Shown: positions 1-64,000 of the stretch, one piece after another
Position numbering within the stretch: position 1 is the stretch's first letter
Layout of the letters: every line of letters begins with the position of its first letter
From: Clarkia xantiana subsp. parviflora
Lineage: Eukaryota > Streptophyta > Magnoliopsida > Myrtales > Onagraceae
NCBI GenBank assembly: GCA_036873135.1
Contig: JAPTYO010000015.1
Span: 1,262,839 to 1,326,838 of the forward strand
Reading direction: 5' to 3'
Length of the DNA: 64,000 nt
The notes under the pieces: model-generated
Seen by the model: the letters and a program-made list of their open reading frames with translations, nothing else
Databases searched by the model: none
Told to the model about the DNA's origin: nothing
Made by a program: the position numbers and the translations under genes

Positions 1-1990
1 GGGATCTCTTGTTTTCAATTCTCCTAAGGTTTGGAGAATGATCAGCATGGAATCTCCATAAACCTCCAGTTCATGTATCTTGAAATCAATTGCCGCTCGA
101 AACCCGAGAATGCTCGCTTCGTATTCCGCCACGTTGTTGGTGCATGGGAAAGTAATCTTTGCTGCTACAGGAAAATGTTGATCTTTTGGGGATACGAGTA
201 CTGCCCCTACACCACAGCCGGTGGAGTTTGCAGCTTCATCAAAATACATTCTCCACATGCTTCCATTTTCTGTCTCTTCGTCCACGTGAAGTATGTCGCT
301 ATCCGGAAGCTCGTGACTTGCTTGATGATCGTCATCAATGGGAAACTCATCTAGATGATCTGCAACAGCCTGCCCTTTTATAGAAGTACGAGGAATGAAT
401 TGTATGTCGTACTCAGCAAGCTGGACCTGCCGTTTGCCGACATTCTTCATTAACGCCGGCTTTTCTAGTATGTACTTCAAGGGATTCAGCTTAGAAATGA
501 GGTGTATGGTGTAATACAGCGTATACTGTTGGAGTCGCTGCATCACCCATACCAATGCGCAACTCGTCCTTTCAACTTTCGTGTACTTGGCCTCTCCTTC
601 AGTGAACTTCTTGCTGAGGTAATAAATGGCGTGCTCTGTCTAGCCATGTTCATCTAGTTGCCCCATCATGTATCCCAATCAGCCTTTTCGAACCGCCAGA
701 TACAAAATAAAGGGCCGACACGGAGTGGGTGGGACCAGGACTGGTGAATTGACGAGATATTCTTTGATTGAATTGAAGGCATGCTGACTCTCTTCATCCC
801 ATTCAATCAATGCATTTTTCCGCAGGAGGCGGAACAAAGGCTGACACTTGTTCATCATATTGGCGATGAACCTCGCAATGTAATTCAAACGTCCGAGCAA
901 GCTTCTGACTTCCTTGACGGTAGACGGTGCTAGAATGTCTAGTATCGCCTTGACCTTGTCAGGATCCACTTCTATACCCTTCTTGCTGACTATAAAGCCC
1001 GGCAACTTACCAGATGTTACCCCGAATGTGCAATTTGCTGGATTTAGCCTGAGTTTAAACTTCTTGATCCGTTCAAAGAGCATCTGCAAGTTGACAAGGT
1101 GGTCCTCATTTTCGCGGATTTTGCGATCATATCATCGACGTACACTTCTATCTGCTTATGCATCATGTCATGGAACAATGTCACCATTGCTCTCTGGTAA
1201 GTTGCCCCCGCATTCTTGAGTCCGAAAGGCATGACCTTGTAGCAAAACGTGCCCCACATCGTGATGAAAGTGGTTTTTGACTTGTCCTCTTCCGCCATCT
1301 TGATCTGATTGTATTCAGAAAACCCATCCATGAATGAGAACATGTTGTGTCGTGCCGTGCTATCGACTAACATGTCAATATGAGGGAGTGGAAAGTTGTC
1401 CTTCGGACTAGCCTTGTTGAGATCTCGCTAAACAACATAGACTCGAACACGACCATCCTTCTTCGGTACAGGGACAATATTGGCAACCCACTCAGAGTAG
1501 TTGCACACCTCATGGAATCCTGCGTTAATCTGCTTGATGATTTCTTCCTTGATCTTGAGTAGTAACTCCGGACTTTGTCGCCTTAAATGTTGTCTTTTGG
1601 GCTTGAACTTCTCAGTATCTATGGGCAAAGTATGTTGCACAATTGATGTATCTAAACCTGGCATTTCGGAATATGACCAGGCAAAGATCTTCTTGTACTC
1701 GTCTAGTAGCTCGATCATCTGGGCTTTCTGAGAGGGATCAAGAGTTGCCCAAATTTTGAGCCCTCGGGGTTCTTCTTTTGTACCGATGTTAACTATCTCG
1801 ATAGTTTCGGCAGTTGATGGCTTCCTCTCCTCGAATCTCTCGAGGCTTTCTCTTATTTCGATCGGAACATGGTCATCACTATATTCCTCTGATTGAATCA
1901 CATCGTCATGGTGAAATGAATGGCACATAAGTTTGTTTTTCTTTTTTTTAAATGATGATGCATGCTTTAAAAGTAAAGTTTCCACTAATA
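1..1990 (-). pseudogene. Tat/Ogre pol remnant: RT and RNase H, broken
   Basis: Three overlapping frames carry one broken pol. Codons around 1428-1935 give the region upstream of RT (KKIFAWSYSEMPGLD, then EWVANIVPVPKKDGR). 1044-1373 gives the RT core with catalytic YVDD (YVDDMIAKS). 679-1089 gives the thumb and start of RNase H (FERIKKFKLRLNPANCTFGV, RSLLGRLNYIARFI). Positions 1 to about 650 read, in broken frames, as the second plant-type RNase H (NNVAEYEASILGF). The frame changes near 1430 and 1080 and stops occur after about 680, so no product can be made. Integrase would lie beyond the left edge. Confidence 0.85.
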
Positions 1991-1999
1991 TCCATGTCA

Positions 2000-2530
2000 C
2001 ATTTACAATTACAAAACTATAACATGATGATTACATATGGACCCATATCCTATACACTATAAAATCTAGGGGTCGAGAATGATAAAGCGAAACAAAAAAA
2101 TCATGCATGCATATTAGCCGTATTGAAGCTTCAGGTAGTGTGTGTTTTGCTTTGCTCTATGGTTGGTTCCACTGATAGGTTCCCGGCAAGGTGGTTTCCT
2201 CACCCATCATAGGGATCACAGGACCTACACAAGCGAGTAGAGTTTTTCCGAGCCGTACCGGCGGCCCAGCCGCTCCGGTCGTACCGTACTAAACATCCGG
2301 GGTTCCTAGTCGCCCTGGGTTTTAGGCGTTTGGTCCTTATTCTAAAGTGATGTGTGTGCGAGTTTATACAGTTATATAATACAACAAAGAAAAATAGTCA
2401 GTTTAAAAAATATATTTACACCTGAAATCACCCAGAAATAACCAAATTAGAATGAAAAAGTTAAATATATATAAAAAAAACTAAAACATGGCAAACAAGC
2501 AAATATATAAGAGCCCGAACCCTCATGTCA
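2000..2530 (-). other. Leader of the Ogre-like element, no gene seen
   Basis: A/T-rich sequence between the primer-binding site and the RT coding block. No gag-like or protease-like frame was seen on either strand. Ogre elements have an intron just upstream of RT, and part of this could be such sequence, but I see no clear splice pair. Confidence 0.4.
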
Positions 2531-2552
2531 TTCCCCAGTAGAGTCGCCAAAT
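2531..2552 (-). promoter_or_regulatory. Primer-binding site of the Ogre-like element
   Basis: Directly inside the LTR edge, read on the minus strand, is ATTTGGCGACTCTACTGGGG. TGGCGACTC... sites next to the LTR are typical minus-strand priming sites in Ogre-type elements. The tRNA was not identified. Confidence 0.65.
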
Positions 2553-4010
2553 TGTCAGACCCTAAAAATCCGACCTAAGGCGAATTACGTTTTGAAAACG
2601 TCCAATTTGAAAAGAGTCGCCACTAGTTAATTATTAGGCTAACTAGAATCCTAAATTACCTGAGCGAATAACGAATTAAACACTCAGGTATTAAATCAGT
2701 CTACGATCAGAAATTCAAGTTCGGAGGTCCTATTACGAATTAAAAATATGAATTTTTAATTACGCCCTTTCGGTACTCAATTCACTTAATTTGCCAATTT
2801 TAAGATTTAATCATGCATCACGACTAATTAATCTAATGATAAAAATAAAACTAATTTTCATACACGAATTATAATTAATGACAAACTTAAGCCTAAAAAA
2901 AAAAACCTATTATGCATCTAAATCCCTAATTGAGATAAAATATAAATAAAACTAAACATGCTCAAATCATGATATAATCTAATATCTACATGTCATACAT
3001 ATATACACATAAAACATGTTACTTGATTATATTTACATTTTAATTACCCTTCACACATAATATAATAATACTAATAAATAAACAGAATAAAACAAACTAA
3101 TTATTAAATAATATTAATAATAATACTATATATTTAAAAAAAAAAAAATTGATTGAAGTTTACCTTCGACAGAGGGCTGAGGAGCGGACGGCACAGGAAA
3201 GGGGCTGAGGCGGAGGTGATGAAGTTTCACCGCTGGCTGCAGGAAAGGGGCTCCGGCACGGTGAGGCGGACAACGATCAGACGCGGGGAGGTGGCGCAGG
3301 AACTCCGGCGGAACGACGACGTAGTAGCTCCGACCAAGAGCTCTGCCGTGACTCCGGACAGAGGGCGGGGCGACAGACGGGAGTTTTTCTGGTTTTAGCA
3401 CCGTCGTGGTGGCATGGGCAGCTCGGCGTCGGGCCAGGCAGGGTGAGGTCGTGGTGGTCGTCTGGCTGCACGACACCAGGAGCGAGGTCGTCTGGCTGAG
3501 GACACCAGGAGCGGGAAGAGAAAAAAAAAGTATTTTTTTTTAAATAAAGCACAAAATGACAAAATTTGCACGGATCCCAAGAACAGTAGTCTATTATTTT
3601 CTGATGTGTTTTCTGTGTCTTTTACAATGTAACTTAGACCCCTATTTATACTAAAAACCTAGTCTAGTTACAGATAAAATTTAAATAAATAATTGCTAAC
3701 ATATATTATTCTAGAGAATATTCCTAAGGATATTTATCTTTACAGATAATTATTTTTTGAATAAAAAATAATATCTGGAGATAAATATCTTACAGATAAT
3801 TTTCTAAAAATAAAAAAAATAATTATTATATATATATTTTTTAAAAATTCCGAAAATATTAAATATGTTCGAAATAATTTAAAATATATTTTATAATAAT
3901 TTCCCTAATGTGCCCTTGAGCATTTTTGGAGAGTTTGTGGCTTGACGCGTCCGGAATTTGACGTATCATGTGTAACGACGTTACGTCCGGGTCAAAATCG
4001 AGTGTTTACA
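2553..4010 (-). repeat. LTR, 1458 bp, Ogre-like element (5' LTR)
   Basis: On the plus strand it starts TGTCAGACCC and ends GAGTGTTTACA, giving the TG...CA termini of an LTR. The primer site follows the left edge, so this is the 5' LTR of a minus-strand element. It is very A/T-rich at 2600-3140 and 3640-3900, with a GC-rich block at 3160-3500. Proline-rich frames in the GC block look like chance and were not called as genes. Confidence 0.75.
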
Positions 4011-4634
4011 ACACTATTATTGGGGAGGAGTGGGCACCCTTTGCTGTTGGGGAAAAATATGTAAAACATGCAACATGTTTGAAAAAGATGGTTTTATGGA
4101 CCAATATGTTTTAAAATGTACAACATGTTTGAAAAATATGGTTTTATGACCCAAAATGTATTAAAATGTACAACAAGCTTACAAAATATGGTAAAATGAC
4201 GTATCGTCCACTAGTTGTCGCTAGTCTCAGTAAGTGGACACGTGTAGATCACGTGTTTAAAAAACAATAATAATAATATTTATTATTATCTACATCCACC
4301 CACTAATAATAATTGCTATGTATAAATTAATTTCTTTTTTTAATTATTTTTTTCTAAAAATGTGTTCCACACGTGTCCACTTAATGGGACTATTGATAAA
4401 AAGTGGACCGTATGTCATTTTAACATCTTTTGTAAGCTTGTTGTACATTTTAATACATATTGATCCATAAAACCATCTTTTTCAAACATGTTGTACATTT
4501 TAAAACATATTTGTCCATAAAACTATCTTTTTCAAACATGTTGGATGTTTTACATACTTTTCCCTTGCTTTTGGGAAGCCCCGGTTTGCCAAGGAGGCAA
4601 GCTTGATTACTCCCGAGGTGGAAGAAGTACGTGT
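4011..4634 (+). pseudogene. Fragment of a Tat antisense-gene exon, split by a MITE
   Basis: 4011-4049 plus 4574-4634 align base for base, with few changes, to 34437-34530, an exon of element E's antisense gene (peptide motifs GEEWAPFAVGE, RFAKEA, LITPEV). The left side is cut by the Ogre-like LTR and the right side ends abruptly at copia gag sequence at about 4635, which marks an old deletion or recombination joint. It implies that another E/F-type element once lay here. Confidence 0.75.
4050..4564. mobile_element. Mutator-like MITE, 515 bp, with 9-bp TSD
   Basis: The left end GGGAAAAATATGTAAAACAT and the reverse complement of the right end GGGAAAAGTATGTAAAACAT match at 19 of 20 positions, and the inverted repeat continues for well over 100 bp of AACATGTTTGAAAAAGATGG-type repeats. 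It is flanked by TTGCTGTTG (4041-4049) and TTGCTTTTG (4565-4573), a 9-bp duplication with one mismatch. The intact form of this target is at about 34457. Long TIRs plus a 9-bp TSD indicate a non-autonomous Mutator-type element. There is no transposase frame inside. Confidence 0.85.
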
Positions 4635-5213
4635 GTTTACACAACGGCCTATAAGCAACAGTTAAGCATCTCTTTAGACTCATACAAGATGAATCCAAAG
4701 CATACGATGCAGGAGAACATTAGACAAATTTCTAACATGCTTGCTGAACTCAAGGAAGCAGGAGAGATCCCGTCTGAGGAACAGAAGGTCCAATGCATCA
4801 TCCGCTCTTTACCGGACTCTTGGAACAGTATGAAAATGCACCTTACCCATCCAACCCATCTCGATACTCTCGAGAAGGTGAGAGCTCATCTCGAGCTGGA
4901 AGAGGATCGACTCAAGGCTGAAAAGCCTAGAGCTGAGTTGCACGTGGTGTCATCCTCCCCAGCTATGCAAAAGGGTAAGCGCAAGAGAAAGGGGATAGAC
5001 CTTCAGAAGAAAGCTAACAAACAGTTTGTTCCAAAAACCCACATAAAAGGTTAAAACCTAAGCAAATTGGTTGTAAGAACAGGCAGAAAAAGCGCGCACG
5101 ACGAGAGGAATCTCGTACGTGCTTCAGGTGTTGTGTGAAAGGCTACCTGGCTGTTGCCTGTACTAGTCCTTCTAAGGTACGTTCAGAGAAAAAATGACAA
5201 GAGTCATATATTC
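4635..5213 (+). pseudogene. copia gag (UBN2-type) pseudogene
   Basis: The frame reads MLAELKEAGEIPSEEQKVQC, then IRSLPDSWNSMKMHL and HLELEEDRL, which is the conserved core of plant copia gag (gag-polypeptide of LTR copia-type). It ends at a stop at 5052-5054. A shift of frame then continues a Lys/Arg-rich stretch and CFRCCVKGYLAVAC (about 5118-5160), a CCHC zinc knuckle whose His position has become Tyr. The upstream start is missing. The longer open frame from 4545 is a chance fusion through the MITE end. Confidence 0.8.
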
Positions 5214-6389
5214 TCATAGAATTCCAAATTCTCGAGAGTGATTCGAATCCCTCATTTTGAATGACCGAGAAGAGGAATGAACGTAAAATTGGAGATAGAA
5301 CCCCAAATAAATAAGGACTTGATATTAAAACCATCCTTAGATGCTTGACCTTTTTTTCATTTAGTAATGAATACTATTGAACTAAAAAGGATTCCTCGTG
5401 AAATAATCTAGAACCTTTATTCTTGGCATGTAGTGAATGCTTGGATTGATTATAAATATTTTCACCTAGAGCCGCTTGATCTTATGGTTATAGTCCATTG
5501 CATTCCTAATTTGTGCGCAATATTTTAAAATCCTTATTTGTTAGTACTCCATTATGGAATTAAAATTGTACTGATGAACATGTACGAAACCGAATAAAAC
5601 TGAATTTTCAAAATCGAAACGATTTCACCGAGGATTATACTTGGTAATTTACGTGCGTAGCATGATTGTTCCTCGAGAGACGGAACACATCGATTCAAGG
5701 AAAAATCGATTTCACCATGGGTTATACCTGGTGAGGCACGCACGTAGCGCTAGTGCTCCTCGAAAGACGGAACACATCGATTCGAAGTACAAAATTCAAT
5801 ATGAAATATATTCTTGATTTAATGCTTAGAGTGGACTTTTCTTTGCTCGGATACCCCTTCGAGAGTTATTACTCATACAAAGTTCTCATAAAGAATCAAA
5901 ACGAGCATAATGTGAAAACCTAACGCACAATACCCGATGGATTAAACCTTGGGATATGAGCGAGCAATGAAAAGGAACGTCTGATAAATGACGTCTCCCA
6001 CTATATGCCTATCACGACAAAGGATCGGCGGAGCATTAAAACAAAACACACTTCATAAATAAGGTCAGTACCATGATATCATAAGTTTAACTCATAAAAT
6101 CCCTTTCAAAGGTGAGTTATGGTCAACTGCAAATCATGTGGTGAACCTAGTTAATGAACATATCGGTTATACGACACCATGTGAGCTATTGGTAATGATA
6201 GAATCTTACAAGAATTGCTACATTCATGTTGAAAATTATATACACCTAGTACCGAATAAAATACTGAAAAGTATCTATGTGTATACATATGTGTAATAGC
6301 TTGGGAGCGTGGTGACGTGGTCGAACATGAGACGTTACAATACATGAGGTTGAAATTCCATTGCTTTACAACTATCAACGAAGGAAGTC
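5214..6389. other. Decayed copia internal sequence with a diverged direct repeat
   Basis: No coding sequence is recognised; by position this should have held protease and integrase. Two diverged copies of a roughly 90-bp segment occur at about 5611-5790, each with GATTTCACC, GGTTATAC-like and GACGGAACACATCGATTC motifs. Confidence 0.4.
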
Positions 6390-7375
6390 TTGATTGAAAT
6401 GGAATATAATGATAATCAGGTCCCACTCGCTTCCAGTGGGAGATTTGAGATAGCCACACAGATCACTGTTGTTGCAGGTACGAATCAAGTCGGACCTGAT
6501 AATCTAGTTGCTGAGGGTTTCCTTACTCCTGGCGACAAACATATAGTTTGTAAACTCCAAAGATCTATTTACAGTCTTAAACAATCTTCCCAGCTATGGT
6601 ACCGCAGATTCCACGAGGAATCCATGCGTGTACACGAAGACTTTTGAGTCTAAATACGTCATCTTGACATTATAAGTTGATGACATATTCATTTCCGCGA
6701 ATGACGTGAGTTACATGAATGAATCAAAGTCCTGGGTAGCATTTGTATTAGAGATGAAAGACATGGGAGAAGCCACGTACATCCTAGGCATTAAGATTTC
6801 TAGGAATCAGGCTGCTCGTAAGAAATTTCTATCTCAAGAATCCTATATCAACAAATTGTTGAAAATATTCAGACTACAGGATGGCATGTCAATGGATACG
6901 CCAATTCACGGATGGTTGTAAGATTCAGTGACGCCGACCATGGTGGCGATCTGTATGATCGTAAGTCCACCTCAGGGGGAGTATTCTTCCTTGCTAATGC
7001 CGCCATTTCATGGATGAGCAAGAAGCAAACATGTTTCGCGCTGTCTACGATGGAATCCGAATTTTTTCCCCTCTCTAAGAACGCACAAGAAGCAGTCTGT
7101 CTCAATAGGCTCTTAACTGCATTGCTTGGGGACAGGAACGGGAGTAAACCTGTAAAGGTATATACTCTGACAGTCAAGCAGAAATTGCAGCAGTTAAGAA
7201 CCCTAAGTACCATAGCAGGACGAAATACATTGATATAAAATATAATTATGCTAAGAATATGATTGAGGACAAAGTTATCACATTAGAATACTTGTCTACT
7301 GAAAGTATGATGGAGGATCCATTGACTAAACCATTACGCAGAGATGTTTTTCGAAAAGCAGGTTAAAATTCTGGG
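6390..7375 (+). pseudogene. copia RT and RNase H pseudogene
   Basis: 6530-6640 reads VCKLQRSIYSLKQSSQLWYR, the copia RT core. A frameshift and stop precede YVDDIFISAND (about 6670-6705), the catalytic YVDD. 6706-6921 gives EMKDMGEATYILGIKISR. 6912-7238 gives copia RNase H (FSDADHGGDLYDRKSTSGG, then STMESEF). Another shifted frame gives the C-terminal HSRTKYIDIKY and LTKPLRRDVF up to about 7370. Several frame changes make it non-functional. Confidence 0.9.
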
Positions 7376-8432
7376 ACTGCGTAGGGTTTAAGTAGATTGT
7401 ATCGTGATGACAATTTTTGAAACTTTAAAGAATTGCAATTTGAGTTTATGATTATTACGAAGTCATAATGATTGAAACTTCATCGGATTTTTACAATCTA
7501 TAAACTACTCGTAGGAGGGACAACCTCCAAAGTAAAATAATGTCGAATGTGGACCAAGCCTTGTCACACAGGGTCGGTCGTCTTGACGGTGAAGAGGATT
7601 CTCCATCCAGTCAAGATTGGCTAAGACCATGGTGGCAAGCAAAGTTAAGCAAAACGATCACTTGGTTTTCGGAGTAACACGAAGTGATCTACGTTTGCCA
7701 ATAGCCGTTACGAACTACGTTCGTGATAAAACAAATTCTAGTCCAGATGACAAGTCTGCGATAGCATATGACATTTCCCACAGCCTGACTAAACTCAGGT
7801 TATACTATCGACACGTTCTTTATACTACGCGTGCCATGTTTGACCACCGGGTTATTCTCGGTTGTGCTAGATAGAATCCACGAGATTCGGATGGGCACAA
7901 ACTTCTTCACCTAGAGCGTGTGACTGATCTCGGATGCTATATAAAGGAGCATCCAAAGTATCCTTACGGACTCTGAACTCATACCTAAGGTCAGGCTCAA
8001 TGTTCGCTTCCCTGCGTACATACTTAGTGCTGGACAAAAAAACTAGGTGACCACGGCTTTGGAAACCGGCTGGGTTTGACTAAGGTTATGAGCGATGGGG
8101 ATGGTCAAGTACACCTGAAATTATCCGACTCTAAATTCACTAGGTGGCCACTAACCTGACATTAGTTGAAAGGTTGTGAATACTTGTACGGATGCCCTGA
8201 GGAAGTGTTCCTATATGGAAACTGAGCAATTGGAGAATTACAGTTTACCTAGTATACAACGCGGTACTTTTGATTTTAACAGGTTGATTAGACATGGAGA
8301 ATCAACGTTCCTCGAGCGCTACAACACTCCTAACATATGAGTAGCACGATGCCCGTCGTGTCCGTCGGTCGCATGGGAAACCTCGTATAAACTATTCGAA
8401 GCAAGGATTGGATCGAAGACCAAATTCTTATG
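7376..8432. other. copia 3' untranslated region
   Basis: Between the end of RNase H and the first LTR. It contains an 85-codon frame (7617-7874) with no recognisable domain, which I regard as chance. A purine-rich tract near 8400-8420 may be the polypurine tract. Confidence 0.4.
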
Positions 8433-9074
8433 TGTTGGATAACAACATATTAATAGGCACTCTCCCATTCATGCGAGTGGGAGCCGTTAGCATTTGGACT
8501 ATGGGCCGCCGTAATTGGGAGCCCATTAATTAATAGACATTGACCTAAGTAATTAGGGTTTGGGTAACATTACAGATTTTGGGCTAAGCCTAAGTCCCAT
8601 GTGACATGGGAGGCCCAAAATTAGGCCTCCCTTCTACATGGGTTTCGCCGACCTAGAGTAAGGAGGTGGGATTTTTAATCCCACCTACACTCTTATAAAT
8701 AGGGACATAAGGTGGTGTTTTCTAGTGCTAATCCATAGCTCTCAAGTTGTGAGATTAAGAGAAAACCCTCCTTCCTTTTAAAGAGTAAGCCCGGCTGAAA
8801 TACACACCAAGGAGGTGCCAAATTGAGTCGAGCAATTTACTCCGATTAGATCCATCCAAGAAAGAATCGATTGAGGCTTTGTTGTGTGGCATAATCTACA
8901 TAGGGCTTCTCTGGAATCTCTACGAGGAACCGTCCAGCGTATCGAGAACTCCCCCTCAAAGGTCCTGGGCTAGAGGAAATATTATAAGTATGTGCACATC
9001 CTTCCGCTGCGTATTAGTTACCATGCACGTATCTAGGGTTTCGTTTCTTTAGTATTAACCCCCTAAATCTTACA
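8433..9074 (+). repeat. copia LTR, first of two tandem copies
   Basis: Starts TGTTGGATAACAACATATTA and ends AATCTTACA. A TATA box (TATAAATAGGGAC, from 8694) follows GGAGGTGGGATT. The next copy starts immediately with no internal sequence between. Confidence 0.75.
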
Positions 9075-9660
9075 GGAGCTGTTAGCATTTGGACTACGGG
9101 TCGCCGCAGTTGGGAGCCCATTAATTAAGTCCATTTTCCTAAGAAATTAGGATGGGTCATATTAGGGATTTTGGGCTAGGCCTAAAATCCCAATTGACAT
9201 GGGAGGCCCAAATTGGGCCTCCCCACATGGCCGGCCGACCTAATGTATTAAGGAGGTGGGATTTATCCCACCTCCTCCTCTATAAATAGGGACCTAGGGA
9301 GGATTTTAATAGTGCTATTCTCCTCTCCCAAGTCGTGAGTTTAAAGTAAAATCCTCCTCCCTAAAGGGTTCGGCCGAACCAAGCACCACACAAAGGAGGT
9401 TCCATATTGCGTTGAGCAATTTACTTCGAGTAGATCCATCCCACGTAAATAAACAGAGGGTTTGCTGTGAGACATAATCCGCGTAGGGCTTCTCTAACAG
9501 GAGCCTCTACAAGGAACCATCCGGCGGATCGAGAACTCCCCTCAAACGTCCTGGGCTAAAGGGAACATTATAGGTATGTGCACCTTCTTTAGCTGCGTGT
9601 TAGTTACTATGCACGTATCTAGGGTTTTTTTTCCGTAGTATTAATTTCCTATATGCTACA
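9075..9660 (+). repeat. copia LTR, second copy, lacking its first 47 bp
   Basis: Collinear with 8480-9074 from GGAGCTGTTAGCATTTGGAC to the terminal CTACA. The TATA box is at 9281-9288. The copies differ at many positions, including small indels, so they are not a recent duplication. Confidence 0.75.
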
Positions 9661-9718
9661 ACCTCCAACGGCGGTGGTGGCGTCTCTAAAAACGGTCCCT
9701 TTACCGGCGATTTGCGGG
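9661..9718. other. Short target flank left of element A
   Basis: 58 bp between the copia LTR and element A, ending in the TSD GCGGG (9714-9718). With 21594 onward it formed the pre-insertion site, so it probably belongs to the LTR of element E. Confidence 0.5.
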
Positions 9719-10478
9719 TGATGGGTTCCGATGTAATCGTTAGCCCCGTTAACAGCCAATGGACGGCGAGTAGGTCCAGTAGGCCTCGTGAAAGGCCCGG
9801 AAGGCCCAGAGGCCCAATACGAAGGGTCCCGACTTTAGCGGTCCCGATGTATGAGCTGAATGCTCCCGACAAGAAGCCTCTGAGTAGGCCCCGATATGCC
9901 TTAGTAAAGGCCCCGATAATAAAAGCCCCGCAGAGGCTGGACCTGTCTCGTGAGACAAAGGGTCCTGGGTGGTGATCTAGAATGAGATAACTCTGGAGTC
10001 CCCGACAGGAGTCGAGACTTGTGATCAGAGGATAAAGACCGAGAAACCCGCCTACTAGATAGAGTAGTGGGAGACGGTTAAAGATACAGATAAGTCCCCC
10101 GAGATACGCAGGGCGTGCCCGAGATACGCGGAAGTATGGGTAAGATACGCGGAGCATGGGGCGAGATATACGGAATCCCGACCGAGATATGCGGAATCGT
10201 GGCGAGATACACGGAATCATGGGCAAAACGGCCAATCATGGTCACAGGTAACTGAGTGACTTCCCTTCCTATATAAAGAAGGAAGTTACTCAGAAAACAC
10301 AAGCTATCTAATACGCACTTAGATTACTGCTGCCACCCCATTGATCGTATACTCATTTAAGCATCGGAGAGGGATTCTGGGTCACCACCCAGGTCATCCC
10401 CTTTTGCAGGATTACGCGGAGCCCAGGAGTCCAAGCTTTCCGTCAAGGACGTAACGGAGCTTCGCCCGTGATCCAACA
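9719..10478 (+). repeat. 5' LTR of element A (760 bp)
   Basis: TGATGGGTTCCGATG...GTGATCCAACA. TATA box TATATAAAG at 10270-10278. At 10095-10230 lie about seven degenerate copies of GAGATACGCGGA-type units, a small minisatellite upstream of the TATA box. The matching copy is 20817-21588. Confidence 0.95.
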
Positions 10479-10497
10479 TTGGCGCCGTCACTGGGAA
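10479..10497 (+). promoter_or_regulatory. Primer-binding site of element A
   Basis: TTGGCGCCGTCACTGGGAA directly follows the LTR CA terminus. TGGCGCCGTC is shared with elements B, H and (with a change) C and I. Confidence 0.85.
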
Positions 10498-10532
10498 ACT
10501 AACAAAAAGCCAAAATAGTTTCTACCAGATCA

Positions 10533-12219
10533 ATGGTCGGTGGTGGCAAGAAGAAGAAAGTTCAGGCCGGCAGTTCTCGCCCCGCTGGAACTGTGAACTC
10601 CCCGTTGCTGGAGCATGTTGCTGAACAAGATGAACACCCTGCTGCTTCTCAGACAGGGGGGCATGGTGACGATGAAGTCTCAGTCCGAGACACAGAGGTG
10701 AACAGGCGAGGTATCCCACGAAGGGAGGTGGATGATGCTCCCCCAAACCCGGTGGGGCCCAGAGAAGAAATCTCGCGAAGGGAGGAAGGATCGTCTTCAA
10801 ATTCGGAGCTGGCCAAGGCAGTAGCAGATGCTATGCCCATGTTCTTGGCTGCCATGGAAGCCTTGTTGGACAAGAGAGAGGCTGCCAGGAGGGCGGAGGA
10901 GTTGCCTCCGCGAGAAGAGTTACCTCCACCCCCTCCGAGGGTGGTCCCAGAAGAACAGGAGGTTCAGGAGATTCCGCCCAGGAACAGGGGTAAGGAGCCC
11001 GCGCACTTGGAGAAATTCGTGGTCGACCGCCCGGGACCAGTGCAAAACAGGACCATTCCCCTGAATGGCCCCATCACCCCCGATCAGGTGGTGAAAATCG
11101 TCAGCATCTGCATAGGCGATCAGAAGCAGATGACATCGGAGCTGAGGGATCGATCCAGCCATCCTTTTGTTCCGCGGCTGATAGACACCGTCGCCCCGCC
11201 CGGGCTTGGTATTCCGACCATCAAGGAGTATGATGGTGAGGGGGACCCGGTTCTCCATGTTCATAGACATGTCCAGGCCTGTATGGGTAGGACTTCGAAT
11301 GATGACCTCATATGCTCATTGTTTCCGATAACCCCGGGAGAAAGAGCCATGACTTGGTTCTTCAGCCTACCGCCAGGAAGTATTACTTGCTGGGCCGATA
11401 TGCACGACCGCTTTATCAAGCAGTACCAAGGTCGAAGACGTCTCCTGAAGAGTGTAAGGTCCCTAACCCAAGTGGTGCAGAGACCCGACGAATCGTTGGC
11501 ATATTACTACCAACGGTTCACTGCGAGTGCCGCGGAGATTGATGAAGAGATATCAGAGGGTGAGACCATCAGCACTTTCCTTCGGAACCTTCTGCTCCGT
11601 ATGGTTCCGACCTGATGCACAGTGTAGCCGCGAAGGCTGTGTGGAGTATGGAGGCACTGCAAGCGAGGGTGAAACAGCAAATCGACGTCCAGGAGTCGAA
11701 GATTGCTGCCGGAGAGCTTGATCCTCCGAAGTCGGGAAGAGGAAAGCCATCGTCCAAGATGTCGGATGATCGCAAAGGGAGCGACAAGTCGGAAGGGAGT
11801 AGGAACCGTGGTCGCCCCGAGAGAAGGGAGGATAGACTTCCTCCGAAGAAGGATAACCGCGAAGGTCGTAGTGTTCCCATCAACAGCTCGATGACCTCCG
11901 TGCTAGCTGTGATGGATCGGCAGGGTCTCGCCCGATACCCCCCGAGGAAGGAAGGAGAGTTCTTGGGAGGCCGCTCTGATCGTTATTGTCGGTACCATCG
12001 AGCCAATGGTCACGACACAGAAAACTGTCGGGAGCTGAAGAAGGAGATAGAGAAGCTGATCCAAAAAGGGAAGCTTAAGGAGTTCGTCGGAAGGGGAAGG
12101 TGCCGATCCCGTTCCAAAAGTCGGTCGCGGTCCCGTTCCAAGTCCCGTGATCGATCCCCGAAGAAGAAGAAGGTTGAGTCGGAGCCCTCTGGTTCCGGCG
12201 CCCGTAAGGAGAGACGGGG
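10533..12219 (+). pseudogene. Element A gag (capsid, zinc knuckle, RS-rich tail), one frameshift
   Basis: ATG at 10533, 54 bp after the LTR. The N-terminal part is acidic and proline-rich. The Retrotrans_gag core follows (GIPTIKEYDGEGDPVLHVH, then ERAMTWFFSLPPGSI, RFIKQYQGRRRLLKSVRSL). A 1-bp deletion near 11590 moves the rest into the frame opening at 11615 (AAKAVWSMEALQARVKQQID). A zinc knuckle of CX2HX4HX4C type (CRYHRANGHDTENC, about 11990-12030) is followed by an Arg-Ser repeat stretch (about 12098-12168). Element I shows the same block without this frameshift. Gag would form the particle; this copy cannot make it in one piece. Confidence 0.9.
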
Positions 12220-15200
12220 GACCATTAATGTCATTCACGGAGGAATGGCAGCTGGAGGTGACACCACCGCTTCTCGGGAGAATTATGCGTCTCGCATCTC
12301 CGCTGCTGTGGTGCTAGGCAAGAGGTCCAGGTCGTGGACTCTCAAGGAGGAAATGGTGATTTCCTTCTCGGCGGAAGATTTGATAGGCGTGGAGAGCCCC
12401 CACGATGACGCCTTGGTCGTGACCCTTGACGTGGACGGATTTGAGATGAAGCGGATCCTGATAGATGGAGGGAGCTCCTCCGACATTCTTTTCATGGATG
12501 CCCTGGAGGCCATGGGAAAGACGAAGAAGGACCTGACGCAAGTGAACTTCCCGATGGTGGGATTCTCCGGATCGACTTCCTATCCATTGGGGATGATTAC
12601 CTTACCGGTGGAATTTGGTAGCGGCTGGAAAATGGAACGGAGGAACGTGGATTTCGTCGTAGTAGAATCTGCGGGAACATACAATGTCATCATCGGGAGG
12701 ACCACCATCAACCCTCTCATGGCGGTTGCTTCAACCGTCCACCAGAAGATGAAGTTCCCGACTGACCATGGTGTCGGAGAAGTTAAGGGCGACCAGGTGG
12801 CGTCACGAAAGTGTTACGTCAATACCACCCGAAGGAGAAGGAGGGAAGCCATGGCTGTCCTACAAACCGATACCGATCCTCGAGAGGAGTTTGGGCGTCC
12901 CGCCCCCATGGAGGACCTGAAGGAGGTTGAGATCGATGGACCTCGGAGGAAGGTGAAGATCGGATCAGCTCTGTCGGAGGAAAGAGCCCGAGAGTTGATC
13001 GAGCTTCTGAAGGAGTTCAAGGAGCTATTTGCCTGGTCCCCGAGTGATATGCCAGGAATCAGTCCCGACGTGATTGTGCACGAGCTGAAGATTGACCCCG
13101 CGATCAAACCTATCGCGCAGAGGAGGCGTCCGATGGGGGCGGACAAGAGGATAGCGATCCAGCAGGAGGTGGGCAGACTACTCGACGCAGGATTCATCAA
13201 GGAGCTCCGATTCCAGACTTGGGTCGCTAACCCAATCCTGGTGCGAAAGAGTAACGGGAAGTGGCAGATGTGTGTCGATTTCCGCGACTTGAATAAAGCC
13301 TGTCCGAAGGATTGTTACCCGCTCCCGAGGATTAATCAGTTGGTGGACGCCACGTCGGGACATGAGCTGTTGAGCTTCATGGATGCCTATTCCGGGTACA
13401 ACCAGATCAAGATGGCAAAGGAAGATGCCCCCCACAAAGCTTTTTACGCTGACAGTGACGTCTACCACTACGACGTAATGCCCTTCGGATTGATCAATGC
13501 CGGAGCAACTTACCAGCGGATGGTAAACAAGTTGTTCGGAGACATGTTGGGGAAGACCATGGAGGCTTATGTGGATGACATGCTCGTGAAGTCCCGACAG
13601 GCAGGAGACCACGTCCAAAACCTGGCGGCGGCGTTTGAACGGATGAGGTTCCATCAGGTTCGGTTGAACCCAGACAAGTGTGCTTTCGGGGTGAACTCAG
13701 GGAAGTTCCTAGGGTTCATGGTGAGCCAGAGAGGAATCGAGGTGAATCCCGAGAAGCTGCATGCTATCGAGGAGATGCAATCTCCGAAGACTCATCGGGA
13801 AGTTCAAGTGTTGAATGGCCGGTTGGCCGCGATGAATCGCTTCCTATCCAAGGCGAGTGATCGGGCCATGCCATTTTTTGATGTCTTACGAGCCCACAAG
13901 AAGTTCGAATGGTCCGACAAGTGTGAGGAGGCATTCCAAGCACTCAAGCAGCACCTCCGTACCCTCCTGCCGTTGGCGAAACCGGTTCCAGGCGAGCCGC
14001 TTTATCTCTATTTGGCTGTTTCTGATGTCGCTGTTAGTTCTGTTTTGATTAAGATTGTCAAGGGCAACCAAGTGCCTGTCTATTATGTAAGCAAGGCATT
14101 TGCCAAGTCAGAAATGAATTATCCCGCCATTGAGAAGTATCTCTTTGCGTTAATTGTTGCCGCGCGAAAGCTCCGACCTTACTTCCATGCACACGAGGTT
14201 ACAGTGTTGACAAATCAGCCCTTGAAGCACTTTTTGAACCGGCCGGAGGCGTCGGGGAGATTGGTCAAGTGGGCCATCGAACTTACGGAGTTCCGAATAC
14301 ATTTTGCTCCGCGAACTGCTATTAAAGGCCAGGCATTGGCAGATTTTATAGCTGAGTCTACGGCACCCGATCTGGAAGTAACGGGTCCCACAGAGGGGGC
14401 AACCATGGAGGTCCCGATAGCAGAACAAGCCCCGATAACAGAGCAGCCAGAACAGCCAAATGAGGAGAACACTTGGGAGATGTACACTGATGGTTCATCA
14501 GGTGTAGAAGGATCAGGGGCAGGATTCGTATTGATATCGCCCAGTGGAGGCGAGCCCTTGCGACATGCCTTGGCCTTGACGTTTAAGGCCACCAACAATG
14601 AAGCGGAGTATGAGGCTCTCATCACGGGCCTCAAAATTGCCAAGGGTACGGGGGTCGATCATTTAAAAGTGAAGTGCGATGCCAGCTTGATCGTGAATCA
14701 GGTCCAGGGGAACTATGAAGCTAAGAGCCCGACAATGAGGAAGTATTTGCACGAGGTGCAGACTTTGAAGGGAAGCTTCAAAAGCTTTGATATCGAGGCA
14801 ATCCCGAGGGAAGAAAACGCGGAGGCAGACGCCTTAAGCAAGTTTGCTCTAGGAGTGGCCCCTGAGGAGAATCAAAAGGTGCACTTCCTGGAGAGAGTGA
14901 TTATCTCAACCATCGATCCATCGGAGGTATGCGCTGTGGAAGCAGGATCGTAGGAAGAAGAGAAACCCACCTGGATGACCCCGATGGTCACATACCTGAC
15001 AATGGGGACGCTCCCCGACGATGATGTGGCAGCTGTAAGGCTGTGTCGAATCGCGAACGACTACGTGATGGTGGACAACCAGTTATACAAGAGGGGGCAT
15101 GTGAAGCCTTTCCTAAAATGCGTGGCAGAGCCTGATACAAATCGGATCCTGAGAGAGCTACATGAGGGAGTCGCGGCCTGTCATGAAGGGGCCCGATCCA

Positions 15201-16204
15201 TCGTGAGGAAAGCATTGAACCTAGGCTACTATTGGCCTTCGATGAACAAGGAAGCGACCGCGATGGTCCAAACCTGTGATGCATGCCAGAGATACGCTCC
15301 AAATATCGTGGCCCCCGCCGCAGACTTAATGCCCATCAGGAGTGCATGGCCCTTCGCGCAATGGGGGATTGACTTGGTGGAACCTCTTCCCCAAGCGAAA
15401 GGTCAGTGCAAGTATTTACTCGTGGCTATCGATTACATCTCAAAGTGGATAGAGGCTAAGGCATTGGCCAAAACGACGGGGCAGCAGATCCTCAAGTTCC
15501 TTCAAACTCAGATCATATCCCGGTATGGGGTTCCTCGAGTGTTGATCAGCGACAATGGCCCTCCGTTCAATGGGACTCAGTTGAGGGAGTACCTGGAGGA
15601 ATTGAACATTGAGCATCGGACAGCTTCCGTACGCCATGCTCAGACCAACGGTGAAGTAGAGTAAGCCAACAAGATAGTGATGGATGGCTTGAAGAAGAGA
15701 GTCTACGCCTTGCAGGGCCATTGGCTGGATGAACTTGAAAATGTGCTATGGGCTGTTAGAACAACACCCAAGCAATCAACGGGGGAAACTCCGTTTGGCC
15801 TGGTCTATGGCACGGAGGCAGTTGCTCCCGTGGAGATAGCGGTGGCGTCCCATCGCGCGAAATATTACGAACCTCTGACGAACGAGGAAATGAGACGTCT
15901 AGACTTAGACTTGCTCGAGAAGAAAAGGTGGAAAGCTGATGAAGTCCAGGCTCGGATGCGTCTGGCAACAGCCCGATATTATAATCGGCGTGTCAAGTCC
16001 CGACAATTCTTCGTTGGAGAACTTGTCTTGCGGAGGAACGAGTTCGTTCATCAAGATCGGATCAACAAGCTATCACCGAAATGGGAGGGACCTTACAAGA
16101 TCGTAGGGATGCCAGCACCCAATGCATACAAGCTAGAGGACCTTGATGGCAAGACGTTGAAGCATTCCTTCAGTGGCGAACACTTGAAGAAGTATCATGT
16201 TTGA
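12220..16204 (+). pseudogene. Element A pol: protease, RT, RNase H x2, integrase; two in-frame stops
   Basis: Starts at the conserved VIHGG motif. Aspartic protease with D-G-G in place of D-T/S-G (ILIDGGSSSDIL, Asp codon 12464). RT with YVDDMLVKS (13568-13579). The first RNase H has lost the usual catalytic Asp (LYLYLAVSDVAVSSVL). The second, plant/archaeal-type RNase H starts EMYTDGSSG (about 14480). Integrase has H/H/C/C (CHEGARS, CDAC), then GIDLVEPL, ISDNGPPF and the region of the catalytic Glu. In-frame stops: TAG at 14951 and TAA at 15662, the latter right after GEVE in the catalytic Glu motif, where B has a Ser codon. Otherwise one continuous frame. Confidence 0.92.
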
Positions 16205-16319
16205 TATTAAGTCGCCGCGAATGGCGCAAGTTATCTATCAAACCGATGTAATTGAAACTTTGAGTTATTTATGAATAAAAGAAGTTGCTTCCGATCAAAT
16301 TAGATTTATTCTAACTGTT
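16205..16319. other. Start of element A 3' non-coding region
   Basis: Follows the integrase stop (HLKKYHV then TGA); plain sequence leading into the tandem repeats. Confidence 0.6.
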
Positions 16320-16935
16320 AGTAAGACGTCCTGAAGGACGCGACAAAAGCCTTCCGAGGTACGATAAAAAGCCTTCCGAGGTACGATAAAAAGCCTTCCG
16401 AGGTACGATAAAAAGCCTTCTGAGTTACGATAAAAGCCCTGCGGGGTATGCGTAAGTCGTCTATATGATGCGGCCAAAAGCCTTAACAGGTACGAACAAA
16501 AGCCCTACGGGGTATGCGTAAGTCGTCTATATGATGCGGCCAAAAGCCTTAACAGGTACGGACAAAAGCCCTACGGGGTATGCGTAAGTCGTCTATATGA
16601 TGTGACCAAAAGCCTTAACAGGTACGGACAAAAGCCCTACGGGGTATGTGTAAGTCGTCTATATGATGCAACCAAAAGCCTAGGTACGAAAAGGCCCTAA
16701 CGGGTCCGCGTAAGTCGTCATATGATGCGGCCAAAAGCCTTAACAGGTACGAAAAAGCCTTAACGGGTCTGCGTAAGTCGTCTATATGATGCGGCCAAAA
16801 GCCTTAACGGGTACGAAAAAGCCTTAACAGGTCCGCATAAGCCGTCTGACAAAGACGCGATAAAAGCCCTTAAAGGGTACGACTAAAGTCGTCTGATTTG
16901 GCGCGATAAAAAGCCCTAAGGGGTGTGAAAAATCA
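16320..16935. repeat. Tandem repeats in element A (24-bp then 66-bp units)
   Basis: Four units of AAAAGCCTTCCGAGGTACGAT type (16335-16440), then about six units of roughly 66 bp containing TATGCGTAAGTCGTCTATAT, GATGCGGCCAAAAGCCTTAA and AAAAGCCCTACGGGG, becoming less regular towards 16930. Tandem arrays between integrase and the 3' LTR are common in Tat elements and can seed satellite DNA. Confidence 0.9.
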
Positions 16936-16959
16936 TCTTAAATGATGTGTGAAAATGGC

Positions 16960-17205
16960 CTCGAAAGGTAGGGATGAGAAACCTTAAGTGGAGAAGTCCC
17001 GATTGGACGAGAAACCTTAAGTGGTAAAGTCCTGATTGGACGAAAAACCTTAAGTGGTAAAGTCCCGATTGGACGAGAAACCTTAAGTGGTAAAGTCCCG
17101 ATTGGACGAGAAACCTTAAGTGGTAAAAGTCTCGATTGGACGAGAAACCTTAAGTGGTAAAGTCCTGATTGGATGAGAAACCTTAAGTGGTAAAAGTCCC
17201 GAATA
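16960..17205. repeat. Tandem repeats in element A (33-34 bp units)
   Basis: About seven units of GAGAAACCTTAAGTGGTAAA GTCCCGATTGGAC type, unrelated in sequence to the array before it. It ends about 200 bp before the stop of the antisense gene. Confidence 0.9.
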
Positions 17206-17418
17206 AAGCGTCGGAAGGACGTATGAAGTCATCTTAGTTGGTGCATCGGAACGTTCTGAGTAACGAGTCTAAAGCCGGTTTAAATAGCGCAAACGATTAT
17301 CGGGACCAAAACATATGAAAACAAACTGCTTATATAAAGGCTCGAAGGCCTAAGGGTTCCGATATAAAAGATAAAGAGGATACAAGGAGAAACTACAAGG
17401 ACTAAAAAGTATAAAGCA

Positions 17419-20095
17419 CTAAGCTTGGTCCTTGTTGGAGGTCGGGTCCTCAGCGGCATCGGAGGGAGCAGGATTCGGAGGAGCCTGGGCAGAAGGCTCC
17501 GTAGTCCGCGGAGTCGGGTCCACAGCATCGGCCTCATCGCTCTCCGCGGGGAGGTTGAAGTATTTCTCGGCGAAGGGGGCAAGGGTCTCGGACTTCTTAA
17601 AGTCGATGGAGCCCTCGTATGCCGTGTAAAGTTCCTCGACGGCGTTGAATAGAACGTTCTCCATCTCGGCCTTGCAGAACCCCACGGCATCCGCCTTAAA
17701 ATCTTCAGAGTCCCGATACTCCTCACGACCCCGCAAACGACCCTCCTCGTGGGCCTGAGCCTTTGCCTCAGCCAGCTTAGAAGAGAACTCAGTCCTCTCG
17801 GCCTCAAATCTCGCCTTGGCCTCCGCGAGAGCATCCACGATAACGCCCTTCTCATGGAGGAGCCGCTCCTTCTCCGCCTCATGCCGCCGATGTTCCTCTT
17901 GGGTCATCCTTTGCTCCCGACGCAGGACGACCTCGTGATCTTGAACCTGCTTAAGCAGGCCCTTGGCCATCTCATCAAGGAGGGCTTTCTCCTTGGCCAT
18001 CTTATTCTTGGCCGCCACAACCTCGTCGAGGTCTGCCTGGAGCTTGGCCAGCACGTCGGGGTTCGACTTAGCTTCAGCCTCCTCCAAAGCACACTTCAGG
18101 GCCAGAGCAATGCCAAAGAAGCGCTGCTGGTCCGCGGTTTCCTAAGGCGAAAGGAAAAAAGATTAGAACCCGATGGTTGAAGTCAGAGATAATGAAGAAA
18201 ACAAAAGCAAAGGTAAAGTATTACCTCCATCCGACGGACGACCATAGCGCGGAACTCCTCTTCAATGTCCTCCCGCGCCAAGGAGATTGGCTGCTTAAAG
18301 GCGGGAGGAATTGACCCTGCCAGCAGATGCAGGGCCAAGTCAGGCTGAAGGTTCCCCCGTAGAAGAGGAACCCCTTGAAGAGATTCGATCGGATGCCAAG
18401 GAATCTTCGCCTGGTCGGGGGTGTAAATCTTATAAAGATTTTCATCCAACAGAAGAGGAGGGATAACTCCGGGATCATCCGCTGGAGGAGCTACCTCAGC
18501 CGGTGGAGGCTCAGGAGTAGGAGTGCGGAGCTCGGGAGGAGGGCTCCGGGACGCGTCCCTCGCGACGGGCCTCAGGCCGCTTTGTCCTGACCTACGGCGG
18601 GGAAGCAGGGCACCCTCATAGGGCTCCTCAGAGGAAGGAGAGGCCTCCAAATCAGTCACCCGACGGAACTGGGTTTCCGTCGGGATATCCTCCAGCATCA
18701 GCTCTTCCGGAGCCGTGGTCTCCGCTGGAGTGGTAGCCTTCGTCGGAGCAGGAGCCTCCGATGGACCTGTGGTGGCAGGACGAATAAAGTCAGGAAGAAT
18801 TCCACGAGGACACCAGAGGATTTGGCGTTCGACATATTGGTCCTTCCCAAAGAAGTTGTAATATCCCGCCTTGAGAACGCAGGGGACTTCTCCTCGAAGG
18901 ATGTATTTGATCTCTCGTACCCGCGATTCCCGATCAGCGGGGATAAACTCCTTGGGAACCAGCTTCTTATATTTCTTAATAGCACGACGAACGCGCTTAC
19001 CTTCCTCGACGGTGGTGGCCCCGAAGGCCTGATCTATCTCCTCCCTCCTGGCTTTCTTGGCAACGACCTGCTCTTCGGTCGGAGGGGCAGCAGAAGAGGA
19101 AGCTCCCTTCTTCAAGGACTTTCGCCTTCGCTTGGAGCCACTTTGGACGGCGTCAGTCTCGCCCTGCTTCAACATGAGACTAGTCAGCAGAGATGCCTTC
19201 TTGGCTGCAAAAATAAAAGACAAGATGGTTAGAAGTATTACCCAGATGACTAAATCTTTGGAGACAGAGTCGAGGAGCCGGATTCCGATATGAATCAAGT
19301 CCTTCTCCGTGAGCTTGTTAGCGTCGAGGGGTATGAAAGAGTCTCCCCAACGGTAGAGCTGAACGATTTGGAGTGTGTTGAGGTCATCTTCAGTGTAGAC
19401 CTCGAGCTTGGGGGCAGGGTCCGCCACGACCTCCCAGTGAGGCCATGGAAAAGAGCTGTTTTGGACGAAGAAGTAGTACTTCTTCCATCCGCTGTTGTCA
19501 GACCCTGAGTCGCGAATCAACACCCGATCCTTGTGGAACTTCCAGGTCTCGCTATCCCAGCTGAAACGTGAAAGTTGCTCCTTTGTCCACTTGGGGAGTC
19601 GGGGGGAGAAGGAGCAGACACCAGCCTTGTTGCACTTCATTCCGTAAAAAACGTCCACTGCTGGTGGAGGCACAGAAGCTGGAAGGCATTCCACACGCGG
19701 ATGGCGTGTGGAGAGAAGGTACAAGGATGTGTCTTGTAAAAGTTACACATCTCCACCAAATTCCCGCAGAAGGGGAACCGAATCCCCGCGCCTATTTGAC
19801 CAACAGAAACGAAAACTTCCCCCTCTCGAGGACGCGTAACGATGTGCTTCCTTCTGACAGCAAGTTGAGACTCGTAGGGGAAACGAGGCTCCCAATCTGA
19901 GGTAATACAGCCCTCTCGAAGAGCAACCTCGTACAAGGTCTCAGAAATCTCGTTAATGGCCAACTCAAAGGTGAAAGGGGCCCTAGCCTCAGAACTAGCT
20001 TCGTCTAAAAAACGGTTACGAACAAGAAAATTTGAGAAAAGAAAAGCAAATATCAGCGAATCGCAAAAACAGGAAAGGAAGACCTTACCAGACAT
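17419..20095 (-). pseudogene. Antisense spliced gene of element A (PF04195-like plus coiled coil), one frameshift
   Basis: Runs opposite to gag-pol. A short first coding exon ATG TCT G (20095) meets GTAAGG, and the next exon follows TTTTTTAG at about 20012. The N-terminal domain reads GAGIRFPFCGNLVEMCNFYK then SPHAIRVWNAFQLLC, the pattern of the plant 'putative gypsy type transposon' family (PF04195). Near 19650 the frame shifts by one and goes on (WTKEQLSRFSWDSETWKFHK, WKKYYFFVQNSSFPWPHWE). A Lys/Arg-rich then Pro-rich linker follows. A good intron (donor at about 18228, acceptor at about 18143) leads to a long coiled coil (17419-18141, EEAEAKSNPDVLAKLQADLD). Function unknown; possibly gene regulation or partner binding. 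Confidence 0.8.
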
Positions 20096-20260
20096 TATCG
20101 GTGGATGCTTGGTGAAGATAAAGAAGGACCGGGAAGATCGAAGGCCTTGGATCACCCGAGGAGTAGAAAAACCTTGGAGAAGAAAGCTTCGAACTCAAGA
20201 ATGGCAGAACTTTTAGAGACTGAGAGGATGGAGAAGAAGCGAATAATGCCAGGGTTTTGG

Positions 20261-20270
20261 CTTTTATAAG
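20261..20270 (-). promoter_or_regulatory. TATA box of the element A antisense gene
   Basis: Minus-strand CTTATAAAAG lies about 170 bp upstream of the ATG at 20095, suiting a start site near 20230. It gives the antisense gene its own promoter, independent of the LTR. Confidence 0.55.
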
Positions 20271-20816
20271 CAAAAGGACTCAATCTGGACCGTTGAAGAC
20301 GAAACGACACGATTGGAAGGACTCAATCCTGATCGTTAAAGACGAAACGACACGATCTTGATCGCCGAGATTATAGGGTACAAGTACGGAAAGGATGTCA
20401 GTTACGCAATAGGTGCTTTTTCAGAAAGCAACAGTCACGCTGATTTAAACGTCGTTTCTCTATCCCCAGCATTTAATGCTACAGTAACCGAGGAGTCTCC
20501 TCGGATTTGGCAACTGCCCATGGAGTCTAGTGGGCCCAAGGTAATCATGAGTAAGAAAGTCTGCCATACAACAATCACGCGCAAGACAAAAGCCTCCGAT
20601 TGAGATATCAAGAGGCCTGAAGGCAAAAGCCTCCGATGGCGATATCGGGAGGTATAGAGACAAAAGCCTCCGACGGCGGTATCGGGAGGTATAGAGACAA
20701 AACCCTCCGATGATAGTATCAAGAGGTATGAAGATAAAAGCCTCCGACAGCGAGGTCAGAAGATCTTGAACTGCAAGACACGACGAACTAAAAGTCCCCC
20801 ATGTCTTGGGGGCAAA
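20271..20816. other. Upstream region of the antisense gene, short repeats and polypurine tract
   Basis: A duplicated block GACTCAATCYKGAYCGTTRA AGACGAAACGACACGAT-like occurs at 20277-20356. About five units of roughly 37 bp (AAAAGCCTCCGACGGCGGTA type) fill 20587-20765. The polypurine-type tract TCTTGGGGGCAAA (20804-20816) abuts the 3' LTR. No gene seen. Confidence 0.6.
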
Positions 20817-21588
20817 TGATGGGTTCCGATGTAATCGTTAGCCCCGTTAACAGCCAATGGACGGCGAGTAGGTCCAGTAGGCCTCGTGAAAGGCCTGGAA
20901 GGCCCAGAGGCCCAATACGAAGGGTCCCGACTTTAGCAGTCCCGATGTATGAGCCGAATGCTCCCGACAAGAAGCCTCTGAGTAGGCCCCGATATGCCTT
21001 AGTAAAGGCCCCGATAATAAAAGCCCCGCAGAGGCTGGACCTGTCTCGTGAGACAAAGGGTCCTGGGTGGTGATCTAGAATGAGATAACTCTGGAGTCCC
21101 CGACAGGAGTCGAGACTTGTGATCAGAGGATAAAGACCGAGAAACCCGCCTACTAGATATTGTAGTGGGAGACGGTTAAAGATACAGTAAGTCCCCCGAG
21201 ATACGCAGGGCGTGCACGAGATACGCGGAAGTATGGGTAAGATATGCGGAGCATGGGGCGAGATATACGGAATCCCGACCGAGATATGCGGAATCGTGGC
21301 GAGATACATGGAATCATGGGCAAAACGGCCAATCATGGTCACAGGTAACTGAGTGACTTCCCTTGGAGGCCCCATTGATACGCACTTAGATTACTGCTCT
21401 CGGAAAACACAAGCTATCTAATACGCACTTAGATTACTGCTGCCACCCCATTGATCGTATACTCATTTAAGCATCGGAGAGGGATTCTGGGTCACCACCC
21501 AGGTCATCCCCTTTTGCAGGATTACGCGGAGCCCAGGAGTCCAAGCTTTCCGTCAAGGACGTAACGGAGCTTCGCCCGTGATCCAACA
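20817..21588 (+). repeat. 3' LTR of element A (772 bp), TATA box replaced
   Basis: Matches 9719-10478 closely. At about 21365-21401 the segment that holds the TATA box in the 5' LTR is replaced by unrelated bases that include ATACGCACTTAGATTACTGC, a copy of sequence found about 45 bp further on (21420). Ends GTGATCCAACA, followed by TSD GCGGG. Confidence 0.95.
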
Positions 21589-21593
21589 GCGGG

Positions 21594-21758
21594 TACAGTG
21601 GTTGTTTGGACAATCCGGACGGGTCACTGTCCGAACACGCGTGCGTCGTGCATTCAGATCGTTTTAACCCTTGAATAGGCGTTTGGAACCGTTAGTGGGT
21701 TTTGCGTGTTAACGAGGCCCAAATGTAAAACGAACTTGAATCAGACGTATATCCATCA
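21594..21758 (-). repeat. Remnant of the 3' LTR of element E
   Basis: Ends CAGACGTATATCCATCA, like the right edge of the LTR at 38528, and is followed by the reverse complement of a polypurine tract (TTTGCCCCTGAGTCAAG, 21759-21775). The left part was cut by element A and by the copia LTR. Confidence 0.75.
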
Positions 21759-23438
21759 TTTGCCCCTGAGTCAAGTAATGGGGTGACCCTTGCTTAACTC
21801 TATTTTATGATAGGATAGACGGTAGATTTAAGTTCGGGAGTTTCATCATAATAGAATTATTGTCCGTCGGCGCGTGGGCGGCGAAGGAGGTCATAACTGC
21901 TGACATGGTTAGTGCAGCGAGTATACGTGTATAACAGACATATGTGTAGCAATGTATGTATATGTACGTGATATAGATGTAAATGCTAATATATGTGCAA
22001 ACATGGCATGCTCGCGTATGTAAGAAAACGTGCGTCATGTGATGACATGAAATTAATGATATAAACATAAAATAAATATGTGATGATATATAAACAAGTA
22101 TATATTTAACAAGGCTATGACAATAAATATATGTCTTGTATGCCTGTGTATAACATGGCGTACGCGCGTATGTAAGGGTGTGTAAGCGCGTGTGTATGCT
22201 TACAACCCATACGAAGGAGTTAGAAAAAATTAAGGAGAGGTAAACTCTTACCCATATCTTATATATAGGATATAGTATACTCATCTTCCATACTTAGTCT
22301 CCACACCGAAAGTTGTCTCCTCCTCCTCTCTTGTCGAGTAAGATACTTGGAGGCCAAGCTACTTGACCCGCAAGAATTCCGGCCGGCCATCCCTTACCCA
22401 CGGCGACAAGGCACGACGGAGGCAGGACAAGCAGCAACGGCGGTGGCAGCTCACCGGCGACGAGCGGCGGACGGCGTTCCACGCGGCGGCTGCTGTTTTT
22501 TGCTGCGACGACAGTAAATTTTGCGACGATTGGACTTCCCAAGTTGATTAGGGACCATTTTCAGGTATTGTGATGTCTAGGGCCACCTTAATTTGGCCAA
22601 TCTTTAGCTTGGATAGAACTTGGTTTTTTCACGCACACCCAGTGTTTGATTAAATTCCTAACACACATCGACATATTGTAAAATGCTTGAAAAATGGCTA
22701 AGTGTTTAAAATATTGTATGTATAGTCAAGAGTGTTACTCCCCTTGTTTATTGCATGCGTTAGCCGACCGAGACCTTGTCGTTTTTGAATCGTATACTTA
22801 GCCACGTTTGGATCGAAATTATTGATTGATTTAATCCGTGTAATGATTTTTTTTTTAACACAACTTGTATGTACGTGCTTGTTAACAAGATAGTGTTTAT
22901 AGCTATAGTCACATCTCACATTCCGCTTGTTAAGGGTATACGCACAAGCATGTATCACCTGTCAACATTGAACGATATACGTATGTAGGTGTTAGTGTCA
23001 TAATCATATCCTTACTATTACCTCAAACATCTGTGTTACGCCGCGCAGGCGCTAGTAGGTGCGCGTAAGCACATGTAGGTGCGTGTAGACACATGTAGGT
23101 GCGCGTAGGCACATGTAGGTGCGCGTAGGCACATATATGTGCGCGTAGGCATAAGGGTGCACGTAGGCACATATAGGTGCGCATAGGCACACGCGGACGT
23201 AGGCACATGTTCGCTATGTAGTAGTTGTAAACTTATGACTCTGTACGTACACGGTTGCCTCCGTGCAGAGGATGTTCGCCCCATAGTCGTTAGCCATGCG
23301 ATCATTGCGCGCACACTTGCTGAGTAGATTGTTGTCATTGTCATTGGAAAACTAGTAGTTCGAGAGTTACGGGATAACTTATTGAGTAGATACATCCTTG
23401 TTGGCGCGTCTCCTACTAGGATTACCTTCTTGGTTTTC
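21759..23438. other. Upstream region of element E antisense gene
   Basis: Aligns with 38529-39397 plus 49746-50584 of element F and, less well, with 58135-59240 of G. A TATA-like CTTATATATAGGATAT lies near 22258, followed by a transcribed-leader-like GC-rich block. TTTTCAGGTATTGTGATGTC near 22560 matches the site where C inserted in F and looks like a splice donor. A 20-bp minisatellite lies at 23039-23215. No coding sequence of its own. Confidence 0.6.
23039..23215. repeat. 20-bp minisatellite in the leader region of E
   Basis: About eight units of GTAGGTGCGCGTAGGCACAT type with substitutions. A looser version is seen at 50140-50310 in element F, so it predates the split of E and F. Open frames across it are artefacts of the repeat. 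Confidence 0.85.
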
Positions 23439-24791
23439 CGGTTATTCGAAAAGTAGTAAGTTCTTCATCCCACTCATGGAGTTAGGTATTGTTCGGATTC
23501 TGATTTTGATTATGAGTCGGATCCTTTTGTATCCGCTGATTGAAGATCTGAGGATGGTACAGACTCTTATCCTGAGTCGGAGTCTGGTTTGGGGTTGAAT
23601 GTTCCATGCTTTTTCTAGAAACAAGTTGCAACGCAAGGAGTATAAGCGTTATGTAGAGCAGTCTAGAGTTTGTCCACTGGTGGAGACAGTCTTTCCTTTT
23701 GACATACTCCTTGACGTTGTTCGGGGTAAGCCTACTGTGCCCCCCACTGAGATGGCGGCGGTGTATACTGGTTAGATACGAGAGGGGTTGTGCTTCCCCT
23801 ACTATCGCGACTTGGTCAGATTATGACGCTATTATATGATTTCTTTGCTTGACCTCACACCTGCCGGGATATGATATTGGATTGCTTCCGGGTGCTATGA
23901 CACCAGCAGTCCTATTCACTGGCTTAACCTCTATTCTATTCGCTGGTGTTTGTTGAAAGGGCGAGATTTTGCGAGCCTCGGCTTGGGAGGAGTATAGTGG
24001 GATACTACAATTCATTTTTTGAATGCTGTTGCCGGTCAAGAAGTCCCTTGGAAGAACAATATTTCTTTGCCCATGACGTTGGGGTGAATTGGCCTATCGC
24101 CCATGTTACTGAGACTGACCCCGTGCCGACATATGCTAAATTTTCTGATTCAGACAAAGTAGCCATGAAGGCGATATATCGGGCTCACAATGCGCGTGCC
24201 TATTGCGCTTTATTCTGCCCGACGGAGCAGGAACTGTGTGAAGCTGGGATTAGCGTAACTCTTATGGGAGGTCCTTCGGTATGTTATGAACTTTTATAAC
24301 TCCTATTATGTTTTGATGTAGGTTGGTTTCATGGCAGACAATCGTGCTTACAGGCGAGTCTACAGGGGAACTCTGCTTCCCCCGCACGAGGTACTTCCTC
24401 TGTTGTTCCAGATGCGCTCTGAACTATGAAGCCCGGGCACGGGAAAGGATCTATGCATAAGTCACCTTCTTATAACTTTTCTATTTTTTGTTTATGTTGA
24501 GTATTGTTGTTTTATCTTGTTTTGTTCTTGTTTGCAGGCTGTTCGCCCAATGTGACGGATTGCGTTGTGGTAGTTGCTAACACTCTGCCTCGACCCAAGG
24601 CGCAGAGAACCTACTCTGAGGTACGTCCCACGAGCGATCCTAAGCAATCGAAATCTGGAAGTGGCGGGGCGTTAAGGACTCCTTCCCGTGACAAAGGAAA
24701 GGGCGTCGAAGGACAGGCTCGCACGCCTACCATGTATACCCCCCGGTCGAGGGACCAGACCTTGGAGGAGTTTTCTACTCCTGAAGGTATG
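23439..24791 (+). pseudogene. Element E antisense gene, 5' exons
   Basis: Homologous to the F gene at 50585-51924. The start ATG is lost (AGTAGTAAG where F has ATGAGTAAG). 23655-23822 reads the PF04195-type motif (REGLCFPYYRDLVRL) with a TAG just before it. 23946-24290 continues the domain (SLGLGGV, NWPIAHVTETDPVPTYAKFS) to the donor near 24271 (CGGTATG). Exons at about 24322-24426 and 24538-24786 are Lys/Ser-rich (RPKAQRTYSEVRPTSDPKQS). The last donor, AAGGTATG, is where B is inserted. Several stops make it a pseudogene. Confidence 0.75.
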
Positions 24792-25640
24792 TGTTAGGTT
24801 ATGAGATCTAGGTCAACGGGGGGTCGGCTTTGATCTCACTCCTTACGGGGGATGTGTGTGATCCGATGTTCCTGAGCTGCTCTGCCTTAGCTTATCTTCT
24901 TCTTTCCTTCCTTCCTTCCTTTGCTTCTTCTCTCCTTCTACCCTGCAGAAGGGGCAATACCAGACATGGAGGGGGGGGTGGTACCTGGTGAACCCTCTCC
25001 GATGCCTAAGTCAGTATTTTTCTAGAGAGATAAAGCTAGAGAGGTGTCAGAGCTAAAATGTCCAAATGGCCAAGATTATTAAATGAGTTGTGAAGGTGGG
25101 GTATTTATAGGCAACGGTGTCATTAAGGTAGCTTAATGACATCGTTAACCTTTAAACACAATTAATTAACCTTTAAGCACATAATTAAGACCTTAGGATT
25201 CGGAGGAGGTAGGCGGAGTGGACCGAGCATGGGAGTCCGAAGGTGGTGTCGGGGCCCTTGGGGGGGGGAGAAATCCGACCTCCAAGGGTGGGGGTTGGGT
25301 GAGGGTACCCAACCCCTCCTAGGGAGGGTGGGGTTGGCCAACCCCATCCCTCCTAGGAGGGATCGGGTTGGCCGACCCGATCTCTCCTAGGAGAGATCGG
25401 GTTGGTCCACCCGATCTCCCCTAGGGGAGATCGGGGATCTCCCCTAGGGGAGGTCGGGTGTGGCCAGCCAACCTCACCTAGGTGAGTTCGTCTCTGCCGG
25501 ACGGACGCTTCGGCCCCGTCCGAGCCGTCGATGTTCTCGCGAAGTGTCCGGGTTGAAGTTTCGATTTGCAATCATAAATGGGACGATAAAAATACAACGG
25601 TTCGGAAGTCAACGGGTTCAAATTGGGCGTATATCTATCA
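24792..25640 (-). repeat. 3' LTR of element B (849 bp)
   Basis: On plus it starts TGTTAGGTTATGAGATC and ends ATATCTATCA. Minus-strand TATA box TATAAATAC at about 25101-25109. Next to it at 25641 is the reverse complement of the polypurine tract. Confidence 0.95.
25310..25470. repeat. Palindrome array in B 3' LTR
   Basis: Alternating palindromes centred on CCTAGG (GATCTCTCCTAGGAGAGATC type) and on GGCC or TGGTCCA (GGGTTGGCC...ACCC). Each unit of about 34 bp holds two centres. The array has fewer units than the 5' LTR of the same element. Confidence 0.9.
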
Positions 25641-26177
25641 CATGCCCCCGAGTCAACCAATGGCCTAACCCTTGATTGACTCTATTTTAGGATGGTATGA
25701 CACGCGCAATTTGAAACCGGGGTTTTACCTTCTTTGTCTGAATGCTTGCTTACCCATGGATGCGTGCCTCTGACTCTGCCCCCCTGTCTAATGAGATAGA
25801 GGAATTGTAAACGTCAGAGTAGCACGGACGTGGGCCTAGGCACGCGTCCGTCTGAGGTAGGAGTAATAAACTTATCTCTGCTACAGGTGTATATTCAAAA
25901 AATACACACTTGCACAGGGGTGTGATACGAATGCAATTAAATGACCTATGCTTCAAATTCGTGCCGGGATTTTATCTAAGTGAGGAAAAATTTAGTTTTG
26001 GCCAAAATTTTTCTAAGCATGGGATACTTGAAAATAAACCTTAGTGGATGTTAACTAGGGTGAGCGTAGACTTAACCGTGGTTAATAGGAACTAGTTTTT
26101 GAATCTTGTCCCTTGAAATTTTCCTCTCTAAAATTCAACGGTGTTGATTTGGCGACTCTAGAAAAACCCTAATCCTT
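25641..26177. other. B polypurine tract and upstream region of its antisense gene
   Basis: CATGCCCCCGAGTCAACC (25641 on) is the reverse complement of a G-rich polypurine tract next to the LTR. The rest aligns with 48500-48879 of C. No gene. Confidence 0.7.
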
Positions 26178-26195
26178 TGTATTATAAAAGGGAGA
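26178..26195 (+). promoter_or_regulatory. TATA box of the element B antisense gene
   Basis: TTGTATTATAAAAGGGAG lies upstream of a CT-rich leader (26215-26285) that ends in a possible donor, TTGAGGTATGCG. If this donor is used, an intron of about 640 bp spans the minisatellite and ends at CGGTCAG near 26927, just before the ATG at 26945. Confidence 0.55.
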
Positions 26196-26457
26196 AGTGA
26201 TTACCTCATTCTCATTGTCCTTTTCTCTTCTTTTCGACGGTGGGATTTCTGGTTGGGCTTGCTTCTCGAGGCACGCGTCGCATTGAGGTATGCGTTTTTC
26301 TTCTTGTGTAAGCATTGTTCTTGTGGAATTCGATCCTGTTTTTCTTTCAGTTGTTTCCTTACTTGTCTCGTTTCGATTTACGTGTCTTCATGATAATATA
26401 GTTCTGCTTGATTTGTCTTTCCTCCATCTTCTTGCTTTCCTACTTCCGTTTACTGGC

Positions 26458-26793
26458 GTGTGGGGTTTTCTACATCGGGATTATGGCTATCTCTGTTTGC
26501 CCCCTTGCCTCTGTCTGTTGGGCTGAGGGGTCTCTCCATGCTGGGGGTTATGACTATCTCTATTTGCCCCCTTGCCTCTGTCTGTTGGGCTGAGGGGTTT
26601 CTCCATGCTGGGGGTTATGACTATCTCCCCCTGCCCCCTGCCTCTGCCTGTTGGCTGGTGGGGTCTCCTTATGCTGGGGGTTATGACTATTTCCCCCTGC
26701 CCCCTGCCTTTGCCTGTTGGCTGGTGGGGTCTCCTTATGCTGGGGGTTATGACTATCTCCCCCTGCCCCCTGCCTCTGCCTGTTGGTTGGTGG
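26458..26793. repeat. 66-bp minisatellite in element B
   Basis: Five units of 66 bp, each with ATGCTGGGGGTTATGACTAT and CCCCTGCCTCTGCCTGTTGG. As 66 is divisible by three, several frames stay open across it; these are not called as genes. It occupies the place where C has the exon for the PF04195-like domain. Confidence 0.9.
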
Positions 26794-26944
26794 GGTTTTT
26801 CTTGCCGTCTTTCTATTCTTGTCTTTTGACTTTGTATCTATCATTTTAGGGAAATGAGTTCGTGTCTCTTGTCTATTGTTTGCTTTCTGTTTTTCTCGGA
26901 TTGAGCCTGTGTTTTTTCCGGTCAGCAGAACTTTCTGGTGATTG

Positions 26945-28008
26945 ATGAGGAGTAAGAGGCCAGTACGTGTGGGAGTGGTTACTTCCGGGGCCGGATCTTC
27001 GATTGCAAAAAGATCGGTTTTCTATGGTGCGGGGAGGTGTTCTCTAACTGGAGGTAAGGGTGGTGACGTTAGGGTGCCATCTTCTTTCTATATTGATGCC
27101 CCCCAATCGAAGGTCCGGGAGCCGTGTTTTCCTTCTTCTCTGTTTGGTGAGTTCTTGAGCAGCTGAGTTTCCTTAGTGTATATTGGTATTTACTCTGTGC
27201 TTTGTTATAGGTAGACTTCGTCTTCCGCGTCTGAGTCGGAAGGAGCTGTCTCGTCCACCTGTTGATGGAATTGTTGGGTCTGAGTGGGCGCCTTATTATG
27301 GGCGTGGGGCTCGTTTTGACAATCAATCTTCTTTGCAAACTCCTGAGGTTGGAGTTCGTGTTCTGCAGTCTGCTGTTCCTCCTGCTGATCGTGTGTCCCT
27401 CTCTAAAGGGTCGGATGCAACTTATGAGTTGGCTCGTGATGTGTTGGCTCGTTATGCTCCTGTAATGTTATTAACCGTTTTCTCCTTTGGCATACTTCTT
27501 CTTCATGCGTTATCCGTCTCATCTTTTATTTTTGTTGCAGGGTATGGCCGACCTTGTTAATTTATCCACCCTTGCTATTCATCTTGCTGAGGAGAGGAAG
27601 GTGTACGAGGACATTTGTGTCTCCCTTAACTCCAGCCTTATTAGCTATTTGGAGCATAGTCGTATTACTGATTTGCGGTGCCGAGACTTGGAGGGTCGCA
27701 TTGCTCTTCTCAATGAAGAGGTTGAGGCGTTGAAACAAAGGTCTTATCGTGATGAGACACTCCGGGCTGCTGAGTTAGTCTCTCTGGAGGAAATGTTTCG
27801 TATGGAGGCGAAGGAGTGTGCCATTGCTGAGTATAAGGCCTCTTCCGCTTATCGGGCTGCTATGGACGTTCGCTGCTCTGTGGCTAAACGTATTTCCTTT
27901 AAGGAGATTCTTGAGCGTATTCACATGATTGCTCCTGACTTTCCTTTCTCTCGTCTTGGTGATTTGTCAGACTTTGCACTTAAGCATATTGCGAAGATGA
28001 AGGAATAG
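26945..28008 (+). CDS. Antisense gene of element B, spliced, lacking the N-terminal domain
   Basis: Three exons with good splice sites. Exon 1 from ATG 26945 (SKRPVRVGVVTSGAGSS) to about 27145, donor FG|GTGAGTTC. Exon 2 from about 27211 (after TTGTTATAG) to about 27460 (RLSRKELSRPPVDGIVGSEW, LQTPEVGVRVLQSAV), donor CCTGTAATG. Exon 3 from about 27541 (after TTGTTGCAG) to the stop at 28006-28008, a coiled coil (LSTLAIHLAEERKVYEDICV, EMFRMEAKECAIAEYKASSA). It aligns with the C gene exons 5 and 6. The PF04195-like part is missing. The exons shown have no stops, so a shortened protein could be made; role unknown. Confidence 0.65.
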
Positions 28009-28416
28009 TACCCCTATTTATTGTGGTAGTCTCGTGTGTTTGTGAGTTGTGGTTGTCTTTAGAGTTTAAAACTCCACCTTTCTTAGTGTTGCCATCTTTG
28101 TCTGATACACTTGTTTATACTTGTTGTATATATGGCCGTGTGTTTATATCTCTTCTCATGATGTCTCCCTATGCCTTGTGTATGGCTCTTTGGGTATGGA
28201 ACCTTTCCTTTGTGTGTTTCCTTTACTTATCCTTCTTTCGTGCTTTCCTTCGTGTCTTACCTGCCATTTCATAAAGAAAAAACATTACTTGTTCTTCACA
28301 TTACTTTACTTAGAAATTTCTTTCTCATGGTATCCTTCTGAGCATGGTATCCTTCCAAGAATGGTGTGATGATCTCTTCTGGTACCCCTTACATGGTATA
28401 CGTTGTACTGTTAGAC
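28009..28416. other. 3' flank of the element B antisense gene
   Basis: T-rich, aligned with 44457-44838 of C; likely holds the 3' end of the antisense transcript. No gene. Confidence 0.5.
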
Positions 28417-29135
28417 CAAAGATACGCTCTTGGTGGGCGTCGAAATCTGTTCACGAGACAGGCTCTCGGACGGCACTTAACGTTTCACAGGATAGGCTCC
28501 CGGAGGGCACAGGTTAGTCCACCGATACGTTCTTGACGGGTGTCAAAATCTGTTCACGAGACAGGCTCTCGGACGGCACTTAACGTTTTACAGGATAGGC
28601 TCCCGGAGGGCTCAGGTTAGACCAAAGATACGCTCCTGGTAGGCGTCGAACTGGTAGTTTGAAATCTACCTCAAGATACGCTCTTGGGGGCGTCGAACTG
28701 GTAGTGTTTTTTCTACCTCAAGATACGCTCTTGGGGGCGTCGAATCTGGTAGGTTGCAAATCTACCTCAAGATACGCTCTTGGGGGCGTCGAAATCGTAG
28801 TTTTTGGAAACCACTCTCAAGATACGCTCTTGGTGCGTCGAATTCGTAGTGTAATAACTACTCTCAAGATACGCTCTTGGGGGCGTCGAAGGTCGTAGTA
28901 TGAACACTACTCTCAAGATACGCTCTTGGTGCGTCGAAGGTCGTAGTGTAATAACTACTCTCAAGATACGCTCTTGGGGGCGTCGAAGGTCGTAGTATGA
29001 ACACTACTCTCAAGATACGCTCTTGGGGGCGTCGAATATCGTAGTATGGAAACTACTCTCAAGATACGCTCTTGGGGGTGTCGAATGTCGTAGTATGAAA
29101 ACTACTCTCAAGATACGCTCTTGGGGGCGTCGAAC
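28417..29135. repeat. Tandem array of element B with hairpin units
   Basis: Two units of about 105-110 bp (GTTCACGAGACAGGCTCTCG and CAGGATAGGCTCCCGGAGGG) are followed by about eleven units of about 49 bp. Each short unit has two small inverted repeats: CAAGA-TACGC-TCTTG, and a variable one such as GTAGT-ATGAAC-ACTAC or GGTAG-TTTGAAAT-CTACC. The same array, inverted in the window, is in C at 43787-44456. Confidence 0.92.
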
Positions 29136-29432
29136 CTGTCATTGACTTGAAGTCATATCTGTGTAAGGATAACTTCGTGATTATACCACTACACTCACTG
29201 GAAAATACTTTTGAGTAACTTCTACTCCCTCAGGAGCATTCATGTTTTTGTACACTTGGGATGCCTTGGTGCACCAAGACATCCTTTGTAGGAATAAAAG
29301 ATAATTGTAGAGTTGGAGTAACTTCGTGAGTTCTCCTTCTCCAAAGTTGTTTTTTGAAAAGCTTGTAAAGCTGAAACATGCAAAATGTGAAATATGAAAC
29401 TAAGGATATGGTCTTTTGCTTGTGCTTTCTTC
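29136..29432 (-). other. 3' module of element B shared with C
   Basis: Read on minus, from CCATATCCTTAGTTTCATAT at about 29417 it aligns with C from 43510. It marks the exact point where the two elements stop sharing coding and start sharing 3' sequence. Confidence 0.8.
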
Positions 29433-32400
29433 TTATACGTAGTACTTCTTTAGGTGCTCTCCACTGAAGGTGTTTGTGGAGATATACCCCTCCCCATCTT
29501 CGAGGCGATAAGCGTTTATGTAGGGAACTGACGCTATCTTGTATGGTCCTTCCCACTTCGGAGATAATTTTCTGACTTGGTCTAAGTGTGAGAACTCATT
29601 CTTTCTTAGTACCAGTTCTACTACATGGAATTGTCTCTCTTTGACTTGGCGGTTGTAGTATCTTGCTGAGACAAGGCGCATTCGTGTCTGTGCTTCTTCT
29701 GAATTCCACCTTTTATCCTCCACCATGTCTAAATCTAAAAGTCTTGCTTTGTTGTTCTCATGCTCCTCAAAGTACTTGGTCCTCAGTGATTGTACAGCTA
29801 TTTCTGCTGGTGCCACCGCTTCAGTTCCGTACACTAGGCCAAATGGTGTTTCCCCTGTGGATATCTTTGGTGTTGTCCGCACCGCCCATAGAACATTTTC
29901 CAGCTCATCTACCCAACTTCCCTTGGTGGCGTGGAGTCGTTTCTTTAGGCCATCTAGCACTATCTTGTTTGCCGATTCTACCTGTCCGTTTGTCTGAGGG
30001 TGCTTTACTGATGCGAAACGGTGATCTATATTCAGTCTTTCGCAATACCACTGCAATTTCTTGCTCTTGAATTGTGGGCCATTGTCACTTATTATTGCTC
30101 TTGGCACCCCGTACCTCGAGACAATGTGAGATTGGATGAAATTGACGACTTGGTCGTCTGTTGTCTTCCCCATTGCCTTTGCTTCTATCCACTTGGAGAA
30201 GTAGTCTATTGCAACAATTATGCAAGTCTTCTGACCTTTTGTTTTTGGTAGGGGGCCTATCAAATCAATCCCCCATTGTGCGAAAGGCCAGGCTCCTGAG
30301 ATGGAGCTTAGCTTTGCTGGTGGGGCTGTTATATTTCTGGAGTAACTTTGGCAGTGATCACATTTTTGTACCAAGTCTGCTACTTCTTTGCTCAATGATG
30401 GCCAATAGTATCCTAGGTTGTAGACCTTTCGGCTTATTGACCGTGCTCCTTCATGGCATCCCGCATCTCCCTCATGGAGTTCTGCAAGCACCCTCTCTGT
30501 TTCTGGGTATGCTATGCATTTGAGGAAAGGTGTGGAGTATCCTTTCTTGTAGAGCTCATTGTCCATCACTGCGTAATTCCTAGCCATCCTTTCAATCTTG
30601 ACTGCTTCCACCTTATCTTTTGGGAGCTTTCCTTCCATGATGTATTGTCTCATTGGTGTCATCCAGACTTCTGCTTCATCTATTGCTAGAACCTCCATTT
30701 GTTCTATCACTGATTGCATTCTTTGCTCCACGAAGTGAACCTCTTTGCCTGCTTCTGTCCCTAAGGCTAGTTTACTTAAGGCGTCTGCCTCTTGGTTTTG
30801 TTCTCTTGGGACTGACTCAATGTCGAAGCTTTGGAAGCTCTTTATCAGGTCCTTGGCTTGCTGCAAGTATCTCTGCATGTTTTCGGACTTTGCAGTGTAG
30901 ATTCCTTTCACTTGATTGACAACTAGTTGAGAATCACACTTGACCCTTAAATGCTTTGCCCCTACTCCTTTGGCTATTCTCAGGCCAGTTATTAGTGCTT
31001 CGTACTCAGCCTCATTGTTTGTTGCCTTAAAGGTAAGTGCCATGGCATAGCGCATAGGTGCATCGCTGTTTGGTGGGTATAGTAAGAGGCCTGCACCTGA
31101 ACCTCCTCCGTTGGATGACCCATCAGTATGCATCTCCCATAGTTCTTCTGATTGTTTCTCCTGACTACTACTTGCCTCGCATGTAGTTTTGACTTCTTCC
31201 AAATCCTCGTCCGGATTAATTCCAGTGAATTCGGCGATAAAATCTGCTAGAGCCTGACCCTTTATGGCTGTTCTTGGGGCGAAATGAATGCGAAACTCAC
31301 TTAGCTCAATTGCCCATTTGGTCAGTCTTCCTGATGTGTCTGGTCTCTGTAGGAGGTGTTTCAATGGTTGGTCTGTGAGGACTGTTACTTCATGCCCATG
31401 AAAATACGGTCTCAACTTTCTTGCCGATATAATCAGTGCATAGAGGTACTTTTCTATTGGCAAGTAGTTGATCTCATACTTTGCCAGTGTTTTGCTTACG
31501 AAGTATACCGGCAATTGTGCAGCGTTTTCTTCTTTAATTAGCACTGAGCTTACTGCCACATTGCTCACGGAGATGTAGAGGTAGAGGGGCTCCCTTGGTG
31601 TAGGCTTTGCTAAGGGCGGTAGTGTCTTTAGGTGTTGCTTGAGTTGTTGGAAGGCTTCCTCACATCTCGGTGTCCATTCAAATTTCTTGTTTGCCCTTAG
31701 TACCTCAAAGAAGGGTAATGCCTTGTCTCCTATTTTGGATAGGAATCTGTTAAGGGCTGCCAATCTCCCGTTCAGTCGTTGAACCTCTTTGTGTTTCGTA
31801 GGTGACTGCATTTCTTCAATTGCTTGAAGTTTTTCGGGGTTTACCTCTATGCCTCGCTGGCTTACCATGAAACCTAAAAATTTCCCTGATTGCACCCCAA
31901 ATGCGCATTTTTTCGGATTTAGACGGACTTGGTACTGCCTCATCCTCTCGAATGTTGAGCGAAGGTTCTCCACATGGTCCTTCTTCTCTTTGGATTTGAC
32001 TATCATGTCGTCCACATATGCCTCCATTGTCCTCCCTATCATGTCTCCAAAGATTTTGTTGACCATTCTTTGATATGTTGCTCCAGCATTTATGAGTCCG
32101 AAAGGCATCACCGTGTAATGGTATATTTCACTATCAGCATAGAATGCTGTGTGAGGGGCGTCCTCAGGGGCCATTTTTATCTGGTTATATCCTGAGTATG
32201 CATCCATGAAGCTCATTAGTTGATGACCCGATGTTGCATCCACTAACTGATCTATTCTTGGTAGGGGATATGAGTCCTTAGGGCAGGCCTTGTTTAAGTC
32301 ACGATAGTCAATACACATTCTCCAACTTCCCCCTGGCTTCTTCACCAGTACCGGGTTTGCCACCCATGTCTGGAATCTGATTTCCTTGATGAACTTTGCC

Positions 32401-33359
32401 TTTAGCAGCTTTTCTACTTCTTCTTGAATAGCTATCTTTTTACTTCCTCCCATTGGTCTCACCTTCTGTGTTGTTGGTCGCGTTGCCGCGTCTATGTTGA
32501 GCCTGTGTGAGATCACATCTTCTGATATCCCTGGCATATCGCTCGGTGACCAGGCAAACAAATCCTTGTATTCCCTTAGTAAAGCGACTAAGTGGTTCTC
32601 CTCTTCCTGAGATAAGGCAGTCCCAATTTTAGCCTTCCTATTGGGTTCTTCTATGAGTATCTCTGTTAGTTCCTCCATGGGGGCTGGTCTTCCATGATTT
32701 TCTCTTGGGTCCTCATCTACTAGTAGGACCTCTGTTGTTTTCTTCCTCTTGCCTAGTGCAATCCTTGCACATTTCCTTGCTACCTTCTGGTTGCCTTTTA
32801 CTTCCCCTATTCCTTGGTCTGTGGGGAATTTCATTTTCTGATGTAGTGTTGATGGTACCATACCCCACTTGTTGATTGTAGTGGTACCTAGGATCCCATT
32901 GTACTCCTCCATTTCTTCTGTAATGAAGAATGGGACATCAATCTTTAGCTGCCTCTGCCCTGTGCCCAGTGTCACAGGTAGTGTGACTGCCCCCAGTGGG
33001 TATGTTGGCTCTCCTGAAAATCCTACCAAGGGGGAGTAAACCTGTTTTATGCTACTTGGCCTTACTCCTAGTATGTTGAGGACCTTCTTGCTAATGATGT
33101 TGGGTGAGCTTCCACTGTCTATTAGGATTCTCCCAATGTCCAAATCAGTGATCTTCATTGTTATGACCAGGGCATCCTTGTTGTCTGGTAACACATGCTC
33201 CATGTCTCTTCTTGAGAATTCTATTATGTCTTCTCTCTTTCCTTCTGTTTGTTTTTCTTTTGGCTTAGGAGCCCCTAACTCTGCCATATATGCTTCTCTG
33301 GCATTTGCTGACTCTCCTCCAGCTCCATAACCTCCATGGATGACATATACGCTTGCCAT
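29433..33359 (-). CDS. pol: Element B Pol polyprotein: protease, RT, RNase H x2, integrase (1308 aa)
   Basis: One uninterrupted frame from ATG at 33359, 51 bp inside the LTR edge. Protease: ILIDSGSSPNII with D81-S-G. RT about 320-500 with YVDD at 448-451. First RNase H about 590-710 without its usual Asp (LYLYISVSNVAVSSVL). Second RNase H about 740-865 with D746 (HTDGSS), E785, D809 and D859. Integrase about 950-1195 with H962, H969, C1000, C1003 and D1032, D1092, E1128. A C-terminal region with KLSPKWEGPYKI ends HLKKYYV. All catalytic residues of protease, RT, second RNase H and integrase are present. Gag is missing, so it must rely on Gag supplied in trans. Confidence 0.95.
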   Translation of the reverse strand: MASVYVIHGGYGAGGESANAREAYMAELGAPKPKEKQTEGKREDIIEFSRRDMEHVLPDNKDALVITMKITDLDIGRILIDSGSSPNIISKKVLNILGVRPSSIKQVYSPLVGFSGEPTYPLGAVTLPVTLGTGQRQLKIDVPFFITEEMEEYNGILGTTTINKWGMVPSTLHQKMKFPTDQGIGEVKGNQKVARKCARIALGKRKKTTEVLLVDEDPRENHGRPAPMEELTEILIEEPNRKAKIGTALSQEEENHLVALLREYKDLFAWSPSDMPGISEDVISHRLNIDAATRPTTQKVRPMGGSKKIAIQEEVEKLLKAKFIKEIRFQTWVANPVLVKKPGGSWRMCIDYRDLNKACPKDSYPLPRIDQLVDATSGHQLMSFMDAYSGYNQIKMAPEDAPHTAFYADSEIYHYTVMPFGLINAGATYQRMVNKIFGDMIGRTMEAYVDDMIVKSKEKKDHVENLRSTFERMRQYQVRLNPKKCAFGVQSGKFLGFMVSQRGIEVNPEKLQAIEEMQSPTKHKEVQRLNGRLAALNRFLSKIGDKALPFFEVLRANKKFEWTPRCEEAFQQLKQHLKTLPPLAKPTPREPLYLYISVSNVAVSSVLIKEENAAQLPVYFVSKTLAKYEINYLPIEKYLYALIISARKLRPYFHGHEVTVLTDQPLKHLLQRPDTSGRLTKWAIELSEFRIHFAPRTAIKGQALADFIAEFTGINPDEDLEEVKTTCEASSSQEKQSEELWEMHTDGSSNGGGSGAGLLLYPPNSDAPMRYAMALTFKATNNEAEYEALITGLRIAKGVGAKHLRVKCDSQLVVNQVKGIYTAKSENMQRYLQQAKDLIKSFQSFDIESVPREQNQEADALSKLALGTEAGKEVHFVEQRMQSVIEQMEVLAIDEAEVWMTPMRQYIMEGKLPKDKVEAVKIERMARNYAVMDNELYKKGYSTPFLKCIAYPETERVLAELHEGDAGCHEGARSISRKVYNLGYYWPSLSKEVADLVQKCDHCQSYSRNITAPPAKLSSISGAWPFAQWGIDLIGPLPKTKGQKTCIIVAIDYFSKWIEAKAMGKTTDDQVVNFIQSHIVSRYGVPRAIISDNGPQFKSKKLQWYCERLNIDHRFASVKHPQTNGQVESANKIVLDGLKKRLHATKGSWVDELENVLWAVRTTPKISTGETPFGLVYGTEAVAPAEIAVQSLRTKYFEEHENNKARLLDLDMVEDKRWNSEEAQTRMRLVSARYYNRQVKERQFHVVELVLRKNEFSHLDQVRKLSPKWEGPYKIASVPYINAYRLEDGEGYISTNTFSGEHLKKYYV

Positions 33360-33390
33360 CTTGCTAGTGATAGTTAGGCTTTCTGTCCGA

Positions 33391-33410
33391 AGCCCGCAGA
33401 CGGCGCCAAG
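33391..33410 (-). promoter_or_regulatory. Primer-binding site of element B
   Basis: Minus-strand CTTGGCGCCGTCTGCGGGCT directly inside the LTR. C has CTTGGCGCCATCTGTAGGCT at the same place. Confidence 0.85.
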
Positions 33411-34302
33411 TGTTAGGTTATGAGATCTAGGTCAACGGGGGGTCGGCTTTGATCTCACTCCTTACGGGGGATGTGTGTGATCCGATGTTCCTGAGCTGCT
33501 CTACCTTAGCTTATCTTCTTCTTTCCTTCCTTCCTTCCTTTGCTTCTTCTCTCCTTCTACCCTGCAGAAGGGGCAATACCAGACATGGAGGGGGGGTGGT
33601 GCTTGGTGAACCCTCTCCGATGCCTAAGTCAGTATTTTTCTAGAGAGATAAAGCTAGAGAGGTGTCAGAGCTAAAATGTCCAAATGGCCAAGATTATTAA
33701 ATGAGTTGTGAAGGTGGGGTATTTATAGGCAACGGTGTCATTAAGGTAGCTTAATGACATCGTTAACCTTTAAACACAATTAATTAACCTTTAAGCACAT
33801 AATTAAGACCTTAGGATTCGGAGGAGGTAGGCGGAGTGGACCCAGCATGGGAGTCCGAAGGTGGTGTCGGGGCCCTTGGGGGGGGAGAAATCCGACCTCC
33901 AAGGGTGGGGGTTGGGTGAGGGTACCCAACCCCTCCTAGGGAGGGTGGGGTTGGCCAACCCCATCCCTCCTAGGAGGGATCGGGTAGGCCGACCCGATCT
34001 CTCCTAGGAGAGATCGGGTTGGCCGACCCGATCTCTCCTAGGAGAGATCGGGTTGGCCAACCCGATCTCTCCTAGGAGAGATCGGGTTGGTCCACCCGAT
34101 CTCCCCTAGGGGAGGTCGGGTGTGGCCACCCAACCTCACCTAGGTGAGTTCGTCTCTGCCGGACGGACGCTTCGGCCCCGTCCGAGCCGTCGATGTTCTC
34201 GCGAAGTGTCCGGGTTGAAGTTTCGATTTGCAATCATAAATGGGACGATAAAAATACAACGGTTCGGAAGTCAACGGGTTCAAATTGGGCGTATATCCAT
34301 CA
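33411..34302 (-). repeat. 5' LTR of element B (892 bp)
   Basis: Same sequence as 24792-25640 with few substitutions and extra palindromic units. Minus TATA box at about 33719-33727. It drives the gag-less pol transcript. Confidence 0.95.
33925..34140. repeat. Palindrome array in B 5' LTR
   Basis: Same CCTAGG- and GGCC-centred palindromes as at 25310-25470 with at least one more unit; this accounts for most of the 43-bp length difference between the LTRs. Confidence 0.9.
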
Positions 34303-34307
34303 GTATG

Positions 34308-35362
34308 TATCTGGTTTTACTTTCCAGCTATATTGTAATATTTTTCCTTTCTTGCTTATCCTTTTGTATGTTCATAGGTGTTGCGCCTTTTGCTGCGCTT
34401 ACCCAAGCTGACTTGGTTCGTCCTACTGAGGACGCTATTATTGGGGAGGAGTGTGCACCCTTTGCTGTTGGGGAGCCCCGGTTTGCCAAGGAGGCCAACT
34501 TGATTACTCCCGAGGTGGGAGTACGCGTGTTTCAGCGGATCATCTCTCCTGGTGATCGGAGGGTTCGTCCCAGCGGGTCTGAGGACGCGGGCGCGTATGC
34601 TGAGGACGCGCGCAAGTATGCTGAGGGCGCGCTGAAACGTCTTGCGCCAGTGAGTGTTCATCCTTACTCTTTTATAGCTTGTATTCATGTCTGCATTGTT
34701 GTTACAAATTGTTTATTGTTGGATGTTGTTTTGCACTATAGGTTTTTGTTGACGTGGTACCTTTCCTCCATTGTGATTGAACTCATTCAGGAAAGAAGGC
34801 TCTCCTAGTGAAGTGCGACAAGGTTTGTCGTGAGCTCGCGATTTCAAAGGAGAAAACGTGTCTCTTAGACGCCAAGGTTTTCGATTTGGAGGCGGGTTCA
34901 TCAGTTCGCTAGGCTTGAGTTGTTGCACTCGAGTCCGATATGACTACCCTTCAAAAGAAGGTTGTTGAGGATGGTGAAGGGCAAGGTCTTGCTTTGCGGG
35001 CTATACAGGAGAGCGCGTATGAGGAGGGGAAAGTTGCTGGGGTTGCAGAGTACAAGGACTAGCAGTCCTTCCGCAATGATGTTTGGGTAGGTTCCGATGA
35101 CCCGATGTATGACTTCACGGAGGGTTTTATCGAGCAAGTATAAACTATTTCCCCCGAATTTCGTTTTGATCAGTTGGTTATATATGCTGAGTTTGCAACT
35201 GGACACGTGGCAGGATTGCGCCTCCAAGATGAAACTGCTCCTCAGAATAATGTTGTGTTCGGTGCTGACGGTGATGTTAGTGTAGTGGTTGATTCTACTC
35301 AGGACGAGGTTATGGCAGAGACATCTTGTGGTGTTGATGCACCTGATGCGGCGTTAGGTTGA
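34308..35362 (+). pseudogene. Element E antisense gene, 3' exons
   Basis: Continues the gene broken by B. An exon from about 34372 (after TTCATAG) to 34650 reads ALTQADLVRPTEDAIIGEEC and ITPEVGVRVFQ. The last exon, from about 34742, is a coiled coil with several stops (CDKVCRELAISKEKTCLLDA, ESDMTTLQKKVVEDGEG) and ends at DAPDAALG, stop 35360-35362. The internal stops show decay. Confidence 0.75.
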
Positions 35363-37150
35363 TTATTGGTTACTCATCGGACCTTTGTATATAGTTTTGC
35401 TCCCCGTTTCGGGTTGAGGTTGTGTTTGGGGCGTTGCCCCCTTGAACCCTTTATCCTTATGCTTTGATCTTTGACGTTGTCATATAGACCTTTCGTAGAT
35501 GTTTTAGCAATTCATGCTAACTTATTAGTAATCTTTCATACCTTTGTTATCATAGTTGTCCATATGGTTTGAACTGTTGAGTAGAGTAGAGACTCGTCCT
35601 CTAATTCGATATAGTATCCGTAGTTGTACTAAGGAGACGTCAGTCCCTGTGTTTACGCGCCCCTCTTGGTTACCCCAAGGCATGGCATAATTCATAAATG
35701 TGTGTTGAGTAGATGAGTATTATGCTTGCCGTATTTCATGGTTAGTAATGTGCAAGGTTTTGCAATAGTACTTGGCATTTATGAGTAGTAATGCACAAGA
35801 CCCTTATCCCGGTACTTGCCATTTGTGAGTAGTAGTGCGCAAAACCCTTTCACGTACATAGGAGAGTCGTCTCGACAAGGCGAGATTTTAGTTTTTACCG
35901 TCTCTTAGTCCACTCTAAGGCGACGTTGTGACAAGACGCTACTTGTTAATTTGGTGGATTTTTCTACCTATTAGTTAGGAACACCCCGCGTAACGTTGTT
36001 GCAGGGCCTTCTGCTGGCTAATCCAGTTACTTGTCCTGCGATGCTAGTGTGGCTCCACTTGGTTATTCCAAGGGGCAGAACAAAGGTCGTGTAATACGCC
36101 TTGTAGTTTTTACCGTCTTTTGGGCCATTCCAAAGCGACGTTATGGCAAGACACGACTTGCTAATTTGGATGTGTTTTATGTCCGCTACTTGGGCACCCT
36201 CGTTGTAGCGTTGAGGCAAGAGTTCCTTGGCTATTCCATGTACTTACCTTGCGATGCTAATACGCCTCCACTTGGTTATTCCAAAGGGAGAAACATAGGT
36301 CGTGAAATACGCCTTGTAGTTTTTACAATCTCTTGAACCATTCCAAGGCAACGTTGTGGCAAGACACGATGCATTGCGTATAGCGATGATCTCAGGATAC
36401 GCTCTTGCTGGCGTAGAAGGGTGTTTAGTAATGAACGCTACATGTGTTTAGTAGTAGGTTCTCATGGGGTTGCCCTCGTATAGAGAATGTTGCGCCATGT
36501 TTCATGGGGTTTCCCTCGCATGGAGGATGTCGCGCCATGTAATATGGGGGTGAACTCACGCCCGAGTGTTTAATAATATGTACTGGGTTTCATAGTCCGC
36601 AGCAAGATGACATGGGGTTGCCATCGCATGGAGGATGTTGCACCATGTAGTGTTGGGTTGCCCTCGTATAGTGTACATCCACCACGTTGTAGATGACCGC
36701 TTCTTGTTTTAAAATCCCAAGGAATGGTCGTTGTGATCATGGGGTTGCCCCCAAGCTGGGGATGTCGCGCCATGTTACTAATAATCCTTGGAAAAATATC
36801 CAGGATGTAATATGTTGTTGTCGTTGTTTAGAATAGACATAATAGATGTCGAGATAGAGAGCGTATTGATTGCTCGTTGTTGACGTCGAGTGTTGACGTG
36901 TTGTTGGTGTATAATATAGGTCGTTAGTTGTATATAGCGTAATAACTTGTATTGTCGATGCAAATTATATGCATAGAGTCCACTACTTGGTGTGATTCCA
37001 GAGTATGGAGTATATGAGAGTAATGTACCTACGAGAATACATTAACTTCACTAGTAATGTGGAGTATTTGAAATGTTTTGCGAATGAGGTCAACTGATCA
37101 CCCATGTGTAAATCTCATACAGTTATCTTAAGTAGATGATTAAAGCTGTG
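35363..37150. repeat. 3' repeat region of element E
   Basis: Two to three units of about 215 bp at 35899-36375 (GTAGTTTTTACCGTCT, GGCAAGACACGACTTGC, GGCTAATCCAGTTACTTG). One GATACGCTCTTGCTGGCGTA motif at about 36399 recalls the units in B and C. Five scattered copies of CATGGGGTTGCCCTCG...GTCGCGCCATG lie at 36456-36785, each bounded by CATGG/CCATG. From about 36960 it aligns with 54240-54335 of F, after which E goes to gag and F to pol. No gene. Confidence 0.75.
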
Positions 37151-37202
37151 AGTAACGCAGTAGTGGGAATGGATTTGTTTTTTGCCTCCCAAGTCAGTCT
37201 GT

Positions 37203-37790
37203 TCACGCGGCAGGGTGATTGCGCGCCACGCGACGCTGCAGCTCCCCAAGAGATATCATGTCTTCAATTTCGATCCTCAGAGTGAGGCAGTTGTTGGTGC
37301 TGTGTCCCCAGGTATGGTGGAACTTGCACCAGTCAGTTATACTTGTTCCAAGGATCGCTTGCATTGTCTCGCCTGGGGGAGGTAACTTGTTTTGTAGGAT
37401 GCTATCGTATAACTCTTCAACTCCTGTGTTCAAAGGAGTGAAGTATGGTTTGCGACGTTGCTTGCCACCCTGCTTGTGCTTGTATGCGCGTATACCTCCC
37501 CTTGGGTTGTGTGTGGTTTGCACCATCCCTATTCTTGCTCGCAGTTAATTGCTCTTTCAAGCTTGTCTTTGAGGTCACCCATTGTCTGGGTTGTCCTCCA
37601 GCCATAAACTCTTCCGAATAGGTGGAATGAGCGAGCATTCATGTTCATGAAAAATGCATTGATCAATACCTCCCTGGTTGCCTTCACTAAGGAAGCAATC
37701 AGCGATTAGCGCTTGAAGTAGTTCCAAGTTGACTCTTCATCTCCTTGTTTGACATCTCAAACACTTTGAAGTGCTGGGAGTAGCTGCTAG
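37203..37790 (-). pseudogene. Element E gag-like domain (second type), broken
   Basis: Minus-strand frames with stops match residues about 650-830 of the C polyprotein: DVKQGDEESTWNYFKR, MNARSFHLFGRVYG, LKDKLERAINCEQE, then KPYFTPLNTGVEELYDSILQ and a knuckle WCKFHHTWGHSTNNC (CX2HX4HX4C) ending at 37203. This is C's second gag domain, not its first. The first gag and protease are gone, perhaps by a deletion reaching the LTR. No pol is present next to it. Confidence 0.8.
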
Positions 37791-37870
37791 TTTGTCATGT
37801 ATCCAGGCGCGAAAGCCTGTTCGAATCGCTCTTCCTCGACTTGCCGAGTAGCTTCTCCTTCAACCCTGCT

Positions 37871-38528
37871 TGTTGGGACCCTGACAAGACGGGGTGTCGG
37901 GTCTTGGTATGGGTGTATAGATGCACCTCGGGTTGTTGGTATGTCGGGTCTTCGCACGTGTCCGAGTGTGTGCGTCTCCGGATACCTGCATGAAGGGTAA
38001 TATCGCACACCACGTAGAGGGGGGGGGTGGAGTGCGATAAACCCTCTCCGAAGCTCAAATTAGAAATCTTAGAGAGAGAAAGCTAGAGAGAAGTCAGAGC
38101 TTCCTGTCCACTTAAATTGTGAAATGGGTGACCAAGGCCCCTATTTATAGGGAATCTTGGACTCTAACCTGGTTTTGAATGGTTCAACACTGGTTTAATG
38201 TAAAATATGAACCGGGCGTGGACGAGCGTAAAGTTGACGTCGGGAAGCCCTACACGTGTTTTGTATACATATATAAGGGTTTGCGCGTCTCAGCGGGGTG
38301 CAATCCGGAGGTTTGGTTTGTCAAACAATCTGGAGGTCTGAATTGTTAGACAATCCGGAGGTCTGGATTATGTTGACAATCCGGTTAGGTTTTTAGTCCG
38401 GGACACGCGCGCACGTGTCCCGGACCATTTTAAACTCACGGGTGATTATTCAGAACCGTTGGTGGGTTTGACGTATAAACGAGGTACGAATAGTATAAAA
38501 CAAACCCGGATCGGACGTATACCCATCA
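37871..38528 (-). repeat. LTR shared by elements E and F
   Basis: Plus-strand start TGTTGGGACC (left edge approximate), end GTATACCCATCA. Minus TATA box (CTATTTATAGGG, 38141). Three units of about 31 bp with CAATCCGGAGGTCTGGATT lie at 38309-38385. Gag of E lies to its left and a polypurine tract of F to its right, so it serves as 5' LTR of E and 3' LTR of F. The primer site on the E side is missing. Confidence 0.75.
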
Positions 38529-39397
38529 TTTGCCCCCGAGTCAAGTAGTGGCGTGAACCTTGCTTGACTCTATTTTCGATAGAGTATACGTTCGATTTAA
38601 GTTCGGTTGTTACCTTGGCGTTGACATACTGTCTGTTGGCGCGTGGGCCTCGACATCGCGTATCCCGTCTCTTGTTCAATGTGAGCAACTATAACTGCTT
38701 TTATGGTTAGTGAAGCGAGTATACGTATGTAATGTGTACGCATATAACAATGTAAGTCTATGTAAGCAACATGGGTATAAACACTAACATGTGTGCAAAC
38801 ATAGTATGCGCGTGTATGTGAGCAAATGCGCGAGTGTGATGTCATGAATTTAAACATGTAGGTATGGGCATGTGTATATGCAATGACATGGATATAAATA
38901 TAAATGTGCCAGGATTATAATAATAAACACGTGACATGGATATGTGGACGTGTGTATATGTGTAGACGTGTTCGCGTATGCGCGGGTATGCAAGCATATG
39001 TGTATGTTAGGGAACTCCCCCAAAATAGTTAGAAAAAATATGGAAAGGGTAGGATATTACCCACATGTGTATGTAAAGGAGAGAGCCTGTAATCCTCTTC
39101 TCACTTTGCCTCCACATTTTGAAGTTGTCTTCTCCATATTCTCGAAGAGTAAGTAGCCTAGTATCCAAGACACTCATCCATCTATTCATACTTCACCGGC
39201 CAACCACCACTCACCGGCGGAACCAGCTTGTGGTGGCAGGACCGCCGACGGCAGCAAGCGGGGCGGCTGGCGTGGCGCACAACAGCGGACGGCGGTTAGA
39301 GTGGCGGCATGATTTCCGGCGACCAAAACGGGGTGTTCGACCTCGTTTTTCGTGGTGATTCAGTTTTTTGAGGTTGATTGGAATCATTTCCAGGTAT
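38529..39397. other. Element F polypurine tract and upstream region of its antisense gene
   Basis: TTTGCCCCCGAGTCAAGTAG (38529 on) is the reverse complement of the tract. The rest matches 21759-22570 of E. It ends at CCAGGTAT, the C target site and a likely splice donor of the leader exon. No gene. Confidence 0.65.
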
Positions 39398-40222
39398 TGA
39401 TGGATATACGCCCAATTTGAACCCGTTGACTTCCAAACCGTTGTATTTTTATCGTCCCATTACCGATTGTAAATCGAAACTTCAACCCGAACACTTCACG
39501 AGAACATCAACGGCTCGGACGGGGCCGAAGCGCCCGTCCGGCCAAGGTAAACTCACCTAGGTGAGGTTGGGTGGCCACACCCGACCTCCCCTAGGAGAGA
39601 TCGGGTCAGCCAACCCGATCTCTCCTAGGGGAGATCGGGTGGACCAACCCGATCTCTCCTAGGAGGGATGGGGTTGGCCAACCCCATCCCCCCTAGGGGG
39701 GTTGGGTGCCCTCACCCAACCCCTACCCTTGGGGGTCGGATTTCTCCCCCCCCCCAAGGGCCCCTGCGCCATTTTCGGACACCCACACCCGGTTCACGTC
39801 GCCTACCTTCTCCGTATCCTAAGGTCTTAATTGTACGCTTAAAGGTTAATTAATTGTGTTTAAAGGTTAACGATGTCATTAAGCCACCTTAATGACACCG
39901 TTGCCTATAAATACCCCACCTTCACAACTCATTTGATCATCTTGGCAATTTGGATCATTTTGCTCTGACATCTCTCTAGTTTATCTCTCTAAGAAGAATA
40001 CTGACTTAGGCATCGGAGAGGGTTCACCAGGCACCACCCCCCCTCCGTGTCTGGTACTGCCCCTTCTGCAGGGTAGAAGGAGAGAAGAGGCAAAGGAAGG
40101 AAGGAAGGAAGGAAGAAGATAGGCTAAGACAGGGCAACTCAGAAATACCGGATCACACACATCCCCAGTAAGGAGCGAGATCAAAACCGACCATCCGTTG
40201 ACCTAGATCTCATAACCTAACA
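39398..40222 (+). repeat. 5' LTR of element C (825 bp)
   Basis: TGATGGATATACGCCC...CATAACCTAACA. TATA box TATAAATACC at 39906. Largely alignable with the B LTRs, with scattered differences. Confidence 0.95.
39555..39735. repeat. Palindrome array in C 5' LTR
   Basis: Several CCTAGG-centred palindromes (e.g. GATCTCTCCTAGGGGAGATC, CATCCCCCCTAGGGGGG) alternate with GGCCA-type centres. One unit fewer than the 3' LTR. Confidence 0.88.
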
Positions 40223-40242
40223 CTTGGCGCCATCTGTAGGCT
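40223..40242 (+). promoter_or_regulatory. Primer-binding site of element C
   Basis: CTTGGCGCCATCTGTAGGCT follows the LTR CA end. The next 31 bp to the ATG resemble the B leader (CTTCGG.CAGAAAGCCT). Confidence 0.85.
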
Positions 40243-40273
40243 TCGGGCAGAAAGCCTGGCTATTACACGAGCT

Positions 40274-40852
40274 ATGACGAACAGTAGGGTGTCTAGGCAC
40301 CAACGCCCACCCAGGGGCAATGGGCGGAGAAGAGAACCCATACCCCCAGGGAGGCAGCCTAACCCTGGGAAGCAACCAATGCATCCAGAGCCCCAAGAAA
40401 TACCACAGCCTCCTCAACAACAGAACAACCAGGAGGGAGGACCTTCACGCCCAGCTGGGGCTGAGTCCTCCACAGCCTCCACCCCCCGGGCAAGAAGGCC
40501 ACAGAGAGAAAGAGAACAACAGGGAGTGCCTTCCCACAACACGGCACCCCCTGAGGGATACTATTATGAAGAGCAACCCCAAAGGTACCCGTATGGGATG
40601 CCGGCACAGAGAGATGGCAACCGCGCCCACATAGCATATGCAAGGCCGGCATACACCCAAGGGACTTACACTGAAGCTCATGAAGAGGAGCAGATCCCAA
40701 CAGAAGAGCACTACTCGCACCCTCGAGCAGGGCAGCGAGAGGAACAAAGAAGATATTACCAGGAGCCACCCCCAGAGGGAAGGCAACAATTCGTGCCTCC
40801 TAGGCAACAGCAGAGCAACAGGGCTTACACCCCACTTGGGGAGGAAAGATAA
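40274..40852 (+). CDS. gag: Element C Gag N-terminal part, ended by an in-frame TAA
   Basis: ATG at 40274, 51 bp after the LTR, the same spacing as pol of B. 192 codons rich in Pro, Gln, Glu and Arg (QPNPGKQPMHPEPQEIPQPP), as in the N-terminal part of Tat Gag. TAA at 40850-40852, then the same frame runs open through 40853-43522. The stop is most likely a point mutation; read-through cannot be excluded but the context is not a known leaky one. Confidence 0.8.
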   Translation: MTNSRVSRHQRPPRGNGRRREPIPPGRQPNPGKQPMHPEPQEIPQPPQQQNNQEGGPSRPAGAESSTASTPRARRPQREREQQGVPSHNTAPPEGYYYEEQPQRYPYGMPAQRDGNRAHIAYARPAYTQGTYTEAHEEEQIPTEEHYSHPRAGQREEQRRYYQEPPPEGRQQFVPPRQQQSNRAYTPLGEER

Positions 40853-43522
40853 GCAAGACCTCCAAGGAGGCAAGACTTCCATGAAACACCCCAGCAGGCG
40901 TACCAAGGGTACACCTATAGTCCATACCAGTATGGACAAGGGAACCCAGTAAGCCCAGTCTACAACTACAGTGGGTATCAGAGGGATTATACTCCGGCGC
41001 AGGTGATGATCACCCCGGAGGAGATAGAAGCCATGATAACCCGGAAATTGAATGAGTCAAAGAAACCCAGCCTGCATTGTCTAAGTGACAAGACAAACCA
41101 CCCTTTCACAAGGGAACTGGAGATGAACAGGGTGCCAGACTCCCTGCACACAGTGCAAATTGCAAAGTACAATGGGAAGGGAGACCCCCTAGAGCATATC
41201 CAACAGCATGAGGCCTCCCTATTTGGGAGGACCACTGATGAAAGGTACAAGGCACTCTTGTTCCCAAACACCCTATCAGGGGTGGCCTCACATTGGTTCT
41301 TCAGTCTACCCTCTGAAAGCATCCACTCATGGGAGCAGCTAAAAGCTAAGTTTCTGCAGAGATACCCAGGGGAGAGGAAACTCCTCAAGGGAACAGACTC
41401 CATTGATGATGTGAAACAAGAATACGATGAATCCCTGGCCAGCTACTATACTAGGTTCAACCAGAATATTGCAGACATCCAGGGAGACATCACCGAAGGG
41501 GAGATTATACGAGCCTTCATCAGAAACTTAGGTCGCTTTGGGTCAACATTGGCTGAAAAGATGGCCAAAAAGCCAGCAAGCACCTTGGAGGAGCTTGCAG
41601 GAAGAGTTAAAACGCATATCGACCTTGAAAGGCACAGGGCAAGCAAGAAGGCCAAAATCCAGGCAGCCAAGGAGGATAATCAAAAGCCAAACAAAGGCAA
41701 GCCACCCCAGGCACCGCAGCATGCAAGGCAGCAGGAATGGCGTCCGCCACAGCAAAGAAACCAAATGGGTGAACCCTTAAAGGCTAGAGAAATAAACGTC
41801 ATTAAGTTCATCCCACTGAACGCCACTCCAGCCACCGTACTTAGAGAGATGCGGAACCAAAAGCTTTGGTCACCCCCTGCAAGGTGGAGAGCCCCAATGG
41901 TGGGAAATCACAAGGATAGATGGTGTGACAACCATGAGGCTTATGGTCACGACACAAATGAATGCTTTAGCCTAAAGCTAAGCAGAAACAACATCGTCCA
42001 GAGAGGAGAACTGAAGCAATTCATAGACCATGGGGGCAACAGTATGCAACTAGGGCCATCACAGAAAGACAAGGGCAAGGGAAAGATAGACTACAACCCT
42101 CCACCCAACAAAAAAGGAGTCATAAATATGATACATGGAGGAGTAGCATCGGGTGGCCCAACTGCTAATGCAAGAGAGGTCTATGCATCCAAGCTAAGCT
42201 CAGTGCCAAGGTGGAGAAAAAGGCCAAGAGAAGGGGAAGAAGTGAAGATCGAGTTCTCGGAGAAGGACAAGAGCCACATCGTCTTTCCACATGACGATGC
42301 TCTAGTTATTACTTTAGATATTGACAATTTTGATGTAAAGAGAATTTTGGTGGATGGGGGCAGCTCAGCTGACCTCCTAAGCTTGAGAGTGTTAGAGGAG
42401 ATAGGGAAAACCAAAGCAGACATCAAACCGGTCAACTTCCCTCTAGTTGGCTTCTCAGGGGCAACAAGTTTCCCCCTGGGAATGATAACCCTACCAGTAA
42501 CCATGGGCCAAGGATGGACCCAGCTGAAGGTAAATGTCAATTTCTTGGTGGTTGAAAGCCTGGGAGCCTACAATGGGATCCTAGGAAGGACAACCATAAA
42601 CCCATATGAAATAGTGCCATCCACTGTTCACAAGAAGCTGAAGTACATCACGGAGAACGGGGTTGGAGAGGTCCTGGGTGATCAACGCACTGCAAGGCAA
42701 TGCTACGTCAACTCAATGAGACGTGGATCACACGGGACAGACACAGTGGCTGTGGTCATGGTAGGAGCCAACCAGGATAGAAGAAGGAGGGGAGAGAGAC
42801 AAAGGCAAGGAAGGAGGAGGAGTGGAGTGACACTCCGTCTGAGCAGGCAGTTTTTTCAAACAGTGCCTACAAAGAGACACAGGAGCAAGGCTGTGAAGGT
42901 GACATCCATACCTTGGCAGCCAGACACCATAATAGGGAACAGAACAAGGAACTCCATCCTAAAAGGCTTCCGCTACATAGATGATATCAAGCAAATGCCG
43001 CGGGAGTCTATATCAAGCTATTTCCAGAGATTCTTCAATTATGGTGCCAACATGGACATCACAAGGGGAGAAGCAGTAAGGGCATTCATTAGAAACATGC
43101 ATCCAAACTCATTCGGGACCTATGGAGGGCTCTATGAGATGGTCATGACGAGCACAATGAGAGAGCTCAAGGCAAGGCTGGACAAGGCATTTGCACAGGA
43201 AGCGGAGCAGTTGGATGAAGTTCCGATGAGAGGAAGAGAAATGGACACATTGGGAAGAAGTGTCAATTTCACATTCACACCCCTCACACTCAGCATAGAA
43301 GAAATTTTCCACAAGCACCTCAAGCAAGAGCTACCAACATGCAGGGAGGAAGGCAAGGCCTTCCTAGGAAGAGATGCACAGGGTTGGTGTGAGTACCATG
43401 GGACCTGGGGGCATCAAACCAACAACTGCATGGTGTTGAAGGTGGAAGTGGAAGAAATAATTTACAATGGAGACTTCAAGGAGTATGTGGCAACAGACAC
43501 AGTGACCACCCCATATCCTTAG
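40853..43522 (+). CDS. gag: Element C Gag-protease-Gag' polyprotein
   Basis: Open without a stop to TAG 43520-43522; a 839-codon stretch starts at 41003. Counting from 41003: capsid-type gag about 45-215 (AKYNGKGDPLEHIQQHE, GVASHWFFSLPSE, FLQRYPGERKLLKG); knuckle C308-H311-H316-C321; VIHG-type motif about 374; protease about 430-570 with D451-G-G (RILVDGGSSADLL). Then, instead of RT, a basic linker (about 590-635) and a second gag-like domain (about 650-735; YIDDIKQMPRESISSYFQRF against SIDDVKQEYDESLASYYTRF in the first), and a second knuckle C796-H799-H804-C809. No RT, RNase H or integrase. It could supply Gag and protease to partner elements. Confidence 0.92.
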   Translation, partial: ARPPRRQDFHETPQQAYQGYTYSPYQYGQGNPVSPVYNYSGYQRDYTPAQVMITPEEIEAMITRKLNESKKPSLHCLSDKTNHPFTRELEMNRVPDSLHTVQIAKYNGKGDPLEHIQQHEASLFGRTTDERYKALLFPNTLSGVASHWFFSLPSESIHSWEQLKAKFLQRYPGERKLLKGTDSIDDVKQEYDESLASYYTRFNQNIADIQGDITEGEIIRAFIRNLGRFGSTLAEKMAKKPASTLEELAGRVKTHIDLERHRASKKAKIQAAKEDNQKPNKGKPPQAPQHARQQEWRPPQQRNQMGEPLKAREINVIKFIPLNATPATVLREMRNQKLWSPPARWRAPMVGNHKDRWCDNHEAYGHDTNECFSLKLSRNNIVQRGELKQFIDHGGNSMQLGPSQKDKGKGKIDYNPPPNKKGVINMIHGGVASGGPTANAREVYASKLSSVPRWRKRPREGEEVKIEFSEKDKSHIVFPHDDALVITLDIDNFDVKRILVDGGSSADLLSLRVLEEIGKTKADIKPVNFPLVGFSGATSFPLGMITLPVTMGQGWTQLKVNVNFLVVESLGAYNGILGRTTINPYEIVPSTVHKKLKYITENGVGEVLGDQRTARQCYVNSMRRGSHGTDTVAVVMVGANQDRRRRGERQRQGRRRSGVTLRLSRQFFQTVPTKRHRSKAVKVTSIPWQPDTIIGNRTRNSILKGFRYIDDIKQMPRESISSYFQRFFNYGANMDITRGEAVRAFIRNMHPNSFGTYGGLYEMVMTSTMRELKARLDKAFAQEAEQLDEVPMRGREMDTLGRSVNFTFTPLTLSIEEIFHKHLKQELPTCREEGKAFLGRDAQGWCEYHGTWGHQTNNCMVLKVEVEEIIYNGDFKEYVATDTVTTPYP

Positions 43523-43786
43523 TTTCATATTTAGCATTTTGCATGTTTCAGCATTACAAGCTTTTCAAAAAACAACTTTTGAGAAGGAGAACTCACGAAG
43601 TTACTCCAACTCTACAACTATCTTTTATTCCTACAAAGGATGTCTTGGTGCACCAAGGCATCCCAAGTGTACAAAAACATGAATGCTCCTAAGGGAGTAG
43701 TAGTTACTCAAAAGTATTTTCCAGTGAATGTAGTGGTATAGTCACGAAGTTATCCTTACACAGACATGACTTCAAGTCAATGACAG
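43523..43786 (+). other. 3' module of element C shared with B
   Basis: From CCATATCCTTAGTTTCATAT (about 43510) it aligns with the minus strand of 29432-29136. The gag' stop codon lies in the first bases of the shared module. Confidence 0.8.
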
Positions 43787-44456
43787 GTTCGACGCCCCCA
43801 AGAGCGTATCTTGAGAGTAGTTCTTATACTACGACATTCGACGCCCCCAAGAGCGTATCTTGAGAGTAGTTTTCATACTACGACATTCGACGCCCCCAAG
43901 AGCGTATCTTGAGAGTAGTGTTCATACTACGACCTTCGACGCCCCCAAGAGCGTATCTTGAGAGTAGTTATTACACTACGAATTCGACGCACCAAGAGCG
44001 TATCTTGAGAGTGGTTTCCAAAAACTACGAACTTCGACGCCCCCAGGAGCGTATCTTGAGAGTAGTGTTCATACTACGACCTTCGACGCCCCCAAGAGCG
44101 TATCTTGAGAGTAGTTATTACACTACGAATTCGACGCACCAAGAGCGTATCTTGAGAGTGGTTTCCAAAAACTACGAATTCGACGCCCCCAGGAGCGTAT
44201 CTTGAGGTAGATTTGCAACCTACAAGATTCGACGCCCCCAAGAGCGTATCTTGAGGTAGAAAAAACACTACCAGTTCGACGCCCCCAAGAGCGTATCTTG
44301 AGGTAGATTTCAAACTACCAGTTCGACGCCCACCAGGAGCGTATCTTTGGTCTAACCTGAGCCATCCGGGAGCCTATCCTGTGAAACGTTAAGTGCCGTC
44401 CGAGAGCCTGTCTCGTGAACAGATTTCGACGCCCACCAAGAGCGTATCTTTGGTCT
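43787..44456. repeat. Tandem array of element C with hairpin units
   Basis: About twelve units of about 49 bp (TTCGACGCCCCCAAGAGCGT, ATCTTGAGAGTAGT) and one longer unit with CCGGGAGCCTATCCTGTGAA and CGAGAGCCTGTCTCGTGAAC. The counterpart of 28417-29135. Confidence 0.92.
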
Positions 44457-44838
44457 AACAGTACAACGTATACCGTGTAAGGGGTATCAGAAGAGATCAT
44501 CACACCATGCTCAGAAGGATACCGTGAGAAAGAAATTTCTAAGTAAAGTAATGTGAAGAACAAGTAATGTTTTTTCTTTATGAAATGGCAGGTATGACAT
44601 GAAGGAAAACACGAAAGAAAGACAAGTAAAGGAAACACCAAGAGAAGAGCCCATAACCAAAGGGATATATACAAAAGCATGAGAAGCACTAATGTAAAGG
44701 CAAGCGAACCACGTAGTCAACAGCACAATACGGCAAAAGAAAGTAACAACAAACACCACCACAATTTCAAAAGACACTCAACCCATTAAAGGGGAGAAGG
44801 AGTGTAGTTATATACAAGGATAACATGAGATAAACACA
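44457..44838. other. 3' flank of the element C antisense gene
   Basis: A-rich on plus, aligned with 28009-28416. No gene. Confidence 0.5.
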
Positions 44839-47233
44839 TCAGTCGGAACCTTCGGGGGAGTCACCCTCACCCCCTGAAGCTGAACCACCGGCAGAGATGG
44901 ATGATGAGGAGGAATCTGAGGTACCAATCTCCACTGGTGTAGCATCCACCTGGGCAGGGGCAGGCTCGTCTGCAACAGCAGCCTGACCCCTCAAAACAGC
45001 CATGTAACCAGTGGCATATGGCCCGAAGTCACCAAGGTCACCAACTGGGAACTGAGGATCAATGCGGAAAATGTGATCAACCAGATACTCACCGAACTGG
45101 TTCATCTCCTGAGTGAGACGCGCGCTATAATCGGCAGTGAAGGTAGAGGAGGCCTTGTACTCAGACACCGCGACAGTCCTCTCCTCCGCCCGACACTTAG
45201 CCTCCAACTTCCGCAACTCCTCAGAATGGAGCGACGCTGCAACCTCAGCTTCCCGGCGCAAACTGCCCACAGTAGTCTCAAGCAAGGACACCTGGTCCCG
45301 GAGCTCCTGCATCCTCAAATCAGATAATCGCGCCTTCTCAGCAGCAGTGGCGACCTCCGCCTTGAGAGAGACCTGGCTGTCCTCAAGGGTCTTCCTCTCG
45401 TCAGATAACTCGAGCACGAGCGAGGACATGTTCACCATGTCAGACATACCCTAACAATTCAAACAAGGGATGAGTAACCGAAAGATAGCCATTATGAAAG
45501 TAATAAGAGGTAAGCAAGGAACAACTCACAGGTGCATAACGAGAAAGTACCCCCTGAACAAAGCGCCGAGTCTCCCCAGGAGACTTGGGCGGAGCAACAC
45601 GATCGCCAGGGGGGATGGCGCCGCGGAGTACGCGGACACCAACCTCAGGAGTCCGCAAAGAGGAGGTGCTATCGAGGTGGAACTCCTTCAGACCAGCGAA
45701 AGGAGTCCACTCAGACCCAATAACATCTTCATCAGTAAGACGGGCGAAATCCTTCCGACTTAAAGTCAGAGGCCCACCTACACAAGCAAAGCAAGTCAAA
45801 GGAGAATATAAACATAGAAGGATCAGCAACAAGGTAGAGATCATACCTGAGGACCGTGCCCTCGGCTGGGGGGCAGGGGAACCACCACCAGCAGGTCGCT
45901 TCCCTTTGTCAGCCAGGGAAGGCACCTCTTCGACCACCATCTCCTTATCACGAGATAGGGTCGGAGGACGAGCAGTAGGCGAAGCAGGATCCACGGCCTT
46001 CTTTCTCTTAGCAGCCGAGGCCCCGGCCTCAGAATCAGATATCCGCGGCTTGGACTTGGAAGGTCCAGAATCTCTGCCAACGGAGACGACCCTCTCAGTC
46101 ACCAAGAGGGAGCGCCCTAGCAATGTAAGAAAAGCAAGATAAGGAAAACACAGATTATACCATAAAGAAGCAAATAGGAGAAAGCATACCAGAGGCCCCA
46201 GCCTTCTTCCCAGGCAGGGGGGATTTCTTCAGAGCAGAACCAGAAGGAGCCTTCCTCTTGCTCAGATCAACAGGGGCTCCCTGCACGTTATAGGTTTTTC
46301 CATAAACCAACCTACAAAGGAAGAGCAGAAGGTAAATAAAGATGGAAAGACCAAGTGACATACCGAACCCCCGGAGTCAGGAGTCAAACTGATCCCGGCC
46401 TCGTAAAGATCCGTCTCAGTCACTAAGGACACGGGGCATTATGACCGAGTCCTGTTGCTCTCGTGAATGATCTTCATAGTCTCTAAATCAACTGAAGAGA
46501 ACTCTCCGAAAGCAGGCCAACCATCGGACCGATCCTCATTCAAGACCGACCAAGTGACGTATCGATCCGTAATGAAGAAGTAATGCTTAGCCCAGTGACT
46601 GGCCGAATTGTCACTCCGGGCCACGAAACGGAGGGAGGTATCCCACTCGATCCCACTCAACCCGAAATCAGTAAATCGGGGATCCTTGAAGGTCGGATGG
46701 CGAGTTACGAAACTCGCAAACCCCACCTTCGTCTGGTACTGGAACCGGTAGAAGCATCGGAATAGAACGAGGGAGTACCTCCAGGAGTACCAATGGCACA
46801 ATACCCGGAAGCCCACCCAGACACGAAGGGCACTGGGGGCAAGGTTCACAGGAGAAATCCTGAAGAACCTGCTCAACTCTATAAGCTCGTCACAGTAAGG
46901 CAACCTCAGCCCGAATCGGATCTGGGAGGGGTACACGGCGACCTTCCCTATAGGAGGCTCCGTCACCGTCTCGCGAGTATTCCCCAAGGAGGGGAGAAAA
47001 GGATACAGAGGCTCATCTAGGGGACAGATATCTCCTAGGGTAACATGCTCATTGTAATCGGACCTAGTGAGATGGTTCTCCGACAAGATAGCGAAACCTA
47101 AGGCAAAGGTAGCAGGAAATCCCAAAGTACGAATCAAATTTCGACTAACACCCCAACGAAGGTCACGACACTAAGCTAGCAATAGGAAAGGAAGTAATGC
47201 GACCAAAAAGGAAGAGAAAAGGAACTCACTCAT
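44839..47233 (-). pseudogene. Antisense spliced gene of element C, complete but for one in-frame stop
   Basis: Six exons on minus. ATGA (47233) | GTGAGT; exon 2 from about 47171 (after GCTAGCTTAG) with the PF04195-type domain (QIRFGLRLPYCDELIELSRF, SALRVWVGFRVLCHWYSW) to about 46364, containing TAA at 46441-46439 in an otherwise continuous frame; exon 3 about 46311-46191 (NVQGAPVDLSKRKAPSGSAL); exon 4 about 46105-45849, Lys/Ser-rich; exon 5 about 45779-45533 (LTLSRKDFARLTDEDVIGSE, RTPEVGVRVLRGAIP); exon 6 about 45452-44839, a coiled coil with Ser/Gly-rich end. Introns have GT...AG ends. Function unknown. The stop may truncate the product to the N-terminal domain. Confidence 0.75.
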
Positions 47234-48868
47234 CCTTCGGAGGATGCGACGCCTCTGTAGAGTCTGTGTGCGCGGACACCACCAGGAATATAGCACCTGC
47301 CACGACACGACAAATATCAAGACAAGAAAAATTTCCGAAGAACCGGAAATACTCCGACACCCGACCAACGACAACAATCAAAGATCCAAAGACACCCAGC
47401 AAAGATAGTCAACATGAGCCAAGGACACCACAACAACCAAGTTGGATAATTTTATCCGAGCCTAAGGTCGGGTTTTGGAAAAAATTACCGTTATACCCTC
47501 CAACAAAGATTAACGCACCAACGGCGGTACAACATCAAATTCAAAACCGGGATAGCACAATCGGACAAGAAACCATATCCGGACGACCGGAAAACATTTT
47601 TTCCCAAATCCACAACTACCAACGGCTATCCACGGCAATCCCACGTTCAATCAAATTTCAGCAATCAAGCATCGGCAATCAAATATCAACGATTCAAAAA
47701 TCGACACTTTATACGGTAACGAAAAGGAAAAGAGCGGACCTTCGGAAAACCCGACCCGATGTGATAAACGGGTCCGGAATTCGAATTTGGGCGTTGCCGG
47801 AAATCAGGTCCTCGCCGGAGATCGGACCCCGTCGTCGCCGGAACCGTTTTCAGTCGCCCCACCATCGCCGGAAGCCGCCGAGGGTCACGCCGGAGCTGCT
47901 TGCTATCGCCGTCGACAACCCCCGCTGGGTTTGGTGCCGTCGTCGTCAGAGGTGAGTTCGCCGTCGACCACCGCCGTCCGTCCAATGCCGCGCCGCCGTC
48001 GCCAATCAAACCTCCAGTGGACTCCCCTGCCGTCGACCGCCTGTGTCGGACAAGGCTCCACCTCCGTCAGCTGCTCCTTCGCGCCGCTGCTGGTCCGTCC
48101 CACCTCCACGCCGGCGTCTCGAGTCGCCAATCCACTGGCCGGCTCTGTCCCGTGCTGGTGGTCTCCTCCCGCCGGAGTTGCTGGCCGGAATTTCGGGTCC
48201 CTTGCCGGAATTCTGGCCGGCCTTAACCTTGGGGGTGCTCTCAAACTTTTCTTGCTCTCCAAGGGTGAGTGAAAAGGGAAGATGGTGGCTATGGTGACTC
48301 CCTAAGGTATTTTTCTAACTCTCTTTTATGTTAAAAGGATGATAGGGTTTTTTAGAGGGTTTTAATCACCACCATCCATCTATCTTTAAATAAAATTTAA
48401 GGGCCAAGGAAAAACCATCATTTTTATCCCTTTCAACTATGGCTAAGTATATCTCCATACTTAGAAGAACTATCAAGTTAGTTTTATTTTTGAGCATTCC
48501 ATACTTAGGAAATTTTTTAGCCAAAATTAAATTTTTCCTCACTTAGATAGAATCCCGGCACGAATTTGAAGCATAAGTCACTTAGTTGCATTCGTATTGC
48601 ATCCTTGTAAGAGTATGCATTTTTTAAGTATACGCCGGTAGCAAAGATAGATTTATTGCTCCCGCCTCAGACGGACGCATGCTTAGGCATACGTCCGTGC
48701 TACTCTAACGTTTACAACTCCTCTATCTTATAAGACAGGGGGCAGAGTCGAAGACACACATCCATGGGTAAGCTGACACTCAGATGAAAGGTAGAAACCC
48801 CGGTTTCAAATTGCGCGTATCATACCATCCTGAAATAGAGTCAATCAAGGGTTAGGCCATTGGTTGAC
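47234..48868. other. Upstream region of the element C antisense gene
   Basis: Contains a minus-strand leader exon candidate (acceptor GTGGCAG near 47297), a GC-rich block (47780-48250), then A/T-rich sequence that aligns with 25660-26160 of B. Open frames on plus (47197-47955 and others) are not supported by homology. No definite TATA box was picked. Confidence 0.5.
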
Positions 48869-48879
48869 TCGGGGGCATG
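48869..48879 (+). promoter_or_regulatory. Polypurine tract of element C
   Basis: CTCGGGGGCATG abuts the 3' LTR; the same tract is in B (reverse complement at 25641). It primes plus-strand synthesis. Confidence 0.75.
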
Positions 48880-49745
48880 TGATGGATATACGCCCAATTT
48901 GAACCCGTTGACTTCCAAACCGTTGTATTTTTATCGTCCCATTACCGATTGTAAATCGAAACTTCAACCCGAACACTTCACGAGAACATCAACGGCTCGG
49001 ACGGGGCCGAAGCGCCCGTCCGGCCAAGGTAAACTCACCTAGGTGAGGTTGGGTGGCCACACCCGACCTCCCCTAGGAGAGATCGGGTCAGCCAACCCGA
49101 TCTCTCCTAGGGGAGATCGGGTGAGCCAACCCGATCTCTCCTAGGAGAGATCGGGTCGGCCAACCCGATCTCTCCTAGGAGGGATGGGGTTGGCCAACCC
49201 CATCCCCCTTAGGGGGGGTTGGGTGCCCTCACCCAACCCCTACCCTTGGGGGTCGGATTTCTCCCCCCCCCCCCAAGGGCCCCTGCGCCATTTTCGGACA
49301 CCCACACCCGGTTCACGTCGCCTACCTTCTCCGTATCCTAAGGTCTTAATTGTACGCTTAAAGGTTAATTAATTGTGTTTAAAGGTTAACGATGTCATTA
49401 AGCCACCTTAATGACACCGTTGCCTATAAATACCCCACCTTCACAACTCATTTGATCATCTTGGCAATTTGGATCATTTTGCTCTGACATCTCTCTAGTT
49501 TATCTCCCTAAGAAGAATACTGACTTAGGCATCGGAGAGGGTTCACCAGGCACCACCCCCCCCCCCTCCGTGTCTGGTACTGCCCCTTCTGCAGGGTAGA
49601 AGGAGAGAAGAGGCAAAGGAAGGAAGGAAGGAAGGAAGAAGATAGGCTAAGACAGGGCAACTCAGAAATACCGGATCACACACATCCCCAGTAAGGAGCG
49701 AGATCAAAACCGACCATCCGTTGACCTAGATCTCATAACCTAACA
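48880..49745 (+). repeat. 3' LTR of element C (866 bp)
   Basis: Nearly identical to 39398-40222, with about 41 bp more, mainly one extra palindromic unit and longer C runs. TATA box at about 49425. Ends CATAACCTAACA before TSD GGTAT. Confidence 0.95.
49035..49240. repeat. Palindrome array in C 3' LTR
   Basis: As at 39555-39735 with one extra CCTAGG/GGCC unit (GATCTCTCCTAGGAGAGATC, then GGGTCGGCCAACCC). Confidence 0.9.
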
Positions 49746-50584
49746 GGTATGACGATGTCTTTGTTTGCATCAATTTGGCTAATCCTTGTCTTGATTGAAA
49801 CTTAATTATCCATGCCCACCAAGTGCTTGATAAAATGCCTAGCATAGTTTAGCATATAAAAAAGAGCATAAAAATAGCTAATTGTTTTAGCTCTAGTATG
49901 CATAGAGTGGGAGTGTTACTTCCCATGTTGATTTTTATCCTTGGTTGATGGATATGTCGTCATGACATGTTCATATATATTTTTGTAGTATAATGATTCT
50001 TGTAGCTATAATTTGAGCTTTATCTCCCAAGATGTGTATGTATGTATGTATCAATATCCTATACATGTTAGACAAACATATGTATATAGGTGTTAGCGCT
50101 ATGAATATGTTTGCACTTATTACCTTAGATTTTTTCCTGAGGCCACGATGTGGGGGTATATGCATGTACGCATATGTAGATATGCATGGGCATGCGTAGG
50201 TGGATGTACGCACATGTAGTCGCATATAGACACAGGTAGTCGCGCATGAATATGCGTAGGTACCAGCGGGTATGTAGATGCTCATAGGAACATGTAGTTG
50301 TACATAAGCACATGTAAACCGTACAAGTGTCGGGACGACACCCTTACTGACATAGAGTTGCCCAAGTATAGAGGATGTTCGTTATGTAGTAGTTAAACAC
50401 TTATAGGTTCGTAAGTATGATGTTGCCTCTGAGTGGTGGCGTTCGTTGCATAGTAATAGTTAGTGTGACAGGTGTATATGCACATGTTGAGTAGGTCATT
50501 GTTGTACCCTTGCAGGGGTTGTAGTGCGGAGAGCTGGCACCTCCATCATTTGGACTACCATCTCGACTTGCTGGATTTATCAGG
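49746..50584. other. Leader intron region of element F antisense gene
   Basis: Resumes F after C (TSD GGTAT then GACGATGTC). Aligns with 22560-23438 of E, including a loose version of its minisatellite (50140-50310). A CCCTTGCAG acceptor lies near 50515. No gene. Confidence 0.6.
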
Positions 50585-52625
50585 ATGAGTAAGTTTCATA
50601 TTCCTACTCCTTTAGTTTCATATCTTCCTGATTCGGACCCTGACTCTTAGACGGGGTCTTCGGAGTCATCTGAGCCGGAGGCTGAGGATGACATATATTC
50701 TTCTCCTGAGTCAGAGACTCACTCGGATTCAGAAGATTTACTCCAAACGTTCGTCGGTAATATGTTGGAGCGCGGAGACTATCATCGTTATGTCGAGTGT
50801 TTCGGAATTTGCCCTTTGGTTGAGGCGTTCTTTCCTTTTTATGTTGTCCCTGATGCCACTGTGGGGATGCCTACTGTGCCTCTAGACGAGTTGTCTGCTT
50901 TGTATACATCTCAGGTTCGAGAGGGCTTGCGCTTCCCCTATTGTCATGAGTTGCGCTGATTATGCAGCTACTACAGGATCTCTCCCCTTGATCTCGCGCC
51001 CGCCGGGATACATTATTGGGTTTGTTATCGGGTGTTATGCCATCTGCAGTCATGGCGTTAATCGACACTACTTTTACGGTGTTTCTTCCGGTTCCAGCGT
51101 CCGGATTCATCTGGCTTGTGTTCTATTTCTATCCTCTGGCCTTCGATGAAAGGGGAGGATTTTGCTACCCTCGAATTGGGAGAGGTGAAGTGGCATACTG
51201 GCCTTCGTTTCATTACTTCTGTTGACCGCTCAAAGGGACATTAGAAGAAGCATTATTTCTTTAGTAATGATGCATTACTAAGCCTGATCTCGTGCCGGCT
51301 CTTCCTGAGTTTTCCGAGTCGGACAAGGTAGCTATGAAGATGGTGTATCGGGTGCACAAGGCGCATACTTATAGTTCTGTGTCTCGCATGATAGAGAAGG
51401 AATTGCGCAGGGTTGAGATTTGCACACCTCCTTCGGGAGGTCCGTCGGTATGTTATGAGCTTTTATAACCTTATTATGTTGTGATGTAGGCTGGCTTCAT
51501 GGAAAAACTTCGCGCTTGCAGGCTAGTACTCGGGGCGGTGCTGTTCCTCCCATGTGAGGTGGTCGCTCGGATGTTTCTGCTGTGCTCCAGAGTATGCACC
51601 CTGGACGCGAGAAGGGGAACGCGGGTAAGTTATGTTTTGGTAAAATCATTCTTTCTATGTTCCCTTCTTGTTTGCAGGTCGGTCCCCGCTTGTGATAGCG
51701 TGTTGTCGCTACTGCTGACACTCCACCACGGTCTAAGGCAGAGCGTCCCGACTCCGGCGTGCGGCCCTCGAGCGACCCTAAGCGCCTGAAGTCTAGAAGT
51801 GGCGAGGCATCGAATACTCCTTCTCTTAGAAAGGGGAAGGAAGTTGGAGGTCAAGCTCGTACGCCCGTTATGTCTACCCCCCGGTCGAGGGACCGGATGT
51901 CGGAGGAGGGGACTCCTTGCACAGGTATACTATTTGACTTTACCGTATTTATATACTTGTTATGTTTAGGACTTGTTGTTTATCTTCGTGTATGTTCATA
52001 GGTGTGATATTGCTTGCGGCGATGCAGAGATTGCGAAGGAGAAGGCGCGTTTCCTGAGCTAGAAGGTTGTTGATTTGGAGGAGAGAGTCTCCTCTCGTAA
52101 TGCTCGAGTTGTTGCGCTCGAGTCTGATGTGGTTGCCCTTCAGAAGAAGGTTGCTGAGGATGGTGAGGCGCACGGCCTTGCCTTGAGGGTTGTGGAGGAT
52201 AAAGCTTATGCAACAGTCAAGGTTGATGGGGTGCTAGAGTAGAAAGACTCGGAGTCCCATAAGACTGATATTCGGGCATGTGCTGACGACATGTTGTACG
52301 ACTCCATCGAGGGCTTTATTAAACATGTATATGCTCTTGCTCCCGATTTCAGCTTTGATCAGTTAGGTCCGTATGCTACCTTTGCCAATGGGCATGTGGC
52401 TGCATTGCGTCTTAGAGACGGGATTGTTCCCCCGCCTGCTGTGGTGGATGCCCCCCAGTTGTTGAGGCGAATGCCTCTGATGATGTTGTGGCTGATACTC
52501 GTCATTACGAGGTGATATTTAATGATGATGGAGAGGTTAATATAGTGGAGGGTGCTCCACTTGATGATGTCGTTCCCGAGGCATGCGGAGAAGCTGCCGA
52601 TTTTTCTAACGTGGCGTCGGGTTGA
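50585..52625 (+). pseudogene. Element F antisense gene (PF04195-like, coiled coil), broken
   Basis: ATGA at 50585 followed by GTAAGT, as in C. The domain reads ECFGICPLVEAFFPFYVVPD and TSQVREGLRFPYCHELR, with stops near 50957 and 51050. Donor CGGTATG at 51447. Exons at about 51490-51624, 51678-51924 (RPSSDPKRLKSRSGEASNTP) and from 52002 the coiled coil (ESDVVALQKKVAEDGEA) to the stop 52623-52625. The exon with TPEVGVRVF, present in B, C and E, is missing. Several stops. Confidence 0.75.
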
Positions 52626-54423
52626 TTGTTGGCTTTATATACAACCTTTGTATATAGTTTTGGCTCCCCATGTCGGGTTGAGGTTTCTTTTGGGGTGTTG
52701 TCCCTTTGAACCTTTTATGCTTATGTTTTTATGTTTGAAATTGTCGTATGAGTCCTGTCATGAATAGTTTAGTAATGCTTGTCCATGTGTAGTAATATTT
52801 CATACCTTTGTTTTCACGATTGTCCATGTGGTGTGGACTATTGGACAGGATTAAGAATCGTCCTTTGATTGGATGTAGCATCCGTAGTTGTAGTTATGTG
52901 ATGCTTAGCATTTATGGGTAGTAATGCATAAGTCGTTAGAGTGACCCTTGGCATTTATGAGTAGTAATCAAGGTCATTTTCCCGGTACATGGCATTTATG
53001 AGTAGTAATGCACAAGAACCACACTGATACGTAAACATATCGTCTCGACGAGGCGAGACCTTTGTTTTTACCGTCTCTTAGTCCACTCTAAGGCGACGTT
53101 GTCACAAGACGCTACTTGTTAGTTTGATGTGTTTTTCCATTTATTAGTTGGGAACACCCCGCGTAACGTTGTTGCAAAGCATTCTGTTGGCTAACCCATT
53201 TTTACTTGCCTTTCGATGCTAGTACATCTCCACTTTGTTAGTCAAAGGGGCGTGACAGAGGTCGTGTAATATGCCTTGTAGTTTATACCGTCTTTTGGAC
53301 CATTCCAAAGTGACGTTGTAGCAAGACACGACTTGCCAATTTTGAAAGTGTTTTATTTTCCGTACTTTGGGTACCCCCGACGTATCGTTGTTGCAAGGTG
53401 TTCTGCTGGCTAATCCAGTTACTTACCTTGCGATGGTACTATACCTCTACCTGGTTATTCCTGGGGGCTGTACAATATCGCATTACACGACTTGTAGTTT
53501 TTTCTGTTTCTTGGGCCATTCCAAGGCGACATTTGTGGCAAGACACTACTTACTTAGTTGAAGTGTTCTATTTCCATTATTCGTTCAAGGGCGAGATAAC
53601 ATTTTACAAGACTCGACTTGTATGTTTGGTGAGTTTTTTGCTGCGTTGTGCATTGCGGCGATGGTAAGATACACTCCTACCGGCGTAGAAAGGTGGTACG
53701 TAATGACGAACGCTCCTTGTGTGTAGTAGTAGATTCTCATGGGGTTGCCCTCGTAAAGAGGATGTCGCACCATGTTTCATGGGGTTGCCCTCGTATAGAG
53801 GAAGTCGCGCCATGTATTGTGGGGGTCGATCACGCCCCAGTGTTTAGTAATCTGCACTGGTGTCATTTTCCACAGTCAGATGTCATGAGGTTGCCCTTGT
53901 AAAGAGGATGTCGCGCCATGTAAATATGTGGGGTTGCTCTCGTATAGAGGATGTCGCACCACGTAGTAGATGGTTGTGTCTTGGTTGAAAAATCCAAGGT
54001 ATGGTCGTTGTAATCATGGGGTTGCCCCCGAGTGGGGATGTCGCGCCATGTTATTTGTAAGTAATCCTTAGAAAAAAAATTCCCGGATGTAATTGTATAG
54101 AGTAGACATAACAGATGTCGCGCGAGAGAGCGTATTGAGTATTCGTTGTTGATGTCGAGTATTGACATGTTTGGCGTATAATAAAGGGCGTTTGTTGTGT
54201 TTAGCATAATAGCTTGTATTGTTGATGCTTGTTTAATGCATATAGTCCAGTACATGGTGTTATTCCAGAGTAGGGAATGTAAGGGGGTAATGTACCTACG
54301 AGAATACATTAACTTCATTAGTTATACGATGCAAACATAGTTGCAAGTATATGGAGTTATTATATCTCCTTCAAGTAGTGCATATAATAAAAAGCATTAA
54401 AGAGCTTCATACGAAGACTCTTT
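52626..54423. repeat. 3' repeat region of element F
   Basis: Counterpart of 35363-37075. Units of about 200 bp at 53056-53640 (GTCTCTTAGTCCACTCTAAG, GCAAGACACGACTTGCC), a GATACACTCCTACCGGCGTA motif at 53668, and copies of CATGGGGTTGCCCTCG...GTCGCGCCATG at 53737-54050. Near 54335 it parts from E and goes into pol. No gene. Confidence 0.75.
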
Positions 54424-57400
54424 AGTTAAGTAAGTGATGCGTTCCTGCGTGGAACTTTTTCAGGTGTCCGCCACTGTATGTGTTTGTGGATATGTTGCCA
54501 TCCGCATCCTCCAAACGATATGCGTTGGTGTATGGTACCGATGTTATCTTGTACGGACCCTCCCATTTTGGCGATAACTTGTTGATTGTGTCATGTTGTG
54601 TGAATTCGTTCTTTCTTTGACCATTTGGTTGTAGTTCCTCGAGGTGATTAAGCGCATCCTTGCTTCAAGCTCCTCTGATCTCCAACGCTTTTCATCAGCC
54701 AAGTCCATATCTAGAAGTCTTTCTTCTTCATTTTCCTGGATGTCGTAATGAGTTGTCCGGTATGATAAGACGACTATCTCAACAAGCGCGGCTGCTTCTG
54801 TTCCATATACCAGGCTGAATGGTGTCTCTCCTGTTGTTCGCATAGGCATTGTAGGCTGCCGAGTTCTTAGGCCCATCCTCCTTTTAGTGCGTGTATTCTT
54901 TTCTTGAGACCGTCCAAGACGATCTTATTTGCTGACTCCACCTGACAATTGGTTTGTGGGTGGTGCACTGATGCGAAGGCACTGCTCTATGTTCAAGGTT
55001 TCGCAGTAGGTTTTTAGCCTACCACTTTTGAATTGCGGACCATTGTCGCTTATGAGTACCTTCGGGACGCCATATCGGGCAACTATGGTTTCGTTTAAAA
55101 TCGATGATTTGGGCATCCTTTGTTCTTGCCAATGCCTTGGCTTCTATCCACTTGGAGAAGTAATCAATAGCAACCACAATATACATGGTTTTCCCTTTAA
55201 ACTTTGGGAGAGGACCTACCAAGTCGATACCCCATTGCGCGAAGGGCCACTCACATGCTATTGGGCTTAGCTCAGCAGTTGGTGCTGTTATGCTTCTTGA
55301 ATATTGTTGGCAGGAGTCGCACTCTGTTACCATGTTTGTTGCTTTGGCTTTCATAGAAGGCCAATAGTATCCCAGATGTAGAGCCTTGCGAATCAAGGAC
55401 CTCGCTCCTTCATGGCAGGCTGCCTGTCCTTCAAGTAGCTCTTTTAACACCTTTTGCGTTTCTGGCTGTGCAATACACTTAGAGTATGGGGTTAAAAAAC
55501 CTTTCTTATAAATTTGGCCTTCAATGATCGCATAGTTCACAACGACCCTTTGTATTTTGTTCACCTGTGTCTTGTCGTCCGGTAGCGCGCCTGTCATCAG
55601 GTATGCGTGGATTGGTGTCATCCATGTATGTGCAGCGTCAATGGCTAACACCTCAAATTTGTCGATGACCGATAGAATTCTATGTTCGACAAATTGTGTC
55701 TCTTTGCCTTGTTCGTTGCCTTGCACGAACTTACTTGAGCGTCTGCCTCTTGGCTTTCATTCCTCGGGACTGACGTTATGTCGTAGGTGTCAAAACTGTC
55801 AGCAAGTTCATTTGCTTGCTTTAGGTACTTCTGCATGTTTTCGGACTTTACCATGTATTCGCCCTTAAGTTGATTGACAACCAGCTGTGAGTCGCACTTT
55901 ACCCTTAGGTGTTTGACACCTACACCTTTGGCAATTCTTAGGCCTGTTATCAAGGCCTCGTATTCTGCATTGTTGTTCGTTGCCCTGAACACAAAAGTTA
56001 GAGCATACTTCAGAGTCTCCAACCCATTTGGTGGTATTAGAAGGAGTCCTGCCCCCGAGCCTCCTACGTTTAATGACCCGTCTGTATACATCTCCCATAC
56101 ATCAACGCGCTCTACAGCATGTGGGGCGTTTTCTTCTATTTCTTCATTAGGGGTGATCCCTGTGAATTCTGCAATGATATCCGCTAAGGCTTGTCCCTTG
56201 ATTTCAGTTCGCGGGGCGAAGTGGATGCGGAATTCGCTTAGCTCAATTCCCCACTTTGTCAGTTTTCCTGACATGTTTGATTTTGCCAATATATGTTTCA
56301 GTGGCTGATCTGTGAGTACCGTTATTTCATGCGCATGAAAGTATGGTCTCAGCTTTCTTGCCGCGACGATGAGGGCATACAAGTATTTCTCTATTGGCAT
56401 ATAATTCACCTCATATTTTGCCAGGGTCTTGCTGACATAATATACCGATAGCTGAGTATTGCCCTTCTGCCTGACAAGTACTGAGCTGACTACAGTGTTG
56501 CTAACCGATCCGTAGAGGTAAAGGGGTTCTCCTTGTATTGGTTTTGCCAATGCCGGCATTGTTCGCATGTGTTGCTTTAACTGCTGGAAAGCTTCTTCAC
56601 ATACCGGCGTCCATTCGAACTTCTTGTTGACGCGCATTATTTCGAAGAAGGGGAGTGCTTTATCTCCAATCTTTGCCATGAATCTATTTAAGGCTGCTAA
56701 ACGGCCATTTAACTGCTGCACCTCCTTATGTTTTGTAGGAGATGCCATCTCTTCGATTGCCTTAACTTTTTCCGGGTTTGCCTCTATGCATTCTTTCGCT
56801 AACCATGAATCCCAGTATCTTCCCTGATTATACACCAAAGGCACACTTTGCTGGGTTCAGGCGAACTTGGAATTCACGCATCCTTTGGAATGTTGTGCGC
56901 AGATTGTCAGCATGGTTGTATCTCTTTGTTGACTTTACAACCATGTCGTCGACGTATGCTTCATCGTTTTCCCAATCAGGTCCCCGAATATATTATTCTC
57001 CATTCGTAGGTATGTCGCACCCGCGTTGATTATACCAAACGGCATTACCTTGTTATTGTATATGTCGTTGTCTGCGTAGAATGTCGTGTGCGGTGCATCC
57101 TCTGGGAACACTGGTATTGGATTGTACCCTGAATATGCGTCCATTATAGTCAGAAATTCATGGCCCGCAGTGGCATCGACCAATTGGTCAATTCTTGGTA
57201 AGGGATATGCGTCCTTGGGCATGCATTGTTGAGGTCCCTGTAATCGATACACATCGTCAGATTTCGCTCGGCTTTGGTACCAATACGGGATTTGCGACCC
57301 ATGTTTAGAACCTTGATTCTTCAATGAATCCAGCTTCTAGAAGCTTTCCTACTTCTTCTAGGACGGCTATCTTCTTATTGCCCCTGAGAGGTCGTAGTTT

Positions 57401-57565
57401 TTGTGCGATGGCTTGAAATACCGGCTTGATGTTTAACTTGTGCGAAATTACGTCTGGGCATATCCCAAGCATATCGCTTGGGGACCATGCAAATAGGTCT
57501 TTATACTCCCTTAGGAGTGCTGTTATGTCCCTTCAACCTGGGCAGCTTCGGGCTTCTTTTTTAAC
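54424..57565 (-). pseudogene. Element F pol: RT, RNase H x2, integrase, broken; no gag or protease
   Basis: Upstream end LREYKDLFAWSPSDM (about 57480-57525). RT at 56935-57324 (CMPKDAYPLPRIDQLVDATA) with stops and a damaged core, and the YVDD region broken near 56945. 55645-56844 gives thumb, first RNase H and second RNase H (EMYTDGSLNVGGSGAGLLL). 55019-55726 gives integrase with HEGARSLIRKALHLGYYW, CDSC and GIDLVGPLP. 54544-55116 gives ISDNGPQFKSG and the C-terminal part, ending in HLKKFHA at about 54450. Its start joins LTR sequence within about 20 bp, so PBS, leader and protease are deleted. Confidence 0.85.
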
Positions 57566-57578
57566 GAACGAGCTCGAG

Positions 57579-58134
57579 ATGTGTGTATAAGGACCGGAAC
57601 GCCGCAATCCTTAAAACACAACCACCGAACAAATCTTCCAGTCCTCGACCTCAAACTCTCGACTTTCGGATCCTGCACGAAGGGCAGTAACCAACGTGGG
57701 AGGGGGGAATGCTTGTTGGGCCCACTCTGACGCTCAAGTTAGAACTTCTAGAGAGAAAAAGCCTTTTTAGAGAGAAGTCAAAGCATCCAGAGTCCAAAAA
57801 TGAGGGAGTTGTCTAGAATGGGAGACCTAGGCCCCTATTATATGGAACCTAAGGATCATGCCCAGTTTTGAACTACTTGATGTCGGTATGAAGGAAGACG
57901 TATACCGTTACCAAGGTGGACTATGCATGCACCGACTTCCCGCACTTGGCAAAATAATCGGGGGTGAGCGTACGAAGAAAATCGGTAATCCGGACTGTCC
58001 TCCGGTACGGGTACTGTGCGTATCCCGGACCGTTTTAGACTTGGGTGTTCGCGAAAGAGTTCTTTTACGGGTTTTGGGATACTTTTCGAAGCCCGAAATG
58101 TAAATACGAACCCGAAATGGACAGATATCTAACA
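57579..58134 (-). repeat. LTR shared by elements F and G
   Basis: Right edge GACAGATATCTAACA, then the reverse complement of a polypurine tract (CTTGCCCCCGAGTCAAG, 58135 on). Left edge approximate (TGTGTATAAGG). It is 5' LTR for F and, by the tract on its right, 3' LTR for another minus-strand element (G). Related to the H LTR at its start. Confidence 0.65.
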
Positions 58135-59477
58135 CTTGCCCCCGAGTCAAGTAGTGGTTCAAAACCCGTGCTTGATTCTTTTCAAAGATAAGATATCCGT
58201 CCAATTTAGGTTCGATACTGACCTCAGGGGTGGCCTGTTTGTCAATTCGAATGTTGAGATCATAATTTTGACAAACTTTAATTTTTCGCAGTACGTACGT
58301 AATCTGTTTACAAGGTTAGCGTAACGGAGAATATACGCCCAACGACATGCAATTATATTGGCAATATCATATAATTAATGAAATACTTGTAATAATAAAG
58401 AAACATGCAATGTGATAATATCATGGTTCATGAAGTAAGCATATAACACGTTGCCACTATGTAAATGACGGTATAGTAAACGGACGACGTAATTATGCAA
58501 TAAGCAAAACACTTAGAATAATATGGAATTGAAAAGTATGTACGTAATCACGAAGCATGATGTAAACTTATAGAATGATGCAAGCATGTAATATGATGTA
58601 AGCATGGAAAATGATGCAAACATTCAATTCATACTTAGATTATAAAATTAATCACGCGATAACCATGAGTTTGCATCATGTACGTATAAAAGTGATAACA
58701 TGCATAATGATCTACGAAGCGCGTTATGTAACACTAGGGAGCATGTATGTAAAACAAGTATAGGAAAGGTGTAAGTATGCTCATACATGGTACTAACGAC
58801 TTCACATATTAGTTTAGTCCTTAGCACATGGTGTAAGCACTATTAATGAGAATTAGGAGAGGGAATACCCATTATCTTACATCTTTAATATATAAATCCT
58901 CAAGAAGTTCTCCATCCTTGATGAAGAGGGAATTCATGGAGGTGTGAATTTGGAGTAGTCACATCACATTTGACATCGATCAAGATCGAATCCGGGCAAG
59001 GAGGGGACCGAGGCGGCGCGTGAGACAAGGGAGACGGCACGTGAGACGGCGGCGGCGGTGCGTGAAGACGACGGCGGCGGCGCGTGAAGACGACGGCGGC
59101 GGCGCGTGGGTCTTCGGGAGAGGGCGAGTAGCAATTTGAACTTGCTTCGTGTCGGTGAGTCCAATTTCGTACATGGCTAGACCTTTCGTGACTTCGTTTG
59201 GCCTTGATTTAGTCTTGAAATCACCATGTACCTAGCTATCTTATCATGCATACAAGGTGTTTGATAAAATGCCTTAGAATACTTAGCCCCCAAATCGGCC
59301 AAAAATTTTCTAGGTGCTGAAAATTTTAGAAAAGTATAAATCGATCGTTATACTTCCCTTATGCATAGCGTTCATTGCCGACATGTTGTTCCATGCCTTA
59401 TTCGTTGTTTTAGCACGCTCGATATTGATGATTAGTAGTTGTACGTACATGGCCGTCAATATTTGTATGTTGGTAAT
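58135..59477 (-). other. Element G: polypurine tract and upstream region of its antisense gene
   Basis: Aligns loosely with 21759-22700 and 38529-39397. TATA-like TTTAATATATAAATCC near 58889 (plus). A GACGGCGGCGGCGCGTGA-type microsatellite at 59030-59110. Cut by H at 59478. No coding exon remains. Confidence 0.55.
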
Positions 59478-60188
59478 TGATGGATATATGTCCAATTCGG
59501 GTTCGTATTTATATTTCGGGCCTCGTAAACACGTCAAAATTACATCTCGGTTTGAAAACGTCTCCCAAATGGTCAAAACGGTCCGGAACCGCATTTACGC
59601 GCATCCGGACCGGACCTCCGGATTGCAATGCAATCCGGAGGTCCGGATTGCATCGCGGGCATCGTGCGATTACCGTTTCCGCGATTACCGTTACGTGTAG
59701 AGAAGTCAAGTTCGCGCATTACCAATATTGATGACGGTTACCGCTTGCTTTTGAACCGCCATCAAACCGCTTTAAAACCGGGTCCGGTCCCAAGGAAGCC
59801 TATAAATAGGAGGCCTTGGCCACCCATTTTGACACATCCTCTCATTTGCCCAACTTTGGTATTTTGAGCTCTGACTTCTCTCTAGAAATTACTCTTTTAC
59901 CCCTATAGTGACTTAAGCTTCGGAGAGGGCTCCGCTAGCACCACCCCCCCCCCCCTCTCTGTGCTAGCACTGGTCCTTTGTGCAGGAATCGTCGTCCAGA
60001 CATCCGGATTTGTGCACAGACGACCGCATCCTGAGACACAACCACACTGAGACACAGACCTTTACGGGTGTCGACCGAACACTCGCCAGTGGCCCAAACC
60101 TCTTCCCGACGAAGGGTTACAGCCCAAAAACCCGCACAACCACGCGAACAGACGCATCCTCACGACCCAGTTCATCCAGGACACAACA
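59478..60188 (+). repeat. 5' LTR of element H (711 bp)
   Basis: TGATGGATATATGTCC...CAGGACACAACA. TATA box TATAAATAGG at 59801. Contains a near-perfect 35-bp palindrome at 59611-59645 (17-bp arms CGGACCTCCGGATTGCA, 1-bp spacer). Confidence 0.85.
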
Positions 60189-60206
60189 TTGGCGCCGTCT
60201 ACGGGA
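60189..60206 (+). promoter_or_regulatory. Primer-binding site of element H
   Basis: TTGGCGCCGTCTACGGGA right after the LTR CA end. Confidence 0.8.
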
Positions 60207-60237
60207 TTCGAACAAAAAGCTACCATACCGCAAAGTC

Positions 60238-61082
60238 ATGACGAGTGATCACAACGCTCTCACTAAGGCCAATCCGACCAAAACAAGGAAGCGCTTTAGA
60301 CGTCTTAAAAGGTCCATAATGTCTCCCGTGCCAACAAGCAATGTGTCATCCGCACAGCACAGCCCAAAATTTCCAGGCATCCACGTGATACATGGAGCCT
60401 TTGGAGCAGGTGGGGAAACATCATACGAAAGAGAAATATACGCTTCCCTGATGATCCATGAACCCAGAGGCAGTCAGCAAGGAAACGTTGTCCTAGAAAA
60501 CGCCATCGGCTTTACTTCAGAAGACAAGACGCATATAACATTTCCGCATAACGACGCCTTAGTCATAACTATGACAATTGACGACATGGACATCAAGTGT
60601 ATCTTAGTAGATGGAGGAAGTTCGCCCAACATCATCACAAAAGACGTCATCCTAGCTCTGGGGAGAAAGAAGGAAGTCAACAGAATGAACTCACCATTAG
60701 TAGGATTCATGGAAGATGCAAGTTACCCATTGGGGTCCATAACACTGCCAGTTATACTGGGAGAAGGCAACTCACGTCTCCAAATCGCAATACCATTTAT
60801 GGTAGTACAAAAACTTGACGCATACAATGGTATCTTAGGATACGCAACCATGAATGCGTGGGGAATGGTGCCATCCACGGCACACCAGAAGATCAAATTC
60901 CCAACTGCAGCCGCAATCGGTGAAGTCAAAGGTAACCAATTGTTATCAAAGGATTGTTACAATGTGGCAATTCAAAATAACGTCAAGCCAGACAAGGATG
61001 ACATGCCCATCATTGATGATGATCCAAGAGAAGGCCGTGCCCGACCAGCCCCAGTAGAAGAGTTAAAATCCAAGATCCCTGT
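60238..61082 (+). CDS. pol: Element H pol, N-terminal part (protease), truncated by element I
   Basis: ATG at 60238, 49 bp after the LTR, followed by about 40 basic residues and the motif HVIHGAFGAGGETS. Protease has D-G-G (ILVDGGSSPNII) and conserved LVGFMEDASYPLGSITLPV and YNGILGYATMNAWGMVPST. It stays open to DDDPREGRARPAPVEELK, where B goes on towards RT, and then runs into element I (stop in the I LTR at 61116). No gag core and no zinc knuckle upstream. Same plan as B. Confidence 0.85.
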
Positions 61083-61752
61083 TGATCGGTTCGACTACAG
61101 CCATCAGGCCCTTTAACGGTGAGGAAACGGCAGACAGGCCCACCAGGCCCAAAATGAAGGTCAAGATGACCTAGGAGAAGGATCCCGACGAAGGGAGTCC
61201 CGATGATAAAAGGTCCCGACAGAGTCGGTTCCGACAGATGAGCTGGAAGCTCCCGATGAGAAGCCTTTAAGTAGGCCCCGATGATGAATCCCTGAGAATG
61301 ATTGGCCCTGTCACGATGACGAGGGGCCCCGAGCGGTGACACAACGAGATAACTCTGGAGTCTCCGACGGAAGTCGGGACTCGTTATCAGAGGATAAGGC
61401 CAAGATACGCGGGGCGTGGCCGAGATACGCGGAACGTGGTTAAGATACACGGAGCGTGGCCGAGATACGCGGGGCGTGGCTGAGATACGCGAGATCATGG
61501 CCTAGATAGGCGGGATCACACCCGAGATACGCGGGATACGGGCTAACCACCCCTAACGGTTCACCAGGTACCTGAGGCATCTCTTCGCCTATAAAAGGGC
61601 AAGAGGTCACCTCAGAACACTTACGTTGAATTACATACTCTGAGAATATTGCTTGCCGGTTCGTATTGGGCACTCATTTAAGCATCGGAGAGGGAGCGAA
61701 GGAGCTAGGATTGCCGTCAAAGTCCGTACCGGAGTTCCACCGTGATCCAACA
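61083..61752 (+). repeat. 5' LTR of element I (670 bp)
   Basis: TGATCGGTTCGACTACAG...CCGTGATCCAACA. About seven GAGATACGCGGGGCGTGG-type units at 61394-61545, as in the A LTR. TATA box TATAAAAGG at 61590. Confidence 0.85.
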
Positions 61753-61771
61753 TTGGTGCCGTCTGTGGGAA
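61753..61771 (+). promoter_or_regulatory. Primer-binding site of element I
   Basis: TTGGTGCCGTCTGTGGGAA follows the LTR. Confidence 0.8.
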
Positions 61772-61788
61772 TCAAACAAAAAGCTGAT

Positions 61789-63411
61789 ATGCCTTCTATT
61801 CAATCGATGGCGGCTGGCAAGCACAGAAGACAGGGACAATCTGGTGGTTCCCGTCACCCCGCTGCAACAAATCTGGATTCATTACCAGAACAGGAGGAAA
61901 ACCAGAACCATCCCCCGGCTGAGCTCTCCCTGACAGGGGGGCACAATGAAGGTCCCGAAGATATTGCTCCTCAGCACCAGGGCAATAGGGGCAGGAGGCT
62001 CCCCCAGCTACAGACTTGACAAGGGCCGTGGCAGAAGCCATGCCCATGTTTCTGGCAGTCGTGGAGGCTCTCTTGGATCGGAGAGAAGCTGCGAGGAGGC
62101 AAGAGGAGATGCCCCCGTTGGAAGAAGTGGCCCCACCAAGAGAGGGTCGGAACGCACAGGAAGCCCCGCCCCGAGGCCAGGACAGAAGTAGGGCATCTGG
62201 CCAGCCGGAGAGGTTCGTGGTTGATGGGCCAGGACCAGTACAACACAGGACCATTCCCCTGAATGGTCCCATCACTCCCGAGCAGGTGGTAAAGATCTTG
62301 AACATCTGTATGGGAGAGCAGAAGCCGCTGGTGTCGGAGCTAAGGGATCGATCCACTCATCCCTTCGTTCCCCGACTCATCGACACCCTAGCCCCGCCTG
62401 GGCTAGGTATCCCCACGATAAAGGAGTACGATGGCGAAGGAGATCCGGTTCGCCATGTCCAAAAACACCTCATGGCGTGTCTGGGAAGAGCCCCGAGTGA
62501 AGACATAGTGTGTACGCTGTTCCCGAACACACTTGGAGAAAGAGCCCTGACCTGGTTCTTCAGTCTGCCCCCAGGCTGCATCACTTGCTGGGCAGATATG
62601 CACGACCGATTCATTCAGCAGTACCAGGGTCGGAGACGTTTATTGAAGAGCGTGAGGTCCCTGACCCAGGTGGTGCAGAGGCCCGACGAATCGCTGGCGC
62701 ACAATTACCAGCAGTACACCGCCAGTGTGGCGGAAATTGACGAAGAGATCTCGGAAGGTGAGACCATCCGTACCTTCATTCGGAACTTAACGGCCCCCTA
62801 TGGTTCCGACCTGATGCACAGCGTGGGTGAGAAAGCTGTGTGGAATATGGAGGCACTACAGAAGAGGGTGAAACGGCAAATCGATGTCCATGAGTCGAAG
62901 ATAGCCGCAGGAGAGTTGGAGCCCCCAAAGTCAAACAAAGGGAAGCAGTCGGTTAAACCTTTTGACGATCGCAAATCAAAGGGTAAACCCGACAGTAGTA
63001 GGAATCGAGGCCGCCCGGATCGGAGGGACGATAGGCGCTCTTCAAGGAAAGATAAGCGGGAGGATCTCGACATTCCTCTCAACTGCTCCATGGCGGAGGT
63101 ACTGACGGTCTTGGAACGACAGGGTATCTCCCGGTACCCCCCAAAGAAGGATGGAGAATTCTTGGGATCTCGCACAGATCGCTACTGCCGATTCCATCGC
63201 GCAAATGGTCCTCGACACCTATCACTGTCGGGAACTGAAGAAGGAGATCGAAAAGTTGATCCAGAAGGGGAAGCTCAAAGAATTTGTCGGGGATAAGCGG
63301 TGTCGATCCCGCTCTCGGTCCCGATCGCGGTCCCGTTCCCGATCTCGCGATCGGTCCCCAAAGAAGAAGAGAACCGACCCAGAGTCATCCGGCGCTCGCA
63401 AGGAGAGACGG
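61789..63411 (+). pseudogene. Element I gag, two frameshifts
   Basis: ATG 61789 (MPSIQSMAAGKHRRQGQSGG); a 1-bp shift near 62012 moves to the frame 62016-63296 (AEAMPMFLAVVEALLDRREA, core ERALTWFFSLPPGCI and RFIQQYQGRRRLLKSVRSL). A second shift near 63212 hits the zinc knuckle (CRFHRANG then frame change), after which the correct frame goes on with CRELKKEIEKLIQKGKLKEF and an Arg-Ser repeat (63298-63362). The middle of gag is intact where A has its frameshift. Confidence 0.88.
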
Positions 63412-64000
63412 GGCACTATCAATGTGATTCACGGAGGGTTTGCTGCTGGAGGTGATACCTCATCCGCCCGAGAGTTCTATGCCTCTAGAATCCCTACGGC
63501 GGTGATGCTGGGTAAGAGGTCCCGATCCTGGACCTTGAAAGAAGAGATGGTAATCTCCTTTTCGTCGGAAGATCTCATAGGCGTGGAGACTCCGCACGAC
63601 GACGCCTTGGTGGTAACCTTGGATGTAGACGGGTTCGAAATGAAGAGAATTCTAATCGACGGAGGGAGCTCCTCCGACATTCTATTCATGGACGCGCTGG
63701 AGGCTATGGGGAAAACAAAGAAAGATCTAAAGGAGGCAAACTTCCCGATGGTCGGGTTCTCTGGCTCAACCTCCTATCCGCTAGGAGTAATCACCTTACC
63801 AGTGGAGTTTGGTAGCGGGTGGAAATCAGAAAGTAGGAACGTGGAGTTTGTCGTAGTTGATTCCGCGGGAACTTATAACGCAATTATCGGGAGAACCACC
63901 ATCAACCCTTTGATGGCGGTTGCCTCGACAGTACACCAGAAGATGAAGTTCCCGACCGACCACGGAGTCGGAGAAGTCAAAGGGGATCAAGTAGCTTCTC
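63412..64000 (+). CDS. pol: Element I pol, N-terminal part (protease), off the window edge
   Basis: From the VIHGG motif the frame stays open to the window end. Contains PHDDALVVTLDVDGFEMKRI, protease D-G-G (ILIDGGSSSDIL) and FPTDHGVGEVKGDQVAS. Nearly the same protein as in A (12220-12800). Confidence 0.85.

What the first reader, a model, noticed from the sequence alone, without database searches (positions are those of the whole stretch)
24792..49745. Two young elements with complementary halves: B carries only pol, C carries only gag-protease-gag'
Seen: B and C share LTR type, primer site, a 51-bp leader with the ATG at the same position, a 3' module that starts at the same CCATATCCTTAGTTTCATAT junction, the hairpin array and the antisense gene. 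Between leader and 3' module B has an intact 1308-codon pol and C a gag-protease-gag' frame. B lacks all of gag; C lacks RT, RNase H and integrase. Both have perfect TSDs and near-identical LTR pairs, so both moved recently, although neither encodes everything needed. Inference: Gag from C-type and Pol from B-type copies complement each other, a split two-component retrotransposon. Known precedents are partial (gag-less BARE-2 using BARE-1 Gag; gag-only TR-GAG elements). A clean exchange of cassettes between the same flanks, with both partners side by side, would go beyond them.
Basis: partly seen in the sequence, partly recalled or inferred. Interest (0 to 1): 0.92.

Follow-up and report, generated by a model that had tools for sequence, protein, structure and literature searches.

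The report
Two-part plant jumping gene system
Two plant jumping genes side by side carry complementary halves of the usual gene set, and copies around them suggest an old partnership in which one kind makes the particle and the other the enzymes; a similar pair is known from maize.

Summary
B (24792-34302, minus strand) encodes protease-RT-RNaseH-integrase 51 nt after its LTR and no gag. C (39398-49745) encodes gag-protease-gag' and no RT or integrase. Both have perfect TSDs and young LTR pairs (98.7%, 99.6%). They are not deletion derivatives of one recent parent: proteases are 48.5% identical, LTRs ~90%, the start of the 3' module 96.6%. In 294 kb around the window I classified six gag-less elements (B,D,E,K,R,U) and six gag-PR-gag' elements (C,F,H,M,S,T). 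None of the 12 has both gag and RT, though one decayed mosaic (V) mixes pieces of both kinds. Pol-type and gag-type proteases form sister clades with mirrored branching. LTRs group by partner rather than by coding class. dN/dS is 0.08-0.13 for pol and 0.08-0.14 for gag-PR-gag'. This favours an old two-component retrotransposon whose partners exchange cis sequences. The idea is in print (maize Cinful/Zeon; Retand clusters lacking GAG or RH-INT); new here are the age and pairing of the split and a conserved second gag. A genome-wide Pol-type count, absence of a helper, and particle sharing are not shown.

The parts
33411..34302 (-). B 5' LTR
   Evidence: TSD CATAC
33360..33410 (-). B primer binding site and 51-nt leader; no gag between LTR and protease
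29433..33359 (-). B ORF: protease, RT, RNase H, second RNase H, integrase (1308 aa)
25641..29421 (-). B 3' module: shared junction, repeat array, antisense gene without recognisable PF04195 part, 66-bp minisatellite, PPT
24792..25640 (-). B 3' LTR
39398..40222 (+). C 5' LTR
   Evidence: TSD GGTAT
40223..40273 (+). C primer binding site and 51-nt leader
40274..42115 (+). C gag (N-terminal region with one in-frame stop at 40850-40852, capsid PF03732, CX2HX4HX4C knuckle)
42116..42817 (+). C protease domain (approximate bounds)
42818..43519 (+). C gag': second gag piece (C-terminal capsid part plus zinc knuckle), in frame after the protease
   Evidence: present in 38 of 39 other genome copies examined
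43511..48879 (+). C 3' module: junction, array, antisense gene with PF04195, PPT
44839..47137 (-). C antisense gene (PF04195 Transposase_28 in 46439-47137)
48880..49745 (+). C 3' LTR
37871..57520 (-). E, Pol-type: pol 57520-54446 (H inserted at its upper end), 3' module (C nested in it), 3' LTR 38528-37871; its gag-less 5' end lies right of the window
21589..37870 (-). F, gag-type: gag' 37870-37203, 3' module (B nested in it), part of 3' LTR 21758-21589; its gag-PR lies right of the window
57521..59477 (-). H, gag-type: end of 3' module and 3' LTR 58134-57521; gag-PR-gag' lies right of the window
59478..61113 (+). D, Pol-type: 5' LTR 59478-60188, leader, gag-less PR start (190 nt from LTR end to protease match); pol and 3' LTR lie right of the window

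Best explanation
B and C belong to a two-component Retand-like Ty3/gypsy system. An ancestral gag-PR-pol element split into a P lineage (LTR-PR-RT-RH-IN-3' module, no gag) and a G lineage (LTR-gag-PR-gag'-3' module, no RT or integrase). Shown: both structures occur in several LTR families; the proteases of each class group together; both frames are under purifying selection; B and C share LTR and 3' module sequences that are younger than the split of their coding parts. Inferred: G RNA is translated into Gag (and gag'), which forms particles that package both RNAs; P RNA is translated into Pol, which enters the same particle and reverse-transcribes and integrates both; template switching between the co-packaged RNAs keeps LTRs and 3' modules alike. 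Also inferred, and weaker: gag', a capsid C-terminal plus zinc-knuckle piece, helps recruit P RNA or Pol, because Pol is no longer fused to Gag.
For: Six P and six G elements in 294 kb, 0 of 12 with gag and RT; RT was seen in five of the six P elements (not in U). Of the 39 genome copies besides C listed, 38 have gag' directly before the module, 0 have pol there and 1 has neither; 15 of 18 checked have LTR end, leader and gag start 3.0-3.3 kb upstream. Protease tree ((A,A2),((B,(D,E)),(C,(F,H)))): P clade 100/99, P+G 97/96, G clade 87/68. B, K, R, U and E share the same gag-less start, MxxxYVIHxG, 51-58 nt after the LTR. B-C protease 48.5% with pS 0.80 against LTR ~90%. Start of 3' module: B-C 96.6% identical, but B-K 13.8% and C-M 11.8% divergent. 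LTR: K-M 95-96%, B-C about 89%, B-K and C-M about 84-85%. dN/dS at most 0.25 for every domain in all 9 pairs.
Against: No RNA, protein or particle data. Conventional gag-pol relatives (A-type, 8 in 294 kb) live in the same genome and could act as helpers. The genome search with B's module did not complete (24 tries, last), so P-type copies were counted only in 294 kb of one contig. One decayed element with H-type LTRs, V, holds gag pieces and P-like protease pieces together, without RT, so the classes are not perfectly separate. Both classes keep a protease, which a pure division of labour does not require. The G clade has modest support (87/68), and with more rows the LTR order among K, M and S is unresolved. 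C itself has a stop in gag.
Confidence: 0.72

Rival explanations
1. Both classes are non-autonomous passengers of a third, autonomous element: either the A-type gag-pol Retand elements or an unseen full-length copy with B/C LTRs. P and G contribute proteins but are not sufficient together, as proposed for wheat Wilma with Sabrina and WHAM.
For: Eight A-type gag-pol elements, several of them decayed, in the same 294 kb. A-type Pol is 62% identical to B over the whole frame. An autonomous partner is present in the published wheat complexes (PMC9744471, PMC11302176, passages).
Against: A's primer-site extension and leader differ from those of B and C, and A's LTRs gave no match to C's LTR, so shared cis recognition is less likely. 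P pol and G gag are under strong purifying selection, so their own products are used. LTRs are shared between P and G elements.
Confidence: 0.2
2. B and C are independent recent deletion derivatives of one full-length gag-PR-pol element with the same LTR.
For: Shared LTR, leader, junction and array.
Against: The protease that both kept is only 48.5% identical, with synonymous sites saturated, while the flanks are ~90% identical. The same two structures occur in other LTR families (E, F, D, H) and in other B/C-family copies (K, M, R, S, T).
Confidence: 0.03
3. P elements are mobilised by any Gag in the cell, and the G elements are Gag-making relatives that borrow Pol from P; there is no obligate pairing, and shared LTRs reflect chance template switching.
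For: Gag-less elements with a full-length Gag donor are described for BARE-2 (PMC9744471, passage). The mosaic V shows that P and G pieces do get mixed.
Against: Pairing of LTRs and 3' module starts and mirrored protease trees of P and G are more than occasional switching predicts, though only two pairs (B/C, E/F) and one K with M/S grouping were seen.
Confidence: 0.05

Closest known systems
Maize Cinful / Zeon (RLG00001), Retand lineage
   Same: One type codes for the polyprotein, the other for GAG; treated as subtypes of one family because LTR signals are homogenised (PMC8547701, passages; its ref. 25, Sanz-Alferez 2003, not seen). The same paper reports 25 maize LTR families with GAG and POL in separate copies and under 1% with both.
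   Different: The passages that I saw give no depth of split, paired phylogenies or second gag. The plant here is unnamed; its nearest listed database Pol proteins are only about 45% identical.
Alopecurus myosuroides Retand clusters 7a, 7b, 7c, 7i, 7j (no GAG; AP, RH, INT present) and 2, 3b (GAG, AP; no RH, INT)
   Same: Both structural halves, antisense PF04195 and recent activity in one genome (PMC11963269, abstract, passages, first part of Results with Table 1; the text counts one cluster without RH and INT, the table shows two).
   Different: Not discussed there as partners in what I read; a second gag is not mentioned there; LTRs 454-577 bp against 825-892 bp here.
Wheat Sabrina_SA and WHAM (GAG-Pro only) with Wilma
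   Same: GAG-protease elements without RT and INT that co-evolve with another family (PMC9744471, passages).
   Different: The partner Wilma is autonomous; here the Pol partner lacks gag.
Einkorn Cereba / Quinta
   Same: GAG-only partner; divergent gag between over 90% identical flanks, explained by template switching (PMC11302176, passages).
   Different: Cereba is autonomous.
BARE-1 / BARE-2
   Same: An element without working GAG thought to use GAG from a relative (PMC9744471 passage; title of Tanskanen 2007 in a reference list).
   Different: Copia elements; that BARE-1 encodes everything is recalled.

Membership tests
Retand/Tat lineage of Ty3/gypsy | Second RNase H between RNase H and integrase (Ogre and Retand; PMC6317226 passage) | tested here: met
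   B: RNase H 562-689, RVT_3 745-864, integrase zinc-binding domain from 954 and core from 1025
Retand/Tat lineage of Ty3/gypsy | Antisense ORF with PF04195 (TRP28) between pol and 3' LTR | tested here: met
   C: PF04195 27.4 bits, cut-off 26.2. E, F and A carry regions similar to that C protein. B itself: not met
Retand/Tat lineage of Ty3/gypsy | RT clusters with named Retand references | not tested
   Trees used unnamed or plant database proteins, not curated Retand references
Cinful/Zeon-type two-component family | Pol and gag on separate copies that share LTRs | tested here: met
   B and C, and K with M, share LTR subfamilies; 0 of 12 elements with both gag and RT
Cinful/Zeon-type two-component family | Under 1% of all genome copies carry both genes | tested here: inconclusive
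   39 C-like copies examined at the 3' junction, 0 with pol there; no genome-wide list of B-like copies was obtained
Autonomous/non-autonomous pair (BARE-2, TR-GAG, Quinta type; TR-GAG is recalled) | One partner encodes all genes | tested here: inconclusive
   No gag-plus-RT copy among 12 elements with these LTRs in 294 kb; the rest of the 695.6-Mb genome was not censused for one; A-type gag-pol copies have other LTRs

The most novel reading that the evidence does not exclude
An ancient obligate bipartite retrotransposon: one gag/pol split before the diversification of at least two LTR families, P and G lineages diverging in step ever since, no autonomous copy anywhere in the genome, and a G-specific second gag that replaces the lost Gag-Pol fusion as the means of bringing Pol or P RNA into the particle.
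Probability: 0.3. Interest if true: 0.85.

Novelty: new variant of a known kind. Interest (0 to 1): 0.64.

Why it matters
If right, selfish DNA can be stably multipartite, like a segmented virus, with two RNAs that depend on each other and that selection keeps as a pair. It gives a system in which co-packaging, template switching and conflict between partners can be read from trees: LTRs follow the partner while coding parts follow the class. It also warns that surveys which remove polyproteins with doubled domains or unexpected order as mispredictions (PMC6317226, passage) would remove elements built like C.

Tried and rejected
Rejected: B and C as deletion derivatives of one recent parent (protease 48.5% identical against ~90% flanks). 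Rejected: gag' as a recent internal copy of C's gag: it is 29% identical to C gag, and C's and F's gag' knuckle regions group together at 97/90 (24 rows, bootstrap not settled; against this, F's piece is by plain identity slightly closer to database protein P0019, 40.5%, than to C's gag', 38.3%). Rejected: the separate integrase figure, which was cut out of frame; one search gives the corrected values. Corrected: I first read E and F as a tandem sharing an LTR; the right flank showed that E is inserted in F, and H in E.

Led nowhere: the database search with gag' gave 0 hits from 792 candidates at E<=10; the best listed relatives of B pol are about 45% (120 of 4316 shown, candidates capped) and the best of C gag 30% (18 hits); the viral-contig scan gave none; PF03732 on gag' alone is below cut-off (14 bits, cut-off 24.1); F's 3' LTR could not be traced beyond the A insertion. 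Six of the nine comparisons (B-E, B-A, B-C, D-C, C-A, knuckle piece of C-F) have saturated dS, so I quote no ratio for them. Insertion ages at 1.3e-8 (B 0.5, C 0.14 My) rest on a rate used for maize (PMC5311732, passage) and are rough.

Left out of the P/G tally in 294 kb: V (survey 98196-107927, H-type LTRs, gag start, knuckle and gag' pieces mixed with P-like protease pieces, no RT); J (125678-135463, C-like gag start and a weak protease match only); N (165238-169844, no coding match); LTR pieces and an integrase end piece at 66.5-71.2 kb; lone LTR matches at -30.7 kb and 239.8-241.3 kb other than T's. U is counted as P for its gag-less start, but its protease is in pieces and no RT was seen. 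R showed no matching TSD (its LTR start was not aligned), and T's was not determined. Trees used part of the rows: one search kept 50 of 128 protease rows, one search used 14 chosen outgroup proteins.
Full report
Observation. B and C are two young LTR elements with perfect target-site duplications and LTR pairs of 98.7% and 99.6%. B encodes one 1308-aa frame with protease, RT, RNase H, a second RNase H and integrase; C encodes gag, protease and a second gag piece, with one in-frame stop at 40850-40852. Their LTRs are ~90% identical. The 51-nt leaders are 74.5% identical, and homology resumes abruptly at CCATATCCTTAG with 96.6% over 290 bp. The antisense gene region falls to 53.6% and the last 420 bp before the 3' LTR rise to 84%. 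So the two elements are mosaics: similar cis sequences, deeply different coding parts.

Not recent deletions. The only coding domain that both keep, the protease, is 48.5% identical in protein, with synonymous sites saturated (pS 0.80). A common parent within the ~10% divergence of the LTRs is excluded. The flanks must have been exchanged after the coding parts separated.

More elements. Comparison inside the window and with 80 kb on its right resolved a nest. F holds E, E holds H, and H holds D; B sits in F's 3' module and C in E's. E has its LTR end, 58 nt of leader and then a protease start MANTYVIHSG, like B's MASVYVIHGG. D has 190 nt between LTR end and the protease match. F and H have gag-PR-gag', both with broken frames. 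TSDs are perfect for H (GCACT) and D (GTAAT) and 4 of 5 for E. Extending to 294 kb of contiguous DNA added K, R and U (gag-less) and M, S and T (gag-PR-gag'), with perfect TSDs for K (TTAAC), M (GGCAT) and S (TATGC); R showed none and T's was not determined. K has an internal deletion and one stop; U keeps only protease pieces and no RT. Tally: 6 P, 6 G, 0 of 12 with both gag and RT. Eight A-type elements of other LTR families, several decayed, have conventional gag-pol order.

Not in the tally. V, a decayed element between H-type LTRs, starts like a gag-type element and then holds P-like protease pieces, a gag knuckle and gag' pieces, and no RT. It is either a P/G recombinant or nested debris; it shows that the classes are not perfectly separate, and I found no RT in it. 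J and N have B/C-type LTRs but only remnants or no coding match.

Genome. The assembly has 695.6 Mb in 59 contigs. A search with C's 3' module start scored 40 of 2274 candidates. Of the 39 other than C, 38 have gag' directly upstream, none has pol there, one has neither (19 of 20; 19 of 19). Of 18 tested further upstream, 15 have the LTR end, leader and gag start at 3.0-3.3 kb; 3 have nothing at that distance. These are the copies nearest to C, so the count says little about P copies; the matching search with B's module did not complete (24 tries, last).

Trees. Protease: ((A,A2),((B,(D,E)),(C,(F,H)))), with P clade 100/99, G clade 87/68, P+G 97/96. A 50-row tree without E, F and H gives the same order for A, B, C and D. 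RNase H region: A outside (B,(D,E)), 86/80 for the P group. The zinc-knuckle parts of C's and F's gag' group at 97/90, with the bootstrap not settled. So one split, old enough to precede the LTR families seen here, is the simplest reading, though the G clade is only moderately supported.

Partners share cis sequences. LTR identities over the last ~536 columns: K (P) with M (G) 95-96%, B (P) with C (G) about 89%, but K-B 84.5-84.9% and M-C 84.0-84.5%. With R, S and T added, B, R, C and N stay together (85/87), while the order among K, M and S is not resolved. At the start of the 3' module B-C differ by 3.4%, but B-K by 13.8% and C-M by 11.8%. E and F share 4147 bp of 3' module at 69.5% and 507 bp of LTR at 74%. 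D and H share little (350 bp of module, 183 bp of LTR), so I do not claim them as a pair.

Selection. P pol: dN/dS 0.12, 0.08 and 0.13 for B-K, B-R and K-R. G frame: 0.08-0.14 over six pairs of C, M, S and T; by domain gag 0.04-0.16, PR 0.04-0.08, gag' 0.12-0.25. Among 18 very young gag' copies (C and 17 of the 20; two had stops and one an internal deletion, and these were dropped; 153 pairs) pN/pS is 0.60, as expected when recent neutral changes dominate. Both halves, gag' included, have therefore been kept for function.

Mechanism. Shown: separation, conservation, shared cis sequences. Inferred: Gag from G and Pol from P meet in one particle that carries both RNAs; template switching there homogenises the flanks, as argued for Quinta (PMC11302176, passages). 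How an unfused Pol enters the particle is open. That gag' helps is my guess, based on its zinc knuckle and on its presence in the six G elements (C, F, H, M, S, T).

Known work. PMC8547701 (passages) describes maize Cinful (polyprotein) and Zeon (GAG) as approaching a mutualism, and 25 families with GAG and POL in separate copies. PMC11963269 (abstract, passages, first part of Results) lists gag-less and GAG+AP Retand clusters in Alopecurus. PMC9744471, PMC11302176, PMC2410132, PMC6317226 and PMC5311732 were read in passages only. A search for a second or duplicated gag (listing only, 13 papers) showed no title on such a plant element; that is one search of an open-access library. So this is a variant of a known kind with unusually clear evidence of age, pairing and selection.

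Noticed in passing
9719-21588: A: complete element with LTRs 9719-10478 and 20817-21588 (96% identical), TSD GCGGG, conventional gag-pol order but a frameshift in gag and stops in pol; inserted in F's 3' LTR.
   Followed up: partly
26500-26800: B has a minisatellite of about 66 bp in its 3' module and no recognisable PF04195 part, unlike C, E and F.
   Followed up: partly
28685-29172 and 43779-44316: Array of ~49-nt units with the hairpin core CAAGA-GCGTA-TCTTG (read by eye); a related stretch (80% over 52 bp) lies in F's 3' module. A possible packaging or stability signal; not tested.
   Followed up: no
L012-L013, survey coordinates 98196-107927: V: decayed element between H-type LTRs that mixes gag, gag' and P-like protease pieces, without RT.
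   Followed up: partly
L078-L079, survey coordinates 165238-169844: N: short element with LTRs about 97% identical to C's and no coding match, a possible third, non-coding class.
   Followed up: no
L015-L016, survey coordinates 125678-135463: J: LTRs 99.5% identical over the compared part, C-like gag start and array, a weak protease match, but no recognisable capsid, RT or gag'.
   Followed up: partly
L022: A C-family copy in which the gag N-terminal part is joined to the end of gag', an internal deletion.
   Followed up: no
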